Shown here piece by piece: positions 1 through 64,000 of a stretch of DNA of 64,000 bases. The position numbers were made by a program, and so were the translations under genes. The stretch is taken from NCBI GenBank assembly GCA_015183035.1, contig JACZZP010000012.1, positions 930,001-994,000 on the forward strand. The letters are read 5' to 3'. Source of the DNA: Meloidogyne chitwoodi (taxonomy: Eukaryota > Nematoda > Chromadorea > Rhabditida > Meloidogynidae). The notes under the pieces were generated by a model. The model had not been told where the DNA came from. It did not search any database and saw nothing but the letters and a program-made list of their open reading frames with translations. Positions within the stretch are counted from its first letter, which is position 1. Every line of letters starts with the position of its first letter.

Positions 1-1080
1 GTATTTTTTGATAAAAATAAATTTAAATTTAATTTAAATAACCAGTCTTTAAATATATATATAAACTAATAAATTTATATTCAAAAAAATATTATATATA
101 TAAAATAACTTTGAAACTCGTGAAAAAAAAAACAAAACAAATTAAGGCTCATTTTAAATTAGTGGGAGAGGTCTGGAAGTTCGAAATGTTTCTGGAAACT
201 TATGACTACGCATCCGGGAAAATGATAGACTTTTTGGTGCTGGGGTTCCTTCCCGCTGAAACAGCCCCCGCTCCGGATCTATCTCGTGAACGGGAGGAGA
301 TAGCGGAAAACTTCTGCTTGGAGGGCCCTGAAGAGCGATTAGTAGATAATTTTTGAAAAAAAAAATTCTGAAAAATCTCAACTCTAAGGAGTGAAGTGCC
401 TTTCTAACCCTTTTTAAATGCTGGCATTTTGTCCATGCCATGGGGTAGTGACGAAAAAATGCAAATGCTATTAAGCGAACGGGGAAATACGGGGAAATGT
501 CTGGAAGGGATAATGGGTAAACGGATATGGGGAATTTTTTTGGAATGGTTATTTTGGTGCCGAGTTTGAGAGTGGCACTGAAATGGCCGATTGAATTTTA
601 ACTTGCTTTTTGAGTGAGAACCTAAGTCGTAGGTTTTGGGTGCAGTTGAAGCATTTGTAGTACAAGTGTAAGCTACAAAAAGTTTGGGAGTCACTTGGGT
701 CTGGGAAGAAGTTTTGGAGAGATATGAGTCAAAAAGTGGTTAAGAAATTAAAATTAAAAATTAAAAAATCATTTTGAAAAATTCTAGAAAACTGCAATGA
801 CATCATTCATGTTTTTTTGCGCGAATATTTGCTTTCACGTATTCAATTTTTTATATACGCGAAAAAAATTTAGTTTATTTAAATAAAAACGACGAAAAAT
901 AAGTCGTTCCAAAATATTTTTATAAAGATTAAATAATTTAAAAGTCAATATCTTATTTTTAATTAATTGATAAGTGGTGGTTTGTTTATATTTTGTAGTA
1001 TAATAATTTAGTGGAAGAGAAAATTGAGTTTTAGTGTTTTTAAAAGGGATACTATATAAACCGCGTATTTTAATAGTCTT
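1..1080. other. AT-rich stretch, no gene supported
   Basis: Short open frames occur on both strands, but none starts with a usable ATG, shows splice sites or resembles a protein I recognise. The part from about 150 to 350 is less AT-rich than its surroundings and may be a decayed coding or repeat fragment. I see nothing else here. Confidence 0.5.
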
Positions 1081-1087
1081 ATGTCCA

Positions 1088-1512
1088 GAGCTACGTCAAC
1101 AAACGTCTATGAGCAGCGCCGCCAACGACTACGAGCAACGCCGACGACAACGAGCAACTCCAACGGTATTGCTTCTATGAGCAGACGTTCTGGAGCTACG
1201 CCAACGGTGGTGGTTCTAGTAACTTATGTTATAGGAGCTACGCCAACGGTGGTGGTTCTAGTAACTTTGTTATAGGAGCTACGCCAACGGTGGTGGTTCT
1301 AGTAACTTTGTTATAGGAGCTACGCCAACGGTGGTGGTTCTAGTAACTTATGTTATAGGAGCTACGCCAACGGTGGTGGTTCTAGTAACTTTGTTATAGG
1401 AGCTACGCCAACGGTGGTGGTTCTAGTAACTTATGTTATAGGAGCTACGCCAACGGTGGTGGTTCTAGTAACTTTGTTATAGGAGCTACGCCAACGGTGG
1501 TGGTTCTATGAG
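1088..1512. repeat. 41/42-bp minisatellite, 8 core copies
   Basis: The core from 1192 to 1510 holds eight copies beginning GGAGCTACGCCAACGGTGG. They exist in two length variants, with either ACTTTGTT or ACTTATGTT in the tail. More diverged copies containing GAGCAACGCC or GAGCAGACG motifs run back to about 1088. The unit is not a multiple of three and frames break between copies, so coding is unlikely. Confidence 0.9.
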
Positions 1513-1683
1513 CTGACGTTCTAGGAGCAATGTTGCTTGGAAAACCGATAGATGATCTCCGGATGCAGCAAAGCGCAGGTTTTCAGCCGTCACCACTCTT
1601 CGGATTGGTATTCAATTTATTTGAGTAAGAAAATTTTAGTAAATAAATGTCAAATAATAATTATTATACTTTAAGGCCTTTTG

Positions 1684-2637
1684 CAGTCTCCATAAAGTGG
1701 ATTCATTCATCGCGATGTGAAACCAGCAAATATCGCTGCAGGCCACAAGCGGCCAGATCTCATCTACCTCTTTGACTTTGGGTTAGCGCGCTTCATTTAC
1801 ACAGACGAGGACAAATTAATGCTGAGACCGCGTCGCAAGAAGGTGAAAATGAAACATTTCGTCCAAAAATTTCTTTATCTTCGCTTATTCTTTCAGATCC
1901 AGTTCCGTGGGACCTATCGCTACTGTTCGTTGAATGCGCAAAAGTGCATGGACCAAGGTCGAGTGGATGATTTTGAAGTGTTTTGGTGTGTAATACTTAT
2001 TTTTGAATGTAAAATTTTTTTGTAGTATACATTGATTGAATGCTGAAAGCGGAAGTTGCCTTGGACTGGAATCAAAACAAAGGAATGCCAGGAAAAGAAG
2101 GAGATCATTACTAGCGCCGAGTTGCTTGAGGTAAATTGTCCTTTTTTATCAAACAAATTTTGTAATATTAGGATTGTCCGCCTTCCTTCTCTCGTATCAT
2201 GGAGAATTTGCGCCCACTTGGATTCGCTGATGAGTCCAAATAACGGTTCTCTCATTCAGTGGCTTACTGAAGATTTGCAAGCGGACTCAGAAAGCAGCAA
2301 TAGTTTTGAATGGCAGCGTGCCGGTCAGTCAGTCGCTCGTGTTAAGAATGTCGAGGTAAATGGGTGATACGGAGGCAAGTTTTTCAGAGATGTTTGTGTG
2401 ACTTTTAAATTTGAATAATTTTCAGGTAAAATCCGAAACTGCGCAGACAGATGTCAGTCCTTCACTACATTGGCTGTTTAAGACGAAGAAGATGGGAGCA
2501 CAGTTGAACACGATGACACCATTGAGAACATGCCACCTGAAAAAAAAATGAATATAGATGCGATCAAAGCAAAGCAGCAGGAGGTAGCGGCAGAGAAGGA
2601 GATGACGGCCAAACCTCCAGAAGATGCCAAGAAATAA
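1684..2637 (+). pseudogene. Casein kinase 1 (TTBK-like) pseudogene, 5' truncated
   Basis: The sequence encodes the second half of a CK1/TTBK-type kinase: the catalytic loop FIHRDVKPANI, then DFGLARFIY, then FRGTYRYCSLNAQK and GRVDDFEVFW. This layout is typical of the nematode-expanded CK1 group. Lesions are visible. A one-base deletion separates LHKVD from FIHRD. A TGA replaces the expected Trp codon in IECWKRKLPW near 2044. A frame change lies between GFADE and IQWLTEDLQ near 2235. The N-lobe with the ATP-binding loop and Lys is missing. Small introns with GT..AG ends remain at about 1843-1895, 1990-2024, 2131-2172 and 2356-2426, so this is a decayed gene copy and not a retrocopy. Confidence 0.8.
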
Positions 2638-2655
2638 TATAAAGATTATTGCTAT

Positions 2656-2767
2656 CAGTGTTCTCCTGACCGGGTTTCGGTCATGATCAAAAGTGACCTG
2701 ACCTTGACTGATCTGACCCTCTGGTCAGGTAATTTTGATGACCGAAAAAAGGCCAGTCAGAACACTG
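2656..2767. mobile_element. 112-bp MITE with long imperfect terminal inverted repeats
   Basis: Almost the whole element is an imperfect palindrome. The left end begins CAGTGTTCTCCTGACC, and the reverse complement of the right end begins CAGTGTTCTGACTGGCC. Both arms contain TTTCGGTCAT and a CTGACC-rich core. The flanks share a similar GCTAT motif, but no clean target-site duplication can be called. It lies just 3' of the kinase pseudogene. Confidence 0.7.
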
Positions 2768-2894
2768 AGTGCTATCACATTTCCTTTTTGTATTGTGTCG
2801 TAACTATTTATTTGTATTATAATTGTAGTAAAATGAAATTTGTATTGAAAAAGTGATAGGGTTTTCGATGATTTGGTTGATCCCGTTTTGAATG

Positions 2895-2961
2895 GCAGTG
2901 GGAGATGACGACAAAACTCCAGAAGATGCCAAGAAATAATATAAAGCTTATTACTATCAGT
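2895..2961 (+). repeat. Second copy of the kinase pseudogene tail
   Basis: This stretch repeats the region around 2597-2658. Both copies hold GAGATGACG, CTCCAGAAGATGCCAAG and the stop-containing AAATAATATAAAG, followed by a similar TATTRCTATCAG. The MITE at 2656-2767 sits between them, so a local duplication is likely. Confidence 0.75.
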
Positions 2962-3205
2962 TGTCGGTTTCTGGAGAACCTTATATCCAGTGATTCGAAT
3001 TTTCGATTGTGTTCATACTCATACTTCATATCATCAAAAAAAGTTGCTCATACATCATACCGTCTTTTTTTCCCTTATACATCATACTCTATTTGCACAT
3101 TTTTAGGCTTCATACATCATACTCATAAATTTAATAGGAAAAAAATATATTTTTTATTATTATAAAAAATAAATTTTAAATAATTGTAAAAACAAAACTC
3201 TTCTC

Positions 3206-3508
3206 TTTTTAATAAAATAATACCTTTTTAGCACTAGGTAACTTAGCGGTAATCATAATAGCTTGATCACATTGTTCTTTTTTCAATGTTTGTTTCAAAT
3301 CTTTGAAATAAAGGCCATGGACATAAGGAAAAATTAACCAACAAACAGTTAATGCTAATGCTAAAGAACGATCATTTCCACCAATAGTTCCTCCAGGTGT
3401 TCTTACATAAAACATCACAAGACCTAATAAAGAATTTAAAATAGTGTGAGCAGTTTGTGGAGGTAAAGGACGAAAACGAAGAACAAAACGACGAAGAAGT
3501 GCAAACAT
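3206..3508 (-). CDS. Small putative membrane protein, unknown family
   Basis: A single open exon of 99 residues begins ATGTTTGCACTTCTTCG and is preceded by a TTTAAAG acceptor-like site six bases upstream. It is rich in Arg at the start (LLRRFVLRFRPLPP), has a hydrophobic stretch (LALALTVCWLIFPYVHGLYF) and ends in a charged tail. I do not recognise the family. It begins about 113 bp after the stop codon of the GPCR on the same strand, a spacing typical of nematode operons. A splice donor AAAAAG/GTATTA near its end could mean that the true 3' end lies in another exon, but I found no convincing one. Confidence 0.5.
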
Positions 3509-3620
3509 TTGTTTCTTTAAAATAAATATTTAATTAAAAAATATATAAATTATTTTATTTAAAAAGAAAGTGAAAATGTTATAAGAAAAAAATAACATAA
3601 TTTAATTATTAATTAATTAA

Positions 3621-6600
3621 TTATTCAATAGCTAAAGAACATGCTTTTCTCCTTCTTTTATTTTTAAATAAATTTATTTTTTGTTTATTATTATTTATTA
3701 TAAAATTATTTTTAGTTAAATAATAATTATTAAAATAATTTGAATGAGGAAGTATTAATTCTTTAGAAGAAGGAGATTTTGTTGTTAAATAATTATTAAT
3801 ATTATTACTAAATAATTAATATTAAATTAAATATTTGTTCTTTTTATCTCTCTTTTTTAAATAATAATAAAAATATTTCTTGAATCCGATTTCAAAATTA
3901 ATTACAAAAAACTATTCGAATAATGTACGAAACTGACTAATTTTTTTAACTTATTACACTTGAAATTTAAATTATTTCCTTTTTTGTGTTTTCTTTTACA
4001 ATTTTTATATCTGATAAATTTAAAAAATAAATAAATTAAAAAAAGATTAATATTTATTTTTAAATTAATTTATTAATTATAAAATAAATTTATTTATTAT
4101 ACTTTTTAATTAAATTATCATTTTGTTGATTTATTGTATTATTATTATTATTTGTTTTTGTTATTATTTCATTAATTTGTGAATATTGTTGTTGTATAAT
4201 TTTAGGAGATGAATTAATAATTCCACAACTAGCACTCTAAAAATTAAATAAATAAATATTTATTTTTTATTATTTACTTCATTTCCATCAGCAATAATAA
4301 TTGTTGTTGGTGTTGGAGATAATTTTAATGGAATTGTTAAAAGTTTTGCACAACGATTACGAAAACCACGAACATAAAGAATAAAAACCCAAAAATTTGT
4401 TGAACAATTCTGTAAATTTTTTTTAATTTTTTAAATAAAAATATTAAATATAAATATTAATTTTTAAAAATAATATAAATAAAAATTATTAATTTATTTA
4501 AAATAATATTAAATAAATAAATAACCAAAACAAGTAACATATTTGAAAAATCAACACATAAAGTAGCCATTGGACTAGACATAAATGCTTCATTTCCAAT
4601 AAACTTTAAAATTAATTAAATTAATTTAAAATATATTTAATTAATTAACTGTTTCAAAAACATCCAAAACTGTTGGTAAAATATCAGAAATAAGAAATTT
4701 AATAATAATAACAACAATAAGTACATTAGATCTGTGCTCTTTTCTTTAAAATTAATTAAAATAATTAATTAATTACCCTCTTATTGAATTATTTTTTTTA
4801 TTAAAAGAATTAATAGTACTACTATTTACTTCATTTTTATGACTACCTAATAACATTATTTTATGTTGTTGTTTTTCATTAAATAATAATAAATTAGTTG
4901 ATTTTTCTTCTTCTTTATTACTTTTATCTTTAAAAAATAAATTTATTTTATTTAATTAAAATAAAAACAAACTTTCACTATTATTTTCAATATTTTTTAA
5001 AATATTTTTATTATTATATTCATTATAATTTATTATATTATTTTTATTATTATTAATTGAAGTACAACGTAATAATTGTTGTTCACAATGACTACTTAAA
5101 CGTTTACGAGAATGTTGTGCTTCTCTTAAAGCAATTGTAATACGAAGAGTTAAAATAAATGTTAAAAGACCTTTTTAAATAAAATTAATTAATTAATTTG
5201 TTATTTAAAAATTTATATAGTCCTTTTGTTAAATTTATAAATTAAATTAAAAGTTAAGATAAAATAAAAATTAGTCTGACAAATTTTATTAAATAATAAA
5301 TTATTTTATAATAATAATATTATTAATTTTAGATTAATTAAAAAGTTATATAATTTAATCTTTATTTTACTCTAAATTTTTTATTGAACTAATAAACTTG
5401 ATAAATATTATATTTTTAAATTTATAAATAAAATAATTTAATTAATTTAAAATAATAATAATAAACCTGGTAATATAGTAACAAATGTTGAGCCTAATAA
5501 AATATGATAAAAACTTCGATAAAGTTGATTCTTTAAAAAATAAATAAATATAATATTTAAATAATATTTAAATATACTTGAGGTAATCCTGTCCTTTTAA
5601 CATAAGAAATACATTCAATAATAATTAAAGAAGATGAAGATAAAGGCATATTTTGATTATTAAAAGATAATGTTGAATTATTTAAAAAAGGCATTTTTGT
5701 TGTTTTTAATTCTTCTTTAATATTTATACATTCTACAGCAGTTGAAACCTCAAAAAAACGTGGAAAAGAAAAAAGAATAGCAAAAATGGATAAACTAACA
5801 ACCAATCGTTTTACACGACTAAAAAATTAATTAATTAATTAAATTTAAAAAAAAATCTCTTACCTTCTTTTACTAAAAATTCTGTGTTTAAAAGGCATAC
5901 AAAGTGCCAAATATCTGTCAATTGTTAAAGCTAATATCTTTAAATAAATAAATAAATTTATATTTAATTATTTATTTAATTATTTACAATCCAAACAGTG
6001 CCAGTATGAGTAGCATTAGCTAACATATATGTTGGTGGATATAAATGAACATAAGGACCTGTAGAGATCACTGAACCCCAAAGCTTAAAAAATAAATTTT
6101 AATTTTTATTTAATTAATTTATTTTTTTACCAAAGTAGGTAAACAATAAAGAACAAAAGCATTACAAAGAAGGGCAGAATGCCAACAGGCTAATGAAATC
6201 TTTAAAAATAAATAAATTAATATTTATTTATTTTTAAAAATAACCAAATAATAATGTATTATTGGTGGAGAACAACTTCCTGCATTTTTAAGTCTTAAAA
6301 AGACAATTATACATAAAGCATTAAGTAAAATTCCAGATAAAACAAAAAGAAGAGAAAGAGGTCCATTTAATAACCAAGAAAGCTTTAAAAATAAATAAAT
6401 AAATTAATTTATTAATTTATTTATTTATTAACCATTTCTTGTATATAAATAAATTCTTCTTCACTAAAATAAGTAAATAAAAAAATAAAAAGTTCAGTAA
6501 ATGAAAATTGTTTCTGTTGTTGTTGATTATCTTCTTTTGTTGTATTATTTGTTGAATTTTTTAATAATCTTAAAAAAAAGAAAATATAATAAATTGATTA

Positions 6601-7957
6601 AAAAAAATAATTTTTAAAGAAAATCTAAAAAATCTCAAGGGAAATTTATTTATTTATTATAAAGAGACTATATTAATATATTTGTTATATATGTAGTACA
6701 TATTTTTGTTTTTAAGAAATAAAGCTAATAAAATATGACAATTTATAAAATAAAAAAAGAAATCTTTTACCATTAAAAATTAAAAAAAACAAAAATTGGT
6801 ATAAATATATATTAGAATATATTTATTAATAAATAAATTTATTTGTAATTATTTTTTAATATCTTTTAAAAATTAAAAAAAAATTATAGAAATTAAAAAA
6901 AAACAAAAAGAAGTTTAAGGAAAAATTAATTTTTTTTTTTTAAATTTAAAGAAAATTTTGTTTTTAAATATATAAAAAGTTGTTTAAGAGGAAATAATTA
7001 GTAATTCTATGTACTACTATTTAGTAAATCTTTGAAACTTTTATTGGCATAAACTTCCTTTTGCTTTTTCTTAAAAAAAGAAGAAAAAAAATGGAAAAAT
7101 ATTTAAATGATGTTATTTAAACAAAATAAATTTATTTATTTTTAAATACCTAAATAAAATAAATTAATTTAATAATTATTAAATAAATGATTAATTAAAA
7201 ATTATTTAAAAATAATCTTAATTATTTTTGTAATAATATTTAAATAAATATATTCTCACAAATAACATGAATATTTATTTATTTAAATATATTCTCAACT
7301 CTAAGCAATTTATTTATTATTTATTTATTTACTTGACGTGCCAAAATCAACTTTAACAAAGCTAAAAAATAGATAAATAAAAAACATTTACCAAAGAAGA
7401 TAATTTAAATATTATTTTAAATTAATAAACAATTATCTATTAATATTTTAATAATTTTAAGATTATTAAAACTTTAAATTTTACAATTTTTTTAGTTTTA
7501 AGAAAAAAAAATAAAAGAAATATTTGTATATATAATAAAAAAATAAAAGCTTTTTTCTGATTTATTTAAATAAATAAGGAAGTTACTTTTCCTTTTTTTA
7601 ATATAAATCACAAAAAAAAACCTTTATTTTTTTACTAAAATATTTATTTATTTTATTTATTTAAATAATAACAAATAAACAAGACTAAATGTTATGCTTC
7701 AATGATGGAGTTATTAATGCAAAAAATTAGATTAAAAGAAAAAAATGGCAAAAATATAATAATAATAATTTTTTATGTGAAGGCTAAAATGTATTAAAGT
7801 ATAAGTTAAAAAGTTAAAAGAATTTTAACTTTTTAGTTAATTAAATAAAAATAATTATTTTTTTTTGAAAATATTTAATAAATTACCCAATTAGATTATT
7901 TTGTTGTTTAATTAAATTATTATTATTATTATTATTTTGTTGTTGTTGTTGTATCAT
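3621..7957 (-). CDS. FMRFamide-peptide-receptor-like GPCR (rhodopsin class)
   Basis: About a dozen short exons on the minus strand join into a seven-helix receptor. The proposed first exon (start at 7957) is Gln/Asn-rich. The next (about 6420-6580) holds the N-glycosylation-like KNSTNNTT. TM1 is at about 6245-6390 (LSLLFVLSGILLNALCIIVF), TM2 at about 6135-6205, ECL1/TM3 at about 5990-6085 and ILALTIDRYLALCMPF (DRY) at about 5865-5940. TM4 with FPRFFEV is at 5557-5820, TM5 at about 5475-5535 and 4975-5175, an Asn-rich third loop at about 4795-4930, TM6 with SDILPTVLDVF at about 4650-4770, and TM7 with NCSTNFWVFILYVRGFRNRC at about 4280-4610. The cytoplasmic tail runs to SLAIE-stop. PRFFEV and the ECL1 pattern point to the nematode FRPR type. 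The link to the first exon is the weakest part. Ligand unknown; a peptide is likely. Confidence 0.8.
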
Positions 7958-7959
7958 TT

Positions 7960-10900
7960 TATATGTTAATAAATTAATTATAATATTACTTTTTGTTGTT
8001 ATATTTATTAAATATTAAATATTTAAATAAAATATTTCTAAAAATATTAATTAATTTATTTATATATTTTTATTTTATTTTAATTTTAATGCCCATTATC
8101 TTAAATTATATTTTAAATAATATTTTGTTTTCCTTAGGGGGATTAGTAAATTAATAAGTAAATACTGTAATTTTATTAAATATGTGGGTTTATCTCAATT
8201 AAATAAATTAATATATTTATTTTAATTAATTAATTAAAAAATAAATATTTTTATAATTAATTTAGAGAATAAATAAATAAATAAATAATATATTTATTTA
8301 TATAATTAATAAATAAATATAAATAATTAATTAATTAATTTATTATAAATATTTCAAAAATTTACAATTTTATAAAAATAAAAATACTTTTAAAGATATT
8401 AAATATAAATTTAAAAGAAAATAAAAATATTTATGAAAATATAAGAAAATCTCTAAGTTCAAAGAATTTGTTATTTCTAAAATTAAAAAAAATATAAAAG
8501 ATTATAAAAATATATTAAAATTATTTTTTTAATAAAAATAATAAAAACAATTTTTTTGTTAAAAGATAAAAACATAAAGGTAATAAATAAGAAGAGTTTA
8601 AATAAATATTATTTATTTATTTATTTATAATAATTTGGTAATTTTATTTAAAAAATTTTAATTATAAAAAGGATGAGAAAATAAAAAAATAATATTTTAT
8701 TAAAAATATTTTTTTAAAATTTAAAGAAAAAAAGAGAAATTAAAGTCAAAAATACAAAGAAGGAAGCAAAAATTAAATAAATTAATTTAATTTAGAATTT
8801 AAAAAAATAAATAATTAATTTATTTTTTAATCAAGAAAATAATTAAAATTTAATTTTTGAGACAATTTTAAAATTGCTAAATTTAGTAAAAAAATTAATT
8901 TATGAAAGTATATTTATTTATTTATTTAGGTATATTCCAAAAATTTAAAAAAAAATAAATAATAAGAAAAAGAAAATATTATCTTCTTTTTACATTTCCG
9001 GAAATGTATTTATCCATGTCATTTATTTATTTATTTCTAAAAATAAAATTATATTTTTATTATTTATTAAAGAATATATATATTTATTCTCATCTTTTTT
9101 TAAAAAAAGAATTGACTTATTTTATTTAAATAAAAAAACTTTTTTTTATTAGCCTCTTAAAAATGTCAATAAAATTATAAAAATAATAAAAATTAAAAAA
9201 AAAAGATTGAAAGGAGGAGGAGATAAAAATAAATTTAAAAATACTAAAAAAATATATTTATTTATTTAATAATAATTAAATAATAATAAAAATTATTAAA
9301 TTAAAATTATAAGAATTTAGATATATAAATAAAAAAATAATATATTTAAATTAATTAAATAAATATATATTTGTCATATAATTTATTAAAAATAAATTAT
9401 TTTTAATATTTATTTATTGATGGATATGCTTATTATTATTTTTATTAACTTAAAGTTTTTTGTCACTCAAATATTTCCTAGAATTAAAAAATAAAATATA
9501 TTTATCTTCAATAAATTAACATAAAAATTGGCATAATTTATATTTAAAAAATATTTAGATTTTTAAAAAAATAATTAATTTATTTAAGGAAAAAGAATAA
9601 TTTTTATTTTATTATAAAAATTATTTAAATATTTTTTGGAAATAAATTATAATTTAATTTTCTATTTTTTATTAATTTATAAAAAATATAATAAGAAATT
9701 TAGGCAAGATTTAATTCTTTTTAAATTAAAAAAAATATTTAAAATTTTATCTAAATTTATTTTTAATTAAAAAAAGTAAAAATATGTATAATAAAAAATC
9801 TTTATGTAAATATTACAAAAAGAAATAAATTATTAAAAATATATTATTGAAGAACAAACTTAGCAAACAATAAATAAATAAAAAATTTAATAAAAAATGT
9901 AGAAAATAAATTAATTATTTTTTAATTAAAATATTAATTTTTATTTTTGTAAAATATTTAAATAAAAATTTAAAATAAAATTATTTCATTTAGTTAGTAC
10001 ATTTTTCGGTCTAAAATGATGTTAAATAAATAATGCAAAAAAAAAAGAAGAAACAAACGAACTGTAAAAATTTAGTTAAACATTTTTTCATCATTTTATC
10101 TTGTCTAAAAAATAAATTTATTTAAATAAAATAATATATTTTGTACTAATTTCCGTATACTTTTTTAGAAAGAAAAAATAATATATATTTTTTTAATTAT
10201 TTTAATTTATTAAATATTATTTATTTATTTTTAAATATCCTTTAATATATTTATTTAATTTAATTTATTACAAAAAATAAAAGTTTTATCTACTAAAAAC
10301 ATTAAAAAGACTTAAAATCTCCTTTCAGACAGGAAAAGCTTTTTGGCATCTCTTTTGTTGAGAGGAACAGATTTTGGATGAATTAAATAAATTCTAAACA
10401 CGTGGTTTAATTTGTTTTTATTAAAAATATTTAAGAAGAGATTATTTATTTATTTATTTAATATTAATTATTTTTAATAAATATTTTATTTTTAATTTAC
10501 TTAAAATTTAGTAATTATATTTTTCAAAAAATAATTAAATAAATAAAATAGGTATATTTAAACTTTAATATAAATTAATTAAATTATTAGAAAAATATAA
10601 AAAATAATTTTGTTCTATTTATTAGTATTTATTAATCTTTAAAATTATTTAGAAAAACGAGAGTCTACCGTCACATTATATTTATGAGTGAGAGGATATA
10701 CAAACCGGAAATGTTATCGCATTTATATAAATATATTAGTACTATATATTATAAATATAATATTTAACTAAAAAAAGTTCTGAAATTGACACATTTAAAA
10801 TAATAAAAAAAATAATTTAAGAAAATAAATAATTAAATATATTTTTGCAAAAATAGTCCAATTACTCTAAATATAAAAAATCCTAAATTAAATTATAAAA

Positions 10901-12320
10901 ATGAAAATAAAAGATATAAAAGAGATAAAATTGAAGAAAAACTGCAAAGCACATAAATGAATAAAATTATTGAAAGATAACAGAGGAACAGAGCTGTCTC
11001 GAAACAAAAAAATTATCGAAATTGAAAGAAAAAAACCTCAAAAATCGAAAGTCGAAAAAAATTAAAAATTTTTAAATTTAACTAAAAAATTTTAAATTCA
11101 TTTTTAGTTCATTTTTACCGCCGTAGGCAATAATTTTGAATAATTATTGTATTTTAGTTACCAAAAATTCACCGTTTTTAGCGCCGCAGGTAAAAAACTT
11201 TAAAAAATTTTTATCGAAAGTACATTTGAAAAATATCGAAAATCTTTTTTTTTCAAATTTTATATTTTTGGGAAAATAATTAATATTTATTAATATACCT
11301 ATTTTTGTTTTTACTTAATGTTTATTACTGTAAGTTTTATGTAATATAAATTATCTGCTACAAATTTAGATATCTTCTAAAATTCTGATTTTTAAATTAT
11401 AATAATATCACTTTGTACGTCCTATTTTTAATAAATATTTTAATTTCTAATTTTTACATTTTTAAAAAATTGTTTATCATTCAAATATATATTATATTAT
11501 ATTAATTAGAGTTAATGAATCAGTAATTATATATAAATTTATTTAAAAAATAATATTTTTATAAAATTAATCATCTCATCATTTATTAAATTTAATTTAA
11601 TTATTACATAGTAGAATAAATTAAATTAGTCATTTTATTTATTAAATTAAAATTCAGTTAATTACTAGATAGCTATATATATATATAATTAATTTTATAA
11701 ATAATCATTCATTCATAAATAAATTGAAAATAAATATTTAATTAAATTAATTTTTTAGGGTAATTTTAATATTTAAAATGATTTAAATATTAAAATGATT
11801 TAAATATTAATTATTTTTTACTAAACTTCTTTTATTTTAATTAATTATATTTTATTGTTAAAGTAATTGAAGAAGACTACTTACCTATATAATAATTAGT
11901 AAAAATATTTAAATTTATTTAAAAATATTTTAAATCTTTTAATTTAATCTCAAGTGTTTATTTAACTGATATGGTCAATAAATATAATAAAATCTCATAT
12001 ATATAATAAAAAATCAATTTATGCTACATCTCAGTCAAGATACCTAAATATATAATTCTTATAATTTAATTAAGCTATTATTTATTTAACGAGTAAATTT
12101 TAAATTATTTAATTTAAATTAATTTGTTATCAAAGCAATTTTAGTAGAAATAACAAACTTAATGGAATTAGTACCTATACAATTAATTCTTTACTAAAAA
12201 GGTAAAAATGTTTTAAAATTATTAATTTAAATAATATTTTCATTGATTTAATTTTAATTTTCATGCCTTTATTCTCATTTTCTTTTTAATTTAATTTATT
12301 TTTTAATTATTAAATTTTCA
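7960..12320. other. Very AT-rich spacer without recognisable genes
   Basis: More than 4 kb of A/T homopolymer runs and ATTT/AAAT short tandem repeats. I found no exon with coherent splice sites or protein similarity on either strand. The only distinct sequence is a more GC-rich repeat at about 11105-11200, listed separately. Confidence 0.6.
11105..11200. repeat. Dispersed repeat with GCGCCGCAGG motif
   Basis: Two diverged copies of a roughly 60-bp unit, ACCGCCGTAGGCA and TTTTTAGCGCCGCAGGTA, are each associated with TTRCCAAAAATTCACC. The same unit recurs six times inside the hAT-like element near 41.0-41.4 kb, so this is a fragment of a dispersed repeat family. Confidence 0.7.
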
Positions 12321-12329
12321 TTTAAAAAG

Positions 12330-12825
12330 GACAAAAATTCACCAAATTATGTGAAAAAAAACGTAAAAAATTTTGTAAAAAAGGAGAGGATTGTTCTATG
12401 GGTAAATCAGGTTTAGTAATTTGGAATGGAATTAAACTTAAATTAAAATACAATAATAAATTTATTAATGGATTTGTCAGTGACTTCAACACAGAAATTA
12501 CATTATCTAATGAAATGTTGTTTTTTATTTAATAAAAAATATTATAAATATTTAATTAATTTAAGGTATCAAAATATTTCACTTTTCAATATTAAATTTG
12601 TTAGTAAAGAAGATATTGCTATTTACAAGAAAAAATAATTGAATTACCAAAAATAATAATTTGGCTACAGAATATTTTTTTAAATAAGAAAAGGTGCATA
12701 TTTACATAAATATACTGGCCTTTTGAATATTGGATTGGATATATTACCATCCACTGCCCAAAGAAAATTGAATTTATTTGTTTATAGAGGATGTGGCTAT
12801 GGAATTGAAGCTTATGTAGTTTTAA
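12330..12825 (+). pseudogene. Relic of the multi-galectin secreted family
   Basis: Three exon-like blocks match exons 4, 5 and 6 of the downstream genes. The first (about 12330-12530) gives CEKKRKKFCKKGEDCSMG and WNGIKL. The second (about 12566-12640) gives FNIKFVSKEDI. The third (about 12690-12822) gives GAYLHKYTGLLNIGLDILP and LNLFVYRGCG. The in-frame lead-in to the third block contains a stop, and no signal-peptide exon or later galectin exons are visible nearby. I read it as a 5'- and 3'-truncated fourth copy of the array. Confidence 0.8.
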
Positions 12826-13504
12826 AATATTAAGATTATGTCCAATCGAATAATAAAATATTTAAAAAGCCAAGAACAGATGAAAAACAAACGTTAGAAC
12901 ATTTAAAAATTTAATAGTCCAAAAGCGTTTAATGATTCCTGAGTGAATGTCTGAATAGAAAAAAGCCCAAAAAATTCTGATGTTGGAATTTAATAAAATA
13001 TTTTAAAAAAAGCTTAAATTATAAATCGCATTTTATTTTTAATTTCTTAATAATAAATTTTTATTTTTTTAAATTTGTTGACTATATGTATTTGAAATAG
13101 TAATTAAGTTTTTATTTGTGTAAGGGTGTACTGTATAATTAATTATTAATATTTATGAATTAGTCATTAAATTTAATTTTATTTTTAAGCTTTGAGCGTA
13201 AATCAAATATTAATTACACTGCTGAATTTTTTGAAAACTGTCAGGGGTAGATTAAAAAATAATTAAGATATACCTAATTCCAAAATTGTGAATTATACCC
13301 ATAGAAATAAGTCTTATTTTAATAATAATTTACTAGTAAAACTAAATCTGTGTGGCAAGTAACTAAAAATGATTTAACATTTATTTTATGAAAGATTAAT
13401 TGGAAAATTAATTTTAGTAAAAATGTTTATAAAAATAAAAGCTAAACACTATTTCAATAGATCTATTTCACTAAAATATTTTAAAATATATTTTTTATGT
13501 TAAA

Positions 13505-13747
13505 TGAATCATTAATTTATAATATTTATTTTATTTGGAATTTATCTAATGAATAATTAAATTAATATCTAATCATTTTTAATTGCCACACACATATGTG
13601 CACCCTATATTTATGTGGAAAGTAAAAATAATTATTTACTATTTAATTATGTTTAAATGATGTTAACATTTATTTTAATTTTTTTTAAATAATTAATATA
13701 ATTATAAAAATGTTATTTTAAAATTAATTTTTAGAAAATTAAAAAAA
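13505..13747 (+). promoter_or_regulatory. Upstream region and trans-splice-like acceptor of gene A
   Basis: An AG acceptor in TTTTTAG (13733-13734) lies 13 nt before the ATG in the context AGAAAATTAAAAAAAATG. Genes B and C have nearly the same leader. A motif TGAATCATTAA lies about 240 bp upstream, with counterparts near B and C. The acceptor suggests spliced-leader addition; the promoter role is inference. Confidence 0.5.
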
Positions 13748-16700
13748 ATGTTTAATAAATATTTTATCTTTATTTTGGTTCTAGTCTTAAAAAAGTTTAT
13801 TACTGCAGAAGGAAAACAAAAACAAAATGAACAGTACTATAAATTTAAATATTTTAGTATTTAATTTATATTTTTAGTATTCTTCTAACTGATATGAAAA
13901 CCACCCATCATTCAATATTTTATACAAATATGGACCAATGTATGCTTCGCCCAGGCCAACAAAATATTGGATCTTATGGATTCATTTTTGAAATACCACG
14001 CGGTTTTCTTTGTGACGAGTAAATTAATTAATTAAAAAATTATATTTAATATATTTTTTAGATTAATTATTTGTTATCCAAGTCAATTATTAGGGGTTAA
14101 TGTCAGAAATGGACTTATTCCATCAATTCCCTATCGCCTCAGTAGAAGTAACCAAGTGAGAAATTTAAAATAATTTTGAGTTTAAAATTAGTATGTACAA
14201 CAAATAATTAATAAATAATTTTAAAGAATAATATAACCAAACAATGTGAAGCAAAACGTAAAGAATTTTGTAAAAAGAATAAAAATTTATTATGTTCTAT
14301 TGGACAGCCTGGTTCAACAACCTGGCATGGAATTAAACTTTCAACAGAATATATAGAAAATGAACCAAATAATGTTATGAGTAATGGAACTTTTTATACA
14401 AAGATTTTATTGTCTATTACTAATAAAGAGTTTTTTTATTTTTATTATTATGAATGTTTTTTTAATTTTTAGATATAAATTAAAAGATATTTTAAACTTT
14501 AACATTGAATTTGGACAAAAAGAGGACATTTATACACATGTTTATATTCTTAAATGTTTGTAATTTTAAATAATTTATTTATAACTTAAACTTTTAGCAA
14601 AGTTTGTAAAAATTGATTATTTTGCTAATGATGAGAAGCTTAAAAATGAATATTTATCCAAAATTAATAAAGGTGCATATTTACATAAATATGCTGGTCT
14701 TTGGACTCTTGGAATGGATATATTACCAACAAGAGCTCAACAATATTTGGATTTGTTTGTTTATAGAGGATGTACTTGTCAACTAAATGTTTGGGTAATT
14801 TTATATAGTAATTATACATTTTGGTTAAAATAAATTGAAGTTCACAAACCCGTCAACGCCTGACACATTATTGCCAACAATTGATACTACAAACACTAAA
14901 ATAATCAAAGATAAAGATTGTCCAATAAAATATACAAATTATAGTTTGGAGACATTGGGAAGCATTATTTATGGAGAAAAAACTGTTAAATTTACATTAA
15001 TGACTGGAAATGAAGTAAATGTTGATGAAGGAATCAGCAAAATTGTATTGTTGGATTCTAACAAAAATGAAATTTTTATATTTATTTTTGAAGAGTATAG
15101 AATTTTTTTCAATCCTTTGGTAAAATTTATTTTTTTTTACTTTTTAAATTTACTATCTTTTCAATTTTTAGTTTTAATTTATTTTTTTATTATCTTTTAT
15201 ATAGAATTCAAAACCGTGGTTCGAAATACTATCCAAAAATATTATGATTACAGGTACTAGGATAGATATAATTATACGTCTAAGTAAATACTATGTTTGG
15301 ATATTTATTGTTATTGATAATAATAATAAATTTAACTTCAAATATTGGCCAAAAAATTGGTGGGAAGGATTGTTTATGAGAAATTCTGAAGTTTATTTAT
15401 ACATTTCTGGCGATTTTCTTAAAATAACTCCATTAATTATGCGAACTCTTGACGAGAATGATGTCAAAAATGTATGAAATAATTTTTAAAAATTTTAAAA
15501 ATTTACTCTTAACAAATTTTAAATGTTTGGTACCAAACAGTCCTACCTTCGCTTTTCTTAATTTATTTATTTAAAAAATAATTTATTTATTTTTTTCAGT
15601 TAGCTAATCTTTTTAATCATGATATTGTAATGCCACTTTCATTAGCAATTCCAGAATCTTCTTTTAGAAAAATTGTTTTTAAATTTGCTTGTATGATTAA
15701 TGAAAATGCAAAAACATTTTACATAAGATTATTGTTTGGTGTAAGGGAAGAGAATGAATACAGTAATAATTATTATTTTAATAAAATTAAAAAAAAGTTT
15801 ATTTAGTTGGAAGTACTTTATTTGGTTTAGATGTCAATTTAGATGAAAAAGAAATTAAAGCTTACTCAAAAGAGGTAAGAGATAATTTAAATATTCCTCC
15901 AATCAATTTTTCTTAAAATTTTAGCCCAGTGAATGGTCAATAATGATGTCTTCTACAAATACAACATTATTTGAAAAAGGAAAGCCATTCGAGTGCGAAA
16001 TAGTAGTACAATTGACTGGTGACGAAAAGTTTAAATCATATTTAAATTTCTACGTAAATGATGTACATCAATCTGATTACTCATTTCTTTCGTATTTTCC
16101 ACCATGGATGAATAGAATTTCGGTAGGAATAAAAATACAAATTTTTTAATTGTAAAATTCTTAAGCCTAAAAGTTTCCCTATAATTATAAATATAAGAAA
16201 TCGAAGCCAAGGGGTTAAGAAAATATCTTTTTCTCACTAGCCAGAGACTATTATCAAATACTGATTGAATACTTAAATATTATTTTTTTTTGAAATTTAG
16301 ATTGGAGGTGATATTCAGTTGATGGAATATAAATATGATATTATTGATGAATTAGAAATGCCAGATTTTAAATATAAAAAAGAAATAACAGAATTAAAAA
16401 GCTTTGGGACAATTTTGTGTTTTGAAGCAGAAGTTCCAAATATAAATGAAATTAATAGTAGTGGAGAAGGTTTTAAAATATTTTTACTAAATGATGCAAG
16501 TGAAATTGATGAAAATAGTATATGAAAATTGTAAATAAATAAATATTTTAATAATTTTTTAAGTTGGCTACGCAGTTTTGACTTTATATTTTACGTTCAA
16601 TTTTAATGAAGATAATGTTGTAAATAATATTAAATATAGAAAACCAGAACAAGGATCAGCATTAATTTTAGATTCTAGTTGTACAGATTACTCATGTGGA

Positions 16701-19700
16701 GAAGAACAATATTTTGATAATCCAGTTCATACTGGAACAGAAATAATTATATTAATCTATGCAGAAAAGGATTATTACAATATTAGTATTAATGGAGGTG
16801 ATTATATTCATTACAATCATAGAATTCCTCCATGGACTGTTAACCATGCAATGGTAAGTTGAAGTTTTCTACTCTCAGATAACCTTGTATAGACTACTAG
16901 ATCACAGACAAGGATCTTGAGTAAATATTATTTTTTAATACGATAATGGGAAGAGATTCCACGGGAATTCCCGAAAATCAAAAAAGTGGGGATTTTAAAC
17001 TCTGTATTCCGTAAAATCCAAACCGGACCACTCCCATGCCGTCATCTATTCTATTATAGACTCTGAAGACTATAATTCATTATACAATAAGTTAAAACTC
17101 ATAAAATGTATCATTCCGCCTATAAGAGAAAAATAGGTGGTTTTTTTGAATTTTTTGAATAACTTTATAAATTTTGATTTTTTTGTGGGTAAATGTATAT
17201 ACATTCGATAGCATTTTGAAAGGGCTATCGAATGTATATAAAAGTTTTTTGAAAAAATTCGAACAGTATCGAAAAAATGTCAAAAAACGTGTTTTTTTAC
17301 AAGAGAAAAAGAGGCAGTGGCTGCGGTTTTTTGACCACAACTTTTTTGTGGATAAAGGTACAGAGTTGGTCCCGCCGGTAGGGCACACCTTCAGACTTTG
17401 GGCTATCCAATGGTATAAAAATTGTTCGGATCGGATAAAGATTAGAGTAGTTATGTTTTTGACAAGAATTAAAAAATTGAGATTTATGAGATAGAGGCAA
17501 AGTCAAAAGCACTTTTATTTTAAAGTAGGTAAGATGAGTTGTGGTGTAGTGGTAGTGTGCTGGATTTGCTAATTTGAATCCGGGTTCGAACTCGAAGGGT
17601 GAAAATATTTTTTTAAATATTTCAAGGCCATCTAGACGCAGGACAAATAATCGCTAGGGGCCAGCTAGACGCAAGTCAAGTAATCGCAAGGGGCCATCTA
17701 GACGCAGGACAATTAATCGCAAGAGGCCATCTAGACGCAGGACAATTAATCGCAAGAGGCCATCTAGACGCAGGACAAATAATCGCAAGGGGACATCTAG
17801 ACGCAGGACAATTAATCGCAAGGGGCCATCTAGACGCAGGACATGTAATCGCAAGGGGCCATCTAGACGCAGGACATGTAATCGCAAGGGGCCATCTAGA
17901 CGCAGGACATGTAATCGCAAGGGGCCATCTAGACGCAGGACATGTAATCGCAAGGGGCCATCTAGACTCAGGACATGTAATCGCAAGGGGCCATCTAGAC
18001 GCAGGACATGTAATCGCAAGGGGCCATCTAGACGCAGGACATGTAATCGCAAGGGGCCATCTAGACTCAGGACATGTAATCGCAAGGGGCCATCTTGCAT
18101 GATTTGAGCTCAATTTAAGCTCTTTATGAGTTCAAGATGAGCATGATTTGAGCTCAAAAGGAGCTTAATTATAGCTCAGGATGAGCATGATTTGAGCTCA
18201 AGATGAACATGATTTGAGCTCAAGATAAGCTCGATTTGAGCATGATTTTAGCTCAAGTTGAGATAATTTAAGCTCAAGATGAGCTTGATTGGAGCTCAAT
18301 TTAAGCTCTGTATGAGTTCAAGATGAGCATGATTTGAGCTCAATTTAAGCTTTGTATGAGCTAAAGATGAGCTTGATTTGAGCTCAATTTAAGCTTTGTA
18401 TGAGCTAAAGATGAGCTTGATTGGAGCTCAATTTAAGCTCTGTATGAGTTCAAGATGAGCATGATTTGAGCTCAATTTAAGCTCTGTATGAGTTCAAGAG
18501 GGGCTCGATTGAGCATGATTTAAGCTCAAGATGAGCTCAATATGAGCTTGATTGGAGCTCAATTTAAGCTCTGTATGAGCTAAAGATGAGCTTGATTTGA
18601 GCTTGATTTGAGCTCAATTTAAGCTTTGTATGAGCTAAAGATGAGCTTGATTTGAGCTCAATTTAAGCTTTGTATGAGCTCAAGATGAGCTTGATTGGAG
18701 CTCAATTTAAGCTTTGTATGAGCTCAAGATGAGCTTGATTGGAGCTCAATTTAAGCTCTGTATGAGCTAAAGATGAGCTTGATTTGAGCTTGATTTGAGC
18801 TCAATTTAAGCTTTGTATGAGCTAAAGATGAGCTTGATTTGAGCTCAATTTAAGCTTTGTATGAGCTCAATATGAGCTTGATTGGAGCTCAATTTAAGCT
18901 CTGTATGAGCTAAAGATGAGCTTGATTTGAGCTTGATTTGAGCTCAATTTAAGCTTTGTATGAGCTAAAGATGAGCTTGATTTGAGCTCAATTTAAGCTT
19001 TGTATGAGCTCAAGATGAGCTTGATTTGAGCTCAATTTAAGCTTTGTATGAGCTCAAGATGAGCTTGATTGGAGCTCAATTTAAGCTCTGTATGAGCTAA
19101 AGATAGCTTGATTTGAGCTTGATTTGAGCTCAATTTAAGCTTTGTATGAGCTCAAGATGAGCTTGATTGGAGCTCAATTTAAGCTTTGTATGAGCTCAAG
19201 ATGAGCTTGATTGGAGCTCAATTTAAGCTCTGTATGAGCTAAAGATGAGCTTGATTTGAGCTTGATTTGAGCTCAATTTAAGCTTTGTATGAGCTAAAGA
19301 TGAGCTTGATTTGAGCTCAATTTAAGCTTTGTATGAGCTCAAGATGAGCTTGATTGGAGCTCAATTTAAGCTCTGTATGAGCTAAAGATGAGCTTGATTT
19401 GAGCTTGATTTGAGCTCAATTTAAGCTTTGTATGAGCTCAAGATGAGCTTGATTGGAGCTCAATTTAAGCTTTGTATGAGCTCAAGATGAGCTTGATTGG
19501 AGCTCAATTTAAGCTCTGTATGAGCTAAAGATGAGCTTGATTTGAGCTTGATTTGAGCTCAATTTAAGCTTTGTATGAGCTAAAGATGAGCTTGATTTGA
19601 GCTCAATTTAAGCTTTGTATGAGCTCAAGATGAGCTTGATTGGAGCTCAATTTAAGCTCTGTATGAGCTAAAGATGAGCTTGATTTGAGCTTGATTTGAG

Positions 19701-22700
19701 CTTGATTTGAGCTTGATTTGAGCTCAATTTAAGCTTTGTATGAGCTAAAGATGAGCTTGATTTGAGCTCAATTTAAGCTTTGTATGAGCTAAAGATGAGC
19801 TTGATTTGAGCTCAATTTAAGCTTTGTATGAGCTCAAGATGAGCTTGATTGGAGCTCAATTTAAGCTCTGTATGAGCTAAAGATGAGCTTGATTTGAGCT
19901 TGATTTGAGCTCAATTTAAGCTTTGTATGAGCTAAAGATGAGCTTGATTTGAGCTCAATTTAAGCTTTGTATGAGCTCAAGATGAGCTTGATTGGAGCTC
20001 AATTTAAGCTCTGTATGAGCTAAAGATGAGCTTGATTTGAGCTTGATTTGAGCTCAATTTAAGCTTTGTATGAGCTAAAGATGAGCTTGATTTGAGCTCA
20101 ATTTAAGCTTTGTATGAGCTCAAGATGAGCTTGATTGGAGCTCAATTTAAGCTCTGTATGAGCTAAAGATGAGCTTGATTTGAGCTTGATTTGAGCTCAA
20201 TTTAAGCTTTGTATGAGCTAAAGATGAGCTTGATTTGAGCTCAATTTAAGCTTTGTATGAGCTCAAGATGAGCTTGATTGGAGCTCAATTTAAGCTCTGT
20301 ATGAGCTAAAGATGAGCTTGATTTGAGCTTGATTTGAGCTCAATTTAAGCTTTGTATGAGCTCAAGATGAGCTTGATTGGAGCTCAATTTAAGCTTTGTA
20401 TGAGCTCAAGATGAGCTTGATTGGATCTCAATTTAAGCTCTGTATGAGTTCAATTTGAGCTCAATTTAAGCTCTGTATGAGTTCAAGAGGGGCTCGATTG
20501 AGCATGATTTAAGCTCAATATAAGCTCGATTTGAGCATGATTTAAGCTCAAGATGAGCTCGATTTGAGCATGATTTTAGCTCAAGTTGTATTTGTGTCAT
20601 TCAACTCACAAGAGAACATCACAACATGCTACTTACCGATTTTGACAAAACCTATACCATTCGAAAGAGCTTTTTGAGTAGGTACAGAATCCAAATTTTT
20701 ATGTGCCCGTTTTAATGTATTGTAAAGTTACGAGCTTTTAAAGTTTTAAAAAAGAGGCTCTCCACACTTAAGACCACTTTATACTCTCTTTTCCAGTCCT
20801 TTCCTTGCAGAGGCCCTGCCTTCTCTTCTTTTTCTTGGAGCGGCCGCTGCTAGGAAAGGAAAAGAGAGAAGAGAGGTGATCTTAGGGCCATAGTAAATAG
20901 TAGAGAGAAAGGGACACTTTTGAACAGGATAAGGAACTTTTTTTGAAATTTTAAATGCTCATAACTTTACAATAACTTAAAAGGGCACATAAAAATTCGG
21001 ATTCTGTACCTACTCAAAAAGCTCTTTCGAATTGCATAGGTTTTGCCAAAATCGGTGAGTAGCATGTTGTGATGTTCCCTTGTCAGCTAGACGATCTCTT
21101 TAGAATTATACATAATTCATCCATTAAAAAAACCATTTTTTGTTAAAAAAGCATGTTTTTTTGACATTTTTTCGACATTGTCGGCTTTTTTCAAAAATTT
21201 TTATATACATTCGATAGCCCTTTCCATAATCTATCGAATGCATATACATTTATATAAATAAAATTTTAAAGTTATTTAAAAAATTAAAAAAAACGCCCTA
21301 TTTTTCTCTTATGGACGGAACCAGTGCTCTTCGCGCTTGTAACACTGATTCTAAATAAAGTGAAAAATATTCTAAATGGCAAGGGCTAAAGAAACTCCTT
21401 AAAACATGTAGGACAAAATAGTTAAATTAAAACATACACGGACAGTAAAATTGAGCTCAAGATGAGCTCAAAATGAGCTCAAATCGATCTCATATTGTGC
21501 TCGCTTTGAGCTCAATTTAAGCTCGATTTGAGCTCGAGATGTACTCGATTTGAGCTCTATATGAGCTCGATTTAAGCTCTATATGAGCTCGAGATGAACT
21601 CGATTTAAACCCAAGATGAGCATGATTTAAGCTCAAGATGAGCTCGATTTGAGCTCGATTTAAGCCTATATGAGCTCAATTTAAGCTCTATATGAGTTCG
21701 AGATGAACCAAGTTAGGCTCAATTTTAGCCCAAGTTTGGCTCATGTTAGGCTAAGTTGGACAAGTTTTGTTCAAGTTTGACAAAAATTAAGCTCAAGTTT
21801 GGCAAAAGCTTGGCCCAATTTAGGCTCAAGTTTTGCTCATGTTAGGCTCAAGTATGTCTCAACCTTGGCTCAATCTTGGCTCAGGTTTGGGTCAAGTTTA
21901 GCTCAAGTTAGGCTCAAAATTGGCTCAAGTTAAGCTCAAGTTAGGCTCAAGCTGGGCCCAAATTAGGATCAAGTTTGGCAAAAGCTTGGCTCAATTTTGG
22001 GTCAAGTTAATATCAAGTTTGGCAAATGCTTGGCTTAACCTTGGCTCAAGTTAGGCTCAACCTTGGCTCAAATGTGGCCCAAGTTTTGTTCAAGTGTGGC
22101 TCAACCTTGGCTCAAGTTTACCCAAGTTTGGCCCAAGTTTTGCTTAAGTTTGGCTCAAGTTTACCCAAGTTTGGCTAATGTTAGGCTAAAGTTTGGCCTT
22201 GGCTCAAGTTTGGCTCAAGTTAGGCTCAAGTTTGGCAAATGCTTGGCTAAACTTAGCAAAAATGTCGGCTAATCCAAATGTACAACTGTACAGTAATACG
22301 ACTATAAAAAATTACAAATATACAATTGTACAAAGGTACAGTTAAAAAAATTGCAGCACTTTTCATATTAAAAATGGGGGTTATGTTTAAAGATTAACCA
22401 GGATGGATTTTAAGTTTTTTTTTGTATTTTAGGCGGTTTTAAGGGAGTTTTTATTAACTGAGATTTTAATGAGTAATTGTTTTTATGCTGTGGAATGAGG
22501 GGTTGCCTTTTTACAGTGGTTAAGGAGCGGGTTATTTTTAAAGTTGATTTTTATTTTTAAATTGAAGTTTTATTTTTAAGAGGGGGTTTTGAGGGGTTAT
22601 TTTCTTATATTTTACCCAAAATTTTCTAGAATTAGTGTTACAAGCGCGAAGCGGTTTCTTTATTCCAGTCGCGAAGCGGCTGGTTCTATTATATAATTAT

Positions 22701-23607
22701 TAAAGGCTATAGTTTAATTAACTTTTATTTAAAATTTGTTTTTCAGATAATAGGATATATAAAAAACGTTAATTTTAAATCTAAAAAATGTGAAATGATT
22801 GAAAAAAATTTACCTAAGTTTGAATTGCCATTTAATGTTTTGAGTGTAAGACCTTTAAAAGAAAATGAAATTATAATAATTATTGGTAAAATTAAAAAAG
22901 ATCCAATAAATGAGCCAATAATTATTTATCTTTTAAATGGAGCAATCGAACGAAGTGAAGAATGTAGACACATATTTTTAAATTTTTAATATATTTTTTT
23001 ATTTTTTAGATGGTAATCTTGTATTAAATATTAATATCACAAAGAATAGTTTATCAATGAATTCCTTTGCGGTATAAAACTTTATAAAAATAAATAAATA
23101 ATTTAAATTAGGGTTGGTGATCTCTTGGCGATTCCGGATATTCGAACTCTAGAAAAGGTCTTATAACAGAAAATTTTTGATTTGAATCTCGGTTCCGAAT
23201 AGTCGAAATTTTCCAAGAACCGCTTTCTGAGGAAGGGAATAAGAAGGGGAAAGGGAATTATTTAATGGAAACAAACATTAATAAATAAATTTAACAGAGA
23301 GGAAAATGGTTGCTTCCAACTAATAAACAAATAAAACATAATCTTTTTTTAATTGAAAAACAAAATATTAAAATAATATTTTATCATTCACCGAAAATGA
23401 TTAAATTTGAAATAGAAACTAGAAATAATATTTTTGAAGGTTCATATAATGCTTTAATTCCTTATATTGCTACACATTATGTTGAGGTTAGTTTACTCAA
23501 ATAATTATATTATTTTTTAACAATTTAATATTTTTTAGGTTCTGGGACTTGATAAAACTGAAAAAGATAATTTAATTAGTTTAAAAAGAAAAATAAAAAA
23601 GAATTAA
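13748..23607 (+). CDS. Gene A: secreted multi-galectin-like protein
   Basis: About 17 exons: 13748-13833, 13878-14018, 14062-14155, 14227-14429, 14473-14555, 14598-14794, 14841-15119, 15205-15471, 15600-15762, 15807-15874, 15925-16122, 16301-16517, 16564-16853, 22747-22963, 23010-23071, 23298-23486, 23539-23607. A signal peptide (YFIFILVLVL) comes first. A Cys-bearing region follows, with MDQCMLRPGQ, ICYPSQL, CEAKRKEFC and CSIGQPGSTTWHGIKL. The rest is galectin-like. PFECEIVV, FYVNDV, FPPWMNRIS and IGGDIQL form one C-terminal half; GTEIIILIYAEKDYYNISI and HYNHRIPPW form another; a third starts at LPFNVLSVRPL. The canonical H-NPR and W-E sugar contacts are not seen, so galactose binding is doubtful. 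Extracellular role inferred. The 5.9 kb intron after exon 13 is exceptional. Confidence 0.8.
17538..17604 (+). repeat. tRNA-like sequence, probable SINE head
   Basis: TGGTGTAGTGG resembles a pol III A box and, about 35 bp further, GGGTTCGAACTC resembles a B box. The T stem pairs poorly and no seven-base acceptor stem can be drawn, so it is not a functional tRNA. It lies directly before the 33-bp minisatellite. Confidence 0.5.
17627..18093. repeat. 33-bp minisatellite, about 14 copies
   Basis: The unit reads GGCCATCTAGACGCAGGACA followed by TGTAATCGCAAGG. Early copies have ATTAATCGC or AAATAATCGC in place of TGTAATCGC, and later copies are nearly identical. Since 33 is divisible by three, long open frames arise by chance on the minus strand; they have no start context, splice sites or protein similarity. 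Confidence 0.95.
18094..20590. repeat. 11-bp-periodic GAGCT satellite with higher-order repeats
   Basis: About 2.5 kb is built from 11-bp words such as GAGCTCAATTT, AAGCTTTGTAT, GAGCTAAAGAT, GAGCTTGATTT and GAGCTTGATTG. From about 18540 to 20430 the words follow a recurring order. One common higher-order unit is 13 words (143 bp), mixed with shorter versions that lack two to four words. The 5' and 3' edges are more degenerate, the pattern of a satellite homogenised by unequal exchange. Confidence 0.95.
20602..21092. mobile_element. Palindromic element with ~135-bp inverted arms
   Basis: The arms at about 20602-20745 and 20945-21092 (inverted) share GAACATCACAACATGCTACT, AGAGCTTTTTGAGTAGGTAC and TTTTTATGTGCCC with few mismatches. 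The 200-bp centre is itself partly palindromic (CTTTTCCAGTCCTTTCC against GGAAAGGAAAAG) and is much more GC-rich than its surroundings. No coding capacity. It is nested in the satellite-bearing intron. Confidence 0.8.
21445..22270. repeat. Second, diverged block of 11-bp satellite
   Basis: The block at 21445-21715 still uses GAGCTC words (GAGCTCGATTT, GAGCTCTATAT). From 21715 to 22270 the word becomes GGCTCAAGTTT or GGCTCAAGTTA, with many irregular spacings. The shared 11-bp frame suggests common ancestry with the main array. An open frame at 22063-22272 here is a by-product of the repeat. Confidence 0.8.
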
Positions 23608-24256
23608 ATTATAGATACATATTTGAAGTATATTTTTTTTATTTTTTTAGAAATAGTATATATTTTTGTAATTATTATACATTAAAAATAAATTTTAAAT
23701 GATACTTTGTTAAAAATTATAATTATATGTTATCTCTGGTATTCTTTTCAATACTTGGCCGTAGTTTGGTTTCTGTCTCTTTTTTAAAAACGGGCAAACT
23801 ATGTAATGTATATTATATTATATTATTCGAAAGAGATCGTCGAGCTGAGTCGAATGACACTAAAATTAGTTCAAAGAAACAAATATGGACCAAGTTACAG
23901 GTCCCAGAAAATTGAAAACCCATAGAGGGGACCAAGCTCATTTTCTGGGTGACAAATTAAATATGAGTATGATAGTTTAGACCGTCCAATTTGATTACAA
24001 GGCAATTTACTTATAAATATAATAATTATTATTATAATTCATATATTTTAAATAATTTTATGAATCATTAACTTTTTATTTTTATCTACATTTATGCATT
24101 TCCCAAATCTGTTGTCATTAAATTAAAAAATTTTAGTCATCATTAAATTTTTTTGTGTTATTTTATTTTTAAATTGTTCAGTTAATTTTAAAAAACATAA
24201 AATAATAATTTTTCGTTAATTTTTATAATATAATTAATTTTAGAAAAATTTAAAAA
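23608..24256. other. Spacer between genes A and B with a dispersed repeat
   Basis: The part at about 23810-23970 contains AGAAAATTGAAAA, CCAAGCTCATTTTC and AAATATGAGTATGATAG. Very similar pieces occur in the same order in the foldback element near 39250-39330, so it is a dispersed repeat. Gene B's leader shows TTTTAG at 24242-24243 and ATG at 24257, and TGAATCATTAA lies at about 24060. Confidence 0.6.
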
Positions 24257-27200
24257 ATGTTAATAAAAACAAAAAATGCATTAAATTATAATATTTTAGT
24301 ATTATTATTTTTTATTTTGCTCATTTTGATAAATGCTCAAGAAGATGAGGAAGAAGATTATGGAAAACAAAAATTGGATAATGGATTGTAAAATAAATTT
24401 ATTTATTTTTTAATATACAAAAATTTAATGGCATCTACTAAAAAGTAGATGGCGTTTACTTTAAATTAAATTTTGCGGACATTAGAATTATAATTATTAA
24501 AAAAATAAATTTAATTCGCAAAAAAGCCTCTTCTGTAATATTTATAATATTTTTATTTCAAATTTTTTAAAAATTATTAAATTCTACATATAATATATTT
24601 TAGTGTTTATTTAACGGAAATGAACAAAACTCATCAAATAATTGATTATTTAAATATGGACCAATGTATGTTGCGTCCAGATCAAGAATATCATGGATCT
24701 TATGGTTTAGTATTTTATGAATATCCTGAGCTACTTTGTGACAAGTAAATTAAATTTTTAGAGCAAATGGAATATAATTTATTATTTCAGACTGTTAATC
24801 TGTTATCCAAGTCAATTAAGTGGCAATAACACACAAAATGGATTAATTAAGGCAATTCCTTATCGCTTACGCGAGGCCAATAAAGTGAGATTTTTTAATT
24901 ACTGTATTTCCTAAAATAAACTACATTTGTTGGAGGGTAATTATAAATTTTATAAAAATAATTTTAAAGAATGCTGTCACCACAGACTGCGAAGAAAAAC
25001 GCAAAACTTTTTGTAAACAAGCAAAAAATAATGAATGTTCTCTTGGCCAACCGGGTTCAACTTTATGGCATGGGATTAAACTTATGACTGAATTTAATAA
25101 AACTCACTATATTACGACTATTTTTTTGTCTTTCTCCGAAAAAAAGTTTGGTTCTAAATATAATAATTATGAGGTTATTCTCGTTATAAAGACTTCACAA
25201 GAGAATGATCTCCGATGTTATCCTTATAACGAGAATCAACTAGACGAAAGAAAAATTAATTTTTAAAAAATATTTGTTAAAATTTTATTATGGTGTTCGG
25301 AGAATTCCTAGCAGATTTTTGGACAATTCCTTTTCGTGTCCCGCAATTTTCTTCACTGGAAAGTTTCGTTTCGCTCGACATTTATTCTAATATTTAGGTA
25401 TGGCTGTCACGTTTATTCACTTACAATTAGTAACAAAAATTCCAAAATTTTGGTGACGAAATTTCCGGCCACTTCCTCTTCAACATAAAATTCCTCTCCG
25501 AGTAGATTTTAAATTTTTTTATTAATAAATTAAAGAATAATTTTTGGTCACTTAATGATTATTCTAAAATATAATATAATTTTTTAAATGATTTTAATAA
25601 TTATTTGGAGATGATTTTTCTGTTAAAATAATAATTTTGATCGTAGATGTTCCTTTTAAGATAAATTGTCCAAAAATCTAGAGAGGAATATTTTGGAGAG
25701 GAAAATAATCATTATATTTTATAGCTATTCTATACCAAATATTGCACGTTTCGATATTGAATTTGGTAGAAAAAAAGACATTTTCACAAAAATTTATGCA
25801 ACAGAAATTAGAAAATGTTTGTTAGTTATATCTTTATTCTTTATGTTTTAAAAATTTTAATTTAATGCTATTTACATTAAAAAAGCAAAAAAATACCTCA
25901 TTTGCTACGTTACTTATTGGGAAATTTATGATAGGATGTGACCCTTGGCTAACATAAGCATTATATTGTTAATTCTATATAATCAGATTTCTTTTACAAA
26001 TAATTTATCTTAACAATTTTCAGTTAAAAACAACATTAAATACGTAAAGGAAAGAGAAATTATCTTTGCTAATGATGAGAAGCTTAGAAATGAATATTTA
26101 TCCAGAGTGGACAAAGGTGCATATTTACATAAATATGCTGGTCTTTGGACTCTTGGAATGGATATATTACCTTCTAGAGCTCAAAGATCTTTACATTTGT
26201 TTGTTTATAGAGGATGTGTTTGTAGTAATGAAGCATGGGTAAGTTTAATTAAAAAGAGGCAAAAATATTAAATTCTAGAAATTTTAAGACTAATTGTCAG
26301 CCTCGAAAATCGAAATTAAAACCTCTAACTTTTCAATTTATGATCCTAATCCAAAAAAAGTAAACTTGTTAGTAGGTTATCTCTATAATGTTCTACACGA
26401 TAGAACAAAATTTCGAAATTCGAACATTTCTAGATTTGATAAAATGTTAAAACTCATAATGGTCATAACTTAATTAATAAATTCCATATTAAATTATAGT
26501 TTAAAACGCCAACTACACCTGCTTTATCAATCCCAGTTTTACCTATAACTAAAACAGCCAATAAAGAATGTTTAATTAGACATACATACAACAATAAATT
26601 TAAGTTAGGCAACATTGATAAAATAGAAAGGCATATTAATTTTATATTATGGACTAGCAAAATTGGAAGCAAAGGAGTGATTGAATTACTTGATATGAGA
26701 GAAAATGTTGTTTTTGAAATAATTTTTGATAATTTTGGAATTAAATTTAATGCAAATGAGGTCAATATTTTTTTATTAAATTTTTTAAAATATATTAATT
26801 TTGCTGAATTTTTTAAGTTTATTATTTTTTAAAATGTTTTATTTTCTAATTTTTTTTAAATGTATTCAAATTATATTTTTTGAATTTAGTCAAATATTTG
26901 TTTATATGAATCTGAAAATCTTATGGTTAGAAGTGTAAAGATAAATATTCTAATGCGTTTAAGCAAATATTTTATTTGGATAAATTATCAAGTTGATGAA
27001 TTAAAACCAATAAATTGTAAATATTTTCCAAAAGATTGGTTTGAAGGAAATTTTATAAATGAATCAGATAATCTTATGATAAGAATTGATGGAGATTTTC
27101 TTACAATAACTCCTGTGTTAATTAGAGATTTTTTTGAAGATGATGAATTAGAGGTAAAAGAAGTTATTTTTATAAAATTTAGATATTTCCCCAATATTTA

Positions 27201-30200
27201 AATAAAATTATTATTAATTATAAGTATATTTTAAAGAACTCTTAGAGCTAAACATTAGACTGTAGTCTCAATTCCGGGCCGAGATATAGATCATTGAAAA
27301 GTTAAAAACATATGACGGCCTCCACATAGTCAATAAATGCTAGAACTTTTTCTATGATTTTTAAAACAAAAATAATTTAAAATATTTAAGTTAGCTGATA
27401 AAATGGATCAAATAATTAAAATGCCATTTTTTATAAGATTAAATAAAGAAATTATTAAAGATGTTGTTATTTTTGATTTTTATTTAATTGTTTTGGATAT
27501 TGCAAAAGAATTTTCTATAAAGTTGAGGGATAATCCTTGGGAAGAAAATAAATATGGTTATTTTAAAGTCATAAAATTATTTATTTTTTAAATCAAATTT
27601 TACAGTTGGAAATACTGTTTTTGCTTTAGAAGTTGATATTTTAAACAAAACAATCAAGACATATTCAAAAGCTAAGGTTATCAAGTTTTTTTTATTAATA
27701 AAATATTAATTTTGATAATAATTATTATCAATATTATCAAAAAATTTTAATAAAAAATAAAATTTAGGACAAAATATTGGTTTCAGAATTTGAAGATAAT
27801 ATAATAATTAAACTAGGAAAACCACTAGAAATTCGTTTAGAAGCAAAAAGGCATAAAATTAGAAATAAACTTAGATATATGACTGAAGAAACATTAATTT
27901 TTATTTCTATAAATAATATAATGTTAGAAAATATCACAATAAAAACAGAATTACCAATATGGATGATCAATACAATAATGGTAAATATTTTATTTTTTAA
28001 CAATATAATGTAGATTCCCTAATGTCAAATAGAGGCTAACAATAAAAAGGTATTACCTAATCGTAAAATTCACGAATAAAAAAATTGTCAATTTTTTTAA
28101 TTTTTAAAAATTATAAAAATTTTAATAGTCTACATAAATTAGTATATATTTAGTAGCAGTGATGTCCCGGTTCCAAATTTTTGTTCGGTTCCGCGGTTCC
28201 GGTTCCGGAGCGGTTCCAAAATTTAACGGTTCCTCGGTTCCGGTTCCGACCGGAAGTGGAACCGGTGCCGGTTCCCGGAACCGGGACATCACTGTTTAGT
28301 AGTACCAATATTTATTTGTTGGGCGGTGTAGGAAGAGATAGTCAGTGAAAAATAATAACGGGACTGAAGCTTACCCAAATGTGTTAATTTTTATTTTTTA
28401 GTTAAATGGAAGTATTCAACTGCTTAATTTAGACACTAATGAATTTATTGATGAGTTATCATCCTCGCGAGAAGAGGCAAATGATTTTTTATTATTTAAA
28501 AAAAGATTAAATGAATTAAAATTTTATGGAGAAATTTTCTGTTTTGAAGCTTTTGTTCCTGAAATGACAGCTAATATATTTATAAATAATTTTTTCACAA
28601 TAAATTTGATTCATAATGCGGAAGAGACAGAATTTAATCAAAATTGTTAGTCAAAATTAAAATTTATTTAAATAAAACAAATAAAAATTTTGTTTTCATA
28701 CCTAATGTTCAAATTATTAATTACTTACATTTAAAATATTTAAAATTTATTTAAAATAATAAATAAAATTTTATTTTATATACTACTATTAATTTTAATT
28801 TGTTTTTTAAAGATGGTACGACTATTTTGACAGTGCATTTTATATTTGATACTTCTATGGATCTAATTTTCACTGAATCAATTGCAAGATTAGAAATAAT
28901 ACAAAACTATTATAATGTTTCTAAAGAAAAACATTTTATTAATCCAATTGGACAATCAGGTGTGAAAATATTAGTATTAATTCATGCAGATGAAGATAAT
29001 TTTATAATTAACGTTAATGAAGGAATTAATGACTTTAAATATGAAAACATGTTTCCAACGTGGGCTATAAGTAATGTTGAGGTAAACAAAATTTTTTACT
29101 TTTAATTTCCGAAAATATAAAAACACTAACAAAGAAGAGTTCCCTGTGTCTGTGGGACTTTGGAATGAAATTTTGAGGGTTCACGCCTGGTCCTGAGCTT
29201 ATTCTACGATGAGAGAAAAGGATTAGGAGACTCATCCTAGTTGACTCGACTGACGCTCAGTTGATAATTTACAATTTTATTTATTTATAAAAAAGTTAGC
29301 TAAATTTATTCCTCTAAAAACATTTACCATTCCTAAAAAAAATAATTAACATTTTTAGATCACTGGTTCAATAATTAATATTGAATATAATACTTATAGA
29401 TGTAATAAACTTATTGAAGAAAAAAAAGTTCCTAAATTTGAATTACCCCCAAATATATTAAAAAAAGATTTAACAAAATATGACAAAATATTTATAATAA
29501 TAAGACTTCCAATAATTTTCAATGAAACTATTTTTATTAATTTATTAAATGGAGCTCCTAAATTTGACGAACAATGTATGTATAAATTTATTTAAATATT
29601 AATTATAAGTAAAGTTATTATTTATATTTAGTTGGATTTACTATTTACCAACTGGAAATTAAAAATAATTGTTCAATTCAAAACACATTCGTAGTAAGTT
29701 TTTAACTTTTTTCATTTTTCAGGTAAGATTCTGCAAATTGCTATAATTTAATTAAAAAATAATTATTTATAAAGAAAGTTGCAGATAAAATTTGCGGATT
29801 ATTTGAAGGTTTAAGGGTTATTTTATAAGTAATATTAATGCATAAGTTGAAATTCCTTAAATAATTTTAGAGAAGATCACAATTTCGTTGTATTTTCGAA
29901 ATTTTAATAAATGAAATTTCCAAAATTCTATAATTTTTATTAAACCAAATAATAATTATTAGTCTTAAATATGTAAACATCTTTTAGAATGGAAATTGGT
30001 TAGATACTAATTCTGTTTGTGAAGGTCATAAAGAATTAAAAGGTGGAGAAAGAATAAGAATAATTATATATCAATTTAATGAAACATTTATACATACAGA
30101 AATAGAAACAATGGAATTTGTAATTGAGAGAAAATATGAAATTAAAATCTCTTATTCCTTTACACAATATATTCAGGTTAAATTTTTTATAAATAAAAAT

Positions 30201-30420
30201 TATAAATAGTGGGAAATAGGGCACTTTTATAATTTAGAATTACTTAAAAGTTCTGTTCTATGGAAATTTTTTCTAAAACAAAGATATATTTGTGGCCCCT
30301 AAATTCACATACTTATTTTGATATATTTCTTATGTATTAAAATTAAAAAGCTAATTTTTATAGGTTGGCGGAGATTTTGAAGAAATTGATTCAATTGAAG
30401 TTGTAAAATTTAAAGATTAA
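24257..30420 (+). CDS. Gene B: secreted multi-galectin-like protein
   Basis: A paralogue of gene A with the same exon order (about 17 exons). Exon 1 (24257-24387) encodes a signal peptide (NILVLLFFILLILINAQ) and an acidic stretch. Then come MDQCMLRPDQ, ICYPSQLSG, CEEKRKTFC, CSLGQPGSTLWHGIKL, FDIEFGRKKDIF and GAYLHKYAGLWTLGMDILP. Galectin-like blocks follow: ITPVLIRDFF (26889-27152), TELPIWMINTIM (27769-27980), SIQLLNLDT (28402-28645), NPIGQSGVKILVLIHADED (28813-29081), LPPNILKKDL and NGNWLDT. The last exon (30364-30420) reads VGGDFEEIDSIEV. The intron after exon 4 (about 25146-25720) is enlarged by non-coding insertion, and a 138-bp MITE lies in the intron before exon 12. No disabling lesion was seen. 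The sugar-contact residues of true galectins are not evident, so the ligand is unknown. Confidence 0.8.
28157..28294. mobile_element. 138-bp hAT-type MITE with exact 8-bp target duplication
   Basis: The ends are CAGTGATGTCCCGGTTCC and its inverse. The interior is rich in GGTTCCGG words. The flanking 8 bp TTTAGTAG is exactly duplicated (28149-28156 and 28295-28302). Size, CAG termini and 8-bp duplication fit a non-autonomous hAT element inserted in an intron of gene B. Confidence 0.92.
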
Positions 30421-30671
30421 AAATATATATAAAATTAATAAAAAAGTTATTTTTTTGCACGTATTAAATGATTCATAAATTATATTTTTCGATAGATAAA
30501 ATTTAAAAAAAAATATTTTTTTTTTATATAATTAAACATAATTAAAAGTTATAGTCATTTTACTACATTTTTTTAAACAAAATATAAATTTAGTTTATAA
30601 AATAATCATTAATTTTTTTTTAATTTAAAATCATTTATTTTTTTAATTAAATATTTTAGAAAATTAAAAAA
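30421..30671 (+). promoter_or_regulatory. Short intergenic region driving gene C
   Basis: Only 251 bp separate genes B and C. TTTTAG (AG at 30658-30659) lies 12 nt before the ATG in the same AGAAAATTAAAAAAATG context as gene A. A TGATTCATAAATT motif lies about 205 bp upstream, similar to the TGAATCATTAA motifs before A and B. Operon or independent promoter cannot be decided from sequence. Confidence 0.5.
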
Positions 30672-33600
30672 ATGATTATAAAAGAGATAAATTCTTTAAA
30701 TAAAATTTTTTATTCCTTTATTGTTTTCCTACTTTTATTTAAAAATTTAAACGTTCAAGGTGAAGAATGGGAAAAATATCAACATCAAGGCGATAATTCA
30801 TAGTACAAAATTTAAAAAATTAATTTAAATATTATCAAAAACGAGTATTTTGAGTGGGGACACTTTCTTTTGATTTTATCCATAATTTATATAATAATTA
30901 CATCTTTTTTGACATCGTTTAAAGGCTAGGACGTCAGTGTCCCAACCGGCCTCATCCAAATGGCCGTAATGAAATAACATTATTATTTTAGTTTTTATCT
31001 TTCTTCTGAGCAAATAACACAACATACAATCCCATATTTAAACATGGACCAATGTATGCTACGCCCTGGTCAACGCGAACATGGCTCATATGGTTTTGTA
31101 TTTAAAATAGAAGAAGACATATTGTGTGATAAGTAAAAAAAATTAAATAAATTTAAAAAATTTTTTTATTTTTTTTTATATTTTTAATATGTTACCCAAG
31201 CCAGTTAAATGGGAAAAACAAACATGATGGAAAAATTACTTCAATTCCTTACAGACTTAATCAAAAAAGAGTGATTAATATATTTTTTTAATATTTTTAT
31301 AAAAATAAATTTAAAGAATGAAGTTGCCAAAGAATGCGAAAAAAACCGTAAAAAATTCTGTGACCAAATAGAAAATAAAATTGAATGTTCTATTGGCCAA
31401 CCAGGATCCTTTATTTGGCATGGGATTATGCTCACAACTGAATATTTATATGAAGAGTCAGTCATTTCTACAAAAATTTCTTTGTCATTCACCAACAAGG
31501 AGTTTGTTTTAATAAAATTTGTTTTATCCATTTTGGAACCTCAAATTTAGGACTTTTGGAAAATAATAATAAAAAAATAATTTAGATATCAATTAAAAAA
31601 TTTAACAAAATTCAATATTGAATTTGGCCGAAAGGAGGATATTTTTACACATATATATCCAACAAATGAAGGTAATTAAAAGTTTTTATTTAATTATGTA
31701 CATATAAATAAAAAATTAATTTTTAGATCCAAAAGAGAATAAATATCTGCAACAAAAGGAAATTAATATTCAAAGTTATGAAGAATTATTATTTTCTTCA
31801 TTGAAATTAACTGATAATAAACTTAAAAATGAATATTTATCCAGAGTGGACAAAGGTGCATATTTACATAAATATGCTGGTCTTTGGACTCTTGGAATGG
31901 ATATTTTACCTTCTAGAGCTCAACAATCTTTAAATTTGTTTGTTTCTAGAGGATGTTATTGTGCATTACAATCTTGGGTAAATAATTACAAAAAGTGTAG
32001 TTTTCTCTCCATTTTTCAAATTATCTGTCTTTTATATTATTTATTTTTCTTTGAAAATAAAAAAATTTTTGGGAACTCAAATGGTTTGTGTGGCATAAGG
32101 AAAATTAACTAAAAAATATTTTATTTTTAATTAATAATAAATATTTTATTTAGTTTAAAATACCAACAACATTGGCTTCAATAATTCCAATAAAACCATT
32201 AATACCTAAATTTTTACATAATAATAAAATTATAACATATAGCAAAGGATGTTCAGATATATTTACTACCGACAAATTATACTCTTTGGGCAATATAAAA
32301 TATGAAGAAAAATTAGTTGAATTTAAATTGTTGACTAGTAAAGGAATGTTTGGTTTAATTGAATTATTTGATGACAATTATAACATTTTTCTTAGAATTG
32401 AAATTAATCTTGGTGTGATAGAATTTCATGAATTTGGAGTAAAATTTATAATAAAAATAATTTAAAAAAAATTATTTTAAAAAGGAACAATTACATTATG
32501 AGAAAAAAATGGAGAATGATTTATTAACCGGAAAAAAATATATAAAAATGAAAATACTTTTAAATAAATATTTTATTATATCTAAACTTGAAATTAAAAA
32601 TGATATTACTTTACATAAATTTTTTCCTTCATCGTGGTGGAAAGGAAAATTATTAAAAAAAGGATTTGAAAATATAAATATGAGGATTCATGGCCATATT
32701 ATTGCAATTACTCAAATATTTGTTAAATCAATTAAAAAAGATGATTATTATCAAGTAAAAAAATTAATTAAAATTGCAGCCTTATTTATAAAAATTATTT
32801 AAATTTTTATGTTTATTATTTTATTTTTTATCCACATTTGTACAATTTTATATTATTAAAATTATTTATTTATTAACATTATTTTTTAGTTGAATGATGA
32901 AATGGATTATATAAAAAAAATGCCACATTCGATTAGCCTTAATGAATTTATTGAAGGACATTCTGTTTTATTTGTATTTAAATGTATAATTAATGATAAT
33001 GCTAAGGGATTTTATATAAGATTAAATAAAGATGTAGAGAAAATAAATAAATATGGTAGTATTGTTTATAAAATAAGTATTATTTTTTAAATTATATTTT
33101 AGTTGGAAAAACTATATTTGGATTGGAAGTCAATTTTATAAACAATAAAATTACAACTTATTCTAATGTAAGTACTTAATATTTATATTAATTATTATTT
33201 TGTTTTTTATTATTATTTTGGAAATATTAGTTTTATTTGGTTAATTTAAGGTAAATATGCGCAAAAAAGTGTAGATAAAAAATCTCGGACCTTTGGGCGC
33301 CTAAAACTGAAATTAAATTATTATAATTAAATATTTTTGTATAAAAAACATAATTTTAGGACAATAATAATACTTTGTCTAATGATAATAAAATATTTAA
33401 AAATGGTCATCCATTTGATTGCAAAATAATTTTAGAAAAAGAAAATTATGGCATAAATATTATTGTTAATGGTGTAGAGTTGAATGAAAATAGAATACAA
33501 GAAAAATATTTGCCAATATGGATGATAAATCTTATCTCAGTGAGAATTATTGTTATAAATTATATAAGACTTTTTTTTATAGAATCTCTATATTTAGTAT

Positions 33601-35812
33601 TAAATCCTTTGTTAACACTCCCTTTCCATTATGAAATAGGATTGTCATTTCTTGGAGAATTACCGGGTATCTGATCCTAAACCGAACTTCGGTATCTTAA
33701 TTCTTTCGGTAATATAAATTTTTAAAGTAATCAGATTGTCAATACATAACACATTTTTTAATTAAGATTGGTGGAGATATTCAACTCATTGATTATTCTA
33801 AAGAGGATCGTTATATACTAGGATTTCCATATAGGAAATTTAAGAAACAAATAGAAACAGAAGATTCAAATATTATTTGTTTTGAGGCAAATGTTCCTAG
33901 AGCGGAAGATATGCATGAAATAAATGGCTTTGAAGTAAATTTATTACAAGATGTGAGTGAATTCGACAGAAATTGTAAGAAATTATTTTTTTGTAAAAAA
34001 TATTATGCTTTTTTATAGTTGGCGATAAAGTGTTAAACCTTAATTTTACATTCGACCTTGATATGACTCCATTTGATGAAGTATATATTAAAAGCAAAGA
34101 AGAAAGAAGTCAAGAGGAAGGAAGAGGATATCACGAACAAAAAAGTGGTAATGAGGAGCCAAAGAACGCTGAAGAAGGAAGAGGTCATAACGGAGGAAGA
34201 AATAGTCAAGAAGGAAGAGGTCATAACGGAGGAAGAGGTAGTGAAGAAGGAAGAGGTCATAACGGAAGAAGAAATAGTCAAGAAGAAGGAAGAAGTCATA
34301 ACGGAGGAAGAGGTAGTGAAGAAGGAAGAGGTCATAACGGAGGAAGAGGTAGTGAAGAAGGAAGAGGTCATAACGGAAGAAGAGGTAGTGAAGAAGGAAG
34401 AGGTCATAACGGAAGAAGAGGTAGTGAAGAAGGAAGAGGTCATAACGGAGGAAGAGGTAGTGAAGAAGGAAGAGGTCATAACGGAGGAAGAGGTAGTGAA
34501 GAAGGAAGAGGTCATAACGGAGGAAGAGGTAGTGAAGGAAGAGGTCATAACGGAGGAAGAGGTAGTGAAGAAGGAAGAGGTCATAACGGAGGAAGAAATA
34601 GTCAAGAAGGAAGAGGTCATAGCGGAGGAAGAAATAGTCAAGAAGGAAGAGGTCATAACGGAGGAAGAGGTAGTGAAGAAGGAAGAGGTCATAACGGAGG
34701 AAGAGGTAGTGAAGAAGGAAGAGGTCATAACGGAGGAAGAGGTAGTGAAGAAGGAAGGAGTATGGGAGGAAAAACCAATCCAATTCTAAAAATAAGCAGC
34801 TTTTCACATAACACTCGTCAGAGACACGAGAAAATTGTCAGAAATCCTATTGGACAGACTGGGTTGCCAATAGTTGTGCTAATAAAAGCTTACGATGATT
34901 CCTACTATATAAGCGTTAATGAGGGAACTGAAGAAATTAGTTTCAACTCTATATTTCCTTATTGGGTCATAAATTATATCATGGTAAGTTTTTATTTCAC
35001 CTACATTTTATTTAACTATAAGTTTATTTATTTTATAGATTACAGGCAGTATTTCTGATGTTGTTTTTGATGATAAATCTGAAAGATGTCAGAAGCTAAA
35101 AAGTAATTTGAGGATTTTTAGGCCTGAAAATGTAGAAAAAATACCAAAGAACTTGATAAAAGACGATAAAGATAAAATAACAATTTTTGGAGAAATCAAA
35201 AAACCAATTGCAGTTATATATTTTCTATATGGAGTTTGGAGATGGAACGAAGGTTTTTTTTAATGTGTTATACCCCATTCTAAGCTTTCCTTTTGCCTGC
35301 CATTCTGCTTTAAGCAACATTCTAATTTAGCTTTTCTTTTTTGCTTCAGCTTTATTTTTACATATAAGCGTTAATATTACAGATTTTACCTACATATATT
35401 AATCTAATAATGTTATTATAATTATTTTTCTTTTAATTATAGTTGGAACCACAGTTTTGCGAATATCCATTTCTCAAAATTGTACATGTCTCAATTCTTA
35501 TGCTGTAAGTATTTATTTAATTCTCTAAAAATTTATTAAAAACGACAGAATGGGACTTGGTTAAAAGAAAAACCTGATCATTGTGAGAATGACGATAAAG
35601 ATTTAGTTGGTCAATGTAAGGACCATGAAGTTTTATTTGATGGACAGAAAATTATATTAAATATATACGTTATTAATGATACAACAATAAAAGTAGAAAT
35701 TCAAACGGAAAAAAATATAATTGAATTATTTTATAATTTGCCAATGCCTTTAAGTTTAACACAATATATTTATACGAAAAATTTTAATACTATTAATATT
35801 TCAATAGAATAA
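30672..35812 (+). CDS. Gene C: multi-galectin-like protein with 12-residue repeat insert
   Basis: The third array member. Exon 1 (30672-30802) gives a signal peptide (FYSFIVFLLLF). The family core follows: MDQCMLRPGQ, CEKNRKKFC, CSIGQPGSFIWHGI, FNIEFGRKEDIF, YLHKYAGLWTLGMDILP. Later exons give galectin-like blocks: GHPFDCKIIL, IIVNGVEL, LPIWMINLIS and IGGDIQLIDYS, then NPIGQTGLPIVVLIKAYDD with FPYWVINYIM, then NGTWLKEKPD. Exon 34019-34983 is unusually long because of the repeat insert. The intron after exon 2 has no AG where A and B splice (before LICYPS). The first AG, at 31199-31200, restores frame but removes that stretch and its Cys. A working protein is plausible but not certain. Confidence 0.75.
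34177..34752 (+). repeat. 36-bp coding minisatellite, 16 units (GRGHNGGRGSEE)
   Basis: Sixteen units of 36 bp encode GRGHNGGRGSEE or the variant GRGHNGGRNSQE; unit 3 is one codon longer and unit 10 one codon shorter. All length changes are multiples of three. The plus strand is almost all purine. The array interrupts the galectin-like domain between the strand LNLNFTFDLD and the strand NPIGQTGLPIVVL, where gene A has only about 40 residues and gene B about 25. Other frames are also open only because the unit is a multiple of three. Confidence 0.95.
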
Positions 35813-36276
35813 AAGAATAAATACAAAAATATATTAATTAAATAAAAATTTATTTTTTATTTTATACTTTATACCCGTACTTTTGTAATAAAATTTCTAA
35901 ATTTGTTATTTAAAATTTTGTAATTTTTATGAATACAAAAATTGGCACGTTTATCCGCAGTTAAAAAATATACAAAATGTAAAATATGGGAGATTTTATA
36001 AATAATTTAGTTTATGTATATTCTGTCAATTTTTATATTTTGGCATTTTGTCTATGTTTAATCAATATTTTTAAATAAATACGTAATAATTATTTTTAGT
36101 TTGAGATTTATCAATAGAATTTATCACTATTATAAATTATGATTAAAATATATTTTATAAAATTAATGTGTGAATCATAAGAGAAATTTTAATTGAAATA
36201 TATAATGCTATATATAAAAATATATTTTATTTAAACAATTCACATAGAGATAAATTTAATTAATTTATTAAATAAT
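35813..36276. other. AT-rich spacer after gene C
   Basis: No exon, repeat or RNA gene seen. A likely polyadenylation signal AATAAA occurs shortly after the gene C stop. Confidence 0.5.
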
Positions 36277-36716
36277 GGCAATCCTTCGGAATTGTGGTCC
36301 CTTCGAAAAAAAATCTAAAAATTTTTAAAACTTGTTTCTAGGGGTAATTTGTGGCGATGATCACGAATCTGAACTCAGATTTTGTTTAACACTTGATTTT
36401 ATCAATGATTTTTGGTTAATCATCGAGATGATTTACGATTTTTAATCGCCTGTAATTCGGTCCATATTCATTTCTATAAAACATGAGTGGTACTATCCGA
36501 TTCAGCTCAATGAGACGAATCGAATAGTATGTATTTTTTTCGATGAAAAATTATTTTTTCAAAAAATCAAGTACTTGATTAAAAATCATTTATAAAATCA
36601 AGTGTTAAACAAAATCTGACCTCAGATTCGCGATCAGCGCCCCAAATTACTCCTAAAAACATGTTTTCAGAATTATTTAATTTTTTTCGATGGGACCACA
36701 ATTCCGAAGGATTGCC
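36277..36716. mobile_element. 440-bp palindromic MITE, 8-bp target duplication
   Basis: The ends are GGCAATCCTTCGGAATTGTG and its inverse, with long arms containing GATTTTGTTTAACACTTGAT in opposite orientations. The flanks carry TAAATAAT on both sides (36269-36276 and 36717-36724), giving a clear 8-bp duplication. No open frame. Confidence 0.9.
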
Positions 36717-36997
36717 TAAATAATTTTGTTTTTATTAAATAAATGATTGATTTAACATTTTATTTATTTAAAATACTAAATTCATTAAAATATTTTATTA
36801 TAATAATTATTTTTCAAATAATAGGTAACACAACGTGTTATTATTATAAAGCCCGGATTTTTATGTTTTCACAAATTTTGACATTCTAAAACATATTTTT
36901 TACACATTTCAAAAAATTCATATTTTAGGCACATATTTCGCGATTTCGAGCTCATAAAAATCCTAGCTATATTTATATTTTAATATAATTAAAAAAG

Positions 36998-39900
36998 CTA
37001 TTTCTAGTTATAGTTTTATGTCAACAAAAGGCACAATATGCACCAATGGAATGGAACTCGTATGAAGATTTTGTAAAAGAAGGAGACCTTCCACCTTTAC
37101 ACTATGGTTTTTTAAATAATAAATTTACCTAATAAGATAATCAATATTTCTCATAATTTTAGAAGATAGTTATTTTAGCTTGGGTATCTTTAAAAACTTT
37201 CAAACTCATTTATTATCTTTAAAAACCTTTCATAATTCTGAAATATTTTTTTTTTGGATTTTTTTGAATATTTATTTTTTATTTTATTCTTGTAAAATGT
37301 CTATGTTAGGCATCTTTTAAAAATTAAAAATCGCTACTCTAAATTAGGAATTTTTACACTAAAATTAGAAATAATAAGATTTTTTTACTACTCTCCATAT
37401 TTTAATTTTACAAAATTTAATATTTTGCAAGATATTTAAAATTTTTGTAGATTCGAAACGCTGCGGGTTGTTTATGAATAGAAACCTTGTAATTTTAATT
37501 TAATTTAAAAAATTTTATAATAATTAAAGTTTAATCAACGAGAAAAGAGATATATTCCTCCAAATCTCCGCGACCGTCGAAGACAGCATTTTCAACGCAA
37601 AAATTCAACAAAATTCTCATATTTTAACAGAACACAGTCTCAATACAATTTTCAAATTCATAGAAAAGTGATGGGTGGTAACCCAGTAGAAGAAGGAGAT
37701 TTTCCATGGGCTGTCTCAATATATAAATATGAAGATGGATCCTGTGAGTTAACCAATTTATTTTTATTAATGATAAAGACGCTTTTATATGTTCTGGAAC
37801 ACTCATTTCACGTCGTCATGTATTATCTGCGGGGCATTGTTTTTTTAAATATGGTTATGGTGAAAAATCTCATGGTAAAGGTTGTGAGTAAGTTGTTTTT
37901 TATATTTTTTTAAATAAAGTTGAATTTGTTTAATAATATTGGTACATTTCTCATTAAAACCCTACTTATAATTTTATTTAATTTTTAATGACATTGGTCA
38001 AATTTAAAAATGATTAATTTTCAATAATATTTTAAAAAACGCAGAGTTGCATAAAATTTAAACAAAGTTATAATCACTTATGTTTCTTAGTTTTGTAATA
38101 CATATACCTAATTAATTCTATCCATCTTTAGTTAAATTATAGGCCTATTTTTACTTAGACAAAACTTATTTTTAGTACATTAAAAATAAAAACTATAGAT
38201 TATTATTAATATCTGTTCAAATTCTAATACAGAGGTCCTTATTAGTTTACTATAAAATAGTGACATTCATTATGTATAAGTGACATATAACTTTTAATTG
38301 CTAACTCAAATAAATTTAAAAATTATATTTAGATCATTCAAACATGATGCAATCCCTGAAGATATTGTTCAGAATCATATCTTTGTTTATATTGGATCAA
38401 TCTGTATAGTTAACGGTGGAATGACTTTTGGATCTTGTGAGACAAAGAGATACCAAAAACGTTTTCGTATTTTAAGGTTATAAAAATGTTAAATTATAAC
38501 AGACTTGTTTAAACTTTAGAGCAAAATATAAACATTATTTTGATACACGATGCATATACAGTTTGTTTTTTAATAAATTCCAAATGATTTATAAACCTTC
38601 CCATTGAGGAGTATTAACAATAGAGATCTCAGGAGTTTAAGTTTAGGAAATACTCTTTCATTTAATTATCTTTTTTATATACCAATAAAAGAAAGTCAAC
38701 ATAGTTTAGTACTCAAAAGGAAAGTTACTGCTCCTTAAATATCTAAAAACATTAATACATTAATAAATATATTAGATGATTATGCAATCATTGAATTAGA
38801 AAAAGAAGTTCCTGCTGAAATGGCAAATCATATTGTAATTTTGGTACTTGACACTTATGCAAACAAAAAAGTCCGCAACTTTGTTCACAAACTTTATCAT
38901 TTATTAAATACCGTAAATCTTCTCTAGAATAGCCCGCGTGGCCTATTTTTCAACCCCTTCCTTTGTGTTATTTTGGAGAATTTACCTTATTATAATGGTG
39001 TACGGAAAATTCCTCCTCGGAAAACTCCTCCCCAGATTTTCGGAAAATTCCTCCCCAAACAGCATTAACGGAAAATTCCTCCCTGAAAATTCATCTTTTA
39101 GCGGAAAATTCCTCCCATAATGCTTGTAGTATAATATAACAGTGGTAAAATTTTGTATCAAAAGTCATACCATTCGACTCATCTTAACGAGCTTAGTCGA
39201 ATGGTACCACTCTCCGTTTACAGAAATGCCTATGAACCGAGTTACAGACTCTTGAAAATTGAAAAAGTGAAGGGGGGGGGGGGCAAGCTCTTCTTCAGGG
39301 TAAAAAAATTCAAATATGAGTATGATAGCTCATTTAAAAGAGCTCTTCGAGACATATCGAATGATACCAAAATCGTCTTGATTGGACGATTTTGAACAAA
39401 GATATGACAGATCGAAGTTTGCAGGAAATACGTCAAACATGGACCTATTGGAAGTGTTTTTATCACTTCTTCCTTTTGGCCGCCCATGGCTGGTTGGCTT
39501 TTGTTACGTGAGTTAATATATGGCTAAAATTCGAACAAATTAATTAATTCAGTGAAAATAATTGAGTGCAGCCGCGGTACTCAAGTAGAGCTTACTTCCC
39601 CCCTATGGTTTTTCGATTTTTGGGGACCCATATCTCGATTCAAACGCATTTTCTCACAATGAAAGTGGTACCATTCGACTAAGCTCGTCAAGATGAGTCG
39701 AATGGTATGACTTTTGATACAAACTTTTACCACCGTTATACTATACTACAAGCATTATGGGAATTTTACGTTAAAAGAGGAATTTTCATGGAGGAATTTT
39801 CCGTTAATTCTGTTTGGGGAGGAATTTTCCGATGAGAAGGAATTTTCCGAAAATCTGGGGAGGAATTTTCCGAAATCGGGGAGGAGTTTTCCGAGGAGGA

Positions 39901-42408
39901 ATTTTCCGGTAATCGTTATAATCCTTTATGAGAAGAATATTATAGTTTGCGGGGACAAAACTTGCGGAATTTAGATTGCATAAGTACAATTTTTTATTAA
40001 GTTATTTTCTCCGTATAATTTAAGTGTTTGATGGATCTACACAAGAGCGGAGAATTTTACAACTGGCGTAACAAAGATTTGTTTTCTCACGGCTGGGGAA
40101 TAGATCGTAAATAATTTTTTCTTATTATGAATGGTAATTTAGTATCAGGAAAAATTATTTTATTTTCTAATATAATTTTTTTCTTTTAGCCATAAGCCAA
40201 GAATGCGAATTTAAAAATGATAAAGAATGTAAATTTTTTTCGACTAAACAGTTAAATAAAGTTAGCCTTCCTGAAGTTTTGGATGATTCTGATTGTTTAG
40301 TTTCTGTGAAAAGAATTTTGGAAAATTTATCTTCAACTCATGATATTATTTGCACTATGGAAAAGAGTGATCACTCAGTGTGCCAAGTTAATAATTTTAA
40401 AATTTAATTTGCCAGGATTGCACAGACTTTAAAAAAATAACTTTGAAAACTTGGCAAAAATCAGTCTGATGCAATTACTTTATTAAATAAATATAATACC
40501 AGAATCTTTTTAGTTATGTGACCAAAGAATTCGCAACTTTTGTATAAAAAGCTGCTGACTTCTTGGTCGTAAAACATAAGAGACCCCCAGTAAATGCTGC
40601 CAAAAGTAAGGGCCAAATTATAACAAATGAACAATTAGATACTAATTTTAGTGTTTATAGTACCATTGAATAGTGCAGGCATGTCCACGGATACAAATCT
40701 AGGTATCCGTAGCCGGGTATATCCGTGGGGTCTATATCCGTATCCGTTTTATATCCGCGTCCAAATTTGCTGTATCCGTCCGCGGGTATCCGCGGATATA
40801 TCCGTTTTTTCTCAAAATGGTCAAGTCCTATAAATTTTCAAAATGGTCAAAACTAAAAGAGGTTTTGGAGGGGGCTATTTTTTATGATGTATGAAAAATC
40901 TTAAAATTTTTTGAAATGGATTATTTTTCTCTGCTGAGAAAAGTATTTCAAACAGGGTTGTTCAGGTTGAGCACAAGTGCGAGTCGTTAAATTTTCATAA
41001 ATTATGTTTTTTTAGCGCCGCAGGCGAACATTTTGAAAAATGATTGATCCTTAGTTGCCAAAAATTCACCATTTTCAGCGTCGTAGGTAAATTTTTTTTT
41101 AATTTATTACATCCTACTTGCTAAAACTTTGTTCTTTTTAGCGCCGCAGGCAAAAAATTTTTTAAATTTTTAAATCTGTTGCCAAAAATATAAATTTTAT
41201 TAGTGCATAGCAGGGTTGTTCCGGGTTGACCTCAAGTGTCGGGTCGGATTTCGGGTAGGGTAGATTTTAATAAATTTCGGGTAGTTTTAGTGCCACAGGC
41301 GAAAATTTTGCATATTTTTTCTTTAATTGCCAAAAATTCCGTTTTTTTTGCGCTGCAGGCGAAAATTTTTAAAAAATTATTCCACCTTAGTTGCCAAAAA
41401 TTCACCTTTTTTAGCGCCACAGGCGAAAATTTAGGAATTTTAATTTATTTAAAAAATTGAAAAACGAGCGAAAAAAGCTGACGGTAATTAATGTACACGA
41501 AATTATTTATCCATCTGTAGGAATCGAACCCACATTTCCTATAGAGTAGACTACGCTACTAACCACTCAACCACAAGCGCATTTATAATAAAGCTATTTA
41601 AAATAAGAATAAATTTTTCCTTTATTTATTGAACAAGGGAAAAAATATTTAATATTTAGGCTTTAAGGGTTACATATTATGTTCACGGATATTACGGATA
41701 CCCGCGGATAACGACCTCATATCCGTATCCGTTTTGTATCCGTCTGATTTTTAAAAATTAGTATCCGTATCCGCCCGTATCCGCGGGTATCCGGATATTA
41801 TCCGTATCCGTGGACATGCCTGGAATAGTATAATTTTTATTGACTCAAACTAAGTGCCGGATCCGAAAAAAGAACCGAATATACGAAAATTTTCGGTTCG
41901 GATCTGATGCCGGATATCCGGTAACTCTCCAAGATCCGATAACCTTAACTCAAACATTATGAAACTTGAAAAATTATTTACGGTGTGAAAATTAGTGTGA
42001 TATTTACCTAAATTAAATTTTGAATTATTTTAAGGGTGATAGTGGAGGTGGCCTTGTTAAAAAGTTTAATGATAATAATGGTATAGAACGTTGGTTTTTG
42101 ATTGGCGTTGTTTCAGTCGGTAGTGGATGTTTAAAAATTCGTAGAAATCGAGTGACTAAAAATGTTCTGGTTGTTTATTATTTTTTTCTAATAAAATTAT
42201 TTAGGGATTCTCATATGTTAATAAACATAGTGAAGAAATTATTGAATGGTTGAATAGCACAATTCAAGACAACAAAGAAATTAATTATTTTGAGGTTGAA
42301 GATTTTAATAACATAATTAAAATAAATTATTTTATATTTTAGAATGATAATCAATTTCAAATTGTCAATTTTGAGATGTACGAAGCTGTTAGGTGTAATG
42401 AAGATTAA
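36998..42408 (+). CDS. Secreted S1-family serine protease
   Basis: About 11 exons: to 37072, 37530-37744, 37790-37887, 38333-38476, 38520-38560, 38776-38834, 40025-40106, 40200-40386, 42035-42151, 42205-42294, 42343-42408. The leader LFLVIVLCQQKAQYA looks like a signal peptide, but no ATG is visible just before it, so the start is unresolved. A basic propeptide runs to an activation-like site KVMGGNPVEEGDFPW. The catalytic His is in LSAGHC, Asp in NDYAIIEL and Ser in CQGDSGGGL. HGWGID and WFLIGVVSVGSGC also match the fold. The residue six before the catalytic Ser is Ser rather than Asp (HSVCQGDSGG), arguing against trypsin-like preference. The end SYVNKHSEEIIEWL is the usual C-terminal helix. 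Two large introns hold transposons. Confidence 0.8.
38985..39930. mobile_element. Foldback element with ~250-bp inverted repeats
   Basis: The arms are built of repeated GGAAAATTCCTCC words and a unique part (CATACCATTCGACTCATCTT with AGTCGAATGGTACCA) and are inverted between about 38985-39210 and 39660-39930. The centre (39210-39660) contains a run of twelve G and a stretch shared with 23.8-24.0 kb. It lies in the protease intron 38835-40024. No transposase is visible. Confidence 0.8.
41005..41440. repeat. Six diverged ~60-bp units inside the hAT-like element
   Basis: Units begin TTTTAGCGCCGCAGGCGAA and are linked by TTGCCAAAAATTCACC. Copies start near 41013, 41075, 41137, 41287, 41347 and 41410. 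The same unit occurs near 11.1 kb outside any hAT end. Confidence 0.75.
41512..41584 (-). repeat. tRNA-like sequence (pseudo-tRNA or SINE head)
   Basis: On the minus strand TGGTTGAGTGG (A-box like) is followed by GTGGGTTCGATTCCTAC, a well-paired T arm with a B box. The outer ends (GCGCTTG and AGATGGA) do not pair, so no acceptor stem forms. I read it as a tRNA pseudogene or SINE piece carried by the hAT-like element. Confidence 0.55.
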
Positions 42409-42537
42409 AAATAAAAATTTAATTTTTAAATATATACTATAATTTTATAATTTATTTTTTAAAGTTTAAATCATTATTAAATATAAAAAAAAAGTTAGGT
42501 AAAATACCCAAAATAGATTGGCACCGATTGAAAAGAT

Positions 42538-43194
42538 GGTAAGGGTATAGATTATTGGTCCCTAATTTTTTTTTTGACAAAACTATAGTTTTTTGATTTT
42601 TTAAGCTTATAATAGGTTTTCGCATACGCTGAGCTCGAATCTGATGTCAGATTTATCATATGACATCTTTAAATCTATGATTTTTGAAAATCTATGATTT
42701 TTTATTTTTCCGCAAAATTCAATATGAATGTACAATAAAATAGTTATATGAAAAATTTTCTACGCATTAACAATATAATACTACCAATACGTCCACAATT
42801 TGGAGGAATTTGACGCAAAAGACCACGATTGCGCATATAAGCAATGGTATGATCAGTAGTGGAAAATTGTTCAGTGAATTGAAAAATATCCATATTTAAA
42901 AGAGATTTTATAAAATTGAAAAAACTTGAAATTTAAATATTAATTCTATCATTTATGATTGTAAGTTTTAAATATTATCACATTGAAAACGAATTTTTTT
43001 CTTTTATATGCGTACTTTTGCGGAAAAATAAAAAATCATAGATTTTCAAAAATCATAGATTTAAAGATGTCATATGATAAATCTGACATCAGATTCGAGC
43101 TCAGCGTATGCGAAAACCTATTATAAGCTTAAAAAATCAAAAAACAATAGTTTTGTCAAAAAAAAATTAAGGACCAATAATCTATACCTTTACC
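42538..43194. mobile_element. Merlin-like element with transposase N-terminal fragment
   Basis: Inverted arms of about 190 bp start GGTAARGGTATAGATTATTG. The 8-bp duplication GAAAAGAT flanks both ends (42530-42537 and 43195-43202). The centre, read on the minus strand, encodes MDIFQFTEQFSTTDHTIAYM and RNRGLLRQIPPNCG, similar in pattern to the N-terminus of Merlin/IS1016-type (ISXO2-like) transposases. The catalytic domain is absent. GG termini and 8-bp duplications fit Merlin. Confidence 0.8.
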
Positions 43195-43491
43195 GAAAAG
43201 ATTACCGAAGTTTATAAAAAATACCAACAAAATTTTTTATGAAACCTTTAAAAATAAATCATATTTCAAATACTTTTCCTTGTTTATGTTTGTGATTCCG
43301 CAACTTTTATTAACATATCATAATTTATTCTAATATATAGATTATACTGGAGAAACAAAGTACACCATAATTGTTGATTTTATTGTAATAAATTATCAAT
43401 ATAAATATTATGATTTGCAAATAAAAGTTGCAAAGAATAATCAAACATAAAATTACTTGATTAAATTAGTTTTACTCTTCTCATTTCAATT
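43195..43491. other. AT-rich 3' region between Merlin relic and RRM gene
   Basis: Noncoding 3' flank of the RRM protein gene. No feature beyond AT-rich DNA is seen. Confidence 0.5.
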
Positions 43492-46400
43492 TCATGCATA
43501 GCTTATTTGATCAATAAATTCATCTAATTGCTTCAAATTTTCATTTTTAAATTCTTTCATTATCTCCAATAAAGCGACTTTCAAAGGATCTGACAAATAA
43601 TTAAATTTAAAATATTTAGAATATAACTAACCTTCCAAAGTTCGGTTTTTTTCAATTAATTTTTGAGTTACAAATCCAAAAGTTTCACAGTCAGTTCGAT
43701 AGCTCTTAAATTTAAAATATTAATTTAGCATAAAACTTTCGAAATTAACCAGCTCGAGTTCTCGTCTTTTATTATTCAAACATTCTTGTAGCTCTACAGA
43801 AAGTTTATTAATTTTTTCCTCGCGCATTTCTTCTGCCATTCGTTGCATAATCAACGAACCTACAAATAAACAATTTAATTATTAATATTTTAAATAAAAA
43901 ATTACTTGTTCCTCTGCTATTATCAGTTGTAGAAGCTTTGAATTTAAAACCTTTAAGAATTTTATCCTAAAATAATTCTATTATTAGAATAAATTTTTTT
44001 AGATAGATATACCTGAATATCTTTAAAAAAATTATGTGATAATGGATTATTCTCTCGTTTAGGTGGAACAGCAGGAGGCGGCTGTTGCAACGATTCAAGT
44101 TCGACACGTGGGCGTTTAGCGCTTACAACATCCTCTGAATTTTATTGAAGAGCCCGTTTTTATGATATAAGGAAAAAACCCGTTATAGGATAAACAAGAT
44201 AAAAAGTAATCCGAAAAACAAACCCTTAATCGCTTTTGTACCATTCATTGGTTGATATACAATACCTGGTTGTTCTGACTTAAATTTCGGAATTGATGCA
44301 TTCTATAATAAAAATTTGTTTAGTATTGGAAAAAATAAAAATCATAAATATACAGAATCAAGATCAACAGTAAATGTTTGACGAAATTTGATGTCAGCTG
44401 CACTGTTGCTATCAGGTTGCTGCTGAGATTGTTTCACCTTAATTTATATTTTTACAAACAATTAAATTATTAAAAAAAATTAATAAAAAATAAGAAATTT
44501 CTTCAACATAAATTTCACTTGATTGGCAACTGCGTGAACATCATAATAAGATTGTTTTTGTTGTGATTGTTGATTAGTAGCCAGAGAGCCAACTGTAACA
44601 TGTCGATGTGCAAATGACTGAAAATCCAAAGAAACCTTTTTGGTAATACCAAGGTTGCGGCCCCCTATTTTTCACTTTTTTTATTTTTTCCATTTTACCT
44701 TCATTTTTCCCTCTGCTCTACAATTTTCTGTACCGCCATGTTCCATATCTATGGTCTTTTTTGCCTTTGATAGATATTCTACCTCCACATTTATGACAGG
44801 TTCGTTTTCCATGAAGAAGTCCAAGCTCTTTGAGCCATGCATCGAAATCGTTGTCGTTCAAACGTAGTTTTTCGTGTAGTAAAAGAGAGTTGAAATTTTT
44901 GTTCCATATTGATAAAATATTGATAAATGATAATTTGACTTCTTCCACATTTTTATACATATTATATACCAAAAATTAATCCTTCTTACTTGCCCGAAGT
45001 AAAAAGAGAGTGAAAAATGAAGGTAAAAAGGAAAAAATAAAAAAGTGAAAATAGGGGGCCGCAACCTTGGTATTACCACCTTTTTAATTATCCTTTATAA
45101 AAAAAGTTTATCATTAAAGATTTGAAAGATCTGGCACTAACTCAAACAAATAATAGTAAAATGACTATTTTTAAGTAGTTAAACATATCAAATGATAACC
45201 TGTGATTCTGGCTTTGTCGGTCCTATGGGCTTATTCATCGTTATGGTCATTTGTGGTTGTGAAGAAGCAGAATGTGTCTGATTGGCATTTGCATATTTAG
45301 AGGGAAGTGATGGTTCTCCGTCACTTGCTTCCATATCAGAAACTTCAGTATGCTGAGTTTTTGACGCATGAAGATTAGGAGAGGAAGATTTAGGCGAATA
45401 ATGTTTTCGCTTCTTCTTATCCTTTCTTTCCTTCTTCTTGCTTTTTTGTTTCTTTGGCGGTGGCGATGGAGAAACAATACGTTCCTTCTTCATAAAATTA
45501 TTTAAAATTCTAAAAATAACTTACTACCTCGGAATAATCCAAAGATTTAGTTTCAGATTGTTGTGAAGATTTAGATGAAGCTGATTTACTTCGAGAACGA
45601 GAATGAGCATCAGAATGGGTCAAACTTCGACCTGAAGGAGAACCTGTCACAGAACGACTAAATGATTTATTTTCTTCCTCAGTTGGACCACGTTCCGGAG
45701 AACGAGTAAATGACCTAAAATAAAAATTAAGTCCAAAAGTGAATGAAACCTTGATCGACGTCCACCACCACCACGATAACCATAATCACGTCCCCGGTTA
45801 TTAGTAAAACGTGAAGGCCGGACTCCTTAAATAATAAAAAGATAAAATAAAGTAAAAATAAAAAACCTTGTTTGGCGCAGTGAGCTAAATAGCGTCGGAT
45901 ATCTCGAAACCAAGTTAAATCCACTTCGTGACCAAGAATAGTGCCTGTCGCTGTGCATCTTTAAAGTATGAAATTAAATAAATAATAATCTACACTCATT
46001 CTTTATCATTTTTATCATAACTAACCTATTTTGACTGTTAAGATAATAAAAAACGACAATTTAAGAAAATATTGAATTACTTATCCATAATCTGACGTGC
46101 TACAGTTTTGCTTTCAAAACGAACAGCAACATAAAGTTTTGCTCTATCCGGAGAGACCTTGACAAAGTCAAAAGTACATCCAGTATCTTTACCAAAGAAA
46201 TCACTAAAAAAGAAGTTTAAATATTTAATTCAAAAGTATTATAAAAATAAGATTTATGTCGTCATGCTTTCTTGGCCACTTACCACTCTCCTGTAATAAG
46301 TACCAATAAATAATAACATTAATAATCAATCCATCAATAAATATTTTGTAAAAATTATGGTAATAATTAAAAAGATGTTAATTCTCAACATAATTTTCGG

Positions 46401-47035
46401 AATATAAATCCAATTTTGACCAAATAAAAGCCATGCACGGAGGAGATAAAATTCCTCTAAAATCGTGCAAAGCAATAGTGCATCCTCAAATTAGCTTGGT
46501 AATTGGGTAATTTGTAAAACACATTGAAATGTGTAAAACCATATGTAAAAGTAAAACAAATATTTGAATTGAAAAAGGAATATATTGACTTCAATACCAA
46601 AAAATTAAAAGGAACGGAAAGTCATAAATTTTAATAAGTCCAACAGAGAGCGTCTCGTAAATTTAAATTAATGCGACTTTCTTCAAAAGCATATTTATTT
46701 TATTGAAAATTGTAGAGCCTAAAGCTAACATAATCAAGAATTCTATGTACTAATTATTTTATAGGCGTAGACTGATTGAGGAGATTAAAATATAATAATA
46801 GATTGAGGGTTCACTACACCTATTATTTAATTTAAAAGAAAAGTCGAAGAAGACATAATAAGAATGTAAAAACAAAAATAAACAAACCGAAGTTCCTCAG
46901 TTGTCAAATTACCAGGCAACCCTCGAATGAAAATTGTATGCTAATAAAAAACGATTTAAATAAAATTTATTTAAAATAAATCATTACTTGACTTTCGGGA
47001 ACATCTCTTTCATTTATTCTTTCACGACGATACAT
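43492..47035 (-). CDS. RRM protein with SR/Lys-rich middle and coiled-coil tail
   Basis: About 13 exons from MYRRERINERDVPESQ (start 47035) to DEFIDQISYA (stop 43492-43494). An RRM covers residues of roughly 15-105: HTIFIRGLPGNLTTEELR (RNP2 region), RDFFGKDTGCTFDFV, AKLYVAVRF (RNP1-like) and GHEVDLTWFRDIRRYLAHC. Then come Gly/Arg repeats (YRGGGGRRSRSF), an SR-rich region (RSRSKSASSKSS), a Lys-rich nuclear-localisation-like stretch (KKQKSKKKERKDKKKRKHY), a Gln-rich part and a charged coiled coil (MQRMAEEMREEKINKLSVEL). A nuclear role in splicing or RNA binding is inferred; no orthologue is named with confidence. A Merlin-like element lies in the intron between about 44618 and 45190, and the intron after TTEELR is about 680 bp. 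Confidence 0.8.
44642..45077 (-). mobile_element. Merlin-like element, 436 bp, partial transposase
   Basis: Termini GGTAATACCAAGGTTGCGG and their inverse continue as imperfect arms of about 70 bp. ACCTTTTT is duplicated exactly at 44634-44641 and 45078-45085. An 84-codon minus-strand frame includes WNKNFNSLL, FDAWLKELGLLHGKRTCHKC and CGGRISIKGKKDHRYGTWR, the zinc-ribbon-like N-terminal pattern of Merlin/IS1016 transposases. The DDE domain is missing, so it is an internally deleted, non-autonomous copy. Confidence 0.88.
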
Positions 47036-47439
47036 CTAGAAATTCTAACTTTATCCTTCTTTAAATTTATTTTTAATAATACTTTGCTTTATACTCAAAA
47101 AAACAAATTCAATAGAACAAATAGCTAATTTATAATTTGCAACAATAACTAAAAAACCAATATCAGAATCAAAAAATAACTGACAAAAAAGAAAATAAAG
47201 GAAATGATAAGCCGTAATGTAATAAAGTATAAAAAACTAATGTCCGACAAAATTTGTCATTTCCATTTTTCTTTTCCCACTCTCTCACTTTTGCCTTTTT
47301 TTATTGTAATAAAGAAAATCGTTTCAAAAATTTTAATTCGACAAAAATAGCGAATTATTATTTTTTTCTGTGATGACTGAATCGGGTCCCGGTTTTTTCA
47401 AAATCCGGTCTCTACTCATTTTAACATAAAATTTTCAAG
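47036..47439. promoter_or_regulatory. Shared upstream region of RRM and TEX10-like genes
   Basis: The RRM gene (minus) and the TEX10/IPI1 gene (plus) are divergent with 404 bp between start codons. Pyrimidine-rich CACTCTCTCACTTTTGCC at 47278-47295 stands out. A bidirectional promoter is inferred. Confidence 0.5.
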
Positions 47440-49368
47440 ATGCCAAAGGTTAAAAAAAAGTTTAATCCAGCTGTCCGAAATGTTCCTGCTTTTAAGAAGA
47501 AAAAAATTAAAGTTGGCCGTTTCTTACCTCATGCAAATTCTACAAGTACAGAAATTAAATCAAAGAAAATTACACTTACTGAACAAAATGTAGATAACGA
47601 TATTTCTATTTATGATAAAAGTGTAGGGAAAACTAATAATATTTCAATAAAATCAATAGATGTAGCTATTTCACAGCTCGGCCATCACAATGAAAATATT
47701 AGTAAAACTGCCATTTGTGGTAATTAGTTTGTTAAATTAAAATTTTTTAATTTCTCTTTTTAGCTGTTCGAAATCATTTCAAGAATAATCTTAATGAACT
47801 TTTGCGCCATTTAAATAAAATTATTGTTGGTGTTGGATCTTTACTGCTTAGAGATGTTTTTAAATATTTTAAATTTTTACTTTTCAATTTAGATTAATCA
47901 AAAAAGCACAAGAATTGAATTTAACTGCCTAATTGATAAAATTTGTTCTCTTCCTTCAGATGTCTTAAATTCTCATTTTCAACTATTTTCTGCTTATGTG
48001 CTTACTGCCGTTTTGGATAGTCGTAGAAATACTCGTCAGTTTGCCTTTTCTGTTTTAATGTTACTGCTTAAACGTTTTCCAAAATTGTGTTTTCAAAATG
48101 AAGAAATATTTGAAAGATTTTTATTGATATTAAACGGACCTAGAAGGCCAACTGATGATAGGTAAATTTAAACATTGTCAGATCACTATCAAGGGACATT
48201 AGGTTATTTTCAAAGTGTTCCTAAAAATAGGAAATTAATTTATTCCGAAATAAGGACATATTTAAGTCTTCAATTTTTTAAATTATAATTGATTTAAAAG
48301 AAAAGAACTTTTGGATGCTATTCACGATTTCATTGTCACGTTTTCCTCTCACTCTGACAGTTCATCGATTTGGCCTAGACTAGAATTGATAATTGAATTT
48401 TGCAAAGATAAAAAATTTGAAGCAATGCAGATTTTGCCAAATTCAAGTTGTTTTGATTTTCCTGTTTTATATAACAGTTGGTTTTCTAAATTTTAAAAAT
48501 AAATATTAGTTGGTACTTATGTATTATCCCTAGGGATTTTTATACTAACCAGTTGGTACCATACTTGAGAGTAAATCTCACGAATAGAGCTAATTTTGTG
48601 CAAAGACCAACCGGGTATGGGCTTATACTGAACTCACAAACGGTCACATAGTCTTTTACTAAATTAAGTTTCTCCTTCGCAACAGATTGGATCTATTGGG
48701 TATGATTTATTATATCTTTATTTTTAAGTCTAGGGCCGGCTGGTCTTTGCACAAAATTGACTCTATTCGTTGAGATTTACTCTTATGCGTGGTACTATCT
48801 AGTTAGTTCAAAAATCTCCGCAGGGATAATACATAAGTACCTATTATTTTATCTACGGAATATTAGAAAGAGGGCGGATTTTCTTTTTTTCAAGGGTTCA
48901 CTTTATTGAAATATTTTCTCATTCTTATGTTAGTTTTGTAATTTACGAGAACACACGGATGAATTCCTTCACTTTTTTAATAGTTTTTACTTTTAAAATT
49001 TTCTTTTTATAATAATAGGCGTTGATTCTAATACCTCCTTTCTACAAAAATCTGATTCGCTTCTTCATTGCTGTGAAATTATTTGTCCACTTCTTTTGGA
49101 AATAATTTACGAGGTGGAAGGTGAATCTGATCGACAATTTAATTCTATAATGTCTAGGTTTATTTTTTTATTAGTAAAATTAATTTTTTTCTTTTTAAGA
49201 GCAAATTTAACTCTTAGCAAATTACTTGATATTGTTATTAGTTTTATTGAAAATAAGAATCAAGAAAATAATATTAGATCTGATTTGAGGATTACATTAT
49301 CTGCTTTAAAAAGATATTATTCTATTAATAATAACAAAAAATTGTTGAAGAAATTAGATTCAATATAA
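47440..49368 (+). CDS. TEX10: TEX10/IPI1-like ribosome biogenesis protein
   Basis: Six exons (47440-47719, 47764-47855, 47893-48161, 48301-48476, 49019-49157, 49200-49368). The start MPKVKKKFNPAVRNV with KKIKVGRFLPHANSTSTEIK and SKKITLTEQ matches the N-terminus of TEX10/Ipi1, where KVKLKVG and FKSKKI-type motifs precede a HEAT-like helical domain. The rest is helical (LRHLNKIIVGVGSLLLRD, SAYVLTAVLDSRRNTRQF). Ipi1/TEX10 acts in the nucleolus with Ipi3/WDR18 in 60S subunit maturation (ITS2 processing). This copy is about 370 residues, far shorter than vertebrate TEX10 but near yeast Ipi1. The large intron 48477-49018 holds a MITE. The stop lies 148 bp before the Sec20 start on the same strand. 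Confidence 0.82.
48512..48841. mobile_element. 330-bp MITE with GGTACTTATGTATTATCCCT ends
   Basis: Left GGTACTTATGTATTATCCCT and an inverted right end. Inner arms repeat TTTTGTGCAAAGACCA in opposite orientations. Flanks TATTAGTT and TATTATTT agree at seven of eight positions. The termini closely resemble the element at 61866-62233. Confidence 0.85.
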
Positions 49369-49516
49369 AATTTATTTAAATTATTACTTACAACTTTGTT
49401 TTTTATTAAATATATTTATTATTTTTTGTTGATTTTACTAATTGTTATCTTTTAATATATTATTGACATTTACAAAAATTTTGAATTTAAGATAAAAATT
49501 TTTAAAGGCTTAAAAG

Positions 49517-50130
49517 ATGCGTCGTCAAATAGCGCAAAATTTAGAAGTCGAAAATGAGCGTAAAATTCGTGAGCAACTTTTTCGACGTACATTTGCAGCT
49601 TCTGCACGCCGTGGAGGTTATGATCGTCGATCAGATGCATTAAAACAGAAAAGTGAAAGAACAACAGAAATGCTTAGTACATTAGTGACAAAAATGAGCG
49701 AACAGGTAATTATGAAACATTAAATGCAAGAATGCTGACTTAAAAAATGCGTTCCAAAGAGTTAACGAATGTTGTTGGAGGTTGTCTCGGTGTAAAATTA
49801 ATATATCTGATTCCTAGGTTCCGTTCCAACTTCCATTTTTAATTGTTACTAAATAAGTTTAATTTTTTAAAGGTTGAACAATCAGAACAGAGCACTGGAG
49901 CTCTGATCCATTCTTCTTCAGTACTAAGAGATTCGCATTACAATTTTGATGCTGTCTCTTCTACAATTAGAAGTGGAGGCAAACTCATTTCAAAATACGC
50001 AAGACGCGAATGTACAGATAAAGTACTTATTGTACTTGCATTACTTCTTTATTTTGGTGTTTGCCTTTATATTCTTCGGAAACGTATTCCTTGGCTAAGT
50101 TGGAATTGGTTTGATTGGATTGGAGATTAA
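49517..50130 (+). CDS. sec-20: Sec20/BNIP1-like ER SNARE
   Basis: Two exons (49517-49705 and 49873-50130), about 148 residues. The first is helical with RRGGYDRRSDALKQKSER, matching the segment just before the SNARE motif of BNIP1. The second continues the SNARE (VEQSEQSTGALIHSSSVL), then GGKLISKYARRECTDK, a tail anchor VLIVLALLLYFGVCLYIL and a short lumenal end. Sec20 is a Qb-type SNARE for Golgi-to-ER retrograde traffic. The N-terminal helical region of usual family members is missing or very short; the ATG is preceded by TTTTTAAAG, fitting a trans-spliced start. Operon membership with the TEX10-like gene upstream is likely from spacing. Confidence 0.85.
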
Positions 50131-51590
50131 TAGAATTGTTGACGTTTACATGATTTTTGTAATTTTTTTCGACTCGATGTTCATTAAAATCTTTCTCTTT
50201 AAGTTTATATAATTTATTGAATAAAAAGATTAGATTAAATGTCTCTTTTAAAATGATTTGACAAGACAAAAATATACATGAAGGTGCTTTTTTAATTGAA
50301 GTTTTCCTTTTAAGTAATTTTATCAGAAACTTAAATAAAAAATCTGTTTTTCTCAGATTATCGCCGAATTTTTGTATTTATTGATTCAATGGCATTATGT
50401 TTTTTCTTACTGTATTAATGATCGTTTTGCTAACATTTCATTTTGGTATATTTAATTGGTTTTTTCTTAATTTATTTTTTATAAAGCTACTTTGTTATTA
50501 TTTGTAATTAAATCTTGATTTTAGGGCATAAAATGGTTGCATTGTTCGAGTTGCAATTCCTGTTTATCGGTGGTTACGTTAATATTGAATTGTTCGCTGG
50601 AGAAACATTGTATACTTACAAATGACCTGTTACTGCATGGTATTTATTGTTATTCTTAAATAATTTTCTAAACTGAAAAATTCTAATTTTACATGCAAAC
50701 TCAAAAACACAAAAATTGGAAATGTTTAAATTGAGCCGAACACTGTTCGTGGATCTGATTTCTACACGGCTTTCATACAAAATTGCTAAATTTTCACAAA
50801 ATAAACTAAATGAAATTTCTAAATAAGCAATAGCTAAACTAGGGGGATCTCTTTTATGCTCGTAGAGCCAACTAATTTTGTTAAATTAAATTTGCGCTCT
50901 TTAAATATAATTTAAACTAATTTGTATTGCGCAAAATCTTGTAAACATTTTGATACTTCGAATCAACAGTTCTTATCAATGAATAAAAATCTAATTTAAA
51001 TAACAAACCCAAGGAAAAATAATTTAAATATATTTTTTAAATAACAAAAGTTCGAATCATTTAAGTAAATAACTGGTCGGAGTATCCTGATGCATTTTCC
51101 TTATAATTGAGGGATCCAATAAAAAACAAATTATCCTCGTTAATTTTTTTGCTTTTATTTGATATTTTTTGATTCGTTTCTTCGATTAGTTTATTTAAAA
51201 CTTTTAAACCAAAAATTTGAATTTAGAGCTTTAAAAACATCAAAAAATAATTTAAAATTCTGTTGCGCCGGTCTTTCATTGAGTGCAAACGAGAGACGTT
51301 AATGTAAGTTGTGTAGTATAGCTTTCGTTGTTTGTTCGAAAGGAATGCCGGCGGAAAGCTTTGTAAAATTGTAATTAAAAATGGTTATAAAATTATTTAA
51401 AATGCCAAAAACTTAAAAATTGCTAATTAAGCTTAAAAATGCAAAAACTAAAAATTTTTCAAAAAAAAAAACTAAATTTCCAAAGCTTTGAGCCTTTTAT
51501 TAATTCCTATTTATATTTTGTTCTTTATTTTAGTTGCTATTGTTTTAACAACAAATTCAATTAGTATTTACTAAGCAACTTGCTAAGATA
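50131..51590. other. Intergenic region
   Basis: No exon with coherent splicing was found. A more GC-rich patch at about 51265-51365 (GCGCCGGTCTTTC, ATGCCGGCGGAAAG) may be a degenerate repeat. The 3' end is the upstream region of the STAR gene. Confidence 0.5.
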
Positions 51591-53163
51591 ATGACATCTT
51601 CAAATTCAGCTGTTCCAGATTTTAGTTCTTATGGTGCCACTGGTGGAGCCGTGAATGAGGTACGTTTTTACTTTTGATTAATTGGAAAATTAAATTTTTA
51701 TATTTGTTTTACTAAATAACATTTTTCTATTGAATGTTCGAATTCTATATAAAATATACAAGTTATAAATATAATCATTTGTTATATGTATTATTTTATA
51801 AATTACTAGATTTTCTTTTAGGCATATGGATACGGACAGCCTTCTGCTTTTGGTTATGGATATGGAACACCAGCATTCGGGGGATCTTTTCCAACCGACA
51901 TAAGTTCACCATTAGATGCTGAAATTCAAATTGTTTTGAGAGAAATTCATGGAGAGATTCAATTGCTAGAACAATCGGGTGAATATGGTGATCAATTTAA
52001 AAATGCAAGACGTCTTTTGGCAACAGGTTTGTATATTTATTTTTTTAAATATTTTTCGGAGAAATTTCATCAAATCTTGACAGTAAATTTAGACTTAACA
52101 ATAGGAAATTTTTCGTTTAGTTAAACATATCGGCATTTTCTAATTTTAATTTTTCATTAAAAAATTTTTTGTTAGAAGCAACAAAGCTTGAGAACAACAT
52201 TGATCCTGAATGGCTAGAAGTTGATATTAATAAACCTATTAAGGTGACAAAGAAAGTATTGGTTCCTAGTTTTCGTCATCAAAAGGTTTTGAATTTATTT
52301 AAGCAAATAAAATTATATTTTCTTTAAGTTCAATTTTGTTGGTAAAGTTCTTGGTCCAAAGGGCACAACATTGCAAAATATTGCAAAAACCTTCAAATGT
52401 CACGTATATATTCTTGGACGCGGTAGTACTCGTGACAGATCAAAAGAGCAGGTTTACTTACTGTTTAATATTTAATACTGTATATTTAGGTAATATGTTA
52501 TAAATAATTATCAAAATATTTTTTTAGGAATTGTTAGCAGGTGGTGATCCACAATATGCGGTAAAATTTTTAACAGATTAAAAATTTACCAATTTAACTA
52601 ACGTAAAGCATTATGGCGGACCTCTTCACGTTAAAGTTGAGACAACAGCACCTCCATCAGTTGCATATCAACGTGTTTCAGGTGTTCTTAATGTTCTTGC
52701 TGAACTTCTTCAACCAGTTAGTTAATTCTTTTTATTTATTTTTTTTTGAATAAATAGATAATGTTTGTTACATTTTTTTTCAGGTGAAAGACACTCATAT
52801 TGAAGGTATCACAACAGAACCAAATCCAACACTACAAGAAGGTGATGGAGAGGGTAATGGAGATGGAGAAGATGATAAAAAGAATGGGGATGATGCTACT
52901 GGCGGAACAGGTTTATCTCAATTATAGTTTAATTTAATTTAGCCTTTTCAATTTTATTAACATAGTTTTACTCATAGAAAACTGTCAAATACTTGAATTT
53001 TATTAAGATAATATTCTTTTTGTAAATTAAAGGTGGCCAAATTAAATCACGAGGAAGTGGTTTTACTCGTCCTCGTGTTAATATGCTACAACGTGGTTTC
53101 ACTCCTCGTGGACGTGCTTCAATTCCTGTTAAAAGTCATTCTTCTGGATTCAAGCCATATTGA
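51591..53163 (+). CDS. STAR-family KH RNA-binding protein (Sam68/KHDRBS-like)
   Basis: Eight exons: 51591-51659, 51822-52026, 52176-52285, 52329-52451, 52528-52560, 52609-52716, 52784-52910, 53033-53163. An N-terminal Tyr/Gly-rich stretch (YGYGQPSAFGYGYG) and a Qua1-like helix (LREIHGEIQLLEQSG) precede the KH domain. The KH domain has FNFVGKVLGPKGTTLQNIA with the GPKG loop, ILGRGSTRDRSKEQEL, GGDPQYAHYGGPLHVKVE and a Qua2-like end. An acidic linker (GDGEGNGDGEDDKK) and a basic RG tail (RGFTPRGRASIPVK) follow. STAR proteins bind UAA-type RNA motifs and act in splicing, stability or translation. Which nematode orthologue it is cannot be told by eye. Confidence 0.9.
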
Positions 53164-53766
53164 TGAATGTTAAAATTTTTAATAGAGAGGGGGTGGATGA
53201 TGAATTTAGACAATTGAAGAAAAAACATTAAACTTTTCCAAATTTTGCTTTTACTTTAATTGAATTATTTGAATCCAAATTTTTTTCACTCAAAAGTTTC
53301 ATTTTGTTTAAATGTTCAACAAAATAATAAATTAATTTTACTGCGATAATTAATTTAAAAATAAAATGAAATCTTTAAACTAACAAAAGAATTAAAATAG
53401 AAATTACAACTAAAACTTTTGAGTCAATTTCAAATATTTTTTTAACCCTTCCCTATTTTTGCGATAATTATTTTCTCCTAACCGTGGTTGAATGTTTTAC
53501 TTTGGTTTTTATAAAAAAAATTTAATGTCATTTTTATTGGTTTATATTTTATGTATTATTTAGATCATTGTCATTTCAATTTTTTAGAGAATTGATTGTT
53601 TCAGCATTTTAATAAAAACTGATAAAATGATTTATCTTGCCTTCAAAAGTAAAAAGTACCTTATCATTTTTAGTCATCATTTTGTTTGGTTTTTATATTT
53701 GACATTTAATTTTGAGCGTTTACACTTTTAATTTTCGCAGTTATTTTCGACTACTAAATACTGACA
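53164..53766. other. Intergenic region
   Basis: AT-rich 3' flank of the STAR gene and upstream region of the FPGS gene. Nothing else is recognised. Confidence 0.5.
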
Positions 53767-56046
53767 ATGAGTCAAATTATGTCTTACAGAATATCAGGTT
53801 AAAAGAAATTTCTGATTCCAAATTCTAATCTCACACCTCTAAAAATTAAAAAAACACACCTAATGTTTAGAAATTTACATTTTTTATTTTTTTTTAAATT
53901 AATATTTAAATTTCTTTTTTCTCTAAGGGTATTTATTACCAACAACTAATAAATTACTTAAAACAACCTTTCCATCAATAATTTCATTATCACAACAAAT
54001 AATACTAATTCCTAAAATAATGTTACATAATGAAAAATCAATTGAAAATTTAAAAAACAATCAAAGTACTTTTTATCAGGTAAATATTTTTAAAAAAATA
54101 TTATTTTTTTCAGCAAGCAATTTATCAACTTAATTCTCTTCAAAGTAATGCTCAAACAATTTCTGCTATTAATTTAAAACAACGAAAAACTAGACAAAAT
54201 GTTTTAGAAGAAATGAAGGATTTATTAACACCTTTAAATATTTCAGTTTATTTTTTTTTATCAAATATGTATTAAAAAAATAAACACAATTTTACAGCTT
54301 GGTGATATAGATTCATTAAATTGTATTCATATTGCTGGAACAAAAGGAAAAGGTTCAACATGTGCTTTTCTTGAATCTATTTTACGTCAGTTTGGCTATA
54401 AAACTGGATTTTATTCTTCTCCACATTTAATTAATGTTAGAGAACGTATTAAAATTAATGGACAACCAATTAGTGAAGAAACATTTGCCAAACATTTTTT
54501 TCATATTTTTAATATTTTGAAGGATTCAATTCAAAATCAGGAAGTAAATTTAAAAAAGGAAATGCCTGGTTATTTTAAATTTTTAACAATTATGGCATTT
54601 TACATATTTCACGTTGAGAAAGTAGATGTTGCAATTATTGAAGTTGGAATTGGAGGTATTTAAAAAAACAATTAAAATATATTACTATTTTAATTTAATA
54701 TAAACAATTTTTAAGGCGAAAATGATTGTACAAATATAATCGAAAATCCAATTGTTTGTGGTATTACAACTCTTGATTTGGATCATACAAGGTTTTAATT
54801 AATTAAATTAGATTAATTAATATTTTTTAAATATTTTAGTATTCTTGGTTCAACAATTCTTGAAATTGCATGGCATAAATCTGGTATAGCTAAATCCAAT
54901 TCTTTGTTATTAACTGTTGAACAATCTCCTGAAGCAATTGAAATAATAAAACAAAGATGTAAAGAAAGAAATGTTTGTTATTAAAAATTAACAAAATATT
55001 TTTAAATAATATTTTTAGTCAAAATTTTTTATTGTTCCATCAACAATTAATTCATATCAATGGCCTAATTCTAAAATAATTAAATTTGGGATAAGTGGTG
55101 AACATCAACATTCAAATGTTTCTTTAGCATTACAATTGGCCCGTGTTTTTTGCCTTCATTCTTCTTCTAATAAAAATGGTTAAAAATAATTATTTATTTA
55201 TTTTTTAAATAAAAATATAGAATCTTCTTCTTATTTTCCTCAAAATTCTTTAAAAGAAACAAATAATAATATTTTATTAAATGGATTTAATATTAATAAT
55301 AATATATACAATGCATTATTTAATTGTAAATTGCCTGGTCGGTGTCATTTGCTACAACAAAGTAAAAATATATTTTACTTTCTAGATGGAGCACATACTC
55401 CTCTTAGCATTAAGGCAATAAAATTAATTAATTAATATTTTAATTAATTTTTTTATTATTTTTTTAGTTTTGTGCACAATGGTTTAAGGAAAATTCTTTT
55501 AAAAATAATAAAATAATACATCGTTTATTAATTTTCCATTGTACTGGTTATAGAGATTCATCACAACTTTTACCCGTATTTAAAGTAATAAAATAAATAT
55601 ATATTTTTTAATATTTAATTTATTTTAAAAAAAGGATTTTACTTTTAATTTTGCACTTTTTTGCCCAGCAATTATAGAAGAAGATAATTCTCTTATTAAT
55701 GACTCTACTAATTTAAATCAAGATTCAAAGAAGGAAGGGGAACGTTGTTATAAAGATTATAAATTATGGATGGAATTAAATGAAAATAAAGTTAAGAAAA
55801 ATATTTTATATTTATTTTTTAAATTATTTTTTTTTTCAGAATTATAATAATGAAAATTTTATTAAAAAAGTCAATGCCCAATGTTTTCCTAGTATTTCAA
55901 AAGCATTAGAATGGGTTAATCAATATGCTTATAATATGGCTACAGACTATGAATTACATATTTTAGTAACTGGAAGTCTTCATTTAGTTGGGGATACTTT
56001 GTCAATTTTGGAAAGGTTAAAAAATTTAGAAAATGAAAGAATTTAG
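53767..56046 (+). CDS. FPGS: Folylpolyglutamate synthase
   Basis: Eleven exons: 53767-53797, 53928-54079, 54114-54244, 54298-54655, 54716-54791, 54840-54972, 55019-55178, 55221-55414, 55468-55584, 55635-55790, 55840-56046. The enzyme adds glutamates to folates using ATP, retaining them in cytosol and mitochondria. Visible motifs: IHIAGTKGKGSTCAFLES (P-loop), YSSPHLINVRERIKING, VDVAIIEVGIGG, CGITTLDLDHT, EIAWHKSGIAKS, LPGRCHLL, YFLDGAHTPLSIK and ILVTGSLHLVGD. Length near 490 residues fits the family. The first 60 residues could be a mitochondrial leader (LLKTTFPSIISLSQQI). The intron after SIK uses a GC donor (AAG/GCAATA). The CNG channel starts 218 bp downstream on the same strand. Confidence 0.95.
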
Positions 56047-56263
56047 ATAAAAATAAAAACAAAATTTAATGGTCTTAAAATAATAATATAATATTTTTAT
56101 ATTGCGTGACTTTAAATAAATAAATAAATAAAAATATACTAGATGTAAAACCACTTAATTTTTTTATATAAAATTAATCTTTTCTCATCTTTTTTATATA
56201 ATTTTAAAAAATATTAAATAAACTTGCCAACTTATTTATTATAAAATTTTTTAAATATAAAAA

Positions 56264-59200
56264 ATGAATATTTATTTAATTAATTCCTCAATTGTACTAA
56301 TAAGTATTTGGTATTTTCTTTTAATATTTTCATTTCTTTATAATGTATTGTCTATTTGTATGGTTGTTTTTTCTGAATTTACTAAACAATTTTATATTAA
56401 ATGGTTATTAATAAATTGTTTTACTGATTTTATTAATATTTTAGATTTATTTATAAAAATTAAAAAAGGTAAAAAATACTAATAATTTTAAATATTTAAT
56501 TATTTTGTAGGATTTACAAAAAATGGAATTAATAATAATAATTTAAATATTTATAAATATTTATTTTGGTAAAACCTTTTATTTTTTATAAAAAATAAAA
56601 TAATTATTTTAAAAATAGTAAAACATTTTTATATGATTTATTAGCAATATTACCAATTGATATTTTACTTTTTATTTGGCCTTATTTCTTTTTCTTTCGA
56701 TTAAATCGTTTAGCAAAAATTGTAAGAATAATTGAAATAGTTAAATTAATTGAACATCGTATTCCTTGGCCACTTGGGTTAATTTAAAAATTATTAAATT
56801 AATTTTAGTAAAATAATTTAAAAAATTTTCTTAGATTTCGTTTATTACGATTAGCAACTTTTTGTTATTTACTTTTTCATTGGAATGCTTGTTTTTATTT
56901 TTTTCTTAGTTCAATATATGGATATGAAGGTTAGAAATTATTTTAATATTTTTAAATTATTTTTTTTGAAGATTCTACTTTAAATGATTGGACTTTTTCT
57001 TATCAAAAAGAAATAATTTTATTTTTTAAAAATAAATAAAAATTTAATTTTTAGATCCCTGATCTTTTATTTCCTTTATGTGAAACAAGATTTGATTTTT
57101 ATCGTAATGAATGTCTTTTTCCTGAAGAAAATTGGAGATATCGTTCAGAAAAAATTAATGAATTACATAATTATTGGGAAAAAAGGTATTTATTTTTTAA
57201 AATATTAAAAAAATAAATTTAGAATTGGATCAACTAATTTTAATAATTTAACTAAAAAATATGCAATGAGTTTTTATTGGTCTGCTTTAACTCTTGTTAC
57301 TTTAGGAGAACAAGTAATTTATTTAATTTATTTAAAATTATTTAAATAAAATAACTAAAGCCTTGGCCAGAAAATAATGTCCAAACAACTTTTGAAATTA
57401 TTGATACATTAATTGGTCTTCTTTTATTTGCAGCAATAATTGGTGATATTGGAATTATGGTAAATAAATATAAATAAATAATTAATTATTTATTTTAAAA
57501 AGGTAAGTAATGCTCATTTGGAAAAAGCAAAATTTCAAGAAATAACAGATGGATGTAAAAGATATATGAGAATTAGAAATGTTAATACCCAATTATATAA
57601 TAGAGTTATTAATTGGATTGAATATCAATGGATTTGGGGAAGAAGATTAAATGAAAGTTTTGATGAAAAAGTTGGTAAAATAATTAAATTAATTAATAAT
57701 TTAAGCATTTATTTCAATTTTTACCTCCAAAACTTGGATTAGAATTAGCAGCAGAATCAAATGTTCGTTTACTTCTTAGTTCTCCTTTATTTTCTTTATG
57801 TGAAAAATCTTTATTAAATGAATTGGCTATTAAATTAAAAACTTTACGTCTTTGCCCTGGTGATATTGTTTGTAGAAAAGGAGAAAATGCTAAAGTTTGT
57901 TTCTTTTTTTTAATAAAAATAATTAATAAAAATATTAAAAATTATATAATAAAATAAAATAAATAAACTAATAATATTTATCTTTATATTTTGTTTTAAT
58001 TTTATTCCTCCATTACAATAATCAGAATAGCAAAAGCCTTTAATTTTTTAAAATATTTAAAATAAATTAAATTAATTAAATACATGTAATAATTCGATAT
58101 CCTAAAATAACTTGTTGTTGACAAGCATCTACTCCCCCCAAAGGAAGAATATTACAACCACGAACTATTGATACTAAAGCTGTTGGATCATTAATAAAAT
58201 TGCCCACTTAATTCAAAATTAATTAAATAATATTATTTAAAATACAAAAAATACTTTTATCAACTCCACCATCTGTAAAAATAAATATTTAAAAAAATAA
58301 TAATAAATTATTTAATAATAACCATAAGTAGATACTTTAACACATCCAAAAAATCCAAAACTACAACTTGTCCCTACATAACGACTACAAATTTTGTCAC
58401 CTCCTGATGAAACCTAAAAAAATAAATAAATAAAAATAATTTAATTAAAAATAAATATTTTACTGAAGAACATTCATAACAACGAATAGAATGAACAAAT
58501 GGAATTATTATAGCCATTTTAATAAATATAATAATTAAATAAATTATTTGTTTCATTTTTTAATTTATAAAATTAAAAAATATATTTTACAATTTAAATA
58601 TATAAATATATATATTTTTAATACAAATATTTATTTATTTATTTTTATGATTTTCATTTTTTAATGTGTTTGTTGCCTCATTCATTTTCCTTTTTTACAC
58701 TTTCGGGAAAATTAAATAAAAAATCTTTATGATTAAATATTTTATTTTCTGTCCTTTTATATTCTTTAATAATAGTAAATAAATTATAAAATTAAATTAT
58801 AATAAAAAAAAACTTTTTCCTATTTATTTAATTTATTAGTTCAACTAAATCATTTAAAAATATATTTTAAAAATGTTTATAATATTTTTTATTATTTTAA
58901 AAAAGGCAATGTTCATTGTTAAATATGGCTGTTTAGAAATGCCTTTAGATGACGAATTTCCTGATGAACAACAATCATCATCTTTTTTTAATAATTCAAA
59001 TGAAGGAGAAAGTCCTCATCTTTATTATTGCAAAAATAATGAAGGAGATTGGCAAAATAGGTAAAAAAATAAAAATTATTTTTAATAAATTAAATTTTAA
59101 TATTTTAATTGTTTTCAAGAATATTAAAAGAAGGTGATATTTTTGGTGATTGGGCACTTATTAGTGAAACTAAAATTCCATACACAGTAATATTTTAAAA

Positions 59201-60066
59201 AATTAAAAATAAATTAATTTAAATTAAAAATACTAAAAGGTAAGATCAATTGGTTATTCTCTTTTATTTATTCTTGGAAGAGATTCTATTGCTGTTGCTT
59301 TTGATGAATATCCACATAGTAGAAGAATGGTTAGAAGAAAAGGTTTTTTTAATTTTAAATTTTTTAAATATTTTTTTAGCAAAATTAATTAGTCAAGAAT
59401 ATCAAAAATATTGGAAAAGAAAAGATTCTTTAAATTCATTTGATAGTGCTGCAGGTATTTTTATTATTTATTTATTTTTTAAATTTTAAAAGAATTTTCA
59501 ATTAAATTAATTAATAATAAAAGAAGAGAAGAAAATGAAGAATTATTAAATAATAATGATGATGATGATTGTTATTATTTTATGAAACATTCTTCTTCAA
59601 ATATAGAAAATAAACTTTTAGAAATACAAAAAAATGTTAAATTTATAACTAAAGAATTTGAAATTGCTGAAAGAAATTTTTTGGTAAAAAAAATATATTT
59701 ATTTTTTCTTTTTATTTATTTCAATCACAAATTTCAGAAAAATTCTATTTTTAAAACTTAAAGTAAACAATTAAAAATTAATTTTAAATTATAATTTTAT
59801 AAAACAAATATTAATGCCTTTAATTTAATTTATTTTTAAATAATTTAATAAACAAAATTATTTAAATATTTTTTTTAAAAAAGCGTTCTTCTTCTGAATT
59901 AAAACGTTTAATTACCAAAGTAGAAAAAAATTATCAAGAACAACGTCCTCGATTAAAACAAATGTTGGGAATAAAACAATTTTGGAGAAGAAAAAATATT
60001 TTAAAAAAAACTTTAATTATTAAACCAGAAATATTAAGACAAGAATTTGTTTATGAAGAAGATTAA
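56264..60066 (+). CDS. Cyclic-nucleotide-gated-type cation channel
   Basis: At least twelve exons. S1-S2 lie in 56264-56475. An S4-like basic helix (FRLNRLAKIVRIIEIVKL) and S5 (YLLFHWNACFYFFL) follow. The pore YWSALTLVTLGEQPWP and S6 GLLLFAAIIGDIGIMVSN are CNG-alpha-like. The C-linker has KRYMRIRNVNTQLYNRVINW. The nucleotide domain begins LRLCPGDIVCRKGENAK at 57894, continues after a 1 kb intron with AMFIVKYGCLEMP (58906), then ILKEGDIFGDWALISE and VRSIGYSLLFIL. In the phosphate cassette, KIPYT replaces the usual RRTA/N, so the Arg and Thr that contact the nucleotide are absent. The tail ends in a basic coiled coil. The N-terminus is short compared with tax-4. A membrane channel, perhaps sensory; the intron 57895-58905 contains an antisense gene. 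Confidence 0.88.
57910..58556 (-). CDS. Ly6/three-finger-type secreted or GPI protein, nested antisense
   Basis: Five short exons on the minus strand lie inside a channel intron. The start (58556) gives a signal peptide (MKQIIYLIIIFIKMAIIIPF) followed at once by IRCYECSS, a classic Ly6 opening. Further exons give GGDKICSRYVGTSC, FGCVKVSTYG, VSIVRGCNILPLGGVDACQQ and ITCFCYSDYCNGG. The CxCxxDxCN ending and ten or more Cys fit the Ly6/uPAR three-finger fold. The C-terminus is hydrophobic (IISLFILFYYIIFNIFI), as expected for GPI attachment. The stop lies 15 bp from the end of the channel exon on the opposite strand. The partner is unknown; many such proteins act at the neuronal or epidermal surface. 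Confidence 0.82.
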
Positions 60067-60493
60067 ATATATATTTATATATTTTTTTTTAAATTTATAA
60101 AAATATTTTATTTTTTTAATTATTTTATATTTATTTAAATTAACCCAAATAAACCTTTTAATACACAAATTGATTTTTTATAAATAAATAAATATTTTTC
60201 ATCATCATCAATTCATCTTTTACTACGCATAAGAGAAAAAAAAAAGATCTTTATCCTTCCCTATTTATTTTCGTCACACTATTCTGACCGCCTGTTTGGT
60301 GGTTCTGCTTTTTATAATTTTTACTAAAAAATTCTCTCCGCTTTCTTACTATTTTCATTAAATATATATTTTATTATTATATCTTTGTAATAATAAATTC
60401 TTTTAAATTATTACTAGATCTGTTCTTTTAGAAAAAATTTATTATTTAAATTTTAACTGGTCAATTAGTTTTTTTAATTAATTTTAATAAAAA

Positions 60494-61674
60494 ATGAAAT
60501 TAAATTATTTTTATTTATTATTTCCAATATTTTTTGTATTATTTTTGTCTTTATTAATAGACAATTCAAAGTCAGAGAAAAATAATAATAAAAAAGAAGG
60601 AATTAATGAATTTGAAGGCCAAAATTTACAATGGAAGGTTATTTTTTAGTTAATTTTTTAAAATCAACAAATTAATTTAAATAATATTTTAAAAAAAGGA
60701 TGATGATGGCCTTGAAATAAAAATAATTAGACCAATTACTAAAGAAAAATGTTCAATTAAAAGTGAACCTGGAGATATTTTAGAACAATATTATAAATTA
60801 TCAGATCAAAATGGAAAAGAAATTGGTTCAAACTTCAATCTAAAACCGTAGGTCGGAGAAATATTAAAAATGAAAAGTATATATATATTATTACTTTTTA
60901 TTTTATTATTTGGGGTTATTTTGATTAAATTAAATTATTTTTAAGTTATACATTTACTCTTGGTAAAGGACAAGTAATTGAAGGTATGGATAGAGCAATG
61001 ACTGGTATGTGTATTGGAGAAAAACGAAAAGTTACTATTCCTGGAAAATTAGGATTTGGTGATGAAGGAAGAGCTAGGTAAAAAAAAAAATTTAAAATTA
61101 AATTAATTAAAAAAAAAGAGATGGAATAACAAAAGATCAAGTACTTCATTATGTCGTTCAATTAAAAAATTTATTTCGACCACTTCCTGGTCCAAAATGG
61201 CGTGAGGAAGATGGATTAAGTATTGAAGTAACTCATAAAATTGATGAATCAAAATGTCGTCGTTCTGCTGTTGGAGATACAATTCATCAACATTATACAC
61301 TTACTTTAGCTGATGGAACTTTTATTGATTCTTCTCATTCTCGTGGAGAACCTTTTATTTTTAAACTTGGTAAAGGTGAAGTTATTGTTGGAATGGATAG
61401 AGCAATGACTGGAATGTGTGAAGGAGAACGAAGAAAAGTTATTATACCTTCAAAATTAGGTTAATTTAATTTAATTTAAATTAAATTTATCTTTGACTTT
61501 TTTAAATATAAAATTTTCTATTCTTTATTTTATTTTTCTAATAAATTATTTAAATAAATTTTTCAAAAAAAAGGTTATGGCACCAAAGGTCGTGATCAAA
61601 TTCCAGGCGGAGCTGAACTTCACTTTGACATAGAATTGGCTAAATTATTTAAAAAGAGCAGTGATGAGCTTTGA
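60494..61674 (+). CDS. ER-retained double-FKBP peptidyl-prolyl isomerase
   Basis: Five exons (60494-60637, 60699-60847, 60946-61077, 61119-61459, 61574-61674). A signal peptide ([18 protein letters not shown]) is followed by two FKBP domains. Domain 1 is degenerate at its start but has [19 protein letters not shown] and [17 protein letters not shown]. Domain 2 is better kept: [55 protein letters not shown] and [13 protein letters not shown]. The protein ends KKSSDEL, a variant ER-retrieval signal. It resembles nematode secretory-pathway FKB isomerases that help collagen folding. Domain 1 is probably weakly active or inactive. Confidence 0.92.
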
Positions 61675-61865
61675 ATTTAATTATTAATTAAATAAATAAA
61701 TAATTAATTATAATTTATATTTTATTTAATTATATATTCTCTTTTTTTAATTATTATTTTTTTAATATTTTTTAAAAATAAATTTGGTCATATATTAAGA
61801 GCAAATTTAGAAAAAACTGAAAATAATAAAAAACTTTTTATGAACTTTATTTTTAAAAATAAATA

Positions 61866-62233
61866 GGCACTTGTGTGTTATCCCCCGACATTGCGGACAA
61901 ACTTTTGCGGACAAATTTATATATAAATAGACAATTTTAATAATAAAAAATGCAGTCTATTATTTTATATTCATTAAATTTTATTTATTTTTAATTTACT
62001 ATTTTATTTAGTCATTCTATCATTTTATATTTGATTTTTAATATTCTATTTTACCTTTATAATGAAAATTTGGGATTTGCCAGCAACTGAAAAAGATGTA
62101 GATTTTTGAAGAAATTATGATTGCTTGGGGAAAATATTGGCCATTGGAGTAACTTTTTATTGTAGTTGTTTTATATAAATAAATTTGTCCGCAAAAGTTT
62201 GTCCACAATGTCGGGGGATAACACACAAGTACC
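61866..62233. mobile_element. 368-bp MITE, same family as 48.5 kb, possible transposase remnant
   Basis: Ends GGCACTTGTGTGTTATCCCC and an inverted right copy, with arms of about 55 bp (GACATTGCGGACAAACTTTT). AATAAATA is duplicated exactly on both sides (61858-61865, 62234-62241). A short frame reads MKIWDLPATEKDVDF, which may be the start of a Merlin-type transposase. The left arm starts about 190 bp after the FKBP stop. Confidence 0.88.
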
Positions 62234-62387
62234 AATAAATATTTTTAGTTAAATAAATAATCATAATTGCGGATAAAAAGTTGGGGACTTTTTTCACATA
62301 CAAAATTTTATAATTATCTTTAAATATATTAAACTATATAGTATTTAAATTTATTTATTTAATTTATATTAATTAATTGATTCCCAA

Positions 62388-63238
62388 TTAATTCTTAACA
62401 TTTTGTTCTTCTTTTGGAGTATCTAGTTGATTATTAGCATGTGCTAATTTAAATTCAGGTAAATTAGAAAGAAATAGGTCAATACTAGTAATTATTGGAT
62501 ATTCTTCCATATTTACTCCAAATCTTTTTAAATTTAAAAATAAATTTTAATTAAAAAAAATACCTTTTTGCATTATAAACTTGTGGTGGAATACAACAAT
62601 CTAAAATTGTTGGTAAATTCCCATAAGCATATTTTCCATTAGAATATTTGGAAAGTACTCGTTCAAGATTTTTAAATGATTTTTCTATCCAATGCTTTGC
62701 CCATTCCTTTTTTTTAATTAATTATAAAATAAATGAAAATTAAATTTTAATAATTTTTAACCTTTCTTTTATTTAAATCATCAGATAAATACTCAAGAAC
62801 AAATAAATTTTGTAATGGTTGTGTATTTGCTACAATTTGAAGAGTAAGTGCTCTAATAAGTGCTCTATCTTCTAATGTTCCAGGCAAAAGTGAAAGATTA
62901 TTAGGAAATGCTTCTTTAATTATAAATTAATTATAAATTGTCTTCAAATATTTTACCTTCTAAATATTCAATTATTGCCATACTTTCATTTAATAAAAAA
63001 CCATTATGACTAAAAGAAGGAACTAAAGCAAAAGGCAAATTTTGTTCATCATTTCGTTGTTCTCCTTTTAATAAATTAATTGTTTTTTGTTCAAATTTAA
63101 TTCCTTTCAAATTTAAAGCAATTCTAACACGCCATGAACATGAACTTTAAAAAAATAAAATTAAATATTTAATTAAAATATTATTATTTTTAATAACCTT
63201 CTCCAATATGAATACAAAATTGGAAAAGAAGAAGACAT
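62388..63238 (-). CDS. gst-42: Zeta-class GST / maleylacetoacetate isomerase
   Basis: Four to five exons run from MSSSFPILYSYWRR (start 63238) to QNVKN-stop (62388). The zeta-class catalytic motif SSCSWRVRIALNLKG follows the first strand directly. Then come FEQKTINLL, NLPFALVPSFSHNG with the cis-Pro turn (ALVPSF) and NESMAIIEYLE, the conserved glutathione-binding segment. The C-terminal helical domain includes RALIRALTLQIVANTQPLQN, KHWIEKSFKNLERVL and IDLFLSNLPEFKLAH. Length near 215 residues fits. The enzyme isomerises maleylacetoacetate to fumarylacetoacetate in tyrosine breakdown, using glutathione, in the cytosol. It converges with the FKBP gene. Confidence 0.92.
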
Positions 63239-64000
63239 TTTAAATTATTAAAAAATTAATTTAAAAAAACCAATTTTTAAGGTAAATATAAAAATAATTA
63301 TAAAATTTTTTAGTGTTTGTTTCTTTTTCTAAAAAATAATAAATTTTAAGATTATTATTTTTTAAGTAATATTAAATAAAATATTTAAACAAAATTAATT
63401 GATTACTAATTTATCATCTGCACATAAAATATTTAAAATAAAAGTATACCTTATATTATAAAAATATAAAAAAACAGCGAAAAATATTTTGAATGATTTA
63501 TGTAATAAAAATAAAATTAATTTTATAAAATATTAAATATTTTATTTTTGAAAAATAATTAATAAAAGTTTTTAAATAAAATATTTTATTTTATGCAAAA
63601 TTTAATTTAAAATTATTAATTAAATAAAATTGTCTTAACGAATTTATATAATTTAAAAGAAAAGTAAAAATAATTTATTTTAATATATTTTTATTTATAT
63701 TTTAGCTTTTTTACATATATTAAATTTTAATTTTTAAATAAAAATTAAAATATAATTTTTGGTTCTAATTTAAGAAAATAATTTTAATTTTTTAAAATAT
63801 TTTAAATTTAATTATTTTAAAAAATGTTCTTCGTATCATTCACAAATTTGTACGTAAAATATAATTTAAAGGATTAGTCCATTTGAAGTTCAATTATAAA
63901 AAAAGGAGAAGATTCATCGGAAGTATTTATTTATTTCTTTTATTTTTAAATACCGATTAAAAACAAAAAATAGGGCATGAACACTTTTTTTTATAAAAGT
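63239..64000. other. AT-rich end of window
   Basis: Upstream region of the GST gene. Very AT-rich; no exon, RNA or repeat recognised. Confidence 0.5.

What the first reader, a model, noticed from the sequence alone, without database searches (positions are those of the whole stretch)
12330..35812. Tandem array of secreted proteins made of several divergent galectin-like domains
Three complete head-to-tail genes and one relic share exon order. Each has a signal peptide, a common Cys-bearing N-terminal region I cannot assign, and repeated blocks with galectin hallmarks (G.PFE..I, YVN/ISING, PPW.IN.I, IGGDIQL). Known nematode galectins usually have one or two domains, no signal peptide and an H-NPR-W-E sugar site. 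Here the signal peptides are clear and the sugar site appears lost. A tandem, secreted, diverging family in a likely plant parasite fits an effector or surface-coat role; that role is inference.
Basis: partly seen in the sequence, partly recalled or inferred. Interest (0 to 1): 0.9.

Follow-up and report, generated by a model that had tools for sequence, protein, structure and literature searches.

The report
Secreted four-galectin-domain nematode protein family
Three neighbouring genes and one gene fragment in a root-knot nematode belong to a family of about twenty copies in this genome, in our searches found only in root-knot nematodes, that encode predicted secreted proteins with a conserved cysteine-rich front part and four galectin-like domains, of which the one best recognised has lost key galactose-binding residues, so they likely recognise something other than the usual sugar outside the worm's cells.

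Summary
The window holds two complete 17-exon genes (A 13748-23607, B 24257-30420), a third (C 30672-35812) without a canonical acceptor for exon 3, and a relic of exons 4-6. The three genes share intron phases and a signal-peptide-like first exon. Each encodes a roughly 240-residue N-terminal region with eight conserved cysteines and no Pfam or PDB sequence relative, then four galectin-like repeats. The galectin fold is supported for D1 and D2 by models of family members from other species and for D3 by Pfam (7e-18 in A); D4 is borderline. The sugar-site arginine is absent in 12 of 12 D3 strands placed. The array belongs to about 21 loci in this genome, 14 on this contig; the 26 protein relatives found are all Meloidogyne. 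It is not a young tandem duplication: A and C have closer paralogues elsewhere. In 7 of 7 paralogue pairs compared, the N-terminal region had the lowest dN/dS. An extracellular binding role at the host interface is likely but untested; a published dorsal-gland promoter motif is absent upstream (weak evidence), and no expression data could be examined.

The parts
12326..12830 (+). Relic: exon 4-, 5- and 6-like segments only
   Evidence: window 12332-12508 and 12561-12803, 47-48% identity to gene A
13748..23607 (+). Gene A, 17 exons
   Evidence: closest paralogue L030 on contig C26, 68%
13748..13833 (+). Gene A exon 1, signal-peptide-like
   Evidence: in exons 1-13 the strongest hydrophobic 15-residue stretch starts at residue 6
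13878..14794 (+). Gene A exons 2-6, conserved Cys-bearing N-terminal region
   Evidence: no PDB sequence relative, no consistent Pfam match
14841..15471 (+). Gene A exons 7-8, galectin-like domain D1
   Evidence: fold by a relative's model
15600..16122 (+). Gene A exons 9-11, galectin-like domain D2 (ends in exon 12)
   Evidence: fold by a relative's model
16301..16853 (+). Gene A exons 12-13, end of D2 and most of D3
   Evidence: PF00337 E 7.2e-18; exon 13 at 1.1e-8 in the six-frame genome search
16854..22746 (.). Gene A intron 13, 5.9 kb with 33-bp, 22/143-bp and 11-bp tandem arrays and inverted repeats
22747..23607 (+). Gene A exons 14-17, end of D3 and domain D4
   Evidence: PF00337 21.9 bits, cut-off 22.1
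24257..30420 (+). Gene B, 17 exons, 953 aa
   Evidence: homologues
24257..24387 (+). Gene B exon 1, signal-peptide-like
24604..26238 (+). Gene B exons 2-6, N-terminal region
26500..27153 (+). Gene B exons 7-8, D1
27391..27980 (+). Gene B exons 9-11, D2 (ends in exon 12)
28402..29081 (+). Gene B exons 12-13, end of D2 and most of D3
29359..30420 (+). Gene B exons 14-17, end of D3 and D4
30672..35812 (+). Gene C, 15 exons modelled, exon 3 not modelled, exons 16-17 as one
   Evidence: closest paralogue L019a, 63%
30672..30802 (+). Gene C exon 1, signal-peptide-like
30992..31977 (+). Gene C exons 2 and 4-6, N-terminal region
31133..31198 (+). Gene C: no AG where the exon-3 acceptor should be
32154..32754 (+). 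Gene C exons 7-8, D1
32890..33539 (+). Gene C exons 9-11, D2 (ends in exon 12)
   Evidence: PF00337 E 9.2e-8 on the exon 9-12 piece
33767..34983 (+). Gene C exons 12-13, end of D2 and D3 with in-frame repeat insert
34170..34757 (+). 16.3 copies of a 36-bp (12-residue) Gly/Arg/His/Glu-rich repeat inside D3 of gene C; the four genome matches of this repeat all lie here
35039..35812 (+). Gene C exons 14-16, end of D3 and D4

Best explanation
The array is part of a family, found in these searches only in Meloidogyne, whose genes encode proteins predicted to be secreted, built from a conserved eight-cysteine N-terminal region and four galectin-like domains, which likely act outside the worm's cells as multivalent binding proteins for ligands other than classical beta-galactosides. 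Shown: exon anatomy, family size, Meloidogyne-only hits, loss of the sugar-site arginine in D3, Pfam identity of D3. Predicted by models of relatives: galectin fold of D1 and D2. Predicted from sequence: signal peptide, disulfides, fold of D4. Inferred: the N-terminal region is the constant, disulfide-held platform; the galectin-like domains are the variable, ligand-contacting part, diversifying by substitution, exon conversion and loop insertion (gene C's repeat). The place of action I think most likely is the host interface (plant apoplast or nematode surface), ahead of the worm's own body fluid.
Against: No expression, localisation or binding data. Mel-DOG motif absent upstream of A, B and C and of 15 paralogue starts, though only 6 copies lie in the whole 64-kb window, so absence in 3 kb is weak evidence. 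Gene B has no direct Pfam match. D1 has no sequence-level galectin match, D4 only a weak one. Signal-peptide calls rest on hydrophobicity, without a predictor or a control for A/T-rich DNA. The omega values are pairwise estimates without a test, from truncated BLAST matches and partly shared genes; in L018/L023 D4 (0.34) is as constrained as the N-terminal region (0.33), in A/L030 D1 (0.48) nearly so (0.44). Sugar-site loss was placed only for D3. The M. chitwoodi gland-effector paper has 0 'galectin' in its listing.
Confidence: 0.5

Rival explanations
1. The proteins work inside the worm, for example as body-fluid or matrix binding proteins in its own immunity or cuticle, and the diversity reflects microbes rather than the plant.
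For: A signal peptide does not say which outside; the dorsal-gland motif is absent. Galectin-like genes of C. [quoted passage not shown]
Against: Every relative found is in a plant-parasitic genus, which fits a parasitism role but does not prove it.
Confidence: 0.3
2. They are still sugar-binding lectins, with a shifted site or with some domains active.
For: W68 and E71 kept in some paralogues, e.g. L027 and L030. PMC5297725 says that not all eight residues are essential (section 2.2). The other three domains were not placed residue by residue.
Against: Arginine 0 of 12, histidine 1 of 12, asparagine 2 of 12 in D3; A, B and C have no tryptophan at the W68 position.
Confidence: 0.35
3. An ordinary divergent galectin family already annotated by databases; nothing beyond a lineage-specific expansion.
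For: UniRef and NCBI name several relatives 'Galectin domain-containing protein'. 38 galectin-domain proteins are tabulated in the predicted M. javanica secretome (PMC10236835, passage).
Against: Many relatives are 'Uncharacterized'; the listings and the passages read show no description of the N-terminal region or the four-domain layout.
Confidence: 0.3
4. A decaying pseudogene array.
For: One relic and gene C without a canonical exon-3 acceptor; repeat-filled intron in A.
Against: All modelled exons of A and B are open with GT-AG introns; N-terminal omega 0.29-0.47 in seven pairs.
Confidence: 0.07

Closest known systems
Nematode tandem-repeat galectins (Toxascaris Tl-gal; Brugia LEC-1/LEC-2)
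   Same: Galectin fold in repeated domains; Tl-gal is the top Foldseek match of the P0002 model (E 1.6e-11)
   Different: Two domains; Brugia LEC-1/-2 lack signal peptides (PMC9402972, passages)
Oyster CvGal1/CvGal2 (PMC7053492, passages)
   Same: Four galectin domains in tandem
   Different: CvGal1 lacks a signal peptide; the passages mention no Cys-bearing N-terminal region
Other galectins of the same genome (eight exon loci on contigs C3, C23, C28, C29)
   Same: Pfam family
   Different: Show motifs such as HFNPRF and WGKEER; no N-terminal-region hit on C3, C23 or C28, and on C29 only two weak rows 1.6 Mb from its galectin exons
Sponge galectins with signal peptide (PMC10343441, passage)
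   Same: Galectin domain with a predicted signal peptide
   Different: One domain, one exon
M. graminicola C-type lectin Mg01965 (PMC6637863, abstract start in listing)
   Same: Secreted lectin-type protein of a root-knot nematode
   Different: Another lectin fold (recalled); expressed in subventral glands and tested by RNAi

Membership tests
Galectin | Galectin beta-sandwich fold / PF00337 | tested here: met
   D1 and D2 by models of relatives, D3 by Pfam; D4 borderline
Galectin | Conserved sugar-site residues H44 N46 R48 V59 N61 W68 E71 R73 (list from PMC5297725) | tested here: not met
   D3 only; 12 of the 17 genes of this genome with an exon 13 show the strand, placed by eye without gaps: R48 0, H44 1, N46 2. 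W68/E71 kept in some paralogues. D1, D2, D4 not placed
Galectin | No signal peptide (PMC7053492, PMC9402972, passages) | tested here: not met
   Signal-peptide-like exon 1 in A, B, C, by hydrophobicity; no dedicated predictor. Sponge galectins show that the rule has exceptions
Galectin | Beta-galactoside binding | not testable with these tools
   needs protein
Galectin | CRD coded by three exons with a characteristic middle exon (stated for jawed vertebrates, PMC10343441, passage) | tested here: inconclusive
   D3 = exons 12b/13/14a fits; D2 and D4 have the middle exon split, D1 has two exons; strand borders were not mapped
Root-knot nematode dorsal-gland effector | Mel-DOG motif TGCMCTT within 1 kb upstream (PMC8158474, passages) | tested here: not met
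   [quoted passage not shown] 0 of 15 paralogue starts (766-1200 bp upstream of exon 2, so less before the start codon). The paper finds it in only part of the dorsal-gland genes
Root-knot nematode effector | Signal peptide and no transmembrane domain | tested here: inconclusive
   Hydrophobicity only: strongest stretch is N-terminal in A (exons 1-13) and B
Root-knot nematode effector | Gland expression and delivery to the plant | not testable with these tools
   no expression data

The most novel reading that the evidence does not exclude
A genus-specific, constant-plus-variable recognition family: a conserved cysteine-held head with four freely evolving galectin-fold modules that lost the galactose site and became a scaffold for new ligands at the host interface, with conversion keeping exon 6 of the head alike while the galectin-like modules diverge.
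Probability: 0.25. Interest if true: 0.75.

Novelty: new variant of a known kind. Interest (0 to 1): 0.5.

Why it matters
Most animal galectins are made in the cytosol, leave the cell by a non-classical route and bind galactosides. A large Meloidogyne family that is predicted to enter the classical secretory route, carries four galectin-like domains behind a conserved cysteine-rich head and has lost a central site residue in the domain tested would be a clear case of the fold being recruited for something else. It also gives a defined, testable set of candidate interface proteins that a domain search mostly misses: in this genome the six-frame Pfam search recognises these loci only by their exon 13 (10 of the 63 rows).

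Tried and rejected
Young tandem duplication: rejected; A groups with L030 (support 0.99), C with L019a (1.00), B stands on a long branch of its own. N-terminal region as a known domain: Pfam gave no consistent match (4 different families, each in 1 of 10 members, best E 0.006), PDB sequences none, profile comparison with D2 nothing, PHROGs none. Its model (mean pLDDT 74.5 including D1) was compared only together with D1: the VIA rows lie mainly on D1, while Foldseek's best rows run over 400 and more columns of two-domain galectins, so a remote galectin-like or other known fold in the N-terminal region is not excluded; it was not folded alone. D1 against D2 by profile gave nothing; their kinship rests on fold. 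tRNA and Rfam: none in the window. First structure job (8 sequences, mean pLDDT 50.5) left the N-terminal region unmodelled. A simple HxNxR expression did not separate family from other galectin loci (69 hits in 154 kb of family regions, 38 of them in one region, and 4 in the array); I rely on the placed D3 strands instead. The species table search first failed and one paper search for the assembly led to the table in PMC10706385.

Full report
Source. The window is contig C4:930001-994000 of a 47,477,280-base, 30-contig assembly. A published table lists Meloidogyne chitwoodi at 47.5 Mb in 30 contigs (PMC10706385, passage), so the species is very probably that one.

Anatomy. Genes A and B have 17 exons each; in gene C 15 exons are modelled, exon 3 is not, and exons 16-17 are one. 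All modelled introns are GT-AG and the phases agree between the three genes. Exon 1 is signal-peptide-like, exons 2-6 form the N-terminal region, exons 7-8 D1, 9-12a D2, 12b-14a D3 and 14b-17 D4. Gene B codes for 953 residues. The relic upstream holds exon 4-6-like pieces only. Gene C has no AG between 31133 and 31198, near where its closest paralogue has its exon-3 acceptor; the first AG downstream (31199) would drop one of the eight conserved cysteines (and the sequence). Its D3 carries about 16 copies of a 12-residue repeat; the four genome matches of that repeat all lie here. Intron 13 of gene A is 5.9 kb rich in tandem and inverted repeats.

Sugar site. Taking the eight residues listed in PMC5297725 (section 2.2) and placing the strand without gaps by eye, I could read the D3 strand in 12 of the 17 genes of this genome with an exon 13 (A, B, C, L018, L021, L022, L023, L025b, L027, L028, L030, L031; not covered in L017, L019a, L019b, L024, L026): the arginine is in 0, the histidine in 1 (gene B), the asparagine in 2 (L018, L028). 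The L023 placement is the least sure. W68 and E71 persist in L027 and L030 among others, but A, B and C have no tryptophan there. In six frames W..E.R occurs 12 times in 26 kb around the eight other galectin exons, in 6 of 8 loci (two overlap); 5 times in 154 kb of the 16 family regions, in 4 of 16; and not in the window's 23.6 kb. D1, D2 and D4 were not placed residue by residue.

N-terminal region. Ten aligned members (of 20 long enough) share 46 invariant columns. At the eight cysteine positions 19 of 27 proteins have all eight; the other 8 are short gene models with gaps there, and no row has another residue. No Pfam family matches consistently and no PDB sequence. Its fold is open: it was modelled with D1, and the fold searches were dominated by galectins.

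Family. The N-terminal region of gene A matches 72 exon rows at E up to 0.01, which I group into 21 loci: 14 on contig C4 (window's four included), 4 on C25 and one each on C26, C27 and C29. I fetched 16 regions: 14 genes in them carry 8 to 16 of the 17 exons in the same order; three are fragments: L025a with 4 exons, L029 and L032 with 1 each. A hydrophobic ATG frame lies upstream of exon 2 in 14 of 15 starts looked at (none for L025a); there is no control for chance in this A/T-rich DNA. Three protein searches returned 26 distinct relatives, all Meloidogyne; the tool sees only relatives sharing short words and of similar length, and two of the searches scored only the best 8,000 candidates. 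M. hapla P0022 has nearly the whole layout: hydrophobic start, N-terminal region (one part missing in that gene model), four domains.

Evolution. A is closest to L030 on contig C26 (68%), C to L019a 0.7 Mb away (63%); A-C and B-C are 44%, A-B 41%. A tree agrees. I computed omega (Nei-Gojobori, BLAST-matched exons) for seven pairs, partly sharing genes; the N-terminal region is lowest in all seven: A/L030 0.44 (D1 0.48, D2 0.92, D3 1.15, D4 0.72), C/L019a 0.30 (0.72, 0.67, 0.97, 0.72), L018/L023 0.33 (0.43, 0.83, 0.69, 0.34), A/L018 0.29 (0.51, 0.67, 0.75, 0.54), A/B 0.38 (0.63, 1.16, 0.48, 0.48), B/C 0.47 (0.93, 0.58, 0.53, 0.72), L021/L022 0.37 (D3 0.56, D4 0.42). A/B and B/C are near saturation. 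No test was made, and values near 1 do not show positive selection. Exon 6 stands out: synonymous difference between the array genes is 0.26-0.30, while exons 2-5 have 0.51-0.67; by this gap the three pairs rank 1st, 7th and 10th of 120, pairs with L019a also ranking high; the family medians are 0.48 and 0.59. Local gene conversion of exon 6 is the simplest reading (inferred).

Mechanism. Shown: anatomy, family, Pfam identity of D3, loss of its site residues. Predicted: secretion, disulfides, fold of the other domains. Inferred: constant head, variable ligand-binding modules, action at the host interface. Against a dorsal-gland effector: motif TGCMCTT (PMC8158474, passages) is absent upstream of A, B and C and of 15 paralogue starts. 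That motif marks only part of dorsal-gland genes, was not found for subventral ones, and occurs only 6 times in the whole window, so this lowers but does not exclude a gland role.

Literature. The listings show no paper on this architecture by title or abstract start; I saw passages or single sections of nine papers, named where used or here: PMC5297725, PMC12643312, PMC12614787, PMC8158474, PMC10236835, PMC7053492, PMC10706385, PMC9402972, PMC10343441. Supplements could not be read. Galectin-domain proteins are counted in the M. javanica predicted secretome (38; PMC10236835, passage), and a galectin lies among predicted secreted proteins in the fastest-recombining zone of M. hapla (PMC12643312, section 8). 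The parts are therefore not wholly new; the N-terminal region, the four-domain layout and the loss of the site are what I did not find in those searches.

Noticed in passing
L021 and L022 (contig C4, 264 kb and 298 kb): Two family genes in inverted orientation about 34 kb apart are 97.5% identical over 2.66 kb covering the N-terminal region and D1, then fall to 81-84% further on: a copy boundary inside the gene.
   Followed up: partly
window 13728-13750, 24238-24259, 30654-30674: A nearly identical TTTTAGAAAA...TAAAAAAATG stretch precedes the start codon of all three genes; it could be a trans-splice acceptor (recalled, untested).
   Followed up: no
window 17530-17605: tRNA-like promoter boxes (recalled motifs) next to a 33-bp tandem array in gene A's intron 13, perhaps a SINE remnant; ARAGORN found no tRNA.
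   Followed up: no
G000 contig C3, about 638-697 kb: A dense cluster of galectin exons without an N-terminal-region hit (four C3 loci looked at): a second, separate galectin expansion.
   Followed up: partly
window 54238-54663: Open frame resembling folylpolyglutamate synthase (recalled signature).
   Followed up: no
window 28138-28296: G/C-rich palindromic GGTTCC-type repeat in intron 11 of gene B, in an otherwise A/T-rich region.
   Followed up: no
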